Of a stretch of 64,000 nucleotides of DNA, positions 1 through 64,000 are shown one piece after another. The stretch is from Taiwanofungus camphoratus (taxonomy: Eukaryota; Basidiomycota; Agaricomycetes; Polyporales; Taiwanofungaceae), in NCBI GenBank assembly GCA_003999685.1, contig CP021225.1, forward strand, positions 1,550,001 to 1,614,000. Direction: 5' to 3'. The position numbers and the translations under genes are program-made. The notes beneath the pieces were generated by a model, which was not told the origin of the DNA, made no database searches, and saw nothing but the letters and a program-made list of their open reading frames with translations. The stretch's first letter is position 1. The number at the start of each line of letters is the position of its first letter.

Positions 1-1490
1 TCATTGCTCCCTGTCAGGTCAATCCGTTGGGCATTCGTCCCTTAACCCGCTCCCATCACTCACCTATCTGTGGGCCTCCAATGTGGACATACCAAACGCT
101 TTGGCCCTCATGCGTCTCGGTTGATCAGATTCGCAATTTCTACGCTGTTTCTCGTCCTCTCTGCTCGTGATTGCCGTAAGCTCTTGTATCGTCTTTTTCA
201 CCTTTCTTCGGGTGGATATTCAATTCGTCGGGACGTCTGCCGTGAGACACCTTGCCTTGGCAATCTCAAAAAACTGATCCGCTTTTCTACAACCGCTGTG
301 ACTCTAGCCTTGCTGCGTCGCGCTGTTCCTGTCGTCTTCGGTCATCTCCGCTCTGCTCTATTTGAGACCTTGGCTTCTTTCGTGCCTCGATTCCTGGGGA
401 CTGCGGGGCTTATACTTGGTACAAGTACTGCGCTCGTGTGCTATCAATGAACGTCTGCCTCGCTATAGGTATCCTGCTTCTGTTTTCGACTTGGTTTTCC
501 TGGAATTCGGCCGTCTTCGGGACACGTACAATGCACCAATGCGAACGCGCTATGCAGACAAGAGTATCAGGCGCGTTGCTTCCGGCAGGAGAAGCTCGGC
601 TAGCCTTGCTCATCGCCTTAGAGTTCGAGTTATGTATATAGAATCTCGAGGACACTATGGACTTTGGTCCACCCCTGTCCACCTGCAAGTGGCCTGATAT
701 TACCACAATTTTGCGATACTACCTGATTTATTGAATAACACAAGGAGATTACTTATGAGCTCCATTCTATGTGCATGCATTCGATCGTCATTCTGCCGGT
801 GGCAATGTCTCGTCGTAGGCGCACGCATACGATACCGAGGGATTCATAACATGACGCAATCAGTAGCACCTTCCAATGGCATTCCTAGCTTATACGAATG
901 TACGATGCGGCTCCGAACCTGCGAGGCGGAGAGGCTGGATTAGATACCGACTGACGGTAACGTCCGACTCATCAATGCAATACATAAAAGGCAATTGATA
1001 TATAACAGAGACCTCGGTTTTCGGCCAATGAGGTGGTAGAAACATAAGAAAATTTCCTTTTTGGCCGTGACTCTTATCCTCATTGCTGCCTTGCTTCACA
1101 GAACGTGGCCGCACTGCGCACGCTCTCTTTCCTGTCTATCATATCAAATCGAGGCCACCACGAGTCAATGGCCACAGACGAGTTTCCAACTCGTGGGGCG
1201 AAGGAGAACTCACGTTCAATAGCAGTAGACTAGGAAGTGATCTGGACAACCGTGGATCTTCATTCTGCCTCAGGCTTCCGAGACATGAGCCTGAAGCGCC
1301 AGCCTCATTGTCAATTAGGGTGTCGATCTCATTGTAATGAAAGGGGGCGTACGGCAGCGAGGCGCGAACGCTGAGGCTGCCCTATATCATCTGTCGTCCT
1401 TGAACCTCCACTCGTTGTACGCCCTGTTCACGACTGTCACGATCGATACGCTCGACACGACGCTCACGACTGTTGATCCCAGTATAAAAG
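1..1490. other. No supported gene (left edge)
   Basis: I see no convincing gene here. An open frame at 70-450 (+) would give a 126-residue hydrophobic/basic peptide, but it has no recognisable motif. A TATAAAAG box at about 1482-1489 lies just ahead of the coding region that follows and probably belongs to it. Confidence 0.4.
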
Positions 1491-1493
1491 ATT

Positions 1494-2934
1494 ATGAACG
1501 CGGATTCGCCTGTCATTCCATGCTGCCCTCGTATATATTGGAGGGAATGCAGGAAGAACAGACGCGTAGGTCCTTTGTTACCATCCGAGCTCATTATCAG
1601 CTCATCACGGTTCAAGCCAAGAAACTGGGATTCTCTGCCCTGTCTTCGACTACAGCCGCATAATCGGATTCTCTTCATCTGCCGACGATGCGGATTTGGA
1701 AATACTTTCGGGACCACATGTCCCTGGTGTTCACGCATTTGTGAGGAGACAACCTCTTGTATCAATTCTACTCCACGAATACGACGTATCAGCTGCCCCT
1801 CATTGCTGACCGATGCACAAAAGGCGCAGCTGGAGCGAATAGAAGAGGTCACAAACCATACGCGAAGGGACTATTGTCAAGTCCCTAATTTGACGTCTGT
1901 TGGCCAAGGTAACCCAGGTGCTTCGCAAATCGTCGATGGCCCGTCAGACGTTGCCGCATCTGGATTGAAACGCTCCGCAGCAACACCCTCGACGAAGATA
2001 GTGCGCCGAAAACGACATCGCAACGCTGCTGTCTACTCGGCGATGGATGTCGTTGCCACGGGGACCGCAGTAAGTTACTATCGTCAGCGTCAGGGCCCAG
2101 ACTCACGCAGCGTTGCATGCTTAAAAGAGCACCGAGTTGCAGCCATTCTTGAGCCAAGTGGCAAAGGCGTACGAGAAGAACGGCGGTCCCACTTCATTCG
2201 GGTCCCCCTCGCCTGCGGCATCCGCGCTGTTAGTCCCAATGGATACTCACCTCACGAACCCAACGACTGAGGACGGACACGAGGACGGCACATCTTGCAT
2301 GATCTCGATGACCACTGTTTCCCAGCGCACCTTGCGGCGGAAACAAAGGATATCTGTCTTGCGGCAGCGGTCGACATGCTCTCTGCGGAGACGGGCTCCC
2401 CTCTCCCCTTCCATGACACCTCTCAGGAGAATGGAACCACCGAAACGTATTACTACGCCTGATTCAGTGAAGGAGGAAGCGAAGTCTACGGTGCCGTCGT
2501 TGTTTCCTACAGATTCGCCCATCCCCCTTGGACACCCGGCGCGTCCATTGTATACCGCGATACGAAAGAACATGCTTCCTTCGCCCAATATCACCTGTGG
2601 TTCGATACGCAGTGGAGACCATACCTCTTTCCACGCAACCGTTCTCGACCGAGGCTCGAAGTCGCTCGATATCCCCCGTCCTTCGGTATCCAGCCATCGC
2701 GACTTGGACTTGTGTTCTGAAACGCGTTATCACTACTATCCCACTTCGGCGTCGGCGCTGGGCTGCTCGCTCAGCGGCGAGACGGAGATGCGCATGAACC
2801 TTGCGAGGAGGCGGTCGATGGATGGTGCGCCTTCTGATTACAAGTTCCATGAGGTCCGGCGAGGGGGGCTCGTGAGGGACAAGGTTAAGAACCTAGGTAG
2901 AGGGCTGAAAGACCTGCTGCTCAAGAGAACATGA
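1494..2934 (+). CDS. Orphan protein with CxxC zinc-ribbon-like motif
   Basis: Coding sequence of unknown function with an unresolved 5' end. The first exon contains a CRRCGFGNTFGTTCPWC stretch (two CxxC pairs 10 residues apart), which suggests a small zinc knuckle. Similar CxxC-x-CxxC orphans are common in Agaricomycetes. An intron with donor GTAAGT at about 2069 and acceptor at about 2131 (TTAAAAG) joins this frame to a second exon reading STELQPFLSQ onward. The C-terminal part is rich in Ser, Pro and Arg and ends with a basic segment (RDKVKNLGRGLKDLLLKRT) at 2934. The TATAAAAG box at 1482 is too close to the ATG at 1494 for a normal start, so the true start may lie downstream or behind another intron. 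No enzymatic motif is visible. Confidence 0.45.
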
Positions 2935-3269
2935 CCATAGTGGCATACGCATGGTAGCAAAGCCTGGAGAGCCTCGAAGGTCGAATCGAAAGGCAGCGCC
3001 CCTTCGAGCTTAGCCGACGAGAATCCCTCAAGCCTGATCCGATGACCTTTACCGTTGTCGAGGTGTCGCCGATGATACTGCCCAGCACTTGTTATGGAGG
3101 GGAGGAAAATCGGGTGTTGCGTTACTCGATGATGGCTCTGGGAAGAGTAGGATATTCGCTTTCGCCTCGTATACCTATAACGCTCATCATTTAGATTAAC
3201 TAACCGTGTTGGATCGTTAGCAGATACCTTCGTCCCGATAGATAGTTCACGATATTCACGATTACTTGT

Positions 3270-4060
3270 ATGTGCCCTTATGTCTTGCTCAGTATCCGTA
3301 TGCAAATGGTTTCTGTCCGAATTGTGCGACTCGCAACTACAGATCTGACTGTCTCGGTCGACGCCCTCGATATCGTGGAAGTCCTGATGCGAAGAGCTGA
3401 TGCCCAGGTGTTCACTTTAGGGATCAAGACGATCAACCGGTCGAACGTCCGCGACGACCTCGCGCTCTTATATATAGGTATATACTCCTGTCTGCAAGGA
3501 CTAGATTTGTGACTAGGTTGACTATCCTTTTTTACAGAGCGTCATAGAGCTTGACAGCGCTATAAAAACACCAATGGACAAACCCTGGCCTCCTGATCCG
3601 TGCTCTGTGCACAGCTTTGGTCATTCTAACAACAGATAGGAAATTATGGCGCACCACTATGACTATCGGGACGATGGTAACAGATGATACAGGTGATAGG
3701 ACTTGCAGAGGACACCTCTTCAACTCGACGATGGTATTTAACCTTCCAAGAGTCGCTGTTTGCCGAGCTCGAAGGCCTGTGATACAGAGGTTAGTATCGC
3801 CCTCACCAGAGTGAAACAGGCCTGTGAACATGCTCGAGGCAGGACGGCCTAAATTTACCAGCATGAGTGGGTCCGAGATGGATTATGGCAATCACGCTAG
3901 TCTCCCCAGGAATTCCTTCAATCTTCGTGCCTCAAGGCCTCAATGGCAAGGATATCCATCCGTATCTGACGAATCACGACTTCCCAGATGCGCCTCACCA
4001 TCCTCATACTGCAGCCAAGACGGAAGAAATACACATCTGAGACGAGCCTTGAGCTTTTGA
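3270..4060 (+). pseudogene. Coding-like stretch, probably an eroded orphan gene
   Basis: Several consecutive plus-strand pieces read like protein but do not join cleanly. The first is 3270-3512 (SVDALDIVEVLMRRADAQVF). A piece after an acceptor-like TTTTTTACAG at about 3537 reads SVIELDSAIKTPMDKPWPPD. About 3707-3781 reads LAEDTSSTRRWYLTFQESLF, and about 3781-3852 continues in the next frame as CDTEVSIALTRVKQACEHAR. A Ser/Arg-rich piece ends at 4060. The change of frame near 3781 with no plausible intron suggests a frameshift in a host gene, or a structure I could not resolve. A 9-bp direct repeat GGCCTGTGA flanks the shift (3775 and 3820 region). No family was recognised. Confidence 0.25.
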
Positions 4061-4179
4061 TAGGCTGTAGATACTTTAAATGACTGTATTACATGTTGTA
4101 AAGCCTACTGTCGGTCTCGACAGCAGACTTCGGCTCAAGAGACTCGAAAGAAACTGAAACTCTTGGCTCAAGTCACGCG

Positions 4180-4187
4180 GTTCGTAG
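4180..4187. repeat. hAT target-site duplication, left copy
   Basis: GTTCGTAG directly abuts the transposon end. The right copy at 7910-7917 is GTTCGCAG, one mismatch in 8 bp. Eight-base duplications are typical of hAT insertion. Confidence 0.85.
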
Positions 4188-4209
4188 CAGTGTTGTGCCA
4201 GTCGTCGAC
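4188..4209 (+). repeat. hAT terminal inverted repeat, left
   Basis: Starts CAGTGTTGTGCCAGTCG. It matches the reverse complement of 7888-7909 over 22 bp with one mismatch, then diverges into GTCG-rich subterminal repeats. Confidence 0.88.
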
Positions 4210-4392
4210 TAGTCGCGCGACTGGCGTAAAGTCGTAAATTCACGACTTAACGACCGCACAGGCAGGTGCGCAGCGCGCGGGGTCGTCGTATCAGAGAGTC
4301 CGGTTGTGGAATACTAGTATGTACGGCTTAAAGCGATGGAAATATACAATCAGATTGTAATAGAGGATTAGAGAATTATAGACATTGAATCC

Positions 4393-7300
4393 TCATGCAG
4401 TAAGGACAGCCTGTGCACCTGCGTCCAAGTCCATTTGCTCGTCTTCCTCCCCTCCAGCATCAAAATCGAGCAGCTCATATAATTCCAGTTCCTCCTGCAA
4501 CCCATGTTCCATGAATTGCTGTATACTATCAACCCACTCCGAGCGCTCGAAGTCGAAAAGTTTCTCGAGTGGTATTTTGAGGCGCGACGGGAACTGTATC
4601 TCATCCATATCAACGTCTTCATCTGACATCCGGATGAATCCCTCTGCAATTCCCTCTAATTCAATGGTGCGTGGCTCCTCAACATCATCTTCTCTGACAT
4701 CTTCAGAGGCCTCGAGGTGTGCAGTCTCTGGATTCGTTGAGACAGCCGGCCCGGAAATGTCTGTTACACAACCAGGCCAAGTCAGTGCTCTTGTTCAGGC
4801 ATGTTTGCAATTATATTCATATGCTCACCTCTGACTGCACGTCCATCCGTGGTAGCTGCGCTCACATCTCTGTCTGTGTCTGTGCCTGTTCCTGAGGCAA
4901 GCACTTGATCACTTCCAGGAGGAGGGACGGGGACTTGAGATCATCCGAAATGTCGTCGCAAGCGTTCCTTGGCTCCTGACTGAAGATGTTCATCCCGAAG
5001 ATGCAATTTCAGTTCTGCTATTGTTGTGAGTGTTTCCATGGACATACGATTGCGTAACTTGGTCAAAATGAGGCCAAATGTGCTAAAGAGACGTTCGCAG
5101 GATGCTGAGTTGGCACAAACAGACAGGAGGTGAGTAGCGAGTTTGATAAGAGAAGGCATTTGTCTGCCAGGATGGCAGAGCCCTTCTCACACAATGAGTG
5201 GGTCTGGACTGGAATTCTGAGAGCCGTATGAGAAAATAGATAGGCAGACAGCTGAAATAACTTACATTCTTCTGTGCTTCTGAACAAAATGACTCGAGAT
5301 ATGTTGTAAGACCTGTGTAGCGCTCCTTCTCATTCAGATAGTTTGAGAGCTCCTGGCAAAGGTCATCTGGCACCTTGGTAGTCCTGTAAAATCGCCTCCA
5401 GAGTCGCTCAAAGAGCACATAAATGCCAGTGTTTGTAAGACTGTGCAATGGAGCAAATGGATATGTTCGAAAGAATGGATTTAAAATGATTGCAGCAATG
5501 AAGACATCTTGATCAGCTTTCGACCATCGCTCCTCAATACTGTTGAGCAAGGCCTGGCGCACATCACGCTCAGTCACATCATTAACATCGAGCTTGCTAT
5601 ACTTTGCATAAAGTAAGCCAAAGGTAAGAAGAACTTGGTCGAGACGACAGTGAGCAGCCTGGGTGACATTGACAGCAATGGCAAGAGGTTCAAGATGTCG
5701 TTTCATTCTACAAAGGATGACAGGCTTGTTTTAGCATTCTCACATTGTCAGATATGTGGGAAACGTACATACTGAGCAAGAGAATGCCAGAATAGACCAT
5801 CTTTTATAAGCTCTATCGTCTCTCGAGACTTCTGCTTTGTCTTAGCATTTGACCCAGTGATTAGACAACTTTCATTCCCATGCAATTCATCATCATTGAT
5901 GATCCATTTCAAGGTAGGTTGGAGCTCAAGAAGGCAACGATAAGCCAGATAGTGTGCTGTCCAGTGTGTGAGCACTGCACAGATCACTGTAAGAGGCTTC
6001 TTGCCATGCACAACCTGCACGTCTCGAAGTATAGCAAGAACATATGTTCTTTTTTGTAGCCAACTGATAAGTTCATCTGCCTTCTCAGCATAGTGAAAGA
6101 AGATGGAGGGGCATTTAAAGTAATCACCAACAATCAAATTGACCTACAGTTATATAAGTCAGCTTGAGATTCAGGCACAATAAGATGAGAAAAGATAAAC
6201 ATACTTGGTGTGCGTAACAATCCAATACAATGAGCCATGGTCACTTTTTCAGAAGGAGTAAACGGGCCTTTCAAGACTCGCCTGAAGCATCCGAAGTAAA
6301 TGCAACAATGTTGACCTCCCATTCTTCATCAACAGTCCTGAAGGCATCTTCTATCAATTGAAGAAATTTTTCGGCAGTCTTTCATTGGTTTGATGTGTCA
6401 AAGACACGGACTGTATGAGTCTGTCAAATGTTAAAACTGTTTGTAAATATAAATAATTTATTGCACCTGTCTGTTAGCTGACAACATGAATGCAACTGGA
6501 TGATGATCATTGATGTCTGTCCAGCCATCACCTTGAATTGTTGCATTAAAACCAGAGGTTGCAAAAACAGCTCTTCCACAAAAATGTTTGACCTCATTAG
6601 GCAGGAGCTTTGTTGTTAGTATTTTTCGTGACGGAACTGATGCAGCTGGAATAAATTCATCACAGAATATGAGAAACTGTGGATTTTCAATCCATGTCAA
6701 GGGTAACCCAGCTGAAGCAGTGAGCCAAGTGAGTAAAAAATCAAATCGATGTTGTCGAGCCTCATCCCACAACTGATCTCCAGCAGGATAAATCAGTGGC
6801 AAGCTGGAACAAGCATTTCTTTGTCGCTTTGTAGTTGGCAGTTGGCTGATAGATCTGGAACTGACAGAATCAGATGGGGCAGGACTAGGGCTGGGTGCTA
6901 ATGAATGCAAAAATGATAGTGGTGTTTGTGCAGCTGTTGGTGGATATGAACTAATGGGTGACAGTGTGGTTGGAGCCCTAGACAGTGGCAAAAATAATAG
7001 TGGTGCACGTGAGGGTCCTGGCTCTCCAATAGCAGGATATACAGATGCTGGCACCATGTATACAGGTTGAGAAGCTCCAGGGACTGACGGCATAGAAACA
7101 TCAGTGACTGCAGCTGATTTCTCAAATTTCTGCTTCAAACTCTGCATTCTTTGCGGACTCGAAGCTCCTTGCCTATTGGACACCTTCTGGCTTGAAACTC
7201 TGTCTTGTACTGCCTGGGGCTGGTTTAGACAAATAGATAAATGATGCAGTAACGTATCTTGGCAGCTGTTTAGATACCCTCTAGTTTTGTCATTTTGCCA

Positions 7301-7606
7301 ACTGATAGTCCATACTTAATGCAATGCATGAGACGCCATACTATGAACTTAATTAAATCTTTACTTACATGACTCTTCAATGGCCTGTTCTGTTCGACAA
7401 GCGCTGCGTCTTCCCTTTCGAACATCTTCTTCATCACAAGCCCATTCTGCTGCAATATGCTGGAAGAGACATGCCTTGCAATATACCTTCATTTTGTCAC
7501 TGATCCATGCTTCTGGATGTCTAGGAGCTAGATGACCATCAGGATGGTCATGAAAGTAATCCCTCCACCATCCACAATGATGGCTGGGTTGTCGATGGTC
7601 AGTCAT
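4393..7606 (-). pseudogene. hAT transposase with premature stops
   Basis: Read on the minus strand from ATG at 7606. A BED-like zinc finger opens it (WWRDYF then VYCKACLFQH). A Pro/Ser-rich linker and a domain with NATIQGDGWTDIND follow from about 7183 to 6458, then a piece ending TSDASGES near 6265. Catalytic-core pieces lie at 6137-5748 and 5706-5270, the dimerisation domain ending LAELKLHLRDEH-like at 5159-4941, and an acidic tail (LQEELELYELLDFD) at 4629-4393. I see four in-frame TGA codons within otherwise conserved sequence: after DTSNQ, after ASGES, in the DPLIV-EGLCHPG block where Trp is usual, and after RRHFG. Three look like CGA to TGA and one like TGG to TGA. The gene is therefore broken, although splicing and domain order are preserved. 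Confidence 0.85.
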
Positions 7607-7887
7607 GTCACAGTTGAGTGTCTTTCAAATTGGAGCATCAGTGCAGGCTACACAATGTCTTTTATCACCAGAGATTGATAATCAATGGCATGCACACTCC
7701 TCATGCACAACATATCAGAAAAGGTACATATGTTATCTAGCTCTAACATATGGAGATCAGTGCGCATGGCAATGGCGGACCGCCCCTGGCTGTCGTGTGG
7801 CTGTCGTGGGAATAGTCGTACAGACCCCCGGTCTGCACGCCAGTTGCACGACTAGTCGTCCAGTCGTCCAAACGACTAAGGCGACCG

Positions 7888-7909
7888 GTCGCCGACTGGC
7901 ACAACACTG
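7888..7909 (-). repeat. hAT terminal inverted repeat, right
   Basis: Reverse complement of the left end, ending in CGACTGGCACAACACTG. It is followed by the target duplication GTTCGCAG at 7910-7917. Confidence 0.88.
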
Positions 7910-7917
7910 GTTCGCAG

Positions 7918-8390
7918 TGGGTGGGCGCCTCGAGGTGGCATCCGAGCCTAGACCTCCTGCGGTCCTGCAAGGCCTTCAAGTTCTTTTCTCTTGCTCTTCT
8001 TCGCCGCATTACCGATATCCAAGTGTATGTGGTCCTCAAAATTTCTAGGTGGCCTGATGGAAATCTCTGCATTCCATTCTCCAAGTGTATCTGCCATTGG
8101 TGAGCAGCGGACCAACTATGGGCGGCGCTCTGCGGATTATTCCTGCCGTCATGACCCAATGCGAAAGGTTGATCTCAGCAGACAAGCTTGGAGCACCAAG
8201 TTCTCCTCACCTGTCGGTTCTTTGATACTCTGAGCTTCAATGGGTCATCATCGATGATTGGTCGGTGATATATCTGGCTGCGGCCTTCAATGATGACCTC
8301 CGGAATACTGCACCTCGCTCTTCGTCACGGTCAGGCCGACCATCATAGCATTGTTTCCGCACTGGTTCTATAGCAGATGACGATGGCGAC
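7918..8390. other. Intergenic, nothing recognised
   Basis: About 470 bases between the transposon and the next minus-strand gene. Open frames here are short and I see no domain, repeat or RNA structure. Confidence 0.4.
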
Positions 8391-8931
8391 TCACTTTCTG
8401 CTGCCAACCTGACGAGTCAAGGGATCTGTACCTTTGCCGTCCGCTCGGCCGCTTTTGAGCTCTTGACGTCTCAGGTGTCGACCTACTTCATCTTGTTCAA
8501 TCAGCTGGACAGACTGGGCCGGAAAGTAGCTTCTCATACGTTCTGACGCCGACGACTTAAAACTTCCAGTTATCGATGGACGGAATGACGTGTTGTTCAC
8601 GGGGGTCTGTTCAACGCTTAGAGGCTGGAAGCGTTTATACAAGTTCTTTTGTCTGCTTTGCGGACGTCCCGCGAGCATTCCTGTGGGCATGCGGTCCTTG
8701 TGATAGAATCCAAGTTACCGTAAGGAAGACGTGCATGTCCCAACAGAAGTCATGTTGACAGGTGAGGGCACGGGAACATACCTGAGTACGTGTAAGACTT
8801 AGCGCCACGATGCTCTGCATGCTATCGCAGTTCGGACAGGAAGTTCCTGACTTTATATTTCTTCTGATATCAATCAATGACTGGATTCTACTACATAATG
8901 CAGCCAAGTATGTCAATTTGGTCTCGTCCAT
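8391..8931 (-). CDS. Small orphan protein, two exons
   Basis: Two exons, 8931-8782 and 8696-8391, join in phase 0 across a GTATGT...CAAG intron to give 151 residues. The N-terminal exon has a CPNC pair (residues 36-39 region) after a leucine-rich helix-like start (MDETKLTYLAALCSRIQSL). The C-terminal exon is basic and ends DPLTRQVGSRK. I recognise no family. An upstream exon is possible, because sequence above 8931 has an acceptor-like CACTCAG and more coding-like text to about 9115. The gene is transcribed away from the MFS gene and shares a roughly 490-bp intergenic region with it. Confidence 0.45.
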
Positions 8932-9418
8932 ACCGAATGCCCCTGAGTGGATGTAGGATGAGACATGAGCCCACCTTTGTCTTTTCGACGGCGAATGGGC
9001 AGCATGACTGGCGCTGATGGGACCCGCCTTCATGATCATCACTGGCACTCCACCGTTCTAGTTCTCCATCACGTATATCACGTTTATTACATGTAATGAC
9101 GATATCATTACCCATCGTGATATAGCCGTGTAGAAGTGTCGAATGTTCCGCGTTTTGTCCGGCGGCTCACTGCGAACGTTCCCCTTTGTGTGTGTGCAGT
9201 GATATCGACTATCATCATCGTCTGCTAGCTTCGACTACTAATAAAGGTGAGCGACGGAAATCGACGGAGACTCAATGGTATGTAATCTGGAGATCTAGAC
9301 ACTAGTGTCAGCCCTCACTGGGCGGGGATAAAGGTTCATGACATTTCTACTCCTGGCCGCTCGCCCCCTTCATCCAGTCCCTCCTCTCCTGAGCTTGTAC
9401 GACGTACATTGACTTCGG

Positions 9419-11271
9419 ATGCCTCAGCTTAGGGATGACATACCCGACGAGGAGACCGCTCTGCTATCAGGGCAGAAGGATGCTCGGAAGGCGGCCCCAG
9501 CGCCGCCGGCCATAACGCCGCTGCCCAAGTTGCAGTTGGGCATACTGCTCTTGTTGCAGCTGGCCGAGCCAATTACATCGCAATGCATCTACCCATTCAT
9601 CAACCAGGTCAGTGATGCGTTGTGCTGCAGTCGGTGTGGTCGTGCTGACCGGTCTCGCATCAGCTTGTTAGCGAGCTGGACATCACTGGAGGGGATGAGA
9701 GGAAAGTGGGATACTACGCGGGGTTGATCGTAAGCACACGTTCTATATTCCAAGTATTGTTCTGATAGTCTGGGAGCTAGGAGTCGCTCTTCTTCGCCAC
9801 TGAGGCCATGTTCGTCCTTCAATGGTCTCGTGTGTCAGATTACATTGGGCGCAAGCCAGTGCTATTGACCGGCATGGCGGGGCTCTGCATGTCGATGATT
9901 TTCTTTGGTCTATCGAAGACATTCTGGCAGCTGGTCGTCAGGTCTGCATCTTCTGTTCCCAGCCTGTCTGTGTATGGACTCACGAGTACTCGTGTGTTCT
10001 AGCCGATGTATCGTCGGCGCGCTGAATGGCAACATCGGCGTCATCAAGAGCATGATGGGAGGTGAGTCCCTCTCATGTATCACCTAGCATATAAGCTCAC
10101 CAGCCCCTATCTAGAACTGACTGACTCGACCAACATGGCCCAAGGGTTCGCGTTGATGCCTGTGGTATGGTCAGCAGGGGCAACTATAGGGTTAGCACTC
10201 GCTTCATTTTCGACCTTACGGACAACATTGCTCATCCCTTCCTGGTTGAGTAGACCGTTCATCGGAGGACAGCTATCGAAGCCCCACGACAGGTGGCCGC
10301 ACGTCTTCACAAGCAGGTTCTGGAAGCAGTATCCCTACTTTTTGCCTTGTGCCACTTCAGCAGCGTTTTCTGTCTTCACCTTTGTCATTACTGCGATTTT
10401 CTTGAAAGAGGTGCGTTCCTTGCCATGATGGCTTTACCGGTCTGATACCAGGCATCCATCAGACCGTTCAAAGAAGACATCGCAAGAACAAAAGTGATAA
10501 GCCAGGTCATGCGCAGAGTGAAGAAGACCCTCGACGATGCGAGGAGACTTTCGAAGGCCCCGCGACTTTGCGCTCGTTGATGGTGTGGCCCGTGCTCCTA
10601 TCAGTCGCCAACTACGGGGCATTGGCCCTGCTAGACATCGCGTACCGGGCAATCCAACCACTGTTCTTCTCTACCCCGATAGAACTAGGCGGACTGGGCC
10701 TTACTCCTGCTACGATAGGCGCCGTCCTGGGCACTTTTGGGCTCATGAACGGCGCCTTCCAGGCATCCTTTTTCGCGAAGGTTGTGAGGCGGTGGGGGCC
10801 GAAGCGTGTCCTCGTGGCAGGGATGGCGTCGTTCCTCCCGATCTTCCTCCTCTTCCCCATGATCAACGCAATCGCAAAAGAAGCCGGACGAACGACGCCC
10901 CTCGTGTGGGCGGCGGTAGTCTTCCAACTAGCCGTCTCTGTGATCATGGACATGTCATATGGTGGGCGTTGGCTGCGAGTCCTGTAGTGAGGTGCGCTGA
11001 CGCTTTTGCAGGCTGCGTGTTCATTTTCATCACCTCTTCCGCGCCGAATAAGAGGTCGCTTGGCGCGACCAACGGGATTGCGCAGCTCGTAGCTGCCTTG
11101 GTGCGTGCCCTCGGGCCTGCCTCGGCGACCTCGCTGTTTGCGGTTTCACTCGAGCACAACTGGCTTGGCGGATACGGCGTCTATGCGATTCTCATGGCAG
11201 TCTCTTGCGCGCTGCTTTCCGTATCGATGCCCTTACCTAGAGAAGCGTGGACGAAGAACGACACGCGATGA
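9419..11271 (+). CDS. MFS transporter, DHA1/ZIFL-like fungal exporter
   Basis: Eight exons (9419-9607, 9664-9729, 9781-9941, 10003-10061, 10115-10190, 10254-10410, 10463-10961, 11012-11271) give an uninterrupted 488-residue protein, normal for a 12-helix major facilitator. Diagnostic blocks are the early PLPKLQLGILLLLQLAEPI helix, ITGGDERKVGYYAGLIESLF, the loop-2 motif SDYIGRKPVLL (MFS motif A, D/R-x-GRR-like), CIVGALNGNIGVIKSMMGE and TIGPFIGG. A hydrophilic central loop (about residues 236-275) precedes the second six-helix half, PIELGGLGLTPATIGAVLG. This family of fungal proton-driven plasma-membrane or vacuolar exporters is usually annotated as multidrug or zinc-induced-facilitator-like. 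The substrate is unknown. Its position 2 kb upstream of an NRPS-like gene makes metabolite export plausible but unproven. Confidence 0.9.
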
Positions 11272-11840
11272 GTATGATATGTGAGTGATCGTACAATAGC
11301 TTGATGATGTCGTCGGTGTTCTCTGACATGCAGCATATCTTAGGGTTCCAGTGAGACCAATCTTACGTTCGGCGAGCTATATCGCCTCACGATTTCAGCA
11401 TGAGTACACGAACCTTATATTCTTGGATCACGCATTTTGGACGTAGACGTGTACATTAAAAGCTAACTCAAAAGTCTCACAGTCCTATTTGGTAATAGAG
11501 CATACATTGAAACAGTCTCTTGTCTCTGACGCGAAACTCTGCTGCGGCATTGGCCAATTGACAGGGTCGGATTCCGCACACTGTAGTCAGCAAGTCCAGG
11601 GTTATCAGTGGGGTATTACCATGTCTCTGTCAAGCTGGATTTTTGTGTCGAAAGTCATATCAGAACAGCTTACTTCGAAGTAGCTGCTGTCCTTCAAAGC
11701 ATGAGTCCAGCAGAACATGTGAACACAGGATGGACTTCTACATAGTCCTTCTGTGCGCGTCGGAGGGCGCTATGAACGGAAAGCCGTTGGCTGGGGCCTT
11801 GTGTTGAAGTACTTGACAGGATATCGAGAATGAAGCGCAT
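11272..11840. other. Intergenic, nothing recognised
   Basis: Downstream of the MFS gene and at the 3' end of the minus-strand orphan. Only short frames occur, with no recognisable element. Confidence 0.4.
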
Positions 11841-12270
11841 CTACGGAGCCTGAAGGCTCGACGCCGTCATTGCCGCGTTCATAGTCGCGACGGGCACCCA
11901 GTCGTCGATTCTCTTTAGTGCAACCTCGGTAGCGTCATGCTCAACGACAGGATCTGCTCAGAGTAAACGCAATTGAATATAAACAGGACAGAAACGTCTT
12001 CGAGTAATAAGGGAATTGAAAGCACACACCAAGGTCTCGCGTAGCGAGATACTTTCCAGGTGCGTAAAAGTAAGTCTGATCTTGGACAATCAATGTGTTT
12101 GCGTGACCAGCCACATGCCAACCATCACATTGCTTCTGCGGAAGCGAGTTGATGGTCAGCAGGAGGATGGACACACCGTGGCAACTTTGGTCGTACATCT
12201 CGCACAGGTTGTTACCACAGGCCAGAGGTACCAAACACAGTGGATCTGAGCGGAACGAGTGCACGAGATT
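11841..12270 (-). CDS. Small Cys-containing orphan, partial model
   Basis: The last two or three exons of a minus-strand gene are clear. A segment reading CDGWHVAGHANTLIVQDQ and then TYFYAPGKYLATRD (about 12135-12035) joins through a GTGTGT...GAGCAG intron (about 12030-11952) to DPVVEHDATEVALKRIDDWV, stopping at 11841. The upstream part (LACGNNLCEMYDQSCHG, to about 12270) appears linked by a short intron ending in CGCAG near 12137. Splicing there and the start codon remain unresolved. Several cysteines suggest a secreted or metal/disulfide-stabilised protein, but I could not identify a signal peptide or a family. Confidence 0.35.
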
Positions 12271-12289
12271 TGTGCTTTGGGGCTGCATC

Positions 12290-13256
12290 CTTGCAACTCA
12301 TGGTCATACCCATCGTGAAAATCAAGGCAGAAGCATAAATGCTTCTGTCGGCAGGGATCTGGGACATCCACTGTCGACGCATAAAGTTCTACCCGGCATT
12401 CGAGTTTGGCATTTATGAGATATAGTGTATGCGATACCAGGAGACTTTCCAGGTCGCTCGAAACACTTGTATCTCGATATGACCGTGCAGAGCAGACGAA
12501 GGCAATTGCTTAAAGACCACGCGTGTAAGGACAAGCCGCAGACGTGAAGCTCCCATCTTGTGAAATTACGTGTACTTGCGTGACACACTACAGCAGGTAA
12601 CCTTGGCGATATACAATTCATCGGCAAGACATATTGAAGCAGCAGTAGAAGCTCAGTATCTGAGTAGGGAACATTGAGGGAGTCCTTGTTGCCCACTGGA
12701 GATATTACAGTTTGAAACTCAGATTTTCTTGAGCAATATGCAATACAACCCGAAACTGCCACGTGCTCTGCCACTTTTGCCTCGACTTGATTCTAGCTCC
12801 AATCATATGAAATGAGCTGGAACTGTTATCAGGAATTTATCATGTTCTCACAATGTTATGAGCACGAACATGGTCCATTCCCGACAGCGTTACCTGTCAG
12901 TATGCAGATCGGGCGGACAATTTACAGGTTTGCGTTTACAGCGCCTAGGCATGAGATTTCTCTGGGCTACAGGGCTGCTGAACTGCTAGTATATCGTGCT
13001 GACCATCTAAGTATCTGTAGCAGATGCTGTACAAGTTACAAGTATTTACGAGCAAGGGCCGATGAATCCTCTGGCCCGGCAACACTCCAAATCTCCCAGG
13101 CAAAAAACCACCGAACCGTTTCCATCGGAACACGCCTGACTGAAGAGTCTTCCAAAACCTCCATTCCTCACTCGTACAGCACTCGTAGAAGATCTGTTAG
13201 CCGAGGTGCGTGAGTACCCAGAAAGAAGGGTGCTTGCAGGCATGTTGCAGCATCAG
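12290..13256. other. Intergenic upstream of NRPS-like gene 1
   Basis: About 970 bases with only short, unsupported frames on both strands. The right end holds the promoter of the NRPS-like gene. Confidence 0.4.
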
Positions 13257-13265
13257 TATATATAT
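13257..13265 (+). promoter_or_regulatory. TATA-like box, NRPS-like gene 1
   Basis: TATATATAT lies 39 bases before the ATG at 13304. The second gene copy has the same run (46224-46234, minus strand) at the same distance from its ATG, so the element is conserved although the rest of the two promoters differs. Confidence 0.5.
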
Positions 13266-13303
13266 CCGTGGGCAGATCACAAACAATTCGGTATTCCATT
13301 GCC

Positions 13304-16300
13304 ATGCCTGATCGCCGCTTACTTCCATCTCTCCCGCGAAGTCAGGCTCGCTCGAGTGCCACCTTCCGTCCTCCGCCGTTGGACGGATCGTTGACTTTAC
13401 CAGAGATATACGACTGGCACGGGCAGCACAACCCAACCCATTCTTTCTTTGTCTTCGCCAATGATAATGGCAGCGTTCAAAACATCTCTATGCGTGAAGT
13501 CGCACGCGCGATCCATGTTGGTGCAAGGCTCATCAGAGACCGCATGCAATGGAAGCCGGAAACGGAGGCCTCAGTAGTGGCAATCCTTTCACCCTCAGGT
13601 ACCTGATTGACTGCCCTTCACTTTCTGCCGTGAAGGCTGACTGAACTTGAATCATCAATGCAGATGCGATCCCTTTCATTGCGATGACCACGAGCATCAT
13701 GCGTGCTGGCTATACAGTATTCCCCCTCTCTATTCGTAACTCTCCTGCAGCCATCGCGTATCTCATCGACAAGGCCAAAATCAAGCATATCCTCGTCGGG
13801 CAGGAGCAAGCTATGCTCGATCTCGTGAAGGACGCATTGGACATTTTGAGATCTCAGTACCCATCTACGCCTGTGCCAGAGTCCTCGCCCCAACCTGTTT
13901 TCAAAGACCTGTTCCTCCCTTCGTCTGAGCGATCTATTAAAACTAACGATCTTTTATTCGAGTTCAAGGGGCCAGATTCACCTGCTATGATTCTGCATTC
14001 GTCAGGTTCGCACTCTTCGATGGATCATTTTAAACATAATCTGACTGGTACATGACAGGATCAACGGCGTTCCCAAAGCCCATAACCTTCACCGCGAATC
14101 GTCTCATCGAGTTGGCCGTAAGCCCATGGTTCGGCGAGCGCGATCTGACAGGTCGTACTTTTGCTCTGCACAGTACACCCATGTTTCATGCCATGGGCTC
14201 CATGGCAACGCTTTGGGCAGTGAGTTTATTTTCAACCAAGTTTCTTGATACTGATATTGATGGAAGCTGACGAGGGCGAGAACAGATGTCTTGTGGTCTT
14301 ATTTTGGGTGTATTTGCACCTCAGTTTCCCCCTCCTGTACCAACATCAGACTCGATAATCGAGGCGGCTAAAGCCGTCAACGGCGATTATATCGTCGCTG
14401 TCCCCGCTGTGATTGAGGTATATCCATTCATTCTGGTCTGCTTTAAGCATCGTGTTGACATGCACGCAGACTTGGGCTCACAGTCCCGAATATGTGAAAT
14501 GGCTAGCGACTCGTGAGGGATTGGTCAGTTTGCCTTGTACGATGTCTTTGCTTTGGCACCTACTAACTCTGTCAAACAGTATTATGGTGGCGGGCCTTTG
14601 AATAAGGAGACCGGTGACTACCTCGCGTCGCAGGGCGTCACTATTCTGAATGGTTACGGCAGGTGTGTTCTCAACTTACCAGTGTCGATCGCTCACCGAT
14701 AAGCATTTGTTCACTTATTCGACGACACTAGTACAGAAACCGGAGCCGTAGGTGTCGCCTTGCCTGGTATGGTTCTCCTTCCACCACAATCACGAGAGAC
14801 TTATGATGATGTTACCCCGTGCCTTTAGCCCAGGTTACGAACGACTGGGAATATATCAGACTGTCGAAACAGCTGAACGTGAAGATGATTCCTTGGGGAG
14901 GCAACTCCTTCGAGCTTGTGGTAGTTGTAAGTAATATTGTACAGCCTACAGCCTTGGTTGCGACGGGCATTGATGGTCTCGTTCAGTCTAATGAAAATAG
15001 CCGACCGAGCATGATAAACACCCAGGTTGATGGGGTTGATGCATGGTCTACCTCTGATCTTTTTGTTGAACACCCTACCAAACGGGGCTATTGGAAGGTG
15101 TTCGGTCGCACTGATGATCAGATTATGCACAGTACTGGCGAGAAGGTCAGTGTAACTTGTATAGCAAGGTCCCAAATTTCCTCACGATAATGCCATAGAC
15201 GAACCCAGGCCCTTTAGGCTAGTGCGATATACTAGAGCATCAGAACTATCGGGACACTAATATATCACAGAAAGCATGCTGAACAAAGATCCACATGTCT
15301 TTGCGTCGGTCATGTTCGGTCGTGGGCGATTTCAAGCTGGCATTGCTGTCGATCCCAAATCAGAGTTCAAAGTCGATCCCTCGGACCAAAACAAGCTTGC
15401 TGAGTTCAGGAACATGATCTGGTGCGTTGAGAGCTGTTGAACATTTAGCACTTGCAACAATATTTATGCACTTTCTCTCAGGCCCACCATCGAGAAGATG
15501 AATGAATATGCCCCGCAGCATTCTAGAATCTTTAAAGAGGTCAGCGGAACGGAATTCAATATCGGATGATTTGACGATACCATTCCTTGTAGATGATCCT
15601 GGTGGCAAAACCTTCGAAGCCATTCCAGTACACTGCCAAGGGCACCGTGCGTCGTGGGGTCACGCTAGAAGACTACAAGGATGAAATCGACGCATTATAC
15701 AACGCAGTAGAGGAAAGCGCACAGTCCAATATTCCTCCACCTGCGAGGTGGGACATTGGCTCTGCTACCGACTTCGTTCGTGCGGTCGTGGGAAAAGTGA
15801 TGGTGCATGCGGTGCAAGGCGGCGATGACATATTCCAGCACGGATGCGACAGGTAATTTTTCTGAGATGCCTGTACTCCTAACAAATACGTGGTTGCTCA
15901 TGATATTATCGTTTAGCCTTCAGGCAACCTGGATACGCAACACGCTTTCTCGTGCGTTGCACGAATCGGCAAAGGTAGACACCCGCAAGATTACAAGTAA
16001 CTTTGTGTACGACCATCCGACGATCGGCAGCCTCGCTTCCGCTGTCTCGGCCCTCGGACTCGGCACCAGTAAAGACGAGGGTTCATCTAATATCTCACTG
16101 TCGGCGAGAACAGATGCAATGCGTGCCATGGTGGCGAGGTACAGTGGAGACTTCCCAGCCCATCAGGCTGGAAGTGGAAGACCAAAGGCCAGTGGGGACG
16201 TCGTATTGGTGACAGGAACGACCGGGAGTTTGGGATGTCATCTTCTCAGTCGCCTGGCCTCGGATCCTGAAGTCGGGCGTGTGTACGCGTTCAACAGAGC

Positions 16301-17614
16301 ATCGAGGGACCTCAAGGCGGTAGGCGAGAGACAAAGATTGGCACTGATCGATCGCGGGCTTGATGCGGGTGTACTGGAATCGAAGAAGGTGGTTGTGCTC
16401 GAAGGCGATCTGACGGCTGTCAACTTCGGACTGGCTGAAACCACCTACAAAGAGGTTAGAGCGTGAAATCTCTCCAGATGTCAGATTCGCTTAATATTTG
16501 TTCTGACAGCTGCATCAATCTGTGACGCACATCATCCACAATGGTATGTGTCGATTGTTTCCATTTCGAACACATCTAAAGGACTTTGTCTACTTGGATC
16601 ACAGCTTGGCGGGTTGATTTCGCCATCGGTCTGTCGTCTTTCGAGCCTCAGGTCAAGGCTGTGCGCTGCTTGATCAACTTTGCTCTATCTTCACCACTTC
16701 CTGTACCACCTCGGCTGTGTTTCACTAGTTCGATGAGTGTCTTCTCGAGTTCGTGAAGAGCACATTCTAGTTTGACAATCGCATGCTGACCCTCATATCG
16801 ACCCGTGTAGATTTGCCTTGTAGTGAAGTGGGGCCTGAACATCCGATCGAGCCCGAACTTGCTGTCGGCATGGGCTATGCAGAGTCTAAATGGGTGTCTG
16901 AACAGATCCTGTACAAGGCTGCGGAGAAGTCATCGTTGAAGACTATGGTCATTCGTGTGGGCCAGATCTGCGGAGGAATGGATGGGGCTTGGAATGCACA
17001 CGAATGGTTCCCGTCGATGGTGCAGAGTGCAGCGAAATTAGGATGCTTCCCGGACGACAACAGGGTGGGTCGTGTTCTTTCCCTCTCTTGCTTGCATGAT
17101 CTGAGAACGAATGTCACAGGGAGTGGACTGGATCCCACTTGAGCTCACCGCAGCGGCGGTCATTGACTTCCGCAAGGCCACGAACAGCACGAACACAGTG
17201 CATTTGGTCCACCCTCGTCCGGTCTCCTGGCATGTACTCGCCGCTGTTGTCGCAGCCGAGCTTTCCGTCCCGCTGGTGTCATACGATGAGTGGCTCGGGA
17301 AGCTTGAGCAGACCGCCAGCTCCATTTCTGACAGTGTACATGAGAAAGGGCTGAGAGCGGAGTCGGAGAGGGATACTGTGCGCAGCCTGCGTGCGTTGCA
17401 ACTACTGGACTTGTTCAAAGGCATGGCAAAGAGTGCGTCCGACACGTCTGCGAGGCTGGCGTTGGGGATGGCGGAGCTGGCTGTCACGAGAGCTGTGGCT
17501 GCATCGCCCACCCTGGCGGACCCCGACGCTCGACAGCTGGGCGCCGGGGACGTGAAGCGATGGCTCGGATACTGGCGCAAAGTCGGGTTGTTCTCGGGCT
17601 CTCCTTCGTCTTGA
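13304..17614 (+). CDS. NRPS-like reductase (A-T-R), copy 1
   Basis: Eighteen exons (13304-13598, 13664-14005, 14059-14219, 14286-14417, 14470-14523, 14580-14662, 14732-14766, 14829-14926, 14987-15145, 15199-15217, 15271-15421, 15482-15539, 15593-15852, 15917-16454, 16510-16543, 16605-16752, 16824-17064, 17120-17614) join in frame to 1100 residues. The adenylation domain comes first, with A3-type SSGSTAFPKP near 211-220 (its codons split by an intron), FHAMG, and YGSTETG at 354-360. A carrier domain follows with the phosphopantetheine site GCDSLQA (Ser616). Last is a thioester-reductase/SDR domain with VTGTTGSLG near 713 and YAESK (Tyr874/Lys878). Such aminoadipate-reductase-like enzymes activate an aryl or aliphatic acid as AMP ester, load it on the carrier and release aldehyde with NADPH. 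The substrate cannot be read here. Intron 10 (15218-15270) starts GC instead of GT. The 3' half is near-identical to copy 2. Confidence 0.92.
15300..17596 (+). repeat. Inverted near-identical tract, left arm
   Basis: From about 15300 to about 17596 this matches the reverse complement of about 41918-44210 with only scattered single differences, including inside introns. Just outside, identity drops abruptly: at the 5' side within exon 11 of the NRPS-like gene, and at the 3' side a few codons before the stop. Confidence 0.9.
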
Positions 17615-18624
17615 TTTGATTTAGTTCTGAACGTAGATGTTTATGTACTTCTGCGATGGTTATGGAATTGCGGAATTGCATCATACGCACGACCCATCTT
17701 CCTCTGGTGGGCCGTAACCTAATTCAAGCCACAGGCATGCGGCACCGGGGTAACGTCTAGTGTGTTCCGCTTCGCTCGGTCCATCTGAAGTAATGAACAG
17801 TGAATCCCCCTCGCTGTCGCTTTACAACCGACACGATAGGCTTTTCACAGGCGTTCTCGTCTCGCTCGACCGTCACTGACAACGTGGACCACCTGTGCGC
17901 CACTTACCTGGAAGGATCCAGGGCATACCTAGGTTTCCGCTCACCGCAATCCGTGCAGTGTGCACTCGCTGGAAGGCATGCTTCGTTCGGTCTGGTCGTA
18001 GTAAAGGAACTATAGATCGGGGAGGTAGCACAACCAGCTACACGAGTCGTTACCTGCTTTTTTCCTGATGAAGACCTCCACGTTGAAATCGAAAGTAAAA
18101 TAAGACGAAAGTAAAATAAGACACTTACCGAGATATTTATATCAACCGAGGCTCAACCACAGTGTTGTACGCAAAAGTAAGTCGGTCAGTAATGAATCAG
18201 TTTGACCGTTCAGTTGAGCGCGCCAGTCACTGCGCCCATGATGGAAGCACAACCTCCACCTGAACCCATCAGCGCGTTCTCCGCAACCACGAGACGATGT
18301 TGGGTTCTGACCACCAGATGGGATCCAAAATTCATCAAGATGAATGCTTCCGACCTCCTTGATTGTCGGCTCCGAGCCAGCAGCATACGATAAGTATAGA
18401 ACAGGGTAACTATGGCAATGGACAGGACATGGGGGGATGCGCCATACCGCGCGGTCGCTTCCGTTTTGTTTTTCAAATTTGTCGAATAGCATGCTGTTCT
18501 TATATCTGTCCGGTTCGTTTTCATCGATTCCAAGGCTTTCTCCCTCTCCCCTTCCACCTGCCCGCCGGGCATTCACACTCCTTACCCCATCTCACTCTTT
18601 TTTCGCCGGATACACACACTTGAG
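17615..18624. other. Intergenic with short tandem repeat
   Basis: About 1 kb between NRPS-like gene 1 and AA14 gene 1, both on the plus strand. It contains two adjacent copies of a 16-base unit GAAAGTAAAATAAGAC at about 18090-18121. No other element was recognised. A CT-rich stretch just before 18625 probably lies in the 5' leader of the AA14 gene. Confidence 0.5.
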
Positions 18625-20623
18625 ATGATTTCCTCTGTGCCCGTTTTCCTATCGCTGGCGGCCCTTGCGCCTCTGGCATCTGCTCACATTGGTGGATACG
18701 CCTTTGTGCTCAAGTTTGCAAGCGTACTGACTTGTCGGGTGTCTGTTTAGCTTTCTGGCACAACAGCATGTATGGTTTCAACGTCACTGCGAACACGTTC
18801 TCCTACGACAATCGTCCTGTCGTTCCACTGATGCAGATGACCTTTCAGCAGTGGTGGTTCGTGAGTGCTCATTTCCGCATGATACATAATGTTCTCTGGA
18901 TGGTTCGATGGCGCTCAGAAACGTCAGGATGGGCTGGACTGTCTTTCCTTATCGATCTGTATCAAGTTGAGACGTACCTCTGACCATTCATCTGCAGCAC
19001 AACCACCTTGGCTACCCGCCCAATCCGGGAGACGTCTTCGAGCTGCCGGCCGGCCAGAGCGTGAACACCGAGCTATCGTGCGACAAGGGCGCCACCAGCT
19101 GGTGGAATTCCTCCTCCGGGTAGGCACCACGCGTACCTGCCTCTCCGTCCTCCCGCACTGACTGTATTTACTGGTAGCGGTGACGCCGGCTACGGCACCG
19201 ACTGGCCGTGCCCAGGGCAGCCGTCGTCCGAGTTCCACACCACGGGCGAGAGCGACGCGATGGGCTGCGCGCTGGCGATCGCGTACAAGCCGGACGCGAC
19301 GCAGGTGCAGCCGGACGACTTCGTCGTGTTCAGCATCAACCAGACCTGCGTGTGGACGCTCAACACGCTTTTCGAGGTGCCTGAGGCGATGCCGCCGTGC
19401 CCCGACGGCGGGTGCACGTGCGCGTGGTTCTGGATCCACTCGGTGCGTCGTGCCTTGTTGATGCATGGGTTGTTGATCAATGCTGATCGCTCGCGTGGCG
19501 CGACCCGTGCAGCCCGACAGTGGTCAAGAGCAGAGTGAGTGGCAATTCTGTGATGTGTGGCGGTTCTCTGATGCTGACCCTCGCTGCTTTGCTCTGCAAA
19601 GTGTACATGAACGGTTTCAAGTGCAACGTCACTGGCTCTACGAGCAACACACCCATCGGACAGCCTGCGCTTGCTAGGCGGTGAGTCTCCGTACCGGAAC
19701 ATTTTGTTTCGATCGCTGATGACTATGCAGCTGCGGTGCTGATCCCACCAACGGCCGCCCGAACGCAACTCCTGGAAACTGCACCACGGGACCGAAGTGG
19801 CCGTTCTACTGGGACCAGCTCGAGGATAACAACGTACGCTCGCCTTCACTTGCTCACCTCGTGGCCCGCTCCATGTGGTCTCCCTATCGTGTCACGCTGA
19901 CCACTTTCCATGCACAGATGTTCGAGGGCCTCTACTCGCCGCCCGTGTACAACGACCTGTACGGCTTTTTCGACGGCGCGCAGAAGGACATCTTCCAGGA
20001 CGCTTTCATCAACTCGCTCGGCGCGGGCAGCGGTAGTGGCTCGGCCGCCGCACCTACCGGTTCTGCGTCGTCGTCTGTTGCCCCCGTTCAGACCCCTGCT
20101 CCGACATTTGCGCCGGCGCCCGCTCCGTCCCCCTCTGCAACAGACGCGCCTGCGCCTGCACCTTTACCTGCAGACCCATCTTCGAGCAGTGACTCGCCTG
20201 CAGATCCGTCCTCGAGCAATGATTCGCCCGCACCATCGCCCACGGACTCGTCCCCGAGCGGCAGCCCTCCTGCACCGTCGCCCACGGACTCATTCTCCGG
20301 CAGTGACTCTGACTCTACCACGATCATTCCCACCTCCGTCGCCATCTCTTCTGTCTACTCCGGCTCCCCCTCCGTTCCGATCTCCAGCTTCAGCGTGACG
20401 CCTTCGAGCCCAGTCACCATCCCCCTCACCTCTGCAACCACATTGACGTGGTCAGTATTTGCCTATTGGATTGCGGTATTTGTGTCGTATACCTGACTTA
20501 TTTCTCTTTTATAGCCGACCACGCCCAACTGGTTCCTCCCGTCGCCGCCGCCGTAGCAACGACACAATAATTAAGCGCCACAAGCGCAGGCTCCATCATG
20601 TGCAGGACCACTCGTTCCACTGA
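18625..20623 (+). CDS. AA14 lytic polysaccharide monooxygenase 1
   Basis: Nine exons (18625-18691, 18751-18860, 18998-19119, 19178-19442, 19513-19534, 19602-19680, 19731-19833, 19918-20450, 20515-20623) give 469 residues. A 20-residue signal peptide ends ASA, leaving mature His1 ([15 protein letters not shown]). The AA14 core follows: [23 protein letters not shown] (mature His100), [27 protein letters not shown] and EQMYMNGF (mature Tyr177). These match the His-His-Tyr copper site described for AA14. A Ser/Thr/Pro/Ala-rich linker occupies roughly the last third. The final exon encodes Cys plus an Arg/Lys-rich tail ([10 protein letters not shown]). AA14 enzymes are secreted and were reported to oxidise xylan coating cellulose. 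This copy is shorter than AA14 gene 2 in the same window and has three more introns. Confidence 0.92.
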
Positions 20624-21430
20624 TCTCAACCTGGCCGTCAAAGAGCACTTCCGCTCGTCCATATCCCTCGCCCGAGGCCTTGATATCTGTATACCCTGCA
20701 GGCTCGAAGCGCTGCAGCCCAAGTGCGGGCCTTGTAGGCTCGCATACGTCCAGTTTGTTCGTCTTCGTCACACCGTTATCCACGTCCGTCCGGTTCTCGC
20801 TCTTGTCTCTTGCCCTGAGCGCTTGCGCCTTTTGTTTGGGTTGGCACGCGTTGGAGCTGGTATATCTTCTTGATCGTAACGTTCCTGCCACCTACTCCCG
20901 TTGCTCGCTTTCGTTCTCTTTTCTGGTCACGCGGCAATAGCATACTGTGCATAGTCCACATGTGTTCAATGTTTCGCACACAGCACGTTTTGAATTTGAG
21001 AAGATGTGCCATCTTTCTCGTGTTTGTCAAGTGCACCATAACGCGCACACTTCTTTCCTGTATGTAAGACGTGCATGAAGATCTTCGACATTCAACATTC
21101 AACCATTCCTCTGCTATCATCTATCTGGGTATATAAACCAACAGATACACGTACCTTGTTTGTTGGCTTTATCACTAACCAAATGCTTATCACTCGGTAT
21201 GAGCGGGAAAGACGAGATAAAGTCGAAAAATGTAAGGATTCGAGAGATCTGTTATAAAGTGTGAGGCAGAAAGTGAGCCGACACAGATAAAATTTGACCA
21301 CTAGAGTCGGAACCTGCAGGCCGGAAATAGCAGATCTCAACATAAATACTGTTTAGTTTTGGCTGTGGCGAGAGCAATGATACAGCCTGAAACTAGTCTA
21401 CACCTAATCATCACAACATATTTACAGCAG
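20624..21430. other. Convergent intergenic region
   Basis: Lies between the 3' ends of AA14 gene 1 (+) and the NCS1 permease (-). Short frames only, no recognisable feature. Confidence 0.4.
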
Positions 21431-23737
21431 TCAAGCCAGAACTTCCCTCACTTCTTCCTGGATACTCTTTTTGTCCTCATCGAGCTCCGAATGCCGGCTC
21501 GGACTGCTCTCTTCCTCCGCATCGATGATAGCTTTTTCAAGATATGTTTCTTTCGCAGGGAACAGCCTGGACGCGATGTAGTAGACAGTTGAGGCCACCG
21601 TGAACTGTAATGGAGCAAGGGCTCATCAGGCGACTAACATTAACAGAGGTGGCAGCTCACGCCAAAAATCCACGCAAAATCGAATACATGGGTCGCTGCT
21701 CCCACTTTGATCTTGGGGTTGATGGAATTGATCAACCCCGGGAAATTCGGTGGCACCGAACACACTATCGCGAGAACTGCACGCCAGTTCTTTGGCAAGG
21801 TTTATGGAGGTCATGAGGGCGATGCATAGCTCAGGGGGTGCTGGAACTTACGAAACCGTAGTGATATCGGTACCGACCATGGGGACGGTACATGGACGGC
21901 ACATCTACACGACATTTGTGCACGAGCCAGTACTGTTGCAAGACGCGGTCAGGGACTCAATCGCAGACTGTATCGTGACTGGACTGACATCAGTGATCAT
22001 GATTCCCGCGAAAGGACCGAGGAAAACTGTGTAGCCGTTCATGAAAGCGATGAAGCCTTGTGCACTGTACATATCCACAAATTATCAATATTCAAACATT
22101 CGTCTCGAATTTGAGGTCACTCAAGGATTAACGATGGATAGACCAACCTCGCGAGGATCTCCCAAGGACAAAGTGCCCACCCACCAAGAATCGCACAAAT
22201 CACTTGTCCTCTACGGATGTTGATGTACCTGGGGAAGAGGACCGTCATGTCGTTGGCAGCAGACAGCGAATTCGCAGAGATGTTGGTGCCGAGCGTGGCC
22301 AGCATGAACGCAGACGCGGCGAAAAACGCAGCCGCCCGGTTGTCCCATTCGTTGATGAGCTTGGTGGGGTCCCAGAGCACCTGGCCATACAGCACGATGC
22401 CTGCACTTGTGACCGCGATACCGATGAAGCCACAGAGAGTGAAGGCCACTGGGATGATCAGCAATTGGATGTATTGGCTGCATGTCGGATGCCCAAATCT
22501 TTGTGAGTGGGCGTCGATTCGATCATTGGAAAGGTGCGTACGCTCTCTCGTCTTGGGCATATCTCTGGTCACATAATGAGCTTTCACTATGAAAAGGGGC
22601 AGGTCTGAATCGCTTGCCGTGAAGTCCGGAATATTGACAGCAAGGGTTGAGTAGATGCCAAGTGCACTGTTTAAGGCACTTAACCATGCCCACGACATAG
22701 CACTTCCCGAGAGCGCAGAATGCTGTTCAAAAAGCCCTTGATTGGAGGGCACCTTTACGAATGCCCAAATTAACATCGCTAACCAGGCCGCAGGGACAAT
22801 GGCAGCTTTTGCGACGAAAAGCCAACGAATCCGTTGCGGAGAGATCAACATGAAAGGGAACTGAATAATGGCGCGTGCCATTTGTATTTATTAAGTGCAT
22901 TGCATATGTGAAAGAAAGCTTAGAGGTGATAGCAGAAGGGTGGTACTCACCTGAACGAGCCAATACAAGAAATAACACATAATTCCTGCAAGGTGTCATC
23001 CTATCATTCTAGTACGTAAAGTACCGAGCCCGACGTACCTGCAGTCGTGATATTCGCGCCTGGCGAGAGGTGATTCGGGAGGCGGGCAAGCGAAGGCCAT
23101 ATGGCTTTCAACATCTGGAATCTGCCATGAATAATGGTCTAGCCAATCGACCCTGCAGCGCCGCGAACCTGGTACATGCATTCCGACCCTGTATAGGTCT
23201 GTATGCCAAACCAGAACATGGACAGCACAACCCGGCTAATGACGCTGAAGTAGCTAAACCAGAACCCAAACGAGGAACGATTGAGGACCGGGAAGGCAAC
23301 ATGCAGGCGAGCACCGATCGTTCCGTTCAACACCATCACGATTGAGATGATGATATGACCGACTGCGATTGCTGGAAGAGCTTGTCGCCTGAAGCACTCC
23401 AGTATAAGATAAAGGCCATAATCCTCGACTTACACGCACCATGATAACCCAGTCGCTAGCATGCTCGAAGCAAGCTCCCAGACTGCAGCATTGGCTGCGT
23501 CAGAAATCCAGTACGCCACATAATTCCATGTGGTCCAGGACCGCTGTTGTTCGAATACAAGACGACATTTGAGAAATGCCGTGATAGCTTGTGGACATGG
23601 GACTTGCTCACACGATGGACGGGCACCGGATCCATATCCTTATTTGACCATCTGCTATTTGGTGCGAACGTCGACGATTCCGGCTCCAGGACCCAGCTCG
23701 ATGGTTTCAAGTAGGCGGAAGCGGACGACTTGGCCAT
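21431..23737 (-). CDS. NCS1-family permease (uracil/allantoin/purine type)
   Basis: Twelve exons starting at ATG 23737 and stopping at 21431 give roughly 550 residues, the usual size for this 12-helix plasma-membrane proton symporter family. Motifs in order are RWSNKDMDPVP, TWNYVAYWISDAANAAVWEL, FGIQTYTGSECMY, FPFMLISPQRIRWLFVAK, NIPDFTRYAQDERAQYIQLL (split by two introns), TLGTNISANSLSAANDMT, FPRYINIRRGQ, CPWEIL, GPFAGIMITDYWLVHK and NWRAVLAIV. These are hallmarks of fungal Fur-type uracil, uridine, allantoin or thiamine carriers, and the exact substrate cannot be told. The intron at 22565-22617 begins GC (ACG|GCAAGC) and is needed to keep DFTRYA in frame. The C-terminus is acidic and Ser-rich, as in carriers regulated by endocytosis. 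Confidence 0.88.
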
Positions 23738-24339
23738 AGTGACCAGGACCAAGGGATATCTGTCCACGACTCCATCCCCATATCCAAAGCAAATCCGCCT
23801 TATATCTGACAGATATGCCGCCGGAGACACTGACGCCCATGATAGTCAAAAGTTGGTCCCGATAAGCGCAATTGGGCCCCGGACTCTGATAACACTCCCG
23901 AGCCGGCGGCTGCCAGACTCACAGATTCGTTTATAGAGTCAATCGTGCCACAAAAGGCAGGTGTTGTGTTGAATATCTGTTCGCCCTACTCACAGCACAA
24001 CCGGTGGCATCACCGACGACCCTCTGAAGGTCCACTACGGCGTCCTGGCCGATAACCAATTGACCCCATTACGGTAACAGAAAAATAAACCATCCCAGGC
24101 AGCCCGTCGATGTCTGTTGTGAAAACGTCTATTGCGAGATCTACGGGAGCAGTTTTCTAGATCTAAAATCAGAGAGGTATACGACAAAAGCAGGGCAGTT
24201 AGCGAGATCCAGGATGGCACAAACGATAAAACCCTCTATATTTGACCTCAAGACGGAACACTAACACCCTATGTAGATATTAATACAGGAAAACAAGCAA
24301 AAAAGGAGATGAATAGATGCTTTTCAGACGGTGTCGTCA
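23738..24339. other. Intergenic, nothing recognised
   Basis: About 600 bases between the permease start and the 3' end of the SDR gene, both on the minus strand. It should hold the permease promoter. No clear TATA box or repeat was seen. Confidence 0.4.
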
Positions 24340-25424
24340 CTATAGCGAAGCACCCCCGCAGGTCTTGATGGTCTGGCCGGTGATATATTCACCCTCTTCC
24401 GAGGCTAAGAACGACACGAGCTTCGCGACGTCCTCGGGCTCCTGGATGCGGCCGAGCTTGATGTCGTTCTTGACACGCTTAGCCTTTGCGTCGCCTATGC
24501 TGATGCCCTCCTGTGTCGTGTAATATGTCAGTCATGCGAATTGGTTGGATGCGAAGAGATGACTGACGATCATGGCGAGTTCGCGGTCGATGTGGTCCCA
24601 CATGGGCGTGTCAACAATACCGGGGGCGTACGCTAAGAAATGAGCAGGAATCAGGACGATGCTACCGCAGCTCGCTGACACGTTGACCGACCATTCACTC
24701 TGATACCGTGTTCCGCCCATTCCTTCGCAGCAGCTTCTGTGAAGCCACGGACGGCGAACTTCGTTGCTCCGTATGGCGCGAGGTTCTCTGGAGATGCGAT
24801 CAGATATGTGCAGTTTCCGGACGTACCAGCATTACTTGGACTCACCCGCAGTGCGGTAAGAGGCAATAGATCCGGCGCCGATGATGCGCCCGCCGAAGCC
24901 CTGCTTCACCATCTGCTTTGCGGCTGCAATATGTGTGTTCATAAGACCGAGGACGTTGATTCGTACTTCGTTCTCGATGAATCTGTGAGAGCTCAGGAAT
25001 GAAATGAGTGTTTGTGACCGGAGCTCTTACTCAGGAGTGCATTCGAGAAGAGGCTTGACCTGTGTAACGCCGGCGTTTGCGACGCTGACGAAGAGGTGGG
25101 GCCCGAGTTTGTCTACCGTCTCGGCGATGGCGGCATGGATCTGCTTTGCATCTCTCACATCTGCGTGATCATGAGCGCTGGCTTGCACGAATACAATGCG
25201 GCACCGCGCTCACCGGCGATGACACTGATCGCTTTCCTCCCATACGACTCGATCTCCTTGATGGTATCGTCCACCTTCGCCTGGGCGGGCGGGATGTCCG
25301 CGATGGACACGTCGTATCCGTCTCTCGCAAGACGGCACGCGATGGCACGGCCGATTCCCTGGCTGCCGCCAGTGACAAACGCGATGCGGCCGAGTGCAGC
25401 CTTCACGGGGGATGCGTACGCCAT
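24340..25424 (-). CDS. Short-chain dehydrogenase, diacetyl/acetoin reductase-like
   Basis: Six exons (25424-25214, 25160-25031, 24982-24846, 24787-24692, 24632-24568, 24510-24340) give an intact 269-residue classical SDR. Nucleotide binding is by TGGSQGIG (residues about 18-25). The structural NAG motif is in VANAGVTQ, the catalytic Ser in AGSIASYRT, and Tyr/Lys in [12 protein letters not shown]. The block [15 protein letters not shown] is characteristic of meso-2,3-butanediol dehydrogenase/diacetyl reductases, and the C-terminus ends [13 protein letters not shown]. It would reduce a small diketone or hydroxyketone with NAD(P)H in the cytosol. Its true substrate could instead be an aldehyde or ketone from a neighbouring pathway. 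No targeting signal is visible. Confidence 0.88.
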
Positions 25425-25954
25425 TCTGCTTGCGCTCAGCGGGTTGGTGATGTGGACAGGGTCGAAAAGCGAGAGTGCGCGAGGTCGAGGTCCATCCCTG
25501 CCCCCGCGCATTTAAGGCCTGCCAAGGGAGGACCGGGCCGTCGTCGTGCATCACGAGTGAAAGGCTAACAAGTACAACCGCAGAACACTGGCCAAGTCGC
25601 CAGACCGTCGTGATCGTCGAGTACAGCTCGGATCAATCCGATGTTCGCCGGCCACCCTGGCTCAAAAAATAAAACGTAAAAAAAGTCAAGTCAGTCTACG
25701 ACCGCCGGCATTTCTTTTCGTGTGATTATATTCGTAGTCGTTCCAGACAGTGGCAGTCATAGCAGGGTGTTCGTTTATACTCGTTTGCCACCGTAAACCA
25801 CCACCATTGGCGATATTATACACCGTCACGATAATCATGCCATTAGTTTCATTCCAATCGACGATAAGATATACATCATAAATGTAATGTGTAGCCAACT
25901 AAGTTAGCGTAATTGAAGACAATATCGATCTCGCGCTCCCCATCTTGAGGATCC
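25425..25954. other. Intergenic, nothing recognised
   Basis: About 530 bases upstream of the SDR gene and downstream of the first zinc-finger gene. The SDR promoter should lie at the left end. An A-rich run occurs near 25666-25685. Confidence 0.4.
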
Positions 25955-26470
25955 TTAAGCGAAGAAAGTGAAGGCGGCTGGTGTCTCGAAATCCCTCATA
26001 TCCAGCTCGTGGATCTCCTTCCCAAAAACATATTTTACTAGCTGGATACAGACCGCGGAATTCTTGAAATGCTCATTCCTGCGGTCTTCATTGAGGAAAG
26101 GCCGACAGCACCCTGGGCACCAAAATGGTGCCGGGAAGTGGGTGTACATATGTTCTTCCCATTCTTCTTCGTTTGCGAGCATCTTCTGACAGCTACTGAG
26201 GAGACACCCCCAGCCTCTGATGCATGCGCGTCGAGAGGCAGGTCCATCCTGCAAGGTTCCAATAAGACTGATATAGCAAAGATGTCAATAGCCAGCTTTC
26301 TCACCTCAGGTTCATCCCCCCGCTTCCGTTTTCTGGAAATACGTACTTCCGTCGTGCCCGCCAGGTCATGCGTAGGTTGTTGCGCGATGGCGCGCTGTTT
26401 TCCTTTTGCGGATATACACTGGACAGCAGTATTCTGGGGGGTATGGATGAGTGCGAGTGACTCCTATGAT
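25955..26470 (-). CDS. Double C2H2 zinc-finger protein, paralogue 1 (partial)
   Basis: The last exon, 26248-25955, encodes two fingers: CLLSSC-x12-HMYTH (C-x4-C-x12-H-x3-H) and CPGC-x12-H-x6-C. It is joined in phase across a 56-bp intron (26249-26304) to an exon carrying a nuclear-localisation-like SRKRKRGDEPE. That upstream exon stays open to a possible acceptor at about 26463. Further upstream the structure is unresolved and runs into a 21-bp tandem repeat that could be coding. The paired fingers, with the second ending in Cys instead of His, match the gene at 30509-31793. A DNA- or RNA-binding nuclear role is inferred from the fingers only. Confidence 0.55.
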
Positions 26471-26520
26471 TTATGGAAAGCTTAGCACCAGAATGGGGAA
26501 GCCGGTTGATGGTAGCCGGT

Positions 26521-26772
26521 CTGTTGCTGGACGCAACTGGTCTGTTGCTGGATGAAGTAGATCTGTTGCTGGATGAAGTGGGTCTGTTGCTGGATAAAAC
26601 TGGTCTGTTGCTGGATGAAGCCGGTCTGTTGCTGGATGAAGCCGGTCTGTTGCTGGATGAAGCCGGTCTGTTGCTGGATAAAACTGGTCTGTTGCTGGAT
26701 TAAACAGATCTGTTGCTGGATGAAGCCAGTCTGTCGCTGGATGAAACCAGTCTGTTGCTGGATGAAGCCTTC
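26521..26772. repeat. 21-bp minisatellite, 12 units
   Basis: Twelve head-to-tail 21-base units, each starting CTGTTGCTGGATGAAG or a close variant (CTGTTGCTGGATAAAA, CTGTCGCTGGATGAAA). The unit length is a multiple of three, so each frame gives a 7-residue repeat: on the minus strand FIQQQTG, HPATDRL or SSNRPAS. Two minus-strand frames stay open across the whole array. It lies just upstream of the resolved exons of the zinc-finger gene and could encode its N-terminal region, or be untranslated. Confidence 0.9.
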
Positions 26773-28192
26773 CGATACCATTCGACGGACATTGGTATGA
26801 ATGCACTACACCGGAGCCCTCGCCCTCAAACGAAGTTCGTTGAAAGGCGTTGACGTTGTCCTCAGGATCCACAAAACCTTCGGACGAAGGAAAGTTGGAG
26901 GTAGGGATGGCAAGTCTGTGCTGGACTGAAGATCGAGCGGGCACACTGCTCTGAGAAACCTCTACAACAGAAGGTATACTTTCATCAGCTGTTACCAGCT
27001 AATAGTGGCATAGAATGAGTGACGACAGATAACGTGTGATAAAGGCAGACACACTAGGTCGGTTGGTTCGAAAAATGAAATCGCAGGTGGAGGTTGCTCC
27101 CCGATGAGAGTATCCAAGAACGAGGTCACTTCGTCCGAAAAAGACATTGCGGATGAGTCGGCAAGTTCAGAGAGTGCAGATAATGTGCAAAGTGATGCAA
27201 GAGAATGCTCGCGTTCGCTGAATGGGGCAGGGAGGTGGGGAGTGGTGAACGGCGGCTGTCCCTATAAATACGACGAGGGAGACCGCCAGAGGCTTTGGAG
27301 CCATCCGAAATGAAGCCATGTTGATCCGCCGTCCGTTTGTCTTTCTCCGAAAGCAGGAGGAAGACATAGAGATCGTGGCTGCTGAGATACATCGGAGAGC
27401 TTGGATGCCTCGATGCAGATGGGGATCACATCAGGGTAGCCCCATCACATTAGCCGGAAGGCGACCTTTGTATCGGCACAGCTGTTTCTCCTTTGAACAA
27501 ACGAAGTCAAATTTCATGAGGATGGTAGTTGGCCACGGACACGATGCAGGTAAGCGCCGGCGGTGGAGCACTCGAGCCTTGCCAGGGCATACCCCCGCTG
27601 GCGTTGTCAGTATGTCCTTGCGGTGTGTGATGCTCATAACGTACCGCTCAGAACATACCGCTCAGAATATACCAGCGAGACTTGTCATGATAGACCGGCG
27701 TTACAGCGCGATCACAGTGAGATCACTAATTGGGCACGGACGCGCTCCCACGCTTTGATACTAACTGCGCGAGAGTTGCCGATGTGGCCTGTCCCTGAGC
27801 AAAAAAGGTAAACAAAGGAGTGACGCGCCGGCATACTTCACAAAACCATCTTCCGGTTGAACTAGGGGACCCAGGCACGTTTGGAAATTCGAATCGGGCA
27901 AGTCCTGCGCTTTGCGACAGTGTGCCCTGTGAAGACTGTAGAACAACGCGTGGAGACAAACATTGGCATAGATCTGGGGTGCGCAGTAGCAGGGAGCGAG
28001 ATACTGTATCGTGGATAACATGTAAGCAAGGTTGAGCGACAGACTTCCAGGCTCTCGGCGAATAGAATTTTTCACTCAGCGATGTCACACGACAGGAAAA
28101 TGGCTGAGCACCTTGGTCTATGATGACAACGCAAATTGCGACGAACAAGAAGGTCATAGTTCACTTGACGGCACTCGAGGTTGCGTAGTAGA
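26773..28192. other. Unresolved stretch upstream of the zinc-finger gene
   Basis: Probably includes the 5' part and promoter of the zinc-finger gene. A TATAAATA run is at about 27263 on the plus strand. Near 27640-27680 a 15-base unit resembling ACCGCTCAGAACAT occurs two to three times in tandem. No clear gene can be built from the short frames between 27400 and 28190. Confidence 0.35.
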
Positions 28193-29800
28193 CTAGCTGC
28201 CCCCCGGAGTGCTCCAATCCAGTGCCAAGACCGGCGTTCGTTCGACGAGCGCTCCGCCGAATATAGCGTCGGCTGCCCACACTTTCCTGCACACTTCTCC
28301 AAGTCTTGCGGCGTGCAACCCAGGCAGACAGTTCCTCAGGACATTCACCGTCGGCTCCACCCAAAAGTCCGATGGCCCCGAGTCGAGCACATCAAGGATG
28401 AGTACCAGCTGCAGATACTCCTGGAACAGACGGGCCAGTGTTCTGCCGATCGGCCTCCGCTATTCGACATAGGCCTCATTCACTATCTGTAAGTCAGATA
28501 GTATGAGGCTCATTTGCACCCGCTCAGGATGAAGACGCTCAAGCCCTATCTTGGAGAGTGTAAGCGACAAACCTGACGGGTGTAGGATGTTCCGGACTAG
28601 GGGATCCTGGAAATCAAGAACGCCGTTCTTCATGTGCAGAGACCAGCTGTGGGTTGGATCCGCGCCAGTGACCTCTATCTTTTCCGTAATCGCTGAATGC
28701 CGAAAGGACGAGGTGGTCCACCGAAGAACCAGTAGTATGAAGGAGCCCTCGTACACATGTCAGTAATGACGGCTGATCATGTAAATATGACACTCGAGTC
28801 TCCAAATTCGCGATTCTAAGGCCCTTTCAGGAACCAGACCACGAAGACATGAGAGGGAGACAGCCATTGCACCGAGTCAACACGAACCGGCCCTGAAGAT
28901 ACAATTGCAGTCATGGGAATGGTAGCGCGCAGGTCGGCGGAAGATATGTCATTTGAGTTTATGATGATTCCAAACCATCCGACGAAGCTGTAACGCAGAG
29001 AGTCTAGGACATGCACCACACAATTGCAAGGGATCTGTTCCTTCGAACTTGACACGCGTTAGAGAGGTATTTGAGCATCGACAACATTGCGTGCAACGTC
29101 TGCCTGGTCTCATCCGAGTAGCAGACCAACAGTGGACGGTCAGGTGAGAGACTCTGTCAAGCATGATCAGAATATTCGACAAATTGCGATTGAGGTCGAT
29201 CTTTCCTGGCTGTACTGCCGGTGGTGTTGTGGATTGAGAGACCTCGAACGTACACGGAAAGTGCAACCTCCGGGTATACTCTTGGAATTCTTTCGATACG
29301 CTTGTAGCTTGATGCATGCATGGCGTTAACAGTAAGCAGTGTGGAAAAGAATTGTGAGACATGGGTGGGAGTCATGCAAAGCATACGCGGTTGCACGCTA
29401 CTACATATGAGTGAGTCGATCGTCCGAGATCTGATCCAATACACAAATCTCAGGTGGAAGGCTCGGGTTAGTCACATGGGGGGTACGTTGTCGCTAGTTG
29501 TATCCCAACAAACTTGAGTCAAGCCTCTATAGACAAAGCCCCAGTTGAACGCGGTGCAAGTGCGAGACATATCCACGTCATAGGGCTTCAGAGAGCTTAA
29601 GGCGAGCCATTTTGAATATCGTGCAAATCCGACTGTAACCATCTTGGAAACTTCCATGAAAGGGTAGCAAAGCATGCTATCCCAGTAGAAAATCTCTACC
29701 CGAGGAAAGGCATTGCATACTAGGCCGTGTCTGAGTGTATTCTCTAGAGAGAAGTAGATGAGGAGGCTCGCTGCCAATCTTGTGATCGGAATTTGAATTT
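28193..29800 (-). CDS. Unresolved multi-exon orphan gene or gene remnant
   Basis: Minus-strand segments look protein-coding but I cannot join them fully. About 29777-29500 reads LLIYFSLENTLRHGLVCNAF and onward. About 29362-29090 contains NLSNILIMLDRVSHLTVHCW. About 28756-28500 contains DFQDPLVRNILHPSG. A final segment at about 28445-28193 reads ARLFQEYLQLVLILDVLDSG, DFWVEPTVNVLRNCLPGLHA and LVERTPVLALDWSTPGGS before a stop. The leucine-spaced text suggests an F-box/LRR-like protein of the kind that is expanded in Agaricomycetes, but no F-box motif is clear. It may be one gene or decayed pieces. Confidence 0.3.
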
Positions 29801-30508
29801 GAATATAACCATTTCTGGAGCTTCGCCAAAGCCAACAGAAAGTGTGTTCGTGCTATATAAATGCACGCACAGCATGATAGTACCCATTGCTTCCCAGTGG
29901 TCTAATAAGTGACATATTGATATATATAATGTGACGATAGAAGAATTCCGAGGCTTGGGGCCGGGCTGTTGGCGCTGTCACAAAATTTTTGGCTTGTTCG
30001 CATCCAACGGTACACGTCTTTCAAGTAGAACTCATGTTTACAGCGAAGAAATGAGTACTTCAATACAGAGTGACTTATGACTACCTGTATCAGCGCAATC
30101 ATTAGTAAATACTCCTCAGTGGCTAATCATCACCGCACAACTACGCGAACTCCGAAGGTCCTTGAGAGATCGCGAGGGTGTGTCTATCGTTCTCGCTGTA
30201 AGTAGTAAGAACACCAAGAGATTTCTCACTGTGTCAATTACATGAAATCACATACTTTGTCGCGGAAAGATTAACATACTATGGTGAGTTATTTAGCAGC
30301 GCACCAATTGCACTGAGATATTATTATGGTGCTCTTGTACTGTGTACAGTAAGTGCGTCTGTGCAACGACTTACTTCTTTTCAATGGGAGTCAACATGTC
30401 ACATCAACGCAGAGTTCGTCCTATAAGTAGTATTCAATGATAATCGAAAATGTATATACACGAAATACAGTACGGCATGATGGGTAGAGCGGGATCCACC
30501 AGTGAATA
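29801..30508. other. Intergenic, nothing recognised
   Basis: AT-rich, about 700 bases with only a 66-codon frame. No repeat or RNA structure was noticed. Confidence 0.4.
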
Positions 30509-31793
30509 TCATAGAGATTGCTGCGGTCTATTAATATAAGCCCTTATTATCAAACTAGCTGTTTTGCTCTTCTCCTCTCTCGCGTCTGCGATCCTGATTC
30601 GGTTCAGGCCTGTAGCCGTGAGCCATGGCAATATCTCCAGATCAGCAGTTATAAAGCATTTCGTTGGGTCTACTTTGCCGTTGCCTTGCCTCATGAATGG
30701 CGGTATATGTCTCGCACAAGCCAGCATCTCGCAATGCCGGATTAATAAATCTGCCCGCCAGAACTGGCTCGTGCAATTTGGACATTTATAGCGGCGAGAA
30801 AAATGCTGCAGCATATGCCGATCGCGTTCTTTAGCCCCGGAATAGGAATATTTGCATCTGTCAACTAAACAAATGTATACCTTCCCAGCCCTTCGACACT
30901 TTGAAATGGGTCTCGGCTGGGAGTTGAGGTGAATTGGTGAATGTCGCAGTACACATCAGCAACGCACCTGAGCATCAACCGGAGTCTTGCAGTCCCTCGT
31001 GTGGCGGCCCGTCGATAGGTTGTCAGTGTCATCAGCCTTGATGAGGGCGTATTGCACGTCTGGCACATCTGGCTCCACACATCCCGCCTCGAGCATTTCA
31101 TCATCATCCGAGTCACTTGCGAGAACCAGCTCATGGCTGACGGTGAGTTCTTGCATATCGACCATCCCCTCAGCATGCGCGTCTGTCTGAGAACTCATCT
31201 CGTCGGATCCATTTGACGCGCTAACATCTGGGAAAACAATCCACTAAAGCACCATGAGACAAATAGCGCGTACAAATGATATATCGCGCTTACCTGTTCC
31301 ATCAATTCATCATCTGAAATGACGACAGCGGACGCGCAGCAGCCCGTACTGGTATCCACGTCTGCTACCGCGTCGTTCTCTCCAACGCCGCTCCCATAAA
31401 TAGCTGGAGAAGCTTCTTCTCTCATCATGTCTTCACCTTCCGCTCCAGTGCTTAAATTAAATGTGGTCTCGGCCCCGCCGCAACTTTCGGTAGAAACCTC
31501 CAGTTCGATAGCGAGACCATCATTGCTGTTGAGCGCTTCGAGTGTTGACTCAAGTGTCTCCATTAAATGACTGTGCCCATCGAGATCGGACTCGCCCAAG
31601 CCCCGGTACTACGAGCGAAATAAATAAGTATGACAAATACTGAAGAGAAAGAAGGGTTGTGTTGTACACCTACTTCTTCTGAGAAGAGAGCCCTCATCAA
31701 CGGATCCGCGAAGTCCAGCGTCGGTATCTCGTCGTAAGTGTCTGAACCATCGTAACACGGAGAGGGTACTGGAGACATGATCTCATTGCTCAT
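30509..31793 (-). CDS. Acidic double C2H2 zinc-finger protein, paralogue 2
   Basis: Starts at ATG 31793 and stops at 30509, four exons all joined in phase 0 (introns near 31672-31611, 31292-31246 and 30968-30899). The long N-terminal region is strongly acidic and Ser-rich (ASDSDDDEMLEAG), like an activation or interaction domain. The last exon, from 30898, holds two fingers: CLVDRC-x12-HMLQH and YKCPNC-x12-H-x5-C. A conserved tail follows, GNGKVDPTKC ... RIRIADAREEKSKTA, ending PQQSL. Finger spacing and the tail correspond to the gene at 34176 (YGKIDTKRC ... RIRWSELARESSKTA), so the two are paralogues. A transcription-factor-like role is inferred from composition only. Confidence 0.68.
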
Positions 31794-34175
31794 CTCTGGA
31801 CAAGAGCGAACGCAAGAAGCAACTGCGTTCGCGGAGGGGGGGAAGGTGATTCGTTGGGAATTGCAGGGAATAGCAAGCCTTTAAAACCCAAATGGAACCA
31901 GTACCAGTATCGCCGATCCATTGAAAGACCATTCTGCCGTGTGTCAAAGCGGGGACCCCACAGTTCTGGGCTTAGTGCATGTTCGCCGTCATGGCAGCCT
32001 TTGTGGATAACCTTTGTACGATCGATACTGTGGCTGGACGTCGCGCCGACCCTCCAGCACTTTGGTAAACGGCCATCCCTTACTCACTGCCCAAAGTTAT
32101 GTCTGGTTGGATTGGAATAAATTGAACAGTCACCGTATGTAGTATGACGAACTGTTCTGAAATGTTGTCAGACATATCCTCGCTGCAGGGACGGGAAATT
32201 TCACGTGCGCAGCCACTAGATCGAGGACGCGACTCATGTTGTAGCTTTGACGTCCCCACGACACTGGAATCTGCCGGTCGCCTATTCTCGTCGCCCACGA
32301 AGTCGACAGAATTGGTCCTTGCATTGTAGCGTAATGCAAAGAACCTCATCCCAGATCGTAATCTCCGATACCGTGGCTTGGTATAAAGGCTGAAATCACT
32401 GCTGCAAATCAACCCCATGCACTCCCAATGTTGAATGGATCTTGATCACGGGATTGATACTCAGACAAATAAGAGGAAGAAGATATGAGTGTAAGACTTA
32501 CCAGTTCTTGGGTTAAGGCAACACAAACTCGGATGATAGGATGGTCGGAGCATTGCGACTACGACATTGAGCTAAGGTGCCAAATGTCACTGGATTACAG
32601 AGCACAGTCGATGTGTACAGAGGGTTGTATATTGGCCGAACGATTTCCATTGAAATGTTAATCAGGACGAGGATTTTTTCTCTTCAGCAGTAAGAAACTC
32701 TGCCCCACACAGAAGAGAGATGAACTGCTGTATGCGTTAGTCATTCCCGGGACCTGATGATCAAGGAGTGGTTGCTCGCGCCGGTTTTTGGAAAGAAAGC
32801 CCGATACAGAGACAAGGTAGATGAAACAAGGTGCATAGTAGGTAGGACCGATGTTCAGTTGAGAACAAATACCCCAGTCAAGCTACAGCTTAGCGACTGC
32901 ATCTTACTGTAGTTGACTGTACCTAATACGCATGCTCAATTGGCTAACAGCGTCACCTATGCACGCAATTTGGTTAAAATTCTGACTGTATACCGGCTGA
33001 GCACTGTGCTTACCACCAAGGTTATTATGTGTCTACCCGAAGTCGAAGTACTCTCACAACCACAGATATAAACCTCGAGGGCTGCTAGGGTACCACCACG
33101 AACAGATATTGTAGTAATGCAGAGTTCAGAAATGCCGCATGGTAGTATTGGCGTCTAGCCTTCCATCTACCCAGCAAACTTGGATGAGAATAGGACTGTT
33201 AGTGGATTTATTCTGAAGGATGTCCGGTCTGCATCCGCATGCGATCTGCAATAGTCCTTGTTAAGAACAGACATGTTACAAGGCTTGATGCGAGCCATCG
33301 AGGCTGTGTGAATCGCCAGCTGTCATAACAGACCTTGTGAATAGGCATCACAGTCTGAGCGAATGTTGGGACGCTAATTCCTGAGTTCAGAGAGATTGAA
33401 ATGCTGAGCTAGGCTCCTCAATATATTTACGTGTTGTGCAGCCCAAGATCCAGCGCATGAGAAAATCAAGGTTGACAGAGATGTGATGCCAATCTCCTGT
33501 CCGATCCCCCGTCTCTGTCGAAAGAAACTGGAACGCAAGACAGATCGTCAGGGTGCAACTTCAGCGTCAACATTGAATATTGCCCGTTGGCACCAAGTAT
33601 GGTCTACTTTCTAACGCAGCGAGCTTCAAGTACTTAGAGTCGGTAAGTCCCCCATTTGGTTCGGAACCTGTATTATAGACTTATAGTGGAGGGACACTCG
33701 CACTGTCTCGCAGAGACTTTTGGCGGAGATTCAAGGAGGGTTTCAACATTTGTTACAGATATGGTTGCGGAGTAGCAAATTCCTGACCTCCCTACAAGTA
33801 AGAGATAGTAGACGTCAGATACGGATGAGTATCCTCAGGTACGGAAGGTTGAGGGAAGTATCTAGTCTGTCTGGAGAGACTAACTTAGCCTCTCTCGAGC
33901 TCGCTCTCAGAGTCCTCTGAGCGGAAAGAAACAACGTTGTATGACACGTCTTCAAAACGACATACACGCACTGGCAGAAAGTTATTGGGTACCTGCTTAC
34001 CACAATTGTCATGAATAACTGTCAAGAAATGAACATCTGACAGCAGAAATACTGTAAAGACTGATACATTGTGTAGTCGTCGAGTAATTATTACAAAAGA
34101 TGGACGACACTGAATTCTTTCGACGTAAAACATCTGGATGCGGCTGGGAAGGGATGGCGCTGTTGAGTCTTCGCG
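31794..34175. other. Long region without a supported gene
   Basis: About 2.4 kb. A 112-codon ATG frame at 32418-32080 (-) and an 82-codon frame ending at 33885 (-), with acidic end SEDSESELERG, are the only notable open stretches. Neither has a recognisable motif. From 32420 to 33700 I see nothing. Confidence 0.4.
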
Positions 34176-34829
34176 CTATACGCATTCTTCTCGTCTGAGA
34201 TCGTCTTCGAGATTTACGATAGCTGCCTCTATGTCCATTTCAGCCTTTTCGGCGAAATATACTCGTATGTCATGTGCAGTCTTGCTAGACTCCCTCGCAA
34301 GTTCCGACCAACGAATTCTCTCTACAGCGTTCGGAATCAGCCATGGCTCATCCGAGAGCTTGCATCTCTTTGTGTCGATCTTCCCATACCTGTTCTTCTT
34401 TGTAAAGGAGATCTCTTCATAGGGATGCTTTGCCCTAACGTGTGAAACGAGCCTTTCCCCTCGATGGAATCGCACGCTACAACTTGGGTGAGGGCACAGA
34501 TAATGTCCCTGGAAATGACTTGCTCCCATATGTCTGTTACGACTTTTTTCGTCAGTATGTGGCTTGTGGCAGTCATCAATAAGGCAAGTAAAGGCAGGTA
34601 CAGCCGTCTGTTTTACACGAGGTTGCTCCTTGTCCTGCACATATACATTGCCTGATCTGATGGAAGGGTCCTGAGCATGTACGTTGTCCGGTACGCATGG
34701 GAGGTTCTGAGTATCCAAGTTGTTGTCTCGAGCATGTACATCGCCTGGTACGACAAGAGTAAGATCTGGAGTCTGTCGATTGTCCGATACGACAGATGCA
34801 TCGTCCTGCGTCTGTATGATCAGAAGGAG
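34176..34829 (-). CDS. Double C2H2 zinc-finger protein, paralogue 3
   Basis: The frame is open from 34829 to the stop at 34176. The N-terminal part is a degenerate 14-residue repeat (VSDNRQTPD, VPGDVHARD, VPDNVHAQD). Two canonical fingers follow, CLIDDC-x12-HMGASH and CPHPSC-x12-HVRAKH, then the basic segment FTKKNRYGKIDTKRC and a tail RIRWSELARESSKTAHDIRV shared with the gene at 30509-31793. The 5' end is uncertain. An in-frame TAG lies at 34830-34832, and a possible first exon starting MTDELDSNFDEL lies at about 34895, but no intron of normal length joins it. The gene may therefore have lost its start or use an exon further upstream. Confidence 0.58.
   Translation of the reverse strand, partial: LLLIIQTQDDASVVSDNRQTPDLTLVVPGDVHARDNNLDTQNLPCVPDNVHAQDPSIRSGNVYVQDKEQPRVKQTAVPAFTCLIDDCHKPHTDEKSRNRHMGASHFQGHYLCPHPSCSVRFHRGERLVSHVRAKHPYEEISFTKKNRYGKIDTKRCKLSDEPWLIPNAVERIRWSELARESSKTAHDIRVYFAEKAEMDIEAAIVNLEDDLRREECV
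34619..34800. repeat. Degenerate 42-bp tandem repeat within the zinc-finger gene
   Basis: About four imperfect units of roughly 42 bases containing a CATGTACGTTGTCC-type core (GCATGTACATCGCCTGGTAC and similar). They encode a 14-residue repeat in the zinc-finger reading frame. Confidence 0.55.
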
Positions 34830-34899
34830 CTATTCATAGGAGCGACAAATGGCACACCGCGAGTTCATCGAAGTTCGAATCTAGCTCATCTGTCATTTC

Positions 34900-36300
34900 A
34901 GATTTGATCGTTGCAATGCTAACGCAGCCTTGTTGATCTTGTTGATTCATTGGAGTGCGGTTTTTGGGGAGTGTAGATTGACGTTGGCATCAGGAACTGT
35001 TCTAGAGTGTTCACCATTATAAGAGTTCGAGTGGCCACGAGCCGCCTCTCCAAACAAAGCCGAAGACACTGATAAAATAGGAGGCCAGTCAGCTTAGTGG
35101 TACTTCCAGAAGAAGTCACGCGCATTAATTTAAAGCAAAAAGCTGTCAATTAGGAATATTCAGGCAGTGTTGGACTTTTTTGATTATGGCCGAGATGTCT
35201 ATGTACGTTTGTGGCGGATTCGCGTAGACCTTTTAAAGTCACAAGTGCACGTGTACTTGTGACAGTCGCGCGCTGTGACATCCTATTCGACGCGTTCAGA
35301 ATGCTCAACCTGAAAACTCCCGAAAGCCATTGGGCGCCGCGGCTATGTTAACGTTTTATTCAGCTTGCCCAGTCAACCTGGAATGAACAAATAACTATCA
35401 CAATCAGGTGTACTACCTAGCAATAACGACTACAATGAGCCGACACACACTAGCCTTCGAGCACCCAGTAGGAATGTGGTTCGTCATGCCGAAGATAGTT
35501 TCATGCAAAAAAAAGTTGATGTGAGGGTCTAAATATTAAAAATTGACATGATATTGAGGGGGCGAATGATTGTAAGAATCCACTTGAGCGGCGGCGCTCA
35601 TAGATCCCTTCGTTTCCTTCGGCGAGGTCTCAAGAGGACAACGCAGTTCAGAAATCGCTCTCCACTGAAATTACTTCGTAAAATTGTTGTGGAAGTCTAG
35701 TCCGGAGGCGAACATGCGTCGAAATGGGACCAAACCTTAGTTCTGTGACGTAGTCGAGTTCAGTGCACGATGCATACCGTGACATAGGTAACGAAGCTTA
35801 CCTGATTTTTTCAACCTTTGAATTCCCTGCTCTGGAGAAAGAGATAAGTTCAACATCATACTCTAATGTCGGCCACTGCCTTGGTCTTCCCGGTATTCTG
35901 TCGATCCGTATTGAGATAAACGAGCTACGTCCATATCAAATGAGCATCTTACTTATTTCAAGGATGCCTTTGACTGTGATGGGTCCGCCTGGCCGTTGAC
36001 TGCAGACAGTCTGGAATTTTTCTCCATTGTGGCAGCAGGTCATCCACGGTCTCCAAACATACGGGCCTACACAAAGTTCCGTTGCAAAAGAGCCATTGGC
36101 GGTATATGCAATCCCGGAGGATTTTGTCAACGCCGAAAAGGGAGGTATAGCTCTCAGAGCCCGGACTGGTGGCGCCACGAGACCATTCGACCTTGTAGAA
36201 TGCTGTTCTCTGCTCCGTAGTAGGTGTCCCTTGAGGTTGCAAAGTCAGTACCTACTACTATAGCTGTTTCTCAGTAAGAACAAACCTACCAATTCGCTTT
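34900..36300. other. Region without a supported gene
   Basis: Short frames only on both strands. No domain, transposon end or RNA structure was recognised. Confidence 0.4.
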
Positions 36301-36349
36301 CTTGTATAAATTTCTGAGGATTCAAGCAAGAGTCGGTGGAAAATTCGAA

Positions 36350-37970
36350 GTCGTCAAGCATGCTGTCCGTGGAAGATCCAGATAGATACATGTTTCAAAT
36401 TGAGTATTAGAGATAGCAAGTATTTGCGGAAGACGACTGAGGTGACAATGCACAAAGGAAGGGATTGGTCGGAGGCTTCAACCGTGCAACCATATTTAAG
36501 GTCTGGAAAGGAGGCCACTCGCAACCCTGCGACCGTAATCGTGCAGATGATTGTCTGACAAAGGGCCCATTGTCGATGACATAAAATTAGGGCGGCATTG
36601 GACCGTCGAGAGGCGCTCATAATCTCCGGAAACGGTGACGGTAGACGTTTTTCCGAAGCTGGCTGTGTCATGCCATGTCTTTGTCTCGTTCGATCGCACA
36701 TGAAATAAGCGAGGAAGTGAACCCTTAAACATGACATCAGCCACAAGCCTCTTGATCCGACCTTTGTCCACCGTTCATATCCAGGCTGCGGAGAACGCTG
36801 TGAAGTCCACGACGCGGAATGAAGTAGCCTGTAAACAAAACATCTCTCAGTACCATTGCTTTGTCCAGAACCATTTGCGGAGTTTCGAGCGCGACGAAGA
36901 TCACTTCTTCCGGAGAAGGCACAAGTCACCACTCCAAGCACCTAGAATGATACTGCCATATCAGGTTTCCAATTCAAAACGTCTGAGGGAGTGAAAGGTT
37001 CAACGCTGATGCGTGGCCCATCGGACGCGGACTGGTCACTCATTTTTAGAATGGGACTGTTTGGGAATACATTCACGACCCCTTGACTACAGCATGTCTC
37101 ATACATACCTCGAGCGTCATGTACTCGAAAAATCGAGACCTCTGCCGGCGTGTCATCGCTAATACGTCAGTTGTACACGTACACGTAGAACACGAATTGG
37201 ACGCACATACACGACATCATGTCTATGTTCCTGCGAAGGTGGAATCGTACAACGGACCTGTCGAGAATTCTGGCATCGTTCAAATAAATATACGGAAGTC
37301 ATATGAGACAGAACACAGACAAGCATCCTGCCAAAGCTCGATAAAGCAGCCATCGCAAAGAACACACAGTAGAAAGAGACCCTTGTTCGATCCGCAGGTT
37401 CACGGAATTGAGAACGAATCGGCGAAACGCTGAAATGATGAAGACATCCTTTCCACAGGTTACGACAGCTAGCTACCATTGCTGCGTCCACCAATATAAA
37501 TTCGAGGGTCTCCGAGCTAAAGGCGGCACCAAGAACCACAGCCTCTAATCTCTGTAGACCCAGACAAGGTCCCATGCCTGCTAGAAAGGATTCCTTTCCA
37601 CCAGTAGTTTCCACGACAAGACGGGATCAGTAGAAAATCAGACTCTCGATAAAGACTCACAAGTGGCGTAACCTCATTCACCGCCGTTGAACAGGCTTGG
37701 AAGTCCATAGTTAAGGGGTGACCATGACAAACGTTAGAGTACCCAAGGTGTCAATACAGTTTGAACTTCGGCCAGTGCTGTTGAGAAAACCAAAACAGAG
37801 ACCTTGCCAATTCTGTCTTCATTCTGGAAAAGACAAAGCGAGCTCTGCTCTCTTCCGGAATATGAGCATGGAATGATTGAGCAAATTTGGGCATCCACAT
37901 GAACCGTAACGCCGCTGGAGCGTCGCTGGGACTCGGAGCGGTGCGCAAATTCGAAGTGATCACTCACATC
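36350..37970 (-). CDS. Unresolved orphan, possible LRR/F-box-like remnant
   Basis: Coding-like minus-strand pieces. MDFQACSTAVNEVTPL at 37708-37661 joins through a normal GTGAGT...GAAAG intron in phase 0 to ESFLAGMGPCLGLQRLEAVV and LGAAFSSETLEFILVDAAMV (to about 37440). About 36922-36740 reads PSPEEVIFVALETPQMVLDK. About 36771-36500 contains SGDYERLSTVQCRP. An upstream piece, PAALRFMWMPKFAQSFHAHI, lies at about 37910. The leucine spacing hints at an LRR protein. No continuous model could be made and the region may be eroded. Confidence 0.28.
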
Positions 37971-38497
37971 CTGGCACTAAATAAGTACTTAACCTTCAAG
38001 TAGAGTTGATCAAATGAAATCTGGATCTGCATTGAATCGGATACAGAGAATCCGCCGAGAATCCACAGATCTTGGGCTGCACTAAATCGGCGTTCCCACT
38101 TGCCTATCAAAGTACATCAACTTAGGCGGACCGAATGCAATTGTATGTGTACAACAGTGGACCCTTCGTGTATGAGGTTGGACTAGCGTTTACATGGAAT
38201 GAGAGCGACAACAGGAGCGGAGTCATACACGATATACTGGTATTCGAGGTGGTGGCAGCGGGAGGAGAAGGAAGAGGATGTATAGCATAATTGAAACATT
38301 CGAGACGATAGCGGAGTAACCTGACCAAGAACCAATAAACCGACGAAGATGAAAGTGTGAACGCGACGAATACAATCAAAGGGGTGAAAACAGGGATCTC
38401 GTGATGTCTGCGGCGTGTATTGACTAAAATACAATTTGAATGATAACAATCGAAGCAAGACGGAAGAGGACCGGGCGGCACTGTGTATGATTGCCGC

Positions 38498-39582
38498 CTA
38501 CGATTTTTCCGCCTCTGGGACGGAAACGGTCTGCGCAGCGTGTATCGGTGTGTCGGCAGTTGTTGTGTGTGAAATGGCAGACGGGCTTGTGTGCTCTGCG
38601 GGATGTGAGGGAAGAGGGCCTGACTCGTGGAGGCGAAAAATCAGTTGACGGCAGGCACCCGCTGGCATAATACTGGGCGGCGAGAAGCCCTCTTCAAGGA
38701 CGAGGGTGACCTCGGGTGACGAACATAAGAGAGGAGCAACGGCGCTGCTGAAAGCATGTTGCTTACTTGCGCTGTGCGGGGCATCTTCGACAGACTGGAC
38801 AACGTTGGCCCTGGGCAGATTGAGGTGCGCGTCACTGCTGCCGTCGTTGACTTTGCAATTCAAAGTCGAACTCCTCGGTTCTGCCAGCGGGTGGGCGCAC
38901 CTCGGACTACTGGGAGGGTCGAGTGCCTGCAGGTGGAACGAAGGCAAACTACCACCTCTGCTGCGCGGGTATGCGGTAGGGGAAGCGACGGAGGCAATTC
39001 GGCACTTCTTGGCGAGCCCGGGAGGCATGGGCGGCTCACGGGGGTGTAGTTTGGGGTGGGTAGGGGAGTAGCCCCTGGGGTTCGCACGAGTACGAGGCAG
39101 AGGAGCCAGTGGGAGGGATGGGCCGATGGCGGGGACACCGAGGGAAAAAACGGAGGGGGAAAATGACGGGAGAGAGGTGGACAGCGGGATCTCAGGCTCG
39201 GGGAGGGCGGGAGGGGTAGGAAAGGGATACTCGAATCGCGGGGAGAGGTCGAAGGGCGTGCCCACAATGGAGGAAGGGGAGTGAAGATTGAGCTCGCCGA
39301 GGCAAAAATGGGGCTTGATATACGGATCTGAGTGGGCTGGGGGCTGGTCCGAATACGCCTGGGAGAGATAAGGGTAAGGATCGGACGGGGTGGAAATACA
39401 ACGATAACACTCACACTTGTCACTGCGTCCCCGGACTCGGCGGAAACCAGCACGATATCGTCTAGCTCTGGATCGGGTGTGGGTCCGCTGGTATCATCTG
39501 ATATGTTGTCGGAAACAGGGGTGACGAGCAGACCCTCGTCGGCAAACGAGATGGGGCGATATGTGGGAGGTACTGTGGGCAT
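38498..39582 (-). CDS. Pro/Ser-rich orphan protein
   Basis: Two exons, 39582-39415 and 39358-38498, join in phase 0 across a 56-bp GTGAGT...CCCAG intron, giving 342 residues with an ATG start and a stop at 38498. The first exon is acidic (SDNISDDTSGPTPDPELDD). The second is very rich in Pro, Ser and Leu (PFPTPPALPEPEIPLSTSLP) with no folded-domain signature, no signal peptide and no membrane helix. It looks intrinsically disordered. In composition it resembles the orphan at 48396-49265, without clear alignment. Function unknown. Confidence 0.6.
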
Positions 39583-41897
39583 CGACGAGAGCGAATAGCT
39601 GCAGCGGCTTTTGACGTCGTCAATGTTTGTGTGTACGATGTCTCGCAATAGATATACAGTCGGCCTGCCGGGTAGATGGTGAGAACTTGAGAAAAGTAGA
39701 TGGTGGAACTTCGGAAGCTGACCAAAACATTCCAGCCACTTTGGGCTTCAGACTTCCGCTACACTCAACAACACCAAATCTTGGATTCACAGATCCACTC
39801 ATGTAGCTGCATGATTCTGTGTAAACGTTTCGGCGCCCGTTCGACCCAACCTGAACGGACTCCGATACAGGTCCTATTTACCCACAAACACGCCTTCCGA
39901 CAGCGGCAGCTTCCCTCTTCGGTCATTTTGGGGCGCGGTGAGCGATTTTCTTGCGTCTCAACTAGAAAAATCAATAATAGACCGCCCTTTCTACCCATTG
40001 TATCGTAGCAAGGTCAGTCAGTATCGTGTCAACAAAACAGACACGCCTTAACATCCACCTTTTCATGGCCGACGTTTGACTTGCAGAAACCGTCTAAGTA
40101 AGCATCTAGCAAGATGGGAGAAGATTCGGAATCCGGCGATCACGACGACGGCAGGCATGACGATTATCGAGTCTTGAATCAGGTTGGTTTTCAAGGATGT
40201 TGCTACGCATTGAACTGTAGTTGCACCCATTGCGCCTTAAGATCGTATGATGAGCAGACCGGCCCTGCTAGTGCTGAACACCAACAATCGCTGTCCTCAG
40301 TCAAGGCTTGTATGGCCATCCCGCAGCACTTGGGGTGATAATTCTGCGATTTAGAAGATGCGTGACAAGCATCGATTATCAGTGCGGTTCATCTGCGATT
40401 CTACCATGATGCTATGACATTGTCCGTCACACCTACGTCCGTGTCTCCTTTTCACAATTGTCGCTACTTAATAACGCCGGACCTGGACAATTGCTTGCAG
40501 GTGCTACGAGATGCACCAGCTTGTACACCTTCTTTCAAATACATACATTTGACAGAACGGTACGCATTCGTTCTGATGCTTACTCTTATACCACTAGTCT
40601 CGGGGCTTGAGGACGTGCCAAATCCCGTACGAATTCATTGGCTGCCTATGCGTAGCCATTTCGTTAAGTCTCCTGCTCTCCCTAAAATTAAAAGGACCCG
40701 CAGCTCTAGAAGACTGCATGCCTGCTGCTTGTTCTATACTCCTTATCGGAGCAACGACATCCAGAACGATTGCTGAACATTGTAGTGCTCTGAATGACAT
40801 GTTTCTGATACATAGTAGACCAGCGCCACGAACGTTTCACCCCGTCATATCACGATATGGCGTCGTTGTGGCTGAGCTGCTATTGGTTCTCCTGGTGGGG
40901 ATGGTGTAGACTTGTTCCGGTCTCCGCAGTCTATGGTGTCAAAATGCTCCCGTGCGGTATGCTCTCCATACATGATCAGCAAGTTGGGGACGGCGGTGAT
41001 CCTTGATGAGCAATGTTCAGGGGCCTAGAGAAACTCATACTGGTGGTTGTGACAGATGACGGCTATTGATTGTTGAATTCATTATCTAGGCTCAACAGAG
41101 GTCCTCAACACATTATCATCGTCTCCTGGTTGCAGATCACCAATAAAGTTGCTCATTCTGTGGCCAACTCTAATTTTGCAAATGGTATGAATTGCGTGGT
41201 CGACCCCGAGCATCCGTGAAGTCTCGGTGTTTCTAGGAATGTCACCCCTGCCTCGCATATATTCTCCTTATTATAAGCTTTACAGCTCAACACTTTGCTC
41301 GTGCGGTGTCGTCGGGTTCGATCTGTTCCTAATTTCATGGAAATGTCTTCTCTGTACTTGGGACGTCGAGCATGTCCGCTCGCGTTCCGTTCTGTTTATG
41401 AGTCACATGTAGTGCAGGACTCGCGAAGCTGATGCCCTGTCGAAGGTTACTATGCATTGTGGACGAATTCCTACGAATTCCAGGTTCGGTCCTGCTGATG
41501 TGGAATATCCAATGCTTTCAGTAATGTAACAGATAAAACGGCTTAGATTCGTTTCATCAAAAGTGCGATGGTCTCACTGGCCTCCTGTGACACAGCAGAA
41601 TGTCTCTTGTCCCAGTTGACATCGAAGGCACACTGCTGAAAGCGCATCACCGCGTTTGTATCATCATTCACCATTTCAGACCCTTATTTTCCTTCTCCGA
41701 ATACGGGATTCATCCGGTCTCTGCGACTGGCTTGACCCAATTCAACATCTTTCCAGCACACGGTCTTGAAGGTGGTGTCCATTCTTGCTACAATATCGCT
41801 AGTGCTTTGAAGAGCCAATGGTGCTTCGTTTCACATTCATGTTCTGTAATGCGGACTACAAGGGCAAGCTCAACTAGCAGCTGCGCGCATCTCGACG
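39583..41897. other. Region without a supported gene
   Basis: About 2.3 kb. Two overlapping plus-strand frames at 40414-40776 and 40607-40909 include a hydrophobic LLLSLKLKGPAALED stretch but no start, splice pattern or family I can support. Confidence 0.38.
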
Positions 41898-44800
41898 TTA
41901 AGGTACAGAAGACCCAGAGAACAACCCGACTTTGCGCCAGTATCCGAGCCATCGCTTCACGTCCCCGGCGCCCAGCTGTCGAGCGTCGGGGTCCGCCAGG
42001 GTGGGCGATGCAGCCACGGCTCTCGTAACAGCCAGCTCCGCCATACCCAACGCCAGCCTCGCAGACGTGTCGGACGCACTCCTTGCCATGCCTTTGAACA
42101 AGTCCAGTAGTTGCAACGCACGCAGGCTGCGCACAGTATCCCTCTCCGACTCCGCTCTCAGCCCCTTCTCATGTACACTGTCAGAAATGGAGCTGGCGGT
42201 CTGCTCAAGCTTGCCAAGCCACTCATCGTATGACACCAGCGGGACGGAAAGCTCGGCTGCGACAACAGCGGCGAGTGCATGCCAGGAGACCGGACGAGGG
42301 TGGACCAAATGCACCGTGTTCGTGCTGTTCGTGGCCTTGCGGAAGTCAATGACCGCCGCTGCGGTGAGCTCAAGCGGGATCCAGTCCACTCCCTGTGACA
42401 TTCGTTCTCAGATCATGCAAGCAAGAGAGGAAAGAACACGACCCACCCTGTTGTCGTCCGGGAAGCATCCTAATTTCGCTGCACTCTGCACCATCGACGG
42501 GAACCATTCGTGTGCATTCCAAGCCCCATCCATTCCTCCGCAGATCTGGCCCACACGAATGACCATAGTCTTCAACGATGACTTCTCCGCAGCCTTGTAC
42601 AGGATCTGTTCAGACACCCATTTAGACTCTGCATAGCCCATGCCGACGGCAAGTTCGGGCTCGATCGGATGTTCAGGCCCCACTTCACTACAAGGCAAAT
42701 CTACACGGGTCGATATGAGGGTCAGCATGTGATTGTCAAACTAGAATGTGCTCTTCACGAACTCGAGAAGACACTCATCGAACTGGTGAAACACAGCCGA
42801 GGTGGTTCAGGAAGTGGTGAAGATAGAGCAAAGTTGATCAAGCAGCGCACAGCCTTGACCTGAGGCTCGAAAGACGACAGACCGATGGCGAAATCAACCC
42901 GCCAAGCTGTGATCCAAGTAGACAAAGTCCTTTAGATGTGTTCGAAATGGAAACAATCGACACATACCATTGTGGATGATGTGCGTCACAGATTGATGCA
43001 GCTGTCAGAACAAATATTAAGCGAATCTGACATCTGGAGAGATTACACGCTCTAACCTCTTTGTAGGTGGTTTCAGCCAGTCCGAAGTTGACAGCCGTCA
43101 GATCGCCTTCGAGCACAACCACCTTCTTCGATTCCAGTACACCCGCATCAAGCCCGCGATCGATCAGTGCCAATCTTTGTCTCTCGCCTACCGCCTTGAG
43201 GTCCCTCGATGCTCTGTTGAACGCGTACACACGCCCGACTTCAGGATCCGAGGCCAGGCGACTGAGAAGATGACATCCCAAACTCCCGGTCGTTCCTGTC
43301 ACCAATACGACGTCCCCACTGGCCTTTGGTCTTCCACTTCCAGCCTGATGGGCTGGGAAGTCTCCACTGTACCTCGCCACCATGGCACGCATTGCATCTG
43401 TTCTCGCCGACAGTGAGATATTAGATGAACCCTCGTCTTTACTGGTGCCGAGTCCGAGGGCCGAGACAGCGGAAGCGAGGCTGCCGATCGTCGGATGGTC
43501 GTACACAAAGTTACTTGTAATCTTGCGGGTGTCTACCTTCGCCGATTCGTGCAACGCACGAGAAAGCGTGTTGCGTATCCAGGTTGCCTGGAGGCTAAAC
43601 GATGATACTATGAGCAACCACGTATTTGTTAGGAGTACAGGCATCTCAGAAAAATTACCTGTCGCATCCGTGCTGGAATATGTCATCGCCGTCTTGCACC
43701 GCATGCACCATCACCTTCCCCAAGACGGCACGGACGAAGTCGGTAGCAGAGCCAATGTCCCACCTCGCAGGTGGAGGAATATTGGACTGTGCGCTTTCCT
43801 CTACTGCGTTGTATAATGCGTCGATTTCATCCTTGTAGTCTTCTAGCGTGACCCCACGACGCACGGTGCCCTTGGCAGTGTACTGGAATGGCTTCGAAGG
43901 TTTTGCCACCAGGATCATCTACAAGGAATGGTATCGTCAAATCGTCCGATATTGAATTCCGTTCCGCTGACCTCCTTGAAGATTCTAGAATGCTGCGGGG
44001 CAAATTCATTCATCTTCTCGATGGTGGGCCTGAGAAAAAGTGCATAAATATTGTTGCAAGTGCTAAATGTTCAACAGCTCTCAACGCACCAGATCATGTT
44101 CCTGAACTCAGCAAGCTTGTTTTGGTCCGATGGATCGACTTTAAACTCTGATTTGGGATCGACAGCAATGCCAGCTTGAAATCGCCCACGACCGAACATG
44201 ACCGACGCAAAAACGTGCGGATCCTTGTTCAGCATACTTTCTGTGAGAGATGTCAGTGCCCAGTTATTATTGACACTTTAATGTTGCCTTCTAACCTAAA
44301 GGCCCCGGATTTGTCTGATACAAAAACAGTAGTGAGTTTGAGAAGGCTTTCTTGTCCAGATTACACTGACCTTCTCGCCTGTACTGTGCATGATCTGATC
44401 ATCGCTACGGCCGAATATCTTCCAGTAGCCCGGCTTGGTGGGGTGCTCTACAAGAAGATCAGAGGTTGACCATGCATCGATTCCGTCGACATGGGTGTTA
44501 ATAACGCTGGGATGGCTGTATTCATTAGACTGATCAAGGCGGCACATAAGCACTTGTGGAAGCTGGTTGTTTAGGTTTGTAGTACTCACAACTATTACAA
44601 GCTCGAAGGTATTATTCCCATGGGGTACCATCTTCACACCCAGCTGTCTTGACAGTCTGAAGTACTCCCAGTCACTTGGAATTTCGGCTGAAGTATGGTG
44701 AAAATTATCAGTTTGTTGGGCCCGTGATATATGGCAACTCCTACCTGGCATGGTGACGCCTATAACTCCGCCTTCCGTACTTGCACAACGAAGTTGGTAA

Positions 44801-46185
44801 GCTGCGCCTGTCGGTAGCATCACTTAGCGAAGACTCACGTTCCATACAGGTTCACAACAGGGACGCCCTGTGACATGAGGTGGTCGCCGGTATCCTTATT
44901 CAAGGGACCGCCACCGTAGACCTTAGCGAATTGACATCAGCATGATGCATAAGCTCGTAGACGTCGTAGAAAAACAGACCAATCCTGCTCGAGTCGCAAG
45001 CCATTTGACGTATTCAGGATTGCGTGCCCAAGTCTATGAATATATCAGTGGAATGCCCAATGCGAGACCGAATAGCAGGACTTACCTCCATGATGGCTGG
45101 AACGGCGGGGACGTAATCGCTGTTGGTGGCCTTCGCCGCTTGTAACATAGAATCGGGCGTCGGCACATGAGGGGGTAACTTGGGTGCGAACACGCTGATG
45201 GCGAAGCCACAAGACACCTGCCCCGATCTCATAAGTTCACCAACGACATAAACTTGGTCAAAAACGGACTTACCGCCCAGAATGACACCATGGACCCCAT
45301 AGCATGAAACATGGGCATACTATGCAGAGAAAAGGTATAGCCCGTCAGATTGCGCTCGCCGAACCACGGGCTTGCGGCCAATTCGATGACACGATTATTT
45401 GTGAACGTAATCGGCTTTGGAAATGCCGTTGAACCTGCAATATGCCAGTCAAGACAATGCTCGGAATAAACCATGGGCGAGCACGAACCCGAGGAGTGCA
45501 GGATCATAGCAGGTGCATCCGATCCTTTAAACTCGTACGGCAGATTGCTAGTGACAGCACGCTCATCCGACGACGAATTATAGAGCTCTCCGAATACTAG
45601 CAAGGGTGAGGATCCAGGCACAGGGGTGGAAGGATACTTGGACTTCAGAATATCCAATGCGTCGTCGAGAAGATCATGCATAGCTTGCTCCTGCCCAACG
45701 AGGATATGCTTGACCTGGGTCTTGTCAATGAGATGTGCCACAGCAGTGGGGGAATTGCGTATAGAAAGTGGAAAAACTGCATATCCCGCCCTCATGACGC
45801 TTATGACCGTCGTACAGTAGGGGATAACATCTACAATGAGGGTTCAGTTAACCTCAGGTACAGAGCTTAGACATAGCAAACCATTACCTGAGGCTGCGAG
45901 AATTGCCACCACCGGTGTCTCGTCCACATCTGGTTTCCATCCCATGCGGTCTCTGATGATTCTTGCACCTACATGCACTGCTCGCACAACCTCGGAAAAG
46001 GATATGCTTTGGATAGTATCGTCATCGTTGGCGAAGACAAAAAACCGGTGGTTCGGATTGTGTTTCGCGTGCCACTCATATATCTCTGGCAAAGTCAACG
46101 ATCCGTCCAAAGGGGGAGGGCGGAAGGCGGTATCGAGATAAGATTGAGTCCGCGGAGGAGACGGAAGTATACGACGAGCAGGCAT
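41898..46185 (-). CDS. NRPS-like reductase (A-T-R), copy 2
   Basis: Starts at ATG 46185 (MPARRILPSPPRTQ) and stops at 41898. Exon order follows copy 1 and I found no break in the exons checked. The adenylation domain carries HSSG|STAFPKP (split by an intron), FHAMG, VYGGGPLNKDTGDH and LYGTTEGG (A5). The carrier site GCDSLQA is split between exons near 43670 and 43588. The reductase has VTGTTGSLG and GYAESKW. The adenylation half is a clear paralogue of copy 1 with many substitutions and different intron sequences (for example LYGTTEGG against GYGSTETG), so substrate choice may differ. From about 44210 to the stop the two genes are nearly identical. The intron equivalent to the GC-AG one in copy 1 starts GT here. 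Confidence 0.88.
41918..44210 (-). repeat. Inverted near-identical tract, right arm
   Basis: Partner of about 15300-17596, in opposite orientation. It covers the end of the adenylation region, the carrier and the whole reductase with introns. Differences seen are single bases, for example VVGK/VLGK and GGDD/DGDD in the carrier region and a one-base change in an intron run. Confidence 0.9.
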
Positions 46186-46223
46186 GTTTCTGCGGCGGCC
46201 TGCTGGTAGTTGTATTCGTGGCA

Positions 46224-46234
46224 ATATATATATA
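46224..46234 (-). promoter_or_regulatory. TATA-like box, NRPS-like gene 2
   Basis: An alternating TATATATATAT run 39 bases before the ATG at 46185, equivalent to that of copy 1. Confidence 0.5.
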
Positions 46235-46548
46235 CTAACGGTGTGGCATGGCTGCAGGGATTCTGAGTAAAACACGCCTTCCCAGGGAACTTCTCGAATA
46301 AATACCCGGACCTGATGGCTATCATGGAGATGAACTGTACAAACGCTCTTTGAGTATTCAGATCAGAACAGCAAGGACCGTTTCCGACGGGAACGGCTCG
46401 GCCTTCCCCCCAGCCACACCGAACTTCTGATAGACAGGTTGTTCCACAAGGAGGCAAATCTGCCACTGCAAATCATTGGTCCGAAATTGAGTGACCAGGG
46501 CAACATGGTCTTGCGCAACACATGCACTTACCTCACCGCGGGTGTACC

Positions 46549-47148
46549 GTAGGTTCGGTCACATGTCACAAGGCCGAACTGAACTCACTTCGCCCCTGGT
46601 CACATACTATGCCTACGCCTTGAGTCGGCGCCCTGACTCAGTCGGCAGTCACACAAACCTAACGCCTGGTAACAATGAGTGATGGTAGTTATTTTCAAGT
46701 CCGCTCGTCAACTCATTACAAAATGACGGCTCAAACATAATCAAAGTCCTTGCCCCTTCGTAAATGGAACCCAGCCACGACACTTTCGGCTGGTGACTTC
46801 AGAGCGTGACACCGGTCGTAGCTTCACCAAAATGACAATCTTCATGAAAACTTGAGGTATCTGAATTTTTAAACTTTGAGGCCTGTAGTATCATGACCAT
46901 ATATTAAATAACTAGTGGATCTGACAAATTCTGTGCGAGTTATAAGGATGTGCCGACTGAGTCAGGGTGCCAACTCAAGGCGTAGGCATAGGGTCATGAA
47001 TTAGGCCCAATTTAGTGGTCACAAAGGCCAAAACGGGCGCTTGATACACATTTTTGGCGCTGACGCTCATGTCCCCCATGTCACAACAGACCATGAACTA
47101 GGGTCCACGTGAGTTCGGCTTGTCACATGTCACATGTAGCGAACCTAC
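46549..47148. mobile_element. 600-bp MITE-like inverted-repeat element
   Basis: The outer arms are GTAGGTTCG at 46549-46557 and its complement CGAACCTAC at 47140-47148. They are followed inward on both sides by ACATGTCACA-like and GCCGAACT blocks. A strong inner pair lies at 46607-46647 and 46951-46991, 41 bases with two mismatches, beginning CTATGCCTACGCCTTGAGT. There is no coding sequence. I could not identify a target-site duplication, so the exact ends and superfamily are unknown. It lies in the upstream region of NRPS-like gene 2 and has no counterpart before copy 1. Confidence 0.6.
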
Positions 47149-47818
47149 AGTCATATCAGTACAGTAACTACACTGGAGATGCCTTTGTCAGAAAGGCAAG
47201 GTCACGGTCGACATGGAGTATACAAGCGAATTATATTCCGTGAGTCAACCTTGCTCCTTATCAGACTGTTTGGCGGACTACGCAGTATAAAGTGTTTACT
47301 CGGAACAAAATACATACTCAAGAGTAAAAACTTGCGGCTAGTTTGATCTTGAGGTTGCACAGTCGGCGCCACTGCTTTGGCAAATAAATAGGTTATAGCC
47401 GCTCAGGCTCATCTAAATTCTGACACAATGATGTTGACCATTGGTCAACAGGATCGTTATCTAGATCACGGGTGTTCTCCCCACCCAAGTTATGCAAGTG
47501 GCCGACGAGAGTTTGACATTTGCTTCCGAGTGGAGCATACTGTGCCGGTGTGCACCCTCGAGGCCAAGTTTTGACATTCATATCCAAGGCGGCTTTCCTT
47601 CAAATCTTGACCACTTCAATAAAGGGCGGCTCAACGTTCAAGAGCAGGGTCAACTGGACATCCAGCACATGTTCCGATGATGACTATTCCGCAAATCCGA
47701 GTGGGACAGAATTCAGATTGTTTGAATTCTGACCAGCTTGGATTTGCAGATTTGGGGGAATCTAGAGTTGACTAAGGGGGGAGGTGTCATATGAGTCTCG
47801 GCTCTTGGGTATGTCTTG

Positions 47819-48095
47819 GGCCTAGGGTTTGTAAACCCTAACTTATTGTGCCCGGTTAAGTACCTGTCGCCATTGATTTTCTCAATGTCCGATGTTGTCC
47901 AAGGGTCAAATTTCAATTTACTGTGTAAACTATAAATTATACAGCGAGGCTGTGTGAGAGTACAAGATTTAAAAAAAATCACTCTGAGTGTTGAGATTGA
48001 TATTATGGAGAGTCGCAACAATCCGCAAATGCCGACGACAGCGCGGCCCCTCAAGTATAGCGGAGCAAGAAAATCTAGGGGTTGTAAACCCTAGA
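47819..48095. repeat. Short element with palindromic ends
   Basis: Begins CCTAGGGTTTGTAAACCCTA and ends CTAGGGGTTGTAAACCCTAG, each an imperfect palindrome. About 240 AT-rich bases separate them. Possibly a small MITE, but neither a target duplication nor extended terminal repeats are evident. Confidence 0.3.
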
Positions 48096-48395
48096 CTGCT
48101 TAAACTCTCAACGTCCGACGCCTCCGCATTCCGACTCTAGAGCTCCGGCGCCCATGCACCTCCCCGGAAGGATGTCTTTTACAACTGAAGGGTGTATTTG
48201 GTTCACGGAAAGATGTCTTCGTGAGTCGGATATGTCGAGCGCAATGCATCTGCACATCCGACATGCAGACTCCCAAAAGGCATAAAAACCCCAGTATGTC
48301 GCCATTCTCATTCAACACATCTCTAACAGTTGCATCATCACACATACACACTGACTTGGCGTCTGTAAATTCTAAATCACCCCTCATACATCACA

Positions 48396-49265
48396 ATGGC
48401 TTCTACTTCTGTTTCATTTGCGCGCTCTATTCCCCTGGCTGGCCCAGGAAGCATCACCCGCTCGCTCTCTAACATCCTCACGCCCCATCACTCACCGAAC
48501 ACTTCCCGTGTTCTCTCCCCCTCTGAGCCGGCAACCCCCCGCCGCCTCAACAAACACGAGCTCGAAGCCAGGCTCGCACACGCCAAAGTCCGCGCGCTGG
48601 CGCGCAAAGAATTTTCCACTCTGGGGCTGGGGCTCTCCCCGGGAGGCGTGTCGGGGCGCACGCCTCGCACTACTGCCCGTCACCCAGCGCTGGCGCTGGT
48701 GGGCCTGGGCATCCACCTCAGCCCCGTTCCCGAGGTTGAGTCTCCCATTGAACTGCCCTCGCCGTCCTTACCTCCTTTTTCTCCCGCGCTGGCACACGCC
48801 GGGGTGCTGTCTGACCACGAGCGCGCGCACTCGCCCAGCGTGTCGTCCACGCCGCTCATCTCCTCTCCTCTTTTGAACACACAGCCGTGCGCCTCGTCTC
48901 CTGACGTCCCGCTCCTCCCCACCCGCCTGTCTCCCGCGACCCGCATGCTGTCGCAGGCGCACCCGTCCCTCCCACCCAACCTCGGGCTTGGGCTCGGCCT
49001 GGGCATTATGCTCAGCCCGCTTGCACCCCCCACCCCCAAGGCCGACTTCGACAGAGTGATTGCCCGGCCGAAGCCACGCGTGCGGAAGTCGCAGGACGAC
49101 TTCCCCCGCACGCCGGGCGCGCCGCTCGTTGGGTGCTTGCGGTCGAGCGAGGGCATCGAGGGTTGCTCGTACTATCATCTCCCGTCGCGCTTAATCACGC
49201 CAGTGGGCCTTGGCATCGACATGGGTGCTGAGGTTGAGCATGCTGAGGATTACTTCTCCCAGTAA
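48396..49265 (+). CDS. Orphan protein with GLG-x-x-LSP repeats
   Basis: A single uninterrupted exon of 289 residues from ATG 48396 to TAA 49265, unusual here because almost all other genes are split. It is rich in Ser, Pro and Leu. A motif recurs: TLGLGLSPGG, LVGLGIHLSPVP, LGLGLGIMLSPLAP and PVGLGIDMG. A basic/helical segment (LEARLAHAKVRALARKEF) lies near residues 54-71. No signal peptide or membrane helix is visible. The spliced gene at 53907-54703 has the same kind of motif. Function unknown. Confidence 0.62.
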   Translation: MASTSVSFARSIPLAGPGSITRSLSNILTPHHSPNTSRVLSPSEPATPRRLNKHELEARLAHAKVRALARKEFSTLGLGLSPGGVSGRTPRTTARHPALALVGLGIHLSPVPEVESPIELPSPSLPPFSPALAHAGVLSDHERAHSPSVSSTPLISSPLLNTQPCASSPDVPLLPTRLSPATRMLSQAHPSLPPNLGLGLGLGIMLSPLAPPTPKADFDRVIARPKPRVRKSQDDFPRTPGAPLVGCLRSSEGIEGCSYYHLPSRLITPVGLGIDMGAEVEHAEDYFSQ

Positions 49266-49594
49266 TGCGATGTAGCCATATGATTGTCGTATATACCAAA
49301 ATAAAATAAAAATTTTATAACCCTTTCTTCGCGTGATTCGTATCACTGTCCGTGCACTCGTTCTTGATGCGGGGCCAAATAAAATGTGCGTGTTGTTATG
49401 ACTAGTCAAATGTATTGCTCCAGAATCATTACGTACGTCGTTCATATGCTAGGCTAAGATGCAAAGTGTGTCCGGACGACGTAAGAGTAAAACTTGCGGT
49501 ACACGGTATCGGTTAGGAACACGACTTACACGGGCGCACATAAAGTTCGTATCAGAGCAGAGATATCATGCCACCACAAATATCATACAAGCGC
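49266..49594. other. Convergent intergenic region
   Basis: Short AT-rich spacer between the 3' ends of two convergent genes. Nothing else recognised. Confidence 0.4.
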
Positions 49595-50484
49595 TTACTG
49601 GTGCACCTGCGACTCACCACTAGTGCCAGATTGCACGTCCTCGACAAAGCGCCCTCTGTCCTCAGATGGGCGTGGCACCCGCTCCTTGCCCTTACCCCTC
49701 CTCGCAAACCACCCGGCGCCCGCATCTTTCTTCCCCGGTGTGCGCTCGCCCATCTCCCCTGCAGTGCCCGGCGTGAGCGTGATGTCCTGCGGCGCGCGAC
49801 CCTGGCGTTCTGCCTCGGCCTTGAGGCTTTCCTCGCCGCGTATGCGCAGGAACTCTTCCAGCAGCGCGGCGTTGCGCGAGTTCGCCTTGAACACTGCCAG
49901 CACGATGTCCCCAGCGAGCGGGACCAGGCCGACCACAACGGAGACGGCGTTGTTGGCGAGCATCCGGCGTAAGAGCCACGGGGGGATGCTGCGAAGATAT
50001 GAGCATAGTGTATACAAATATTTAATATGCAACGTGCTCACTTGGCTTGCTGGGCTTTGCGCACGACGAGGACGTAGTTCAGTGTCGCATCGGCAATGTC
50101 CCCGGCTCCTGGAACCATGCCTGGCTGCGAGTTAGTAACAGCGCAACATTGCAACGTCGCTGCCCACTCACCGATGACGAACGTCCAGCCGAACCGCATC
50201 CCACAAATGTTGAAGCCCTTGTCGAGATAGTGCGCTCGCTTTTTCACGGACCGCAGTATCTTGGCGTCGTGGCTCGACAAGCCTGGCGGCAGCTCCCTCT
50301 GTGCGTCACCCGGATGTGTCAGAAAAAGAACCAAGGGTCGGAATGGATATCGGCGCACCTTCCTCCTCCGCTGCCGACCACGCTTGTCGGTGTATGTTTC
50401 ATAGTACGGATCTGCTGGCTCGTACTGGTGCAGGTGCTTCTCGAACAGTTTCCTGCCTGCTTTGACGGCGAAATCGGAGGACAT
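49595..50484 (-). CDS. DUF4112-type membrane protein
   Basis: Four exons from ATG 50484 to the stop at 49595, about 241 residues. The N-terminal exon is hydrophilic and basic (TDKRGRQRRRK). The core has the DUF4112 pattern: LDKGFNICGMRFGWTFVIGM, VPGAGDIADATLNYVLVVRKA, then IPPWLLRRMLANNAVSVVVG and LVPLAGDIVLAVFKANSRNA, with two PxAGD turns between hydrophobic segments. Introns lie after RRRK, at FVIG and after KAQQA (AA|C splits the next codon). The C-terminal tail is charged and disordered. The family is widespread in fungi and bacteria, probably membrane-associated, with no established biochemical function. Confidence 0.82.
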
Positions 50485-51398
50485 GGTAGGGGCGAGGCGT
50501 ATCTTGATGGAGCGGACTCATTCCTGCGCGGTAGCCTTTGTAGTGTGAACGGTGGCACAGTGGCTCTGGAACGTGACGTCACGCCAGGCTTGCCATGTAG
50601 AATTCCTTATGTTCGAACTTTATTGTTTGACGACAGAAAAAACATAAGATCGCAACAGTCGCACAAGAAGCCAGATGAGAAGATAACTAAAAATTCCTGC
50701 TCCGAAAGAGGAGCTTGAATATGGTTTACTAACCTTATCGTGTCAAATCAACACCTTCGACTTATCTTCCATCACATAATTCCCTCCTAACCGAGAGAAT
50801 CTCCCTACTCTCCCGTCTTGCGAAATTTACCTCATTCACGGTGTATTACGGTGTAAATACAAGAGTGCGAGTCGTCCCCGTAATTTCCAAAAACAGCGTG
50901 AGCACTGCCCGTCTTTATTGTGCAGCAATTTGCATTGGGTCGTGTCTTACAATGCATTTGCCTTGTCTATTATTTCTCCTTCCTTTTCTCTATTTCCTTT
51001 ACCGACAGCATATTGTTATGGGGTTGTTCGTTTAGGAAACGGATTTGACTGTTCTCCATCATACTCCATAGGGACTCGCACTGAGATTGCGGCGTGTTGA
51101 GCTCAAAATCCAACCCCTCTTGCGCTGCCTTGATAGCAGCACTGCCTGATGTGTTCCTGGATGCAGAGCTGGCAGGATGGCAGGGTTTTGTACGTAGTCG
51201 GTACTGCCGAACGAAGCTCAATTGCAAGCTTTGGTGGCTCTCAGCTAGGCCCTGTTAGTAGAACGATGTCAACAGCATCGACGTACTCGTGTTTTGAGTC
51301 TCGCTGTTATGTGACTGCAACACATTCTTTGTCCGTGCGGATCCTATGAGTATTGACCTCACTGACGCCGCTTGTTTGCAGGCCGTATATACTTTGGG
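50485..51398. other. Intergenic, divergent promoters
   Basis: About 910 bases between divergently transcribed genes. It is AT-rich around 50640-51000. No repeat or RNA was recognised. Confidence 0.4.
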
Positions 51399-53431
51399 AT
51401 GGCCGAGGCTTCCATTCACAGCCTGACCAGTACGCTGGCGACACAGTCTCTGTCGATGTCCGATCCATCGCAACATACTTCGAGCCAAACGGGAGGCGGT
51501 GAACCCGTCCCTATTCAACCCACCTCACACGCTACGCAGGGTGGCGTTGAACCGCCTCCAATGCAAGGTCTCGGCGAACTCCCTGTTCCCGTCAACCCTG
51601 ACAATACCAATTCTGAGACACCCATCAAACGCAGGCCTGGGCGTCCTAAGGGTAGTGGGAAGAAGGTCATTGACGCAAACGCGGAGCCGAAGATTAAGCG
51701 TCCTGTGGGACGCCCCAGAAAGGATGGCCTGCCCGCAGGGTCTGTAGGCCCCCGCCGTGCAAGTCGCCCGCGCAAGCGTCCTCCTGGAACCTTTGCTTCC
51801 GGCCCACAATCTACAACAGGAGTCTTTCCCTATGCCGTGCGTTGTTTGTCGGCTTCAAGTCATGTGATTGTACTGAGGACCGCCGTTGTATTCGTACAGC
51901 CATCTTTCAGCAACTTTGTCCCTCCTATCGATCCCACGCAGCCACAGTGGCGGGCGTCGATATCGGCTCCGCCCATGGGATCACTGTCTCATAATCCCCG
52001 CGCTCCATCGCAAATGACATTCCCTATCGACCCGAGTCTGAATCAGGAGAACTGGGCGGAACTTGCAAGAACTCGCCCGGATGCCTTCTTGCAGACTTTG
52101 GTGTCCGCATTGGCCTCGCCGAACCCCGTCTCGGCCGGTGGTCCGAGCGTCGAAGAGGCGTTTAAGTCGCACCTTGTTTCACTCGCACCGAACAGCAAAA
52201 ACACGCCTTCCATTCCGTCTTTGTACTCTATCTTGAAGACATTTTGGCTTCCGTCGTCGCCTGTTTACTTCTCATTGACGGCGTCTGCCTCGACAGCCCG
52301 AACGCCATCCGACCACCGGTTCTTGTACTGGGATCCGCAGCCACTCGTATTCAACGGGATCGCGTGCCCTGCGTGCTCCGCTCCGCTCATCAATCGCGGG
52401 CGCATCATCTCGGGACCGATCAAGGTGTATGATTTGGACAAGCCCTTCTTCATCATCGGTTGTGAGTACGTGTGCAAAGGCCCGGCCTGCGTTGCGGCTA
52501 CGTCGCCAGATGGGCGGAAGTTCGCGAGCACAGACACGTCGATCCTGCGCGCCCTGCCGTCAAAGTTGAAAGACGAGTTTCCAGCGCATTTGCTACAGGG
52601 GAGCCCGGATCTCGGGAGCGGCTCGGACGTATGGAATTGGCATGGGATGGGCGTGTCGATTGCACTGTGGAATATGGTACGGGCTTGCTTGAGAGCTGGA
52701 TTGAGGAAGGAATCCATTTTAGATATTGTTAAGTCCATTCAGGGTGGCGTGTCAGACAATGGCGTGGCCCCGGGAGAAGAAGAAGCCGGCGCTGCGGAAC
52801 AGGAAGAGGAGGAGGAAGACGAGAACCAGGATGCTGCTCAGGTGGAGGGAGACCTCGATTTTTCCAAGGATGTAAGCTTCTATCCGGGAGGCATCTCCGA
52901 CTTGTTACTGATGTTCAGTGGTAGAAATCGACGGAGGAGTTTAACGAGGCTTGGAATGCTAATAGCGGTACAGCAGACGGCAACTCAGTCCAAGAGCAAG
53001 CAGGACCTAGTAATCCACCAGATGCGAATGGTCACGCACACCAACAAGCAGTGACTACGGAGCCAAGCATGGTCCAGCGTCCACCGCAGTACCCGCAATT
53101 TACACAGACGCCTTACGCGGCCTACCCCTATCCGCCTTATCCGTTCTTTCAACCACCTCCGAGTCAGCCTGGTCAGCATTTAGATCCCAACGGCGCCAAT
53201 TCAAGTGTACTGAAGCGGACCTTCTCAATTGTTGATGGCTCCCCAGACCCAAACCTCGGGGAGCCTTTGCAAAAGCGTGTTCGGCATTGCTGCAAGTGTG
53301 GGTCAAATGATTGCAAGGGAAAAGGTGGACGTGCGTTCTGCATGAACCCATGCCAGGATTGTGGCAAGCTCGAGTGCAAAGGGCGGAACAGCAAACGTCC
53401 CGATAGGACGTGTGAAGATGCGTGGCCTTGA
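51399..53431 (+). CDS. AT-hook protein with DUF6729-like and Cys-rich domains
   Basis: Three exons (51399-51836, 51900-52871, 52925-53431) give an intact 638-residue protein. Two AT-hook cores, PGRPKG at about 80-85 and VGRPRK at about 103-108, are followed by VGPRRASRPRKRPPG. A middle domain with ACPACSAPL, VYDLDKPFFIIGCEYVC, FASTDTSILRALPSKL and DEFPAHLL resembles the fungal DUF6729 domain, which has paired CxxC metal ligands. An acidic run (EQEEEEEDEN) follows, then a Pro/Tyr-rich stretch. A C-terminal Cys cluster, CCKCGSNDCKG ... CQDCGKLECKG, probably binds zinc. The architecture suggests nuclear DNA binding. Whether it is a host regulator or derived from a transposon-associated family cannot be decided here, and the DUF assignment is from memory. 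Confidence 0.72.
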
Positions 53432-53906
53432 TTACCCTTATTTTCTTGATTTCTTGGCCTTCTCTTCTATTTATGTTGTGTTTTGTCCATTATGTGTGAC
53501 CAATAGACTTTATGTCAGACTTTCGAATGTCCCCGTTTCGTCTAATGATGACACCCCTGTGAGGCCCCTGCATGCGTGTAATCTAGACCATTCAGATTTC
53601 AGCTAGGTCCTTGTTCCAGTCAGGTATGTAATCGGAACAGATGGTTAGATTCGAATCAGGTCGGACATGATTGAAACGCCCAGCGCATAAGTCGGTAGAC
53701 GTGTTCGAAATCAATACCTGTGTATTGTAGCATCCGAAACTTGAAGGATATAGATGGATGAGGTTTATCCGCGAAGTTCTAGATGCTATATATTGAATGC
53801 AGAGCACGTGAACTGCCCTCTGTCGAATGTATAAATGGCCATCTATGTGTCCTTACATTCAGTCACGCCCCATTGCTCTTACCATCATCATCAGTTGTCA
53901 GAAACC
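53432..53906. other. Intergenic with TATA box
   Basis: A TATAAATGG sequence at about 53830 lies some 76 bases before the next start codon and is a plausible promoter. No other feature. Confidence 0.45.
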
Positions 53907-54703
53907 ATGTTCTCTGCTTCCACCATGAACCTAGCTGGTCTAGGCATTTCCGCACCCATCCCTCTCTTCGTCTCGTCTTCGTTGATCGAAGGCCAAATCA
54001 TATTGTCCACATATCTGTCTGTGTTTGAAACCCAGGCAGATACTGCTTCCCCTGCCTCGCCTGCTGAGGAAATTATTTTATACCCTCGCATTCCTCGTGT
54101 CCAGGAGCGAGCCACATGCAGGGACCATGAGCGTGTTCACTTGATAAACACAGATGACGTGAACGAACGTGGTTATGAAGCAGAGTATGAAGATGAGGGC
54201 GTGAATAAGGAGCAGCACAAGCGCAGACATAGTCGTGCTTTCCACACGAAAGCTGTGACACGACGCGCTTCGAAGCCAAAGCCGACCAGGGCATATAAGG
54301 GTCTTGAAATGGGCCTGAACCAATCAGGCGGAGCCTTCCAGAAGCGCAAAGTGGGACGCGCTGCCAAGGGCACTGTCGGCCCTCGTCGTGCATCTGAACC
54401 CACCGTGAGGTAGGTTGTATAGGACTTGAGCGGGCCTTGAGCGGGGTCTGACCTACGTCTAAATACAGCCCGAAATGTGTGGGCCTTGGTTTCGACTTAC
54501 CACCCTCGTTCTTCCACCAATCAGGCATATACCGCCCTGAATTGAGAGTGGCTCCCTCGCCAAGTCTTCTTCCAACACCCTTCGCATCTGACCATCTTCA
54601 TAAGTTTCAATCAAGGGGCATCACTCTGTCACCGTTAGAACCACGTAAACCTTGGGAGGCGCCATCTGCATCGCTCCTTCCAACACCATTTGCATCCACA
54701 TAG
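53907..54703 (+). CDS. Small basic orphan sharing a module with the AT-hook gene
   Basis: Two exons, 53907-54409 and 54469-54703, joined across a GTAGGT...ATACAG intron, give 245 residues. The N-terminus has NLAGLGISAPIPLF. The middle is charged, and the first exon ends with KRKVGRAAKGTVGPRRASEP, closely parallel to KRPVGRPRKDG ... VGPRRASRP in the neighbouring AT-hook protein. The second exon carries VGLGFDLPP and a duplicated SLLPTPFAS motif (APSPSLLPTPFAS, APSASLLPTPFAS) at the C-terminus. The GLG-x-x-L/P motifs also recall the orphan at 48396. Probably nuclear by charge. Function unknown. Confidence 0.55.
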
Positions 54704-55734
54704 CCTTTGTGGATCTGGCATTCACCTCGTTATCCATTCGCCAGTATTGGTCTGAAATTGGAAGTAGGTGGTGTGACGGTTAGGGAAGAGGGAGTTGATG
54801 AAGGGAGATGAACGTTCTTCATGGACGCTAATTGCATCCCATATCATCTTGAAAGACGAAATAGATGAGCTGGACTTGTCTATTTTGCTTGTAACACGTA
54901 CCGTTCAAATAAATAAACACTATTTATCATAAGTATGAAAGGATGGAAAGTTGCATCTAAGCATGAGAAATCGAGCATAACGGATGAATATCATTCAAAT
55001 GAGGAGACGTGTATGAAAGTAGTAGCATCATCTAGATGAAATTACTACAAAGATTTCAAGTGACGTTTCTCAAGTTGAAGATGCATCCAAATATGGAATG
55101 ATTTCCTTACTAGGTCATGCACTCTGTTAAGCGCCCGTCAAGAGGGCGAGATGCCACGGGAACTTGAATGTCATGGTGAAATGTTCACACTCTGAATGAC
55201 TCTCGCCATTACTTCGTTGTATGCACCATTCGGTGTCTGCACTCATTGTGATATGTCGATTGTGGTTTCAGAGCTCTTGTATATTAGAGCCACGGTCGAG
55301 TAGCCGATGGTGGCCAAGTCAAGAGTTCCGCCGACAGTATTTTTCGGCTCAAAAGATAGGCACGGTCGATTGCATAGCGGTGCGAGACGCTATGAATATT
55401 CTTTACCCGTCTGGATAAAACTCCTCTTGGGATATAACCGTTTCGGGTGAGTCTCACCTCGCGCACTTGGCGTTTCCAGTTCCTCGTCATGATTTTAATC
55501 GTCCGAGTAATGTGGCAGTGGAACAAATCACACTCCTTTGTTAGAGAATCGTGTGATACAGGAATTGGGTCGTGAATGTGGCTGGTCTCCACCAGTGCTT
55601 TGTGATCTCAAAGGTGGCCTGTGAGGCTTTGACCTTCACAGATCTATAAGTATGTCTCTTGTCTCTGGCTTTATCCAATCAAACATCTACTTCCATTCAG
55701 TTTCATTCTTTCAACTTCAGTCTTTGTTGACATC
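54704..55734. other. Intergenic, nothing recognised
   Basis: About 1 kb, AT-rich from 54840 to 55100, with short frames only. Confidence 0.4.
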
Positions 55735-56920
55735 ATGGACTCTGTCAACGGTTATGCTCCTGTCCTCGTCGAGGGCGCGACAAAGGATGCTATCTACGGT
55801 CTGCGGCCTTCTGTCCGAGACGATATTGCGCAACCCACAGGCAATCCGCATGCTACGAGGACAGATCCTGATTTCATGACGGCCATTTTCAGAGATCAGT
55901 GGACTATAGACGGTGACCAGATCGTCCCAGAGGGCTACTCACATGATAAAGGCAAATCGAACGCTCAAACATCGTATGGACACTCTATTTTGGGGGACAC
56001 CTACTTCGACACAGAGACTTTCTGGAAAGCCCATGGGGAATGCAAGCCACCTGAGGATGTAAGCAGCAGTCTTCTTGCTCCTTCACCTGTCGAATCGAAT
56101 CTCTAACATTTATTTGCTGTAGGTATACCACGCTATAGCGCGGAATCACGATGCCACTCACGGTTTTATTCTAGGGGACGACAGCATGCTGCACCCAAAT
56201 ATGGGTAAACCCTTGCTTGAGCCGACCACCTATACCATGCCGAACAACAATTTAGGAATGGGCTTACCAAGTGGCATTATCGGTGACAAGTCTCATTTGT
56301 ATACGCCGCAACCATCGGACGATGAAGGGATCGATCCAAAGGATGCTGCACCTAATCTTAAGTTGCCCTTTGATGACAATTATATCCGGAAGGAGATTGC
56401 TGCAATCAAAGCTTCACACACACCGAAACGTAGGGCTGCCCAGGGTGACCACCCTGCAGACAAGAATGGTGACGGTGCCAGGCGTAGCAGGAGGGTGGTT
56501 GTAGAGAGGAACTCTCGCGAAAAGAAAGCGGCACCGGCCTCCAGGCGTGGCACCACCGACAAGACTGGGGCTTTGGCGAAGCTCCCTGTCAACCCTTCCG
56601 TCCTTTCTACGCCGAAGTCCAGGAAGAGGTCTGATGCTTTTACCACTCCAACACGCAAGAGCTCTCAAGCTGGGCCCAGCACTCCCTCGCTGACTGATTG
56701 TTCTACTGGATCGAGTGGTCTTTCTTCTCCCCTCACTTCTAGCCCTTGGTACATTCCTAGACGGAAGCTATCGTGGACGGAGCTGTCTAGCTCAGACAGC
56801 GCAGACAACGAATCAGAGATCGAATATCTAGGTGAGAAGTTCAAGCAGCGCATAGAGCCATTGCGTATTGCACAGCCAGAAGTTGTCTGGATTGACGGAC
56901 ATCATGCGGAAATTCTTTAA
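55735..56920 (+). CDS. Orphan basic/Ser-rich protein, two exons
   Basis: Exons 55735-56058 and 56123-56920 join in phase 0 to give 373 residues, from MDSVNGYAPVLVEGATKD to DGHHAEIL. The N-terminal half looks folded (DTYFDTETFWKAHGECKPPE, HAIARNHDATHGFILGDDSM). The C-terminal half is basic and Ser/Thr/Pro-rich (RRSRRVVVERNSREKKAAPA, TPKSRKRSDAFTTPTRKSS) with several TP/SP sites, consistent with a phosphorylated nuclear protein. No known family was recognised. A downstream minus-strand frame overlapping the 3' end is judged a shadow. Confidence 0.6.
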
Positions 56921-57498
56921 TGGTAAGTGCTGATTTCCTCGCAGCTCGTACTCACACCTCATCTTGACGACCCTTGCGATACTATCCAGCAGCCTTTGAG
57001 CGGCAGAGTCCGCGTCTCGTTTACTTTTTCCAGTCGGTGCCATTGACATTCTCTTACTCTACTCACAACGTTCTTTTACACATCTTATATTTTGTTGTCA
57101 TTCCTTCCGTTATTTCTCCTGTTATTTTTGTTCAAATGCTATGTGATTACAACGTTATAAAAGCCTCTGTTTTATAGTAGGACCGTGACGTGATTAGGAC
57201 ATGAAGTGCTGGGTAAGTCTATTGATGCTGCATGATTGACATTTAACAACGATCAAGGAGTAAGCAATTCTGTGAGAGTAAGTATGACGGAAAAGTCGAA
57301 CAGTGCCAACGTTCGCTAGCGGGTGTCGGGCCGCTCTACCCGCTTACAGAACCTAGATCCACAGCGCTTGAAAGTGACGTCGACCATATAAAATGATGTA
57401 AGTCTCCAAGGTGCTTTCTTTCTTTCTACCATCTCCATACCCTTGAGTTATCTAGAGAGGAGTAATCTGCTCAAACATAACACTCGAAACCTGCCATC
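56921..57498. other. Intergenic, promoter of transketolase-like gene
   Basis: A TATAAAATG sequence at about 57387 lies some 110 bases upstream of the next ATG and probably serves as TATA box. The pyrimidine-rich stretch near 57415-57432 may lie near the transcription start. Confidence 0.45.
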
Positions 57499-60441
57499 AT
57501 GCCAGGAACCGACAGCAAGTTCCCAATCGACTTGAAGGCGTTGAAGAAGTAAGCTACATTGTCCACACTCGGCCCCCGTATTGATCTCAGGGACTGCAGA
57601 GTGACGCTCGACCCATCTAAGCCCCAACTGACGGACGAGCAGAAGGCTGCGCTGCTTCATAACATACAGCTCATGCGCGATGCGATCGTGCTCTTCACAG
57701 CCACGGGCGCCGCAAGAGGTGTCAGCGGCCACACAGGTGTGCTCTAAGCTTGTTCGCCTCTGAACGTCAGGCGAATGAGACCGTCTTGCCTGCAGGAGGA
57801 GCCTACGACACGGTTCCCGAGGTGTGCCTCTTGCTGTCCATATTCAACCATTCCAACAGTTACGTGCCGATCCTTTTCGATGAAGCGGGTGAGTGTTTCG
57901 TTGTGTCCATGTTCATGCTCTAGCACGGTGAAGTGTCATTGTGATCCCAGCTGGGCCACGCAGCGCAGTGGGACGGAGATCATCCTGTTCCCCGCATCAG
58001 GGTCCAGTCGCAGACCCCGACACGCGGGCCAGAGCCTAGGTGGAATGGTGGCTGAATCTTTCGTGGGCAAGCTACCCTGTTCACTAATCGTGACTATCAA
58101 GACCACTGTTATATGCAAATGAGATAGCCTTTTGGCATAGCAGACCTTCTTCGTCTCGTATCTCTCATCTTCGAGCCGTGTCTCTTCCGTGCACTGCTAT
58201 CTTTTCGATAGTTTATAGACTCACGATTCACAATTGAACAGGCCACCGCGTCGCGACTCAGTACCTTCTCTCTGCGATCGAAGGCCACATCCCCGCGGAG
58301 CATTTGTTACATTACCGCGAGGCCAACTCGAAATTACCTGGGCATCCCGAACTCGGCCTGACGCCGGGGGTTAAGTTCTCGTCGGGGCGCCTGGGTCACG
58401 TATGGGCGTGGGTGAACGGCATCGCGCTCGCGAACCGCGACAAGACGGTGTTCCTGCTAGGCTCAGACGGGTCGCAGCAGGTGAGCATGACATAAGGATG
58501 TTATTCGGCAGCGGCCTAACATCCTCGTAGGAAGGCAATGACGCGGAGGCGGCACGGCTGGCAGTTGCGCAAGGCTTGAATGTCAAACTTATCATCGACG
58601 ACAATGACGTGACGATCGCGGGCCACCCCTCGCAGTACCTGAAGGGCTACGATCTCACGAAGACGCTGTCTGGCCACGGGCTGAAGGTGTTGACGGTGCA
58701 AGGCGAGGACCTCGATGCACTGTGGGCTGCGTTATGCGAGATCATCGCGTATGACGGACCTGCTGCGAGTGAGACTCTCTGTTCGTGACCGTTGAGAGCT
58801 GCGGTATCTGACTGTTACTTGGCTTGCAGTCGTTGCCAAGCGAGTAATGGCTCCCGGGGTGCGTATGTTCACCGCACACACGAACTACTCATGAACGATC
58901 GCTCTAGGTTGCCGACATTGAAGGCAGCACGCACGGCCATGACGTTATCCCCGTCAAGGGTGCGATCAAATACCTGACGTCCCGCGGGTACCCTGAGAGC
59001 ATGGCTGCGGACATTCTGAACAACATCAAGCCGCATGCGGTGCCGTACTTGTACGTAGGCTCGACGAGGGAGCTCGGGGCGAACCGAGTCATCTTCGGCG
59101 AGGCAGTAAACTTGGTGCTCGATAAGCTGTCGAAGGACGAAGCGGCGAAGAAAGTCATGGTGATCGACAGTAAGTGTCTGTCCGGCTTTCAATTGTCTGC
59201 GAGTTGACTGACGGGCCGTGGTAGGTGACCTCGAGGGCTCGACAGGCCTGAAGGTGATCCACCAGAAGCACCCGGAAGTGTTCATCCCGTCTGGGATCAT
59301 GGAGCGCGGAAATTTCAGCGCTGCGGCAGGATTCGGGTTCGACGCGAATAAGTTTGGCGTATTCTCGACGTTCTCTGCCTTCCTCGAGATGATCGTCTCG
59401 GAAATCACAATGGCTCGGCTCAACTTCTGCAATGTCCTCTGCCACTTCTCTCACTCCGGAGGTATGTGGTTAATTTCGGGTTTCTCAGCGGCACGACACT
59501 GACACCACTCTTTGCGTAGTTGATGAGGTTTGTGATATGTATAAGTTTCCCTCCAGCTAGTACTGACCTATGTATAGATGGCAGATAACACCTGCCATTT
59601 CGGCGTGAACTCGTTCTTCGCGGACAATGGACTGGCAGACACGCAGTCGTGGCTGTACTTCCCCGCTGACCCTGCGCAGATGATTGCCATCGTACAGCGT
59701 GTGTTCTTTGACCGCGGCCTGCGTTTCATTTTCTCTACCCGCTCAAAGGTGCCTTACATCCTGAAGGAGGATGGCAAAACACGCTATTTCGGCGACGACT
59801 ACGAGTTCGTCCCCGGCAAGGATGAGACGATCGTGGATGGCACGGCAGGCTACGTTGTTTCGTACGGCGAGATGCTGTACAGGTCTTGGGATGCAGTGCT
59901 GCGGTGCAGACAGGAAGGTCTGGACGTTGGATTGATCAACAAGCCTACCCTCAACTTGGTTGACGAGCAGGTAGACCCAGTCTCGTTTGGCTGCTCTCTT
60001 CAGTACCGTACTGATCTAGCCTCTCTCCAGACGATCAAGAAGATCGGTTCTAGCCACTTCGTACTCGTCGTTGAGTCCTTAAACCAAAAGACTGGGGTAA
60101 GCATTACTCCTTGAGTGGCCTACGTGTCGGTTGTTCTGACTGCGACCCCACTGTAGCTTGGTTCGAAATTCGGTACCTGGCTCCTGGAGCGCCAGCTCAC
60201 ACCGCGCTACAGCTACATGGGCAGTAACAAAGAGGGTAAGCTCAAAACACTAGCTGAGCAAAACAGTTGATGATTATGCTGGATTGCTCTCAGGATGCGG
60301 TGGTTTGACGGAGCAGATTCCCCATCAGGGTCTGGACCCGCAATGTGAGCCCTTCCATCTTATTATAGAATCCGATGCACCAGTACTAATATTTGTGTTC
60401 ATTCAGCCATTATTCTCAAGATCAGGCAGCTGTCCCAGTAG
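57499..60441 (+). CDS. Transketolase-family thiamine-diphosphate enzyme
   Basis: Fourteen exons (57499-57548, 57600-57736, 57796-57888, 58242-58480, 58531-58768, 58830-58858, 58908-59169, 59225-59461, 59520-59527, 59578-59970, 60031-60096, 60157-60235, 60294-60344, 60407-60441) join in frame to 638 residues, slightly shorter than classical transketolases (about 680). The thiamine-diphosphate/Mg site is LLGSDGSQQEGND (about 165-177). The cofactor-activating Glu lies in SGIMERGNFSAAAGFG (about Glu376). The pyrimidine-domain segment VDEMADNTCHFGVNSFFADNG and a C-terminal domain follow. Transketolases transfer two-carbon ketol units between sugar phosphates in the cytosol. This divergent fungal type may prefer other sugars or dihydroxyacetone-type acceptors. 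Exon 9 is only 8 bases, and intron 3 (353 bp) is about six times the usual length. Confidence 0.87.
57889..58241 (+). other. Unusually long intron 3 of the transketolase-like gene
   Basis: 353 bases from GTGAGT to GAACAG, while the other introns of the gene are 49-62 bases. It contains internal acceptor-like (ATCCCAG) and donor-like sites and a GC-richer first half, so it might hold an insertion or an alternative exon. No inverted repeats were found. Confidence 0.55.
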
Positions 60442-61844
60442 GTTGCAGGCTTTCTGGGAGACAGTTGTATGATGACTGCGAGCTGAAGAACAATTGTAGA
60501 CGTATGAAATCAGAAGCAAAGTGACGAAAAATGAAAATGTTGTATACGTACTCTTAGAGCATTTGGACGAAATCTAGCTTTGTCATTCTCGTGTTTCGTG
60601 AGTCATGTGTATGCGTCTTCAGGAAATTGCACCAAGCGACGCAGATGACGGATATAAGAGCGAGGCGATCCTTGATGTGAACTAAGCCTTTGTCCGTCAT
60701 CGAATGTGCTCTTGCTCTGAATCGTCGGATAAGGAGTTACGATCAATCTGTTCATGACACGGAACGAGTTCGTGTGTGTCATCGCTAACGGCGATGCCTC
60801 TAGCCGCACTCGTTACTTGAGAGCGCAGTGCTATGCAGTGCTACATCTCCAACTTGGGTTCAACTGAGTGCAAACTCACCGAGATAACAACAGTTGCTCC
60901 TCTCTGTTCCGTTCGACCATGTAGATGTTCCGTCCCGGGAAGATGAGTCATCAGGGGATTAACAGTCATATTGAAAATGGGGAAACAGTGAAGGCGGCAC
61001 AGTGACGGGACAGAGAGTCGATGCGGCCTAACATTAAAGGCATATGTTGTGACTGTACCAAGCACCTCGACGTAACTCAATAACACTGCAATCGAGCAGA
61101 CTCTCAAGAGGCCATAACTCTTGGCGCATTTGCCGTTCTGCTTCACGTTAGTCAGTATTGGAGATTCGACTGTCCACTTCTCCAACGCAGTAACATGTCA
61201 GCAGAACGCCCATCTCGTTCGGCCTGTAATGAACGTCGTCAATAGAGAAGTATCGGCGTATAAATTACGGGGAAAAGCTTTGACGAAAGAGAATTCTCAA
61301 CATTATGGATATAAGGAGTGTTGCGTGGTGTTTACAAGTTATAACCAAGAGTCGAAGACGGACAGAGGTAATTCCCTAAACGAACTTACAGGGTTGTTTG
61401 CTTCTATTTGTGTACACGGTCTCAGACTGAGTGTCTTTCGGGTCTTCTGCTTGTTAATTATGTGGGCTAGCAATTACTCATTTTCTACTGTTCTATGGAT
61501 CCTTCTTACCGTGCATTGAAGGCAAAAACAGAAAATTTGTCTAATCATCCCATTGTCTTTGGTTGTCAAGACTTAACGTCGCACCATGGCGCGCGCTAGA
61601 GAACAATGGCAACGTTTTGTCGGTCTCATAATTCAACAGTCTGGCTATGGATTGGCATATAAACCATCAGGGCGTCCCGATCGAAACGCTCCTCACGACA
61701 CTGACCTTGCCCTCTTTTGGCTTTGGGAGTTTTCACGGACAACTCGAGACAGGTGCTCGGGATTGAACGTTTGCTGTGTTTGCTTTAGAGATTGTCTGTC
61801 ACGACGCGGAACGTAGTGCTCTACTCTTATCCGATAAACATATA
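60442..61844. other. Intergenic, nothing recognised
   Basis: About 1.4 kb between the transketolase-like gene and AA14 gene 2. Several frames of 60-132 codons exist, none with a motif or splice support. Confidence 0.4.
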
Positions 61845-63765
61845 ATGCTCGCTGTAATATTAATAGTCGTCATAGCGTCCCTTCCTTATACCTCTGGCCA
61901 TGCTGGTACGTTCGCGTTACTGTTAGAAGCTTCATCCCGCTGATCGCTCCACAGCAATTTTTCATCCAAGCATGTGGGGTTTCAATGTGACGATGCAGTC
62001 ATACTCTTATGACAATCGCCCCGTAGCTCCCATACAGAATTATGCATTCGATCAATGGTGGTTTCATGGACACCTTGACCACCCTCCGAATCCTGGAGAC
62101 TTCTTCGAGCTGCCAGCAGGAAAGCCGGCGACCGCAGAAATTGCATGCGACAAGGGTGCTACATCATACTGGGAGTCTGATCCAGGTGGGAACATCCAGA
62201 GCGGTGATGATGTATGTCCCGGATCACCTCCGTCGGAGTACCATACAACCGGTCCCGACGACTTGAAAGGCTGCTCGCTGGCTATCACCTATCAGTCGAA
62301 CGTATCTGAGGTGCAGCCCGAGGACTTCACTGTGTTCAGTGTCAACCAGTCTTGCGTGTGGACGCGATTTACGGATTTCCAAGTACCTGCGAGGATGCCG
62401 CCTTGTCCTGACGGCGGTTGCATTTGTGCCTTCTTCTGGATTCATTCGGTATGTGCTAGGTTTCTCCTTTTCGTGCCAATCTATTAAATGATCTATTATA
62501 GCCGGATAGCGGATCAGAACAAAGTAATGAGGATCTATTTCACATGTGAATTTTTTTCGATCCTAACTGACTCTCCTAGATTACATGAATGGATTCCGAT
62601 GCAATGTTACGGGATCGACCTCTAATGTTCCTTTAGCTACCCCACAGGTACCACGCCGGTGTGGTGCCGACCCCGCAAACAACAAGCCGCAAGCCAGCCC
62701 AGGAAACTGCACGTATGGTGCTAAGCAGCCGTTTTACTGGGACCAGTTAGAGCGCAACAGTGTCCGTACTTTAGGACGTTTCCTCCTTTTGACGTAGTTT
62801 TGTTGATCAGTGCGTCCTGGTTGCAGATGTTTGAAGGCATATACTCGCCGCCTTTTTACAACGATTTGTACAACTTCCTGGATGGTGCGCAGGAAGATAT
62901 CTTCCAGGATTCGTATCCGAATGGCATCCCGTCTCCTAGTCCCAACGCTACTGTCATCCCAACTCCTAATCTTAGAGGCGTCGCGCCGACCTCAACACCA
63001 TCCGCGCCGTTCATTGCAGTGTCCGCCGTCGCTCCAGCTCCTTCGTCATCGGTCGTTCCTACCTCTTCATCAGCCGCTTCTTTATCTGCAAGTCTATTAT
63101 CGACTGCTTCCGGAATTAATGCTAGTTATGCGACGTCGGGATCAAATTCCTTACCAGTGTCAACGACGTCGAGTGCGTCCGTATCTGTTTCCACATCCAC
63201 GGTGGTCAGTACACTGGTGGTCACGGTAATTGCTTCCCCGGGACCTTCTTCTAGTGTTGGCTCAGTGTTGTCGGGGTTGCCGCAAGCATCGTCTTGGTCA
63301 TTGCCACCATTATCGGCTGTCTCTGCTGTGCCTTCGTCTGCACCCACATTGTCTAGCGTGTTCGCTTCTCCGGCAGCCACTACGATATTCCTCAACCGCC
63401 CGTCGTTTACTGGAGCATTGTCGTCTCCATCTGTTGCTCCAGCGCAAAATGGTACTGCCGTTCCTTCGAAGGCTCTGTTTGAGCTGGGACAGCAAAGTGG
63501 TAGCTTTCACCTAGCCGCCTCCGCTACAGCCAATGTGGCTCCGAGTAGCGCTACTAATTCTATGTGGTATGTTCCTCGACAGTTACGCGTGTGCCTGCCT
63601 TACTAATCGTGATATTGCTATCCACCTAGTAAACGACAATTTGTTCGCCGAAGCTTCCGTCGTCGATCGATATCGAGCGAGATCAAATCTACAACTGTTG
63701 TACGCTCTGGTCTCCGCAGTCACAGGAAGCTGCAGAACAGAAGTAAATTATGGTCGTTCTTCTGA
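61845..63765 (+). CDS. AA14 lytic polysaccharide monooxygenase 2
   Basis: Six exons (61845-61905, 61955-62448, 62502-62523, 62580-62761, 62827-63566, 63630-63765) give 544 residues. An 18-residue signal peptide ends TSG, leaving mature His1 ([15 protein letters not shown]). Core blocks are [27 protein letters not shown] (mature His99), [27 protein letters not shown] and EQNYMNGF (mature Tyr176), which are the positions described for the AA14 copper site. A long Ser/Thr/Ala-rich linker follows, and a last exon gives Cys plus a basic tail ([13 protein letters not shown]). It lacks three introns present in AA14 gene 1 but keeps those around PDSG(Q/S)EQ and before MFEG. It is probably secreted for lignocellulose oxidation, with an extended, likely glycosylated C-terminus. 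Confidence 0.92.
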
Positions 63766-64000
63766 GTGAAACAGATCCGCAGTCTGAAGCTCACTATATT
63801 GTAGTTATCCTTGTATTTCCGCTGTATTTCATGAGTTGCTCGTAAATGTATGATTACTTCCGACGTCACCCTCCGGGCTTTCCCGACGCGCAGATCATTT
63901 CCGCTCAATTGTACGCTGACCGCGTGTTGACCTCGACTGGCTTGACTCGTTATCTTTTTGTTGGTCCTCATACCCATAGAACAAGATGGCACGAGAAATC
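63766..64000. other. Right edge, nothing recognised
   Basis: Downstream sequence of AA14 gene 2. A 90-codon minus-strand frame overlaps here without any motif. Confidence 0.35.

Follow-up and report, generated by a model that had tools for sequence, protein, structure and literature searches.

The two facing reductase genes of the analyzed window (the whole stretch of DNA under study, 64,000 nucleotides, C6:1550001-1614000), here called A and B, are in all likelihood ancient paralogs whose 3′ parts were made nearly identical by recent ectopic gene conversion, which would have overwritten about 2.3 kb of one of them (rough probability, 0.88, judged from sequence comparison). Gene conversion between inverted paralogs is an already known process; the case itself is new. 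A preliminary description of the same DNA had reported the near-identity of the facing 3′ ends but missed the main inference, namely, that old paralogs alike only in their 3′ parts carry the mark of a conversion tract.

Two facing A-T-R genes and their shared tract

Gene A (13304..17614, plus strand, 1103 amino acids [aa]) and gene B (41898..46185, minus strand, 1104 aa) were each modeled by hand with 18 exons and contain neither stops nor frameshifts, the introns having been placed, without transcript support, at splice sites aligned between the copies. The same 17 introns fit both genes, the register is kept across the join between the dissimilar and the similar parts, and intron 10 of A has a GC-AG splice site in the hand-placed model. 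Both the facing geometry of the pair and the number of 18 exons per gene, as proposed in the preliminary description, are thereby borne out.

Domain content was assigned with Pfam for A and with NCBIfam only for B. In A, Pfam domains were found at aa 38-373 (AMP-binding), 443-568 (AMP-binding_C_3), and 714-952 (NAD_binding_4); its adenylation domain scored 105.4 bits with PF00501 and 129.5 bits with PF23562, both above cut-off, and its thioester reductase domain scored 104.5 bits with PF07993 (cut-off, 20.1). The reductase part of A also matches the solved chains 8aep_A and 4u7w_A, which we take to be reductase domains, the best match being 8aep_A (E 2.8e-46 over 682-1018). Between the A and R parts, GCDSLQAT at aa 613 is presumably the carrier motif with the phosphopantetheine serine, and Pfam returned no carrier-domain match there. 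For B, thioester-reductase and adenylation models were matched, all of them below their curated cut-offs among the matches listed, including TIGR01746 with 159.4 bits under a cut-off of 213.35. The identification of B as an L-aminoadipate reductase (Lys2, lysine pathway) was rejected, with TIGR03443 scoring 98.5 bits versus a cut-off of 1030.1. From their predicted domains, A and B are what looks like fungal carboxylate-reductase genes, having the order of A, T, and R in common with the carboxylate reductases described as fungal proteins of A-T-R architecture (PMC9605436, PMC11643632); the genome itself was taken to be fungal on account of its kinds of genes and its short introns.

Comparison of the window with itself yielded inverted arms at 15260-17082/42429-44251 (1823 nt, 98%) and 17079-17605/41907-42433 (527 nt, 97%), which are in effect a single tract divided by a one-base indel, together with four further, weaker pairs (72-82%) across portions of the remaining A and B. 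By blastn, the match extends over the whole genes (13303-17605 versus 46186-41907, 84.6%, E 0). In a global alignment, identity per 100 columns is 51-80% over 13319-15300 and 95-100% over 15301-17600, with an abrupt step at 15300. The homogenized tract beyond this step (left arm, 15300..17595, plus strand; right arm, 41917..44211, minus strand) contains 34 differences in 2296 aligned columns (15300-17595 versus 44211-41917), of which 20 are synonymous, 6 change an amino acid, and 8 are intronic, the sole indel being among the latter. The near-identity of about 2.3 kb claimed earlier for the facing 3′ ends thus held up in a proper alignment of the arms, in which no 100 columns fell below 95%.

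Within gene A, the tract starts at aa 470, a position in the A-domain C-terminal subdomain that lies past the GRTDDQIMHSTGEK segment beginning at aa 440. It takes in the end of the A domain, T, and R, and breaks off 16 bp ahead of the stop codon, beyond which A and B do not align. Upstream of it lie the diverged 5′ halves with the adenylation-domain core (13304..15299, plus strand, in A; 44212..46185, minus strand, in B). Protein identity is 70.8% over the 469 codons before the tract and 98.6% over the 634 codons from aa 470, the last divergent codons being counted in. Corresponding 2-kb flanks of A and B have no more than short stretches in common (up to 31 bp, with a best E of 0.012), which limits the duplication to the genes themselves. 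When the genome of origin was searched (33,194,378 bases, 15 contigs), the tract was found at full length in two places, and the next match was 70% over 224 bp.

Evidence for gene conversion and competing explanations

The step at 15300 affects coding and noncoding positions alike. Identical exon columns number 1030 of 1407 before it (73.2%) and 1860 of 1886 after it (98.6%), while identical intron columns number 312 of 549 (56.8%) and 402 of 409 (98.3%), respectively. Neutral sites (fourfold and intron) differ at 372 of 795 positions in the 5′ half and at 23 of 745 in the tract. Synonymous divergence (Nei-Gojobori with Jukes-Cantor correction, the 3′ set including a few codons beyond 17595) is 1.267 in the 5′ half versus 0.052 in the 3′ part, with dN/dS of 0.145 and 0.133. 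The duplication is therefore much older than the homogenization of the tract.

A third paralog, C, was used as a control; it lies on the minus strand of the contig that carries A and B (about 1417.6-1421.5 kb, in stretch L026, C6:1416500-1423500), some 140 kb from gene A. C matches A and B across the A, T, and R parts and is decayed, with no match to aa 312-367 of A and a stop inside one matched stretch. In exons, A-C, B-C, and A-B identities are 0.606, 0.622, and 0.728 in the 5′ half and 0.628, 0.629, and 0.986 in the tract; in introns, within this comparison, they are 0.491, 0.449, and 0.593 in the 5′ half and 0.512, 0.512, and 0.989 in the tract. The distance to C is hence nearly unchanged across the step at 15300. 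With C as the reference, the 33 substitutions in the tract comprise 11 that look derived in A, 10 that look derived in B, 9 assignable to neither, and 3 opposite a gap in C. More distant relatives that match most of A-T-R are found on contigs 10 and 8, relatives on contigs 12 and 7 match the R part only within the stretch fetched, and the search returned further reductase-domain matches.

Selection or a change in rate would have to affect introns and synonymous sites while sparing the distance to C, whereas a copying event explains all of these observations. If the T-R part had been kept alike by strong purifying selection, without any DNA exchange, its low dN/dS (0.133) would be in keeping, but in the 5′ half a similar dN/dS goes with a dS of 1.27, the tract introns are 98.3% identical (402 of 409), and C is about equally distant from A and B inside and outside the tract. 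Because introns and synonymous sites (dS, 0.052) were homogenized too, protein-level selection is excluded as the cause, and purifying selection as the sole cause is refuted, its probability being practically nil. The confinement of strong differences to the 5′ half could also be read as a recent whole-gene duplication followed by fast divergence of that half. However, divergence in that half is heavy at introns and at synonymous sites, dN/dS is low, and the distances to C are almost equal in both halves, making this order of events extremely improbable.

It is likewise very improbable, if slightly less so, that one gene is a chimera formed by inserting a copied 3′ piece behind a truncated A-domain gene. 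For Postia placenta, a basidiomycete, standalone A-domain proteins have been reported (PMC2823734), but the match of C to A and B takes in all three parts (A, T, and R), the same 17 introns can be placed in both genes, and the join is in register. An assembly artifact, whether through mixed arm reads, a copied arm, or a misoriented 24 kb, deserves somewhat more weight and is still improbable: arms of 2.3 kb at 98.5% identity are longer than short reads, but 34 differences remain between them, distributed as 17, 2, and 15 across three segments and evenly divided between the copies, and the flanks and 5′ halves differ between the loci, which supports the existence of the arms rather than the orientation of the interior.

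Under the preferred reading, gene conversion, A and B would be ancient duplicates maintained by purifying selection, and we infer that one copy served as the repair template for the other, such that a non-allelic conversion tract of about 2.3 kb replaced the 3′ part, beginning where the A-domain C-terminal subdomain starts, continuing across the carrier and reductase domains, and reaching close to the end of the homology. The outcome would be distinct A-cores ahead of a nearly identical carrier and reductase, and A and B may possibly activate different acids, as their distinct A-cores suggest. If synonymous change is clock-like, the age of the conversion would be some 1/24 that of the duplication, a rough upper value since dS saturates.

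Whether one event or several shaped the tract was considered from the spacing of its differences, with 17 in 15300-15970, 2 in 15971-16703, and 15 in 16704-17595. Over all sites, the longest identical run (494 bp) has a P of 0.008, and the smallest number of differences per 700-bp window, a size picked by the analyst, has a P of 0.002. At neutral sites, Fisher's test for 15971-16703, a segment picked after seeing the data, gave a P of 0.02, and the longest-run test was not significant (P 0.23). Owing to this last result, and despite the all-site signal, a second conversion event is not claimed.

Possible inversion of the interior and related systems

The interior between the two genes (17615..41897, 24.3 kb, as defined by arm spacing) is the segment that would flip upon a crossover between the arms. 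Inverted arms of 2.3 kb with an unbroken identical run of 494 bp are adequate substrates for recombination. Such a crossover would invert the 24.3 kb in register, leaving both reading frames intact, and would join each A-core to the tail and 3′ flank of the other gene. A 24-kb inversion is plausible from the geometry of the arms in this one assembly, and the strain-level inversion polymorphism put forward in the preliminary description stands as a prediction.

The nearest known case is the FF (flip/flop) region on chromosome XIV of Saccharomyces, in which a 24-kb interior lies between inverted, homogenized paralogous genes; there, homogenization is ascribed to non-allelic gene conversion, with crossovers flipping the interior, and the inversion polymorphism, which short-read assemblies overlooked, is kept genus-wide, yet the region stayed unflipped in the laboratory lines tested (PMC9731477). 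The A/B locus resembles it in having a 24-kb interior and near-identical inverted paralogous arms. In contrast, the FF arms are about 4 kb long with two whole gene pairs and are documented in both orientations (PMC9731477), whereas A and B are homogenized in their 3′ parts only and are known from one assembly.

By analogy, the tract might have been left behind by a crossover with inversion of the 24 kb, rather than by a non-crossover conversion, with both orientations possibly segregating; this is compatible with gene conversion as the best explanation of the tract. The facing inverted arms, the in-frame exchange, and the behavior of the Saccharomyces region (PMC9731477) speak for such a crossover. 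Conversely, a single assembly cannot separate a crossover from a non-crossover, only about 4% of conversions are crossovers according to a figure cited in the Saccharomyces study, and that study counted zero flips in about 53,800 mitoses and 950 meioses (PMC9731477), so the crossover is considered unlikely, although distinctly less so than any of the alternatives to conversion weighed above. Equally tentative is the wider conjecture of a flip/flop locus at which each inversion would swap the carrier-reductase halves, recurrent conversion would keep the tail uniform and the arms recombinogenic, the front ends would diverge, and both orientations would segregate.

Exchange between adenylating enzymes also has a counterpart outside fungi, in the bacterial wol cluster. 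As proposed for the A/B locus, exchange in the wol nonribosomal peptide synthetase (NRPS) took place within a genome between paralogous adenylating enzymes, with boundaries within the A domain (PMC9205934). The two cases differ in their outcome: in wol, replacement affected the substrate-pocket part and left the remainder as it was, whereas in A and B, the pocket part is distinct and the downstream part was made uniform. For fungal NRPS genes, gene conversion of domains was named in one sentence as a likely mechanism (PMC2823734), a paper that describes no case of such conversion in the parts covered here; the A/B locus displays the process proposed there, with a single tract mapped and a control at hand. 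A literature search turned up no report of gene conversion in fungal NRPS-like paralogs among the titles and abstract beginnings listed, with PMC2823734 and PMC9205934 touching on the topic.

The A/B pair represents a clean half-gene homogenization of two biosynthetic paralogs. Because one of its boundaries falls within the adenylation domain, it bears on how such enzymes can keep a common catalytic tail despite differing front ends. If the orientation of the interior varies among strains, the locus would provide another fungal example of flip/flop and would act as a local recombination barrier in crosses. On a practical level, trees or expression counts based on the 3′ part of A or B can confuse the two loci.

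Interior genes and other features of the window

The preliminary description had placed four kinds of genes in the interior, encoding an AA14 oxygenase, a permease, an SDR, and a zinc-finger protein. The first two were recovered with Pfam, namely, an AA14 oxygenase with exons within 18624-20496 on the plus strand and a cytosine/purine-type permease exon at 22117-22881 on the minus strand; neither an SDR nor a zinc finger was present among the 29 ORFs scanned out of the 138 interior ORFs of at least 75 aa. Only 3 of these 29 matched any Pfam family, and ten ORFs scanned outside the interior gave a single Pfam match, below its cut-off. A minus-strand ORF at 26471-26944 includes tandem repeats of 21 bp (26472-26807), corresponding to a 7-residue repeat (LHPATDR-like), and has no Pfam match.

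Two AA14 oxygenase genes are present on the plus strand of the window, one inside the interior (18624-20496) and one outside it (62231-63606), with stretches of 221 bp and 86 bp that are 73% and 78% alike, respectively. An element of about 390 bp at 46601-46991, labeled here as MITE-like, lies upstream of gene B at a distance of some 416 bp and is bounded by terminal inverted repeats of 41 bp (46607-46647 and 46951-46991). A genome search with this element returned 41 match rows, a count that includes its own rows and many covering the terminal repeats only, and five other copies span 351-391 bp at 88-90% identity.
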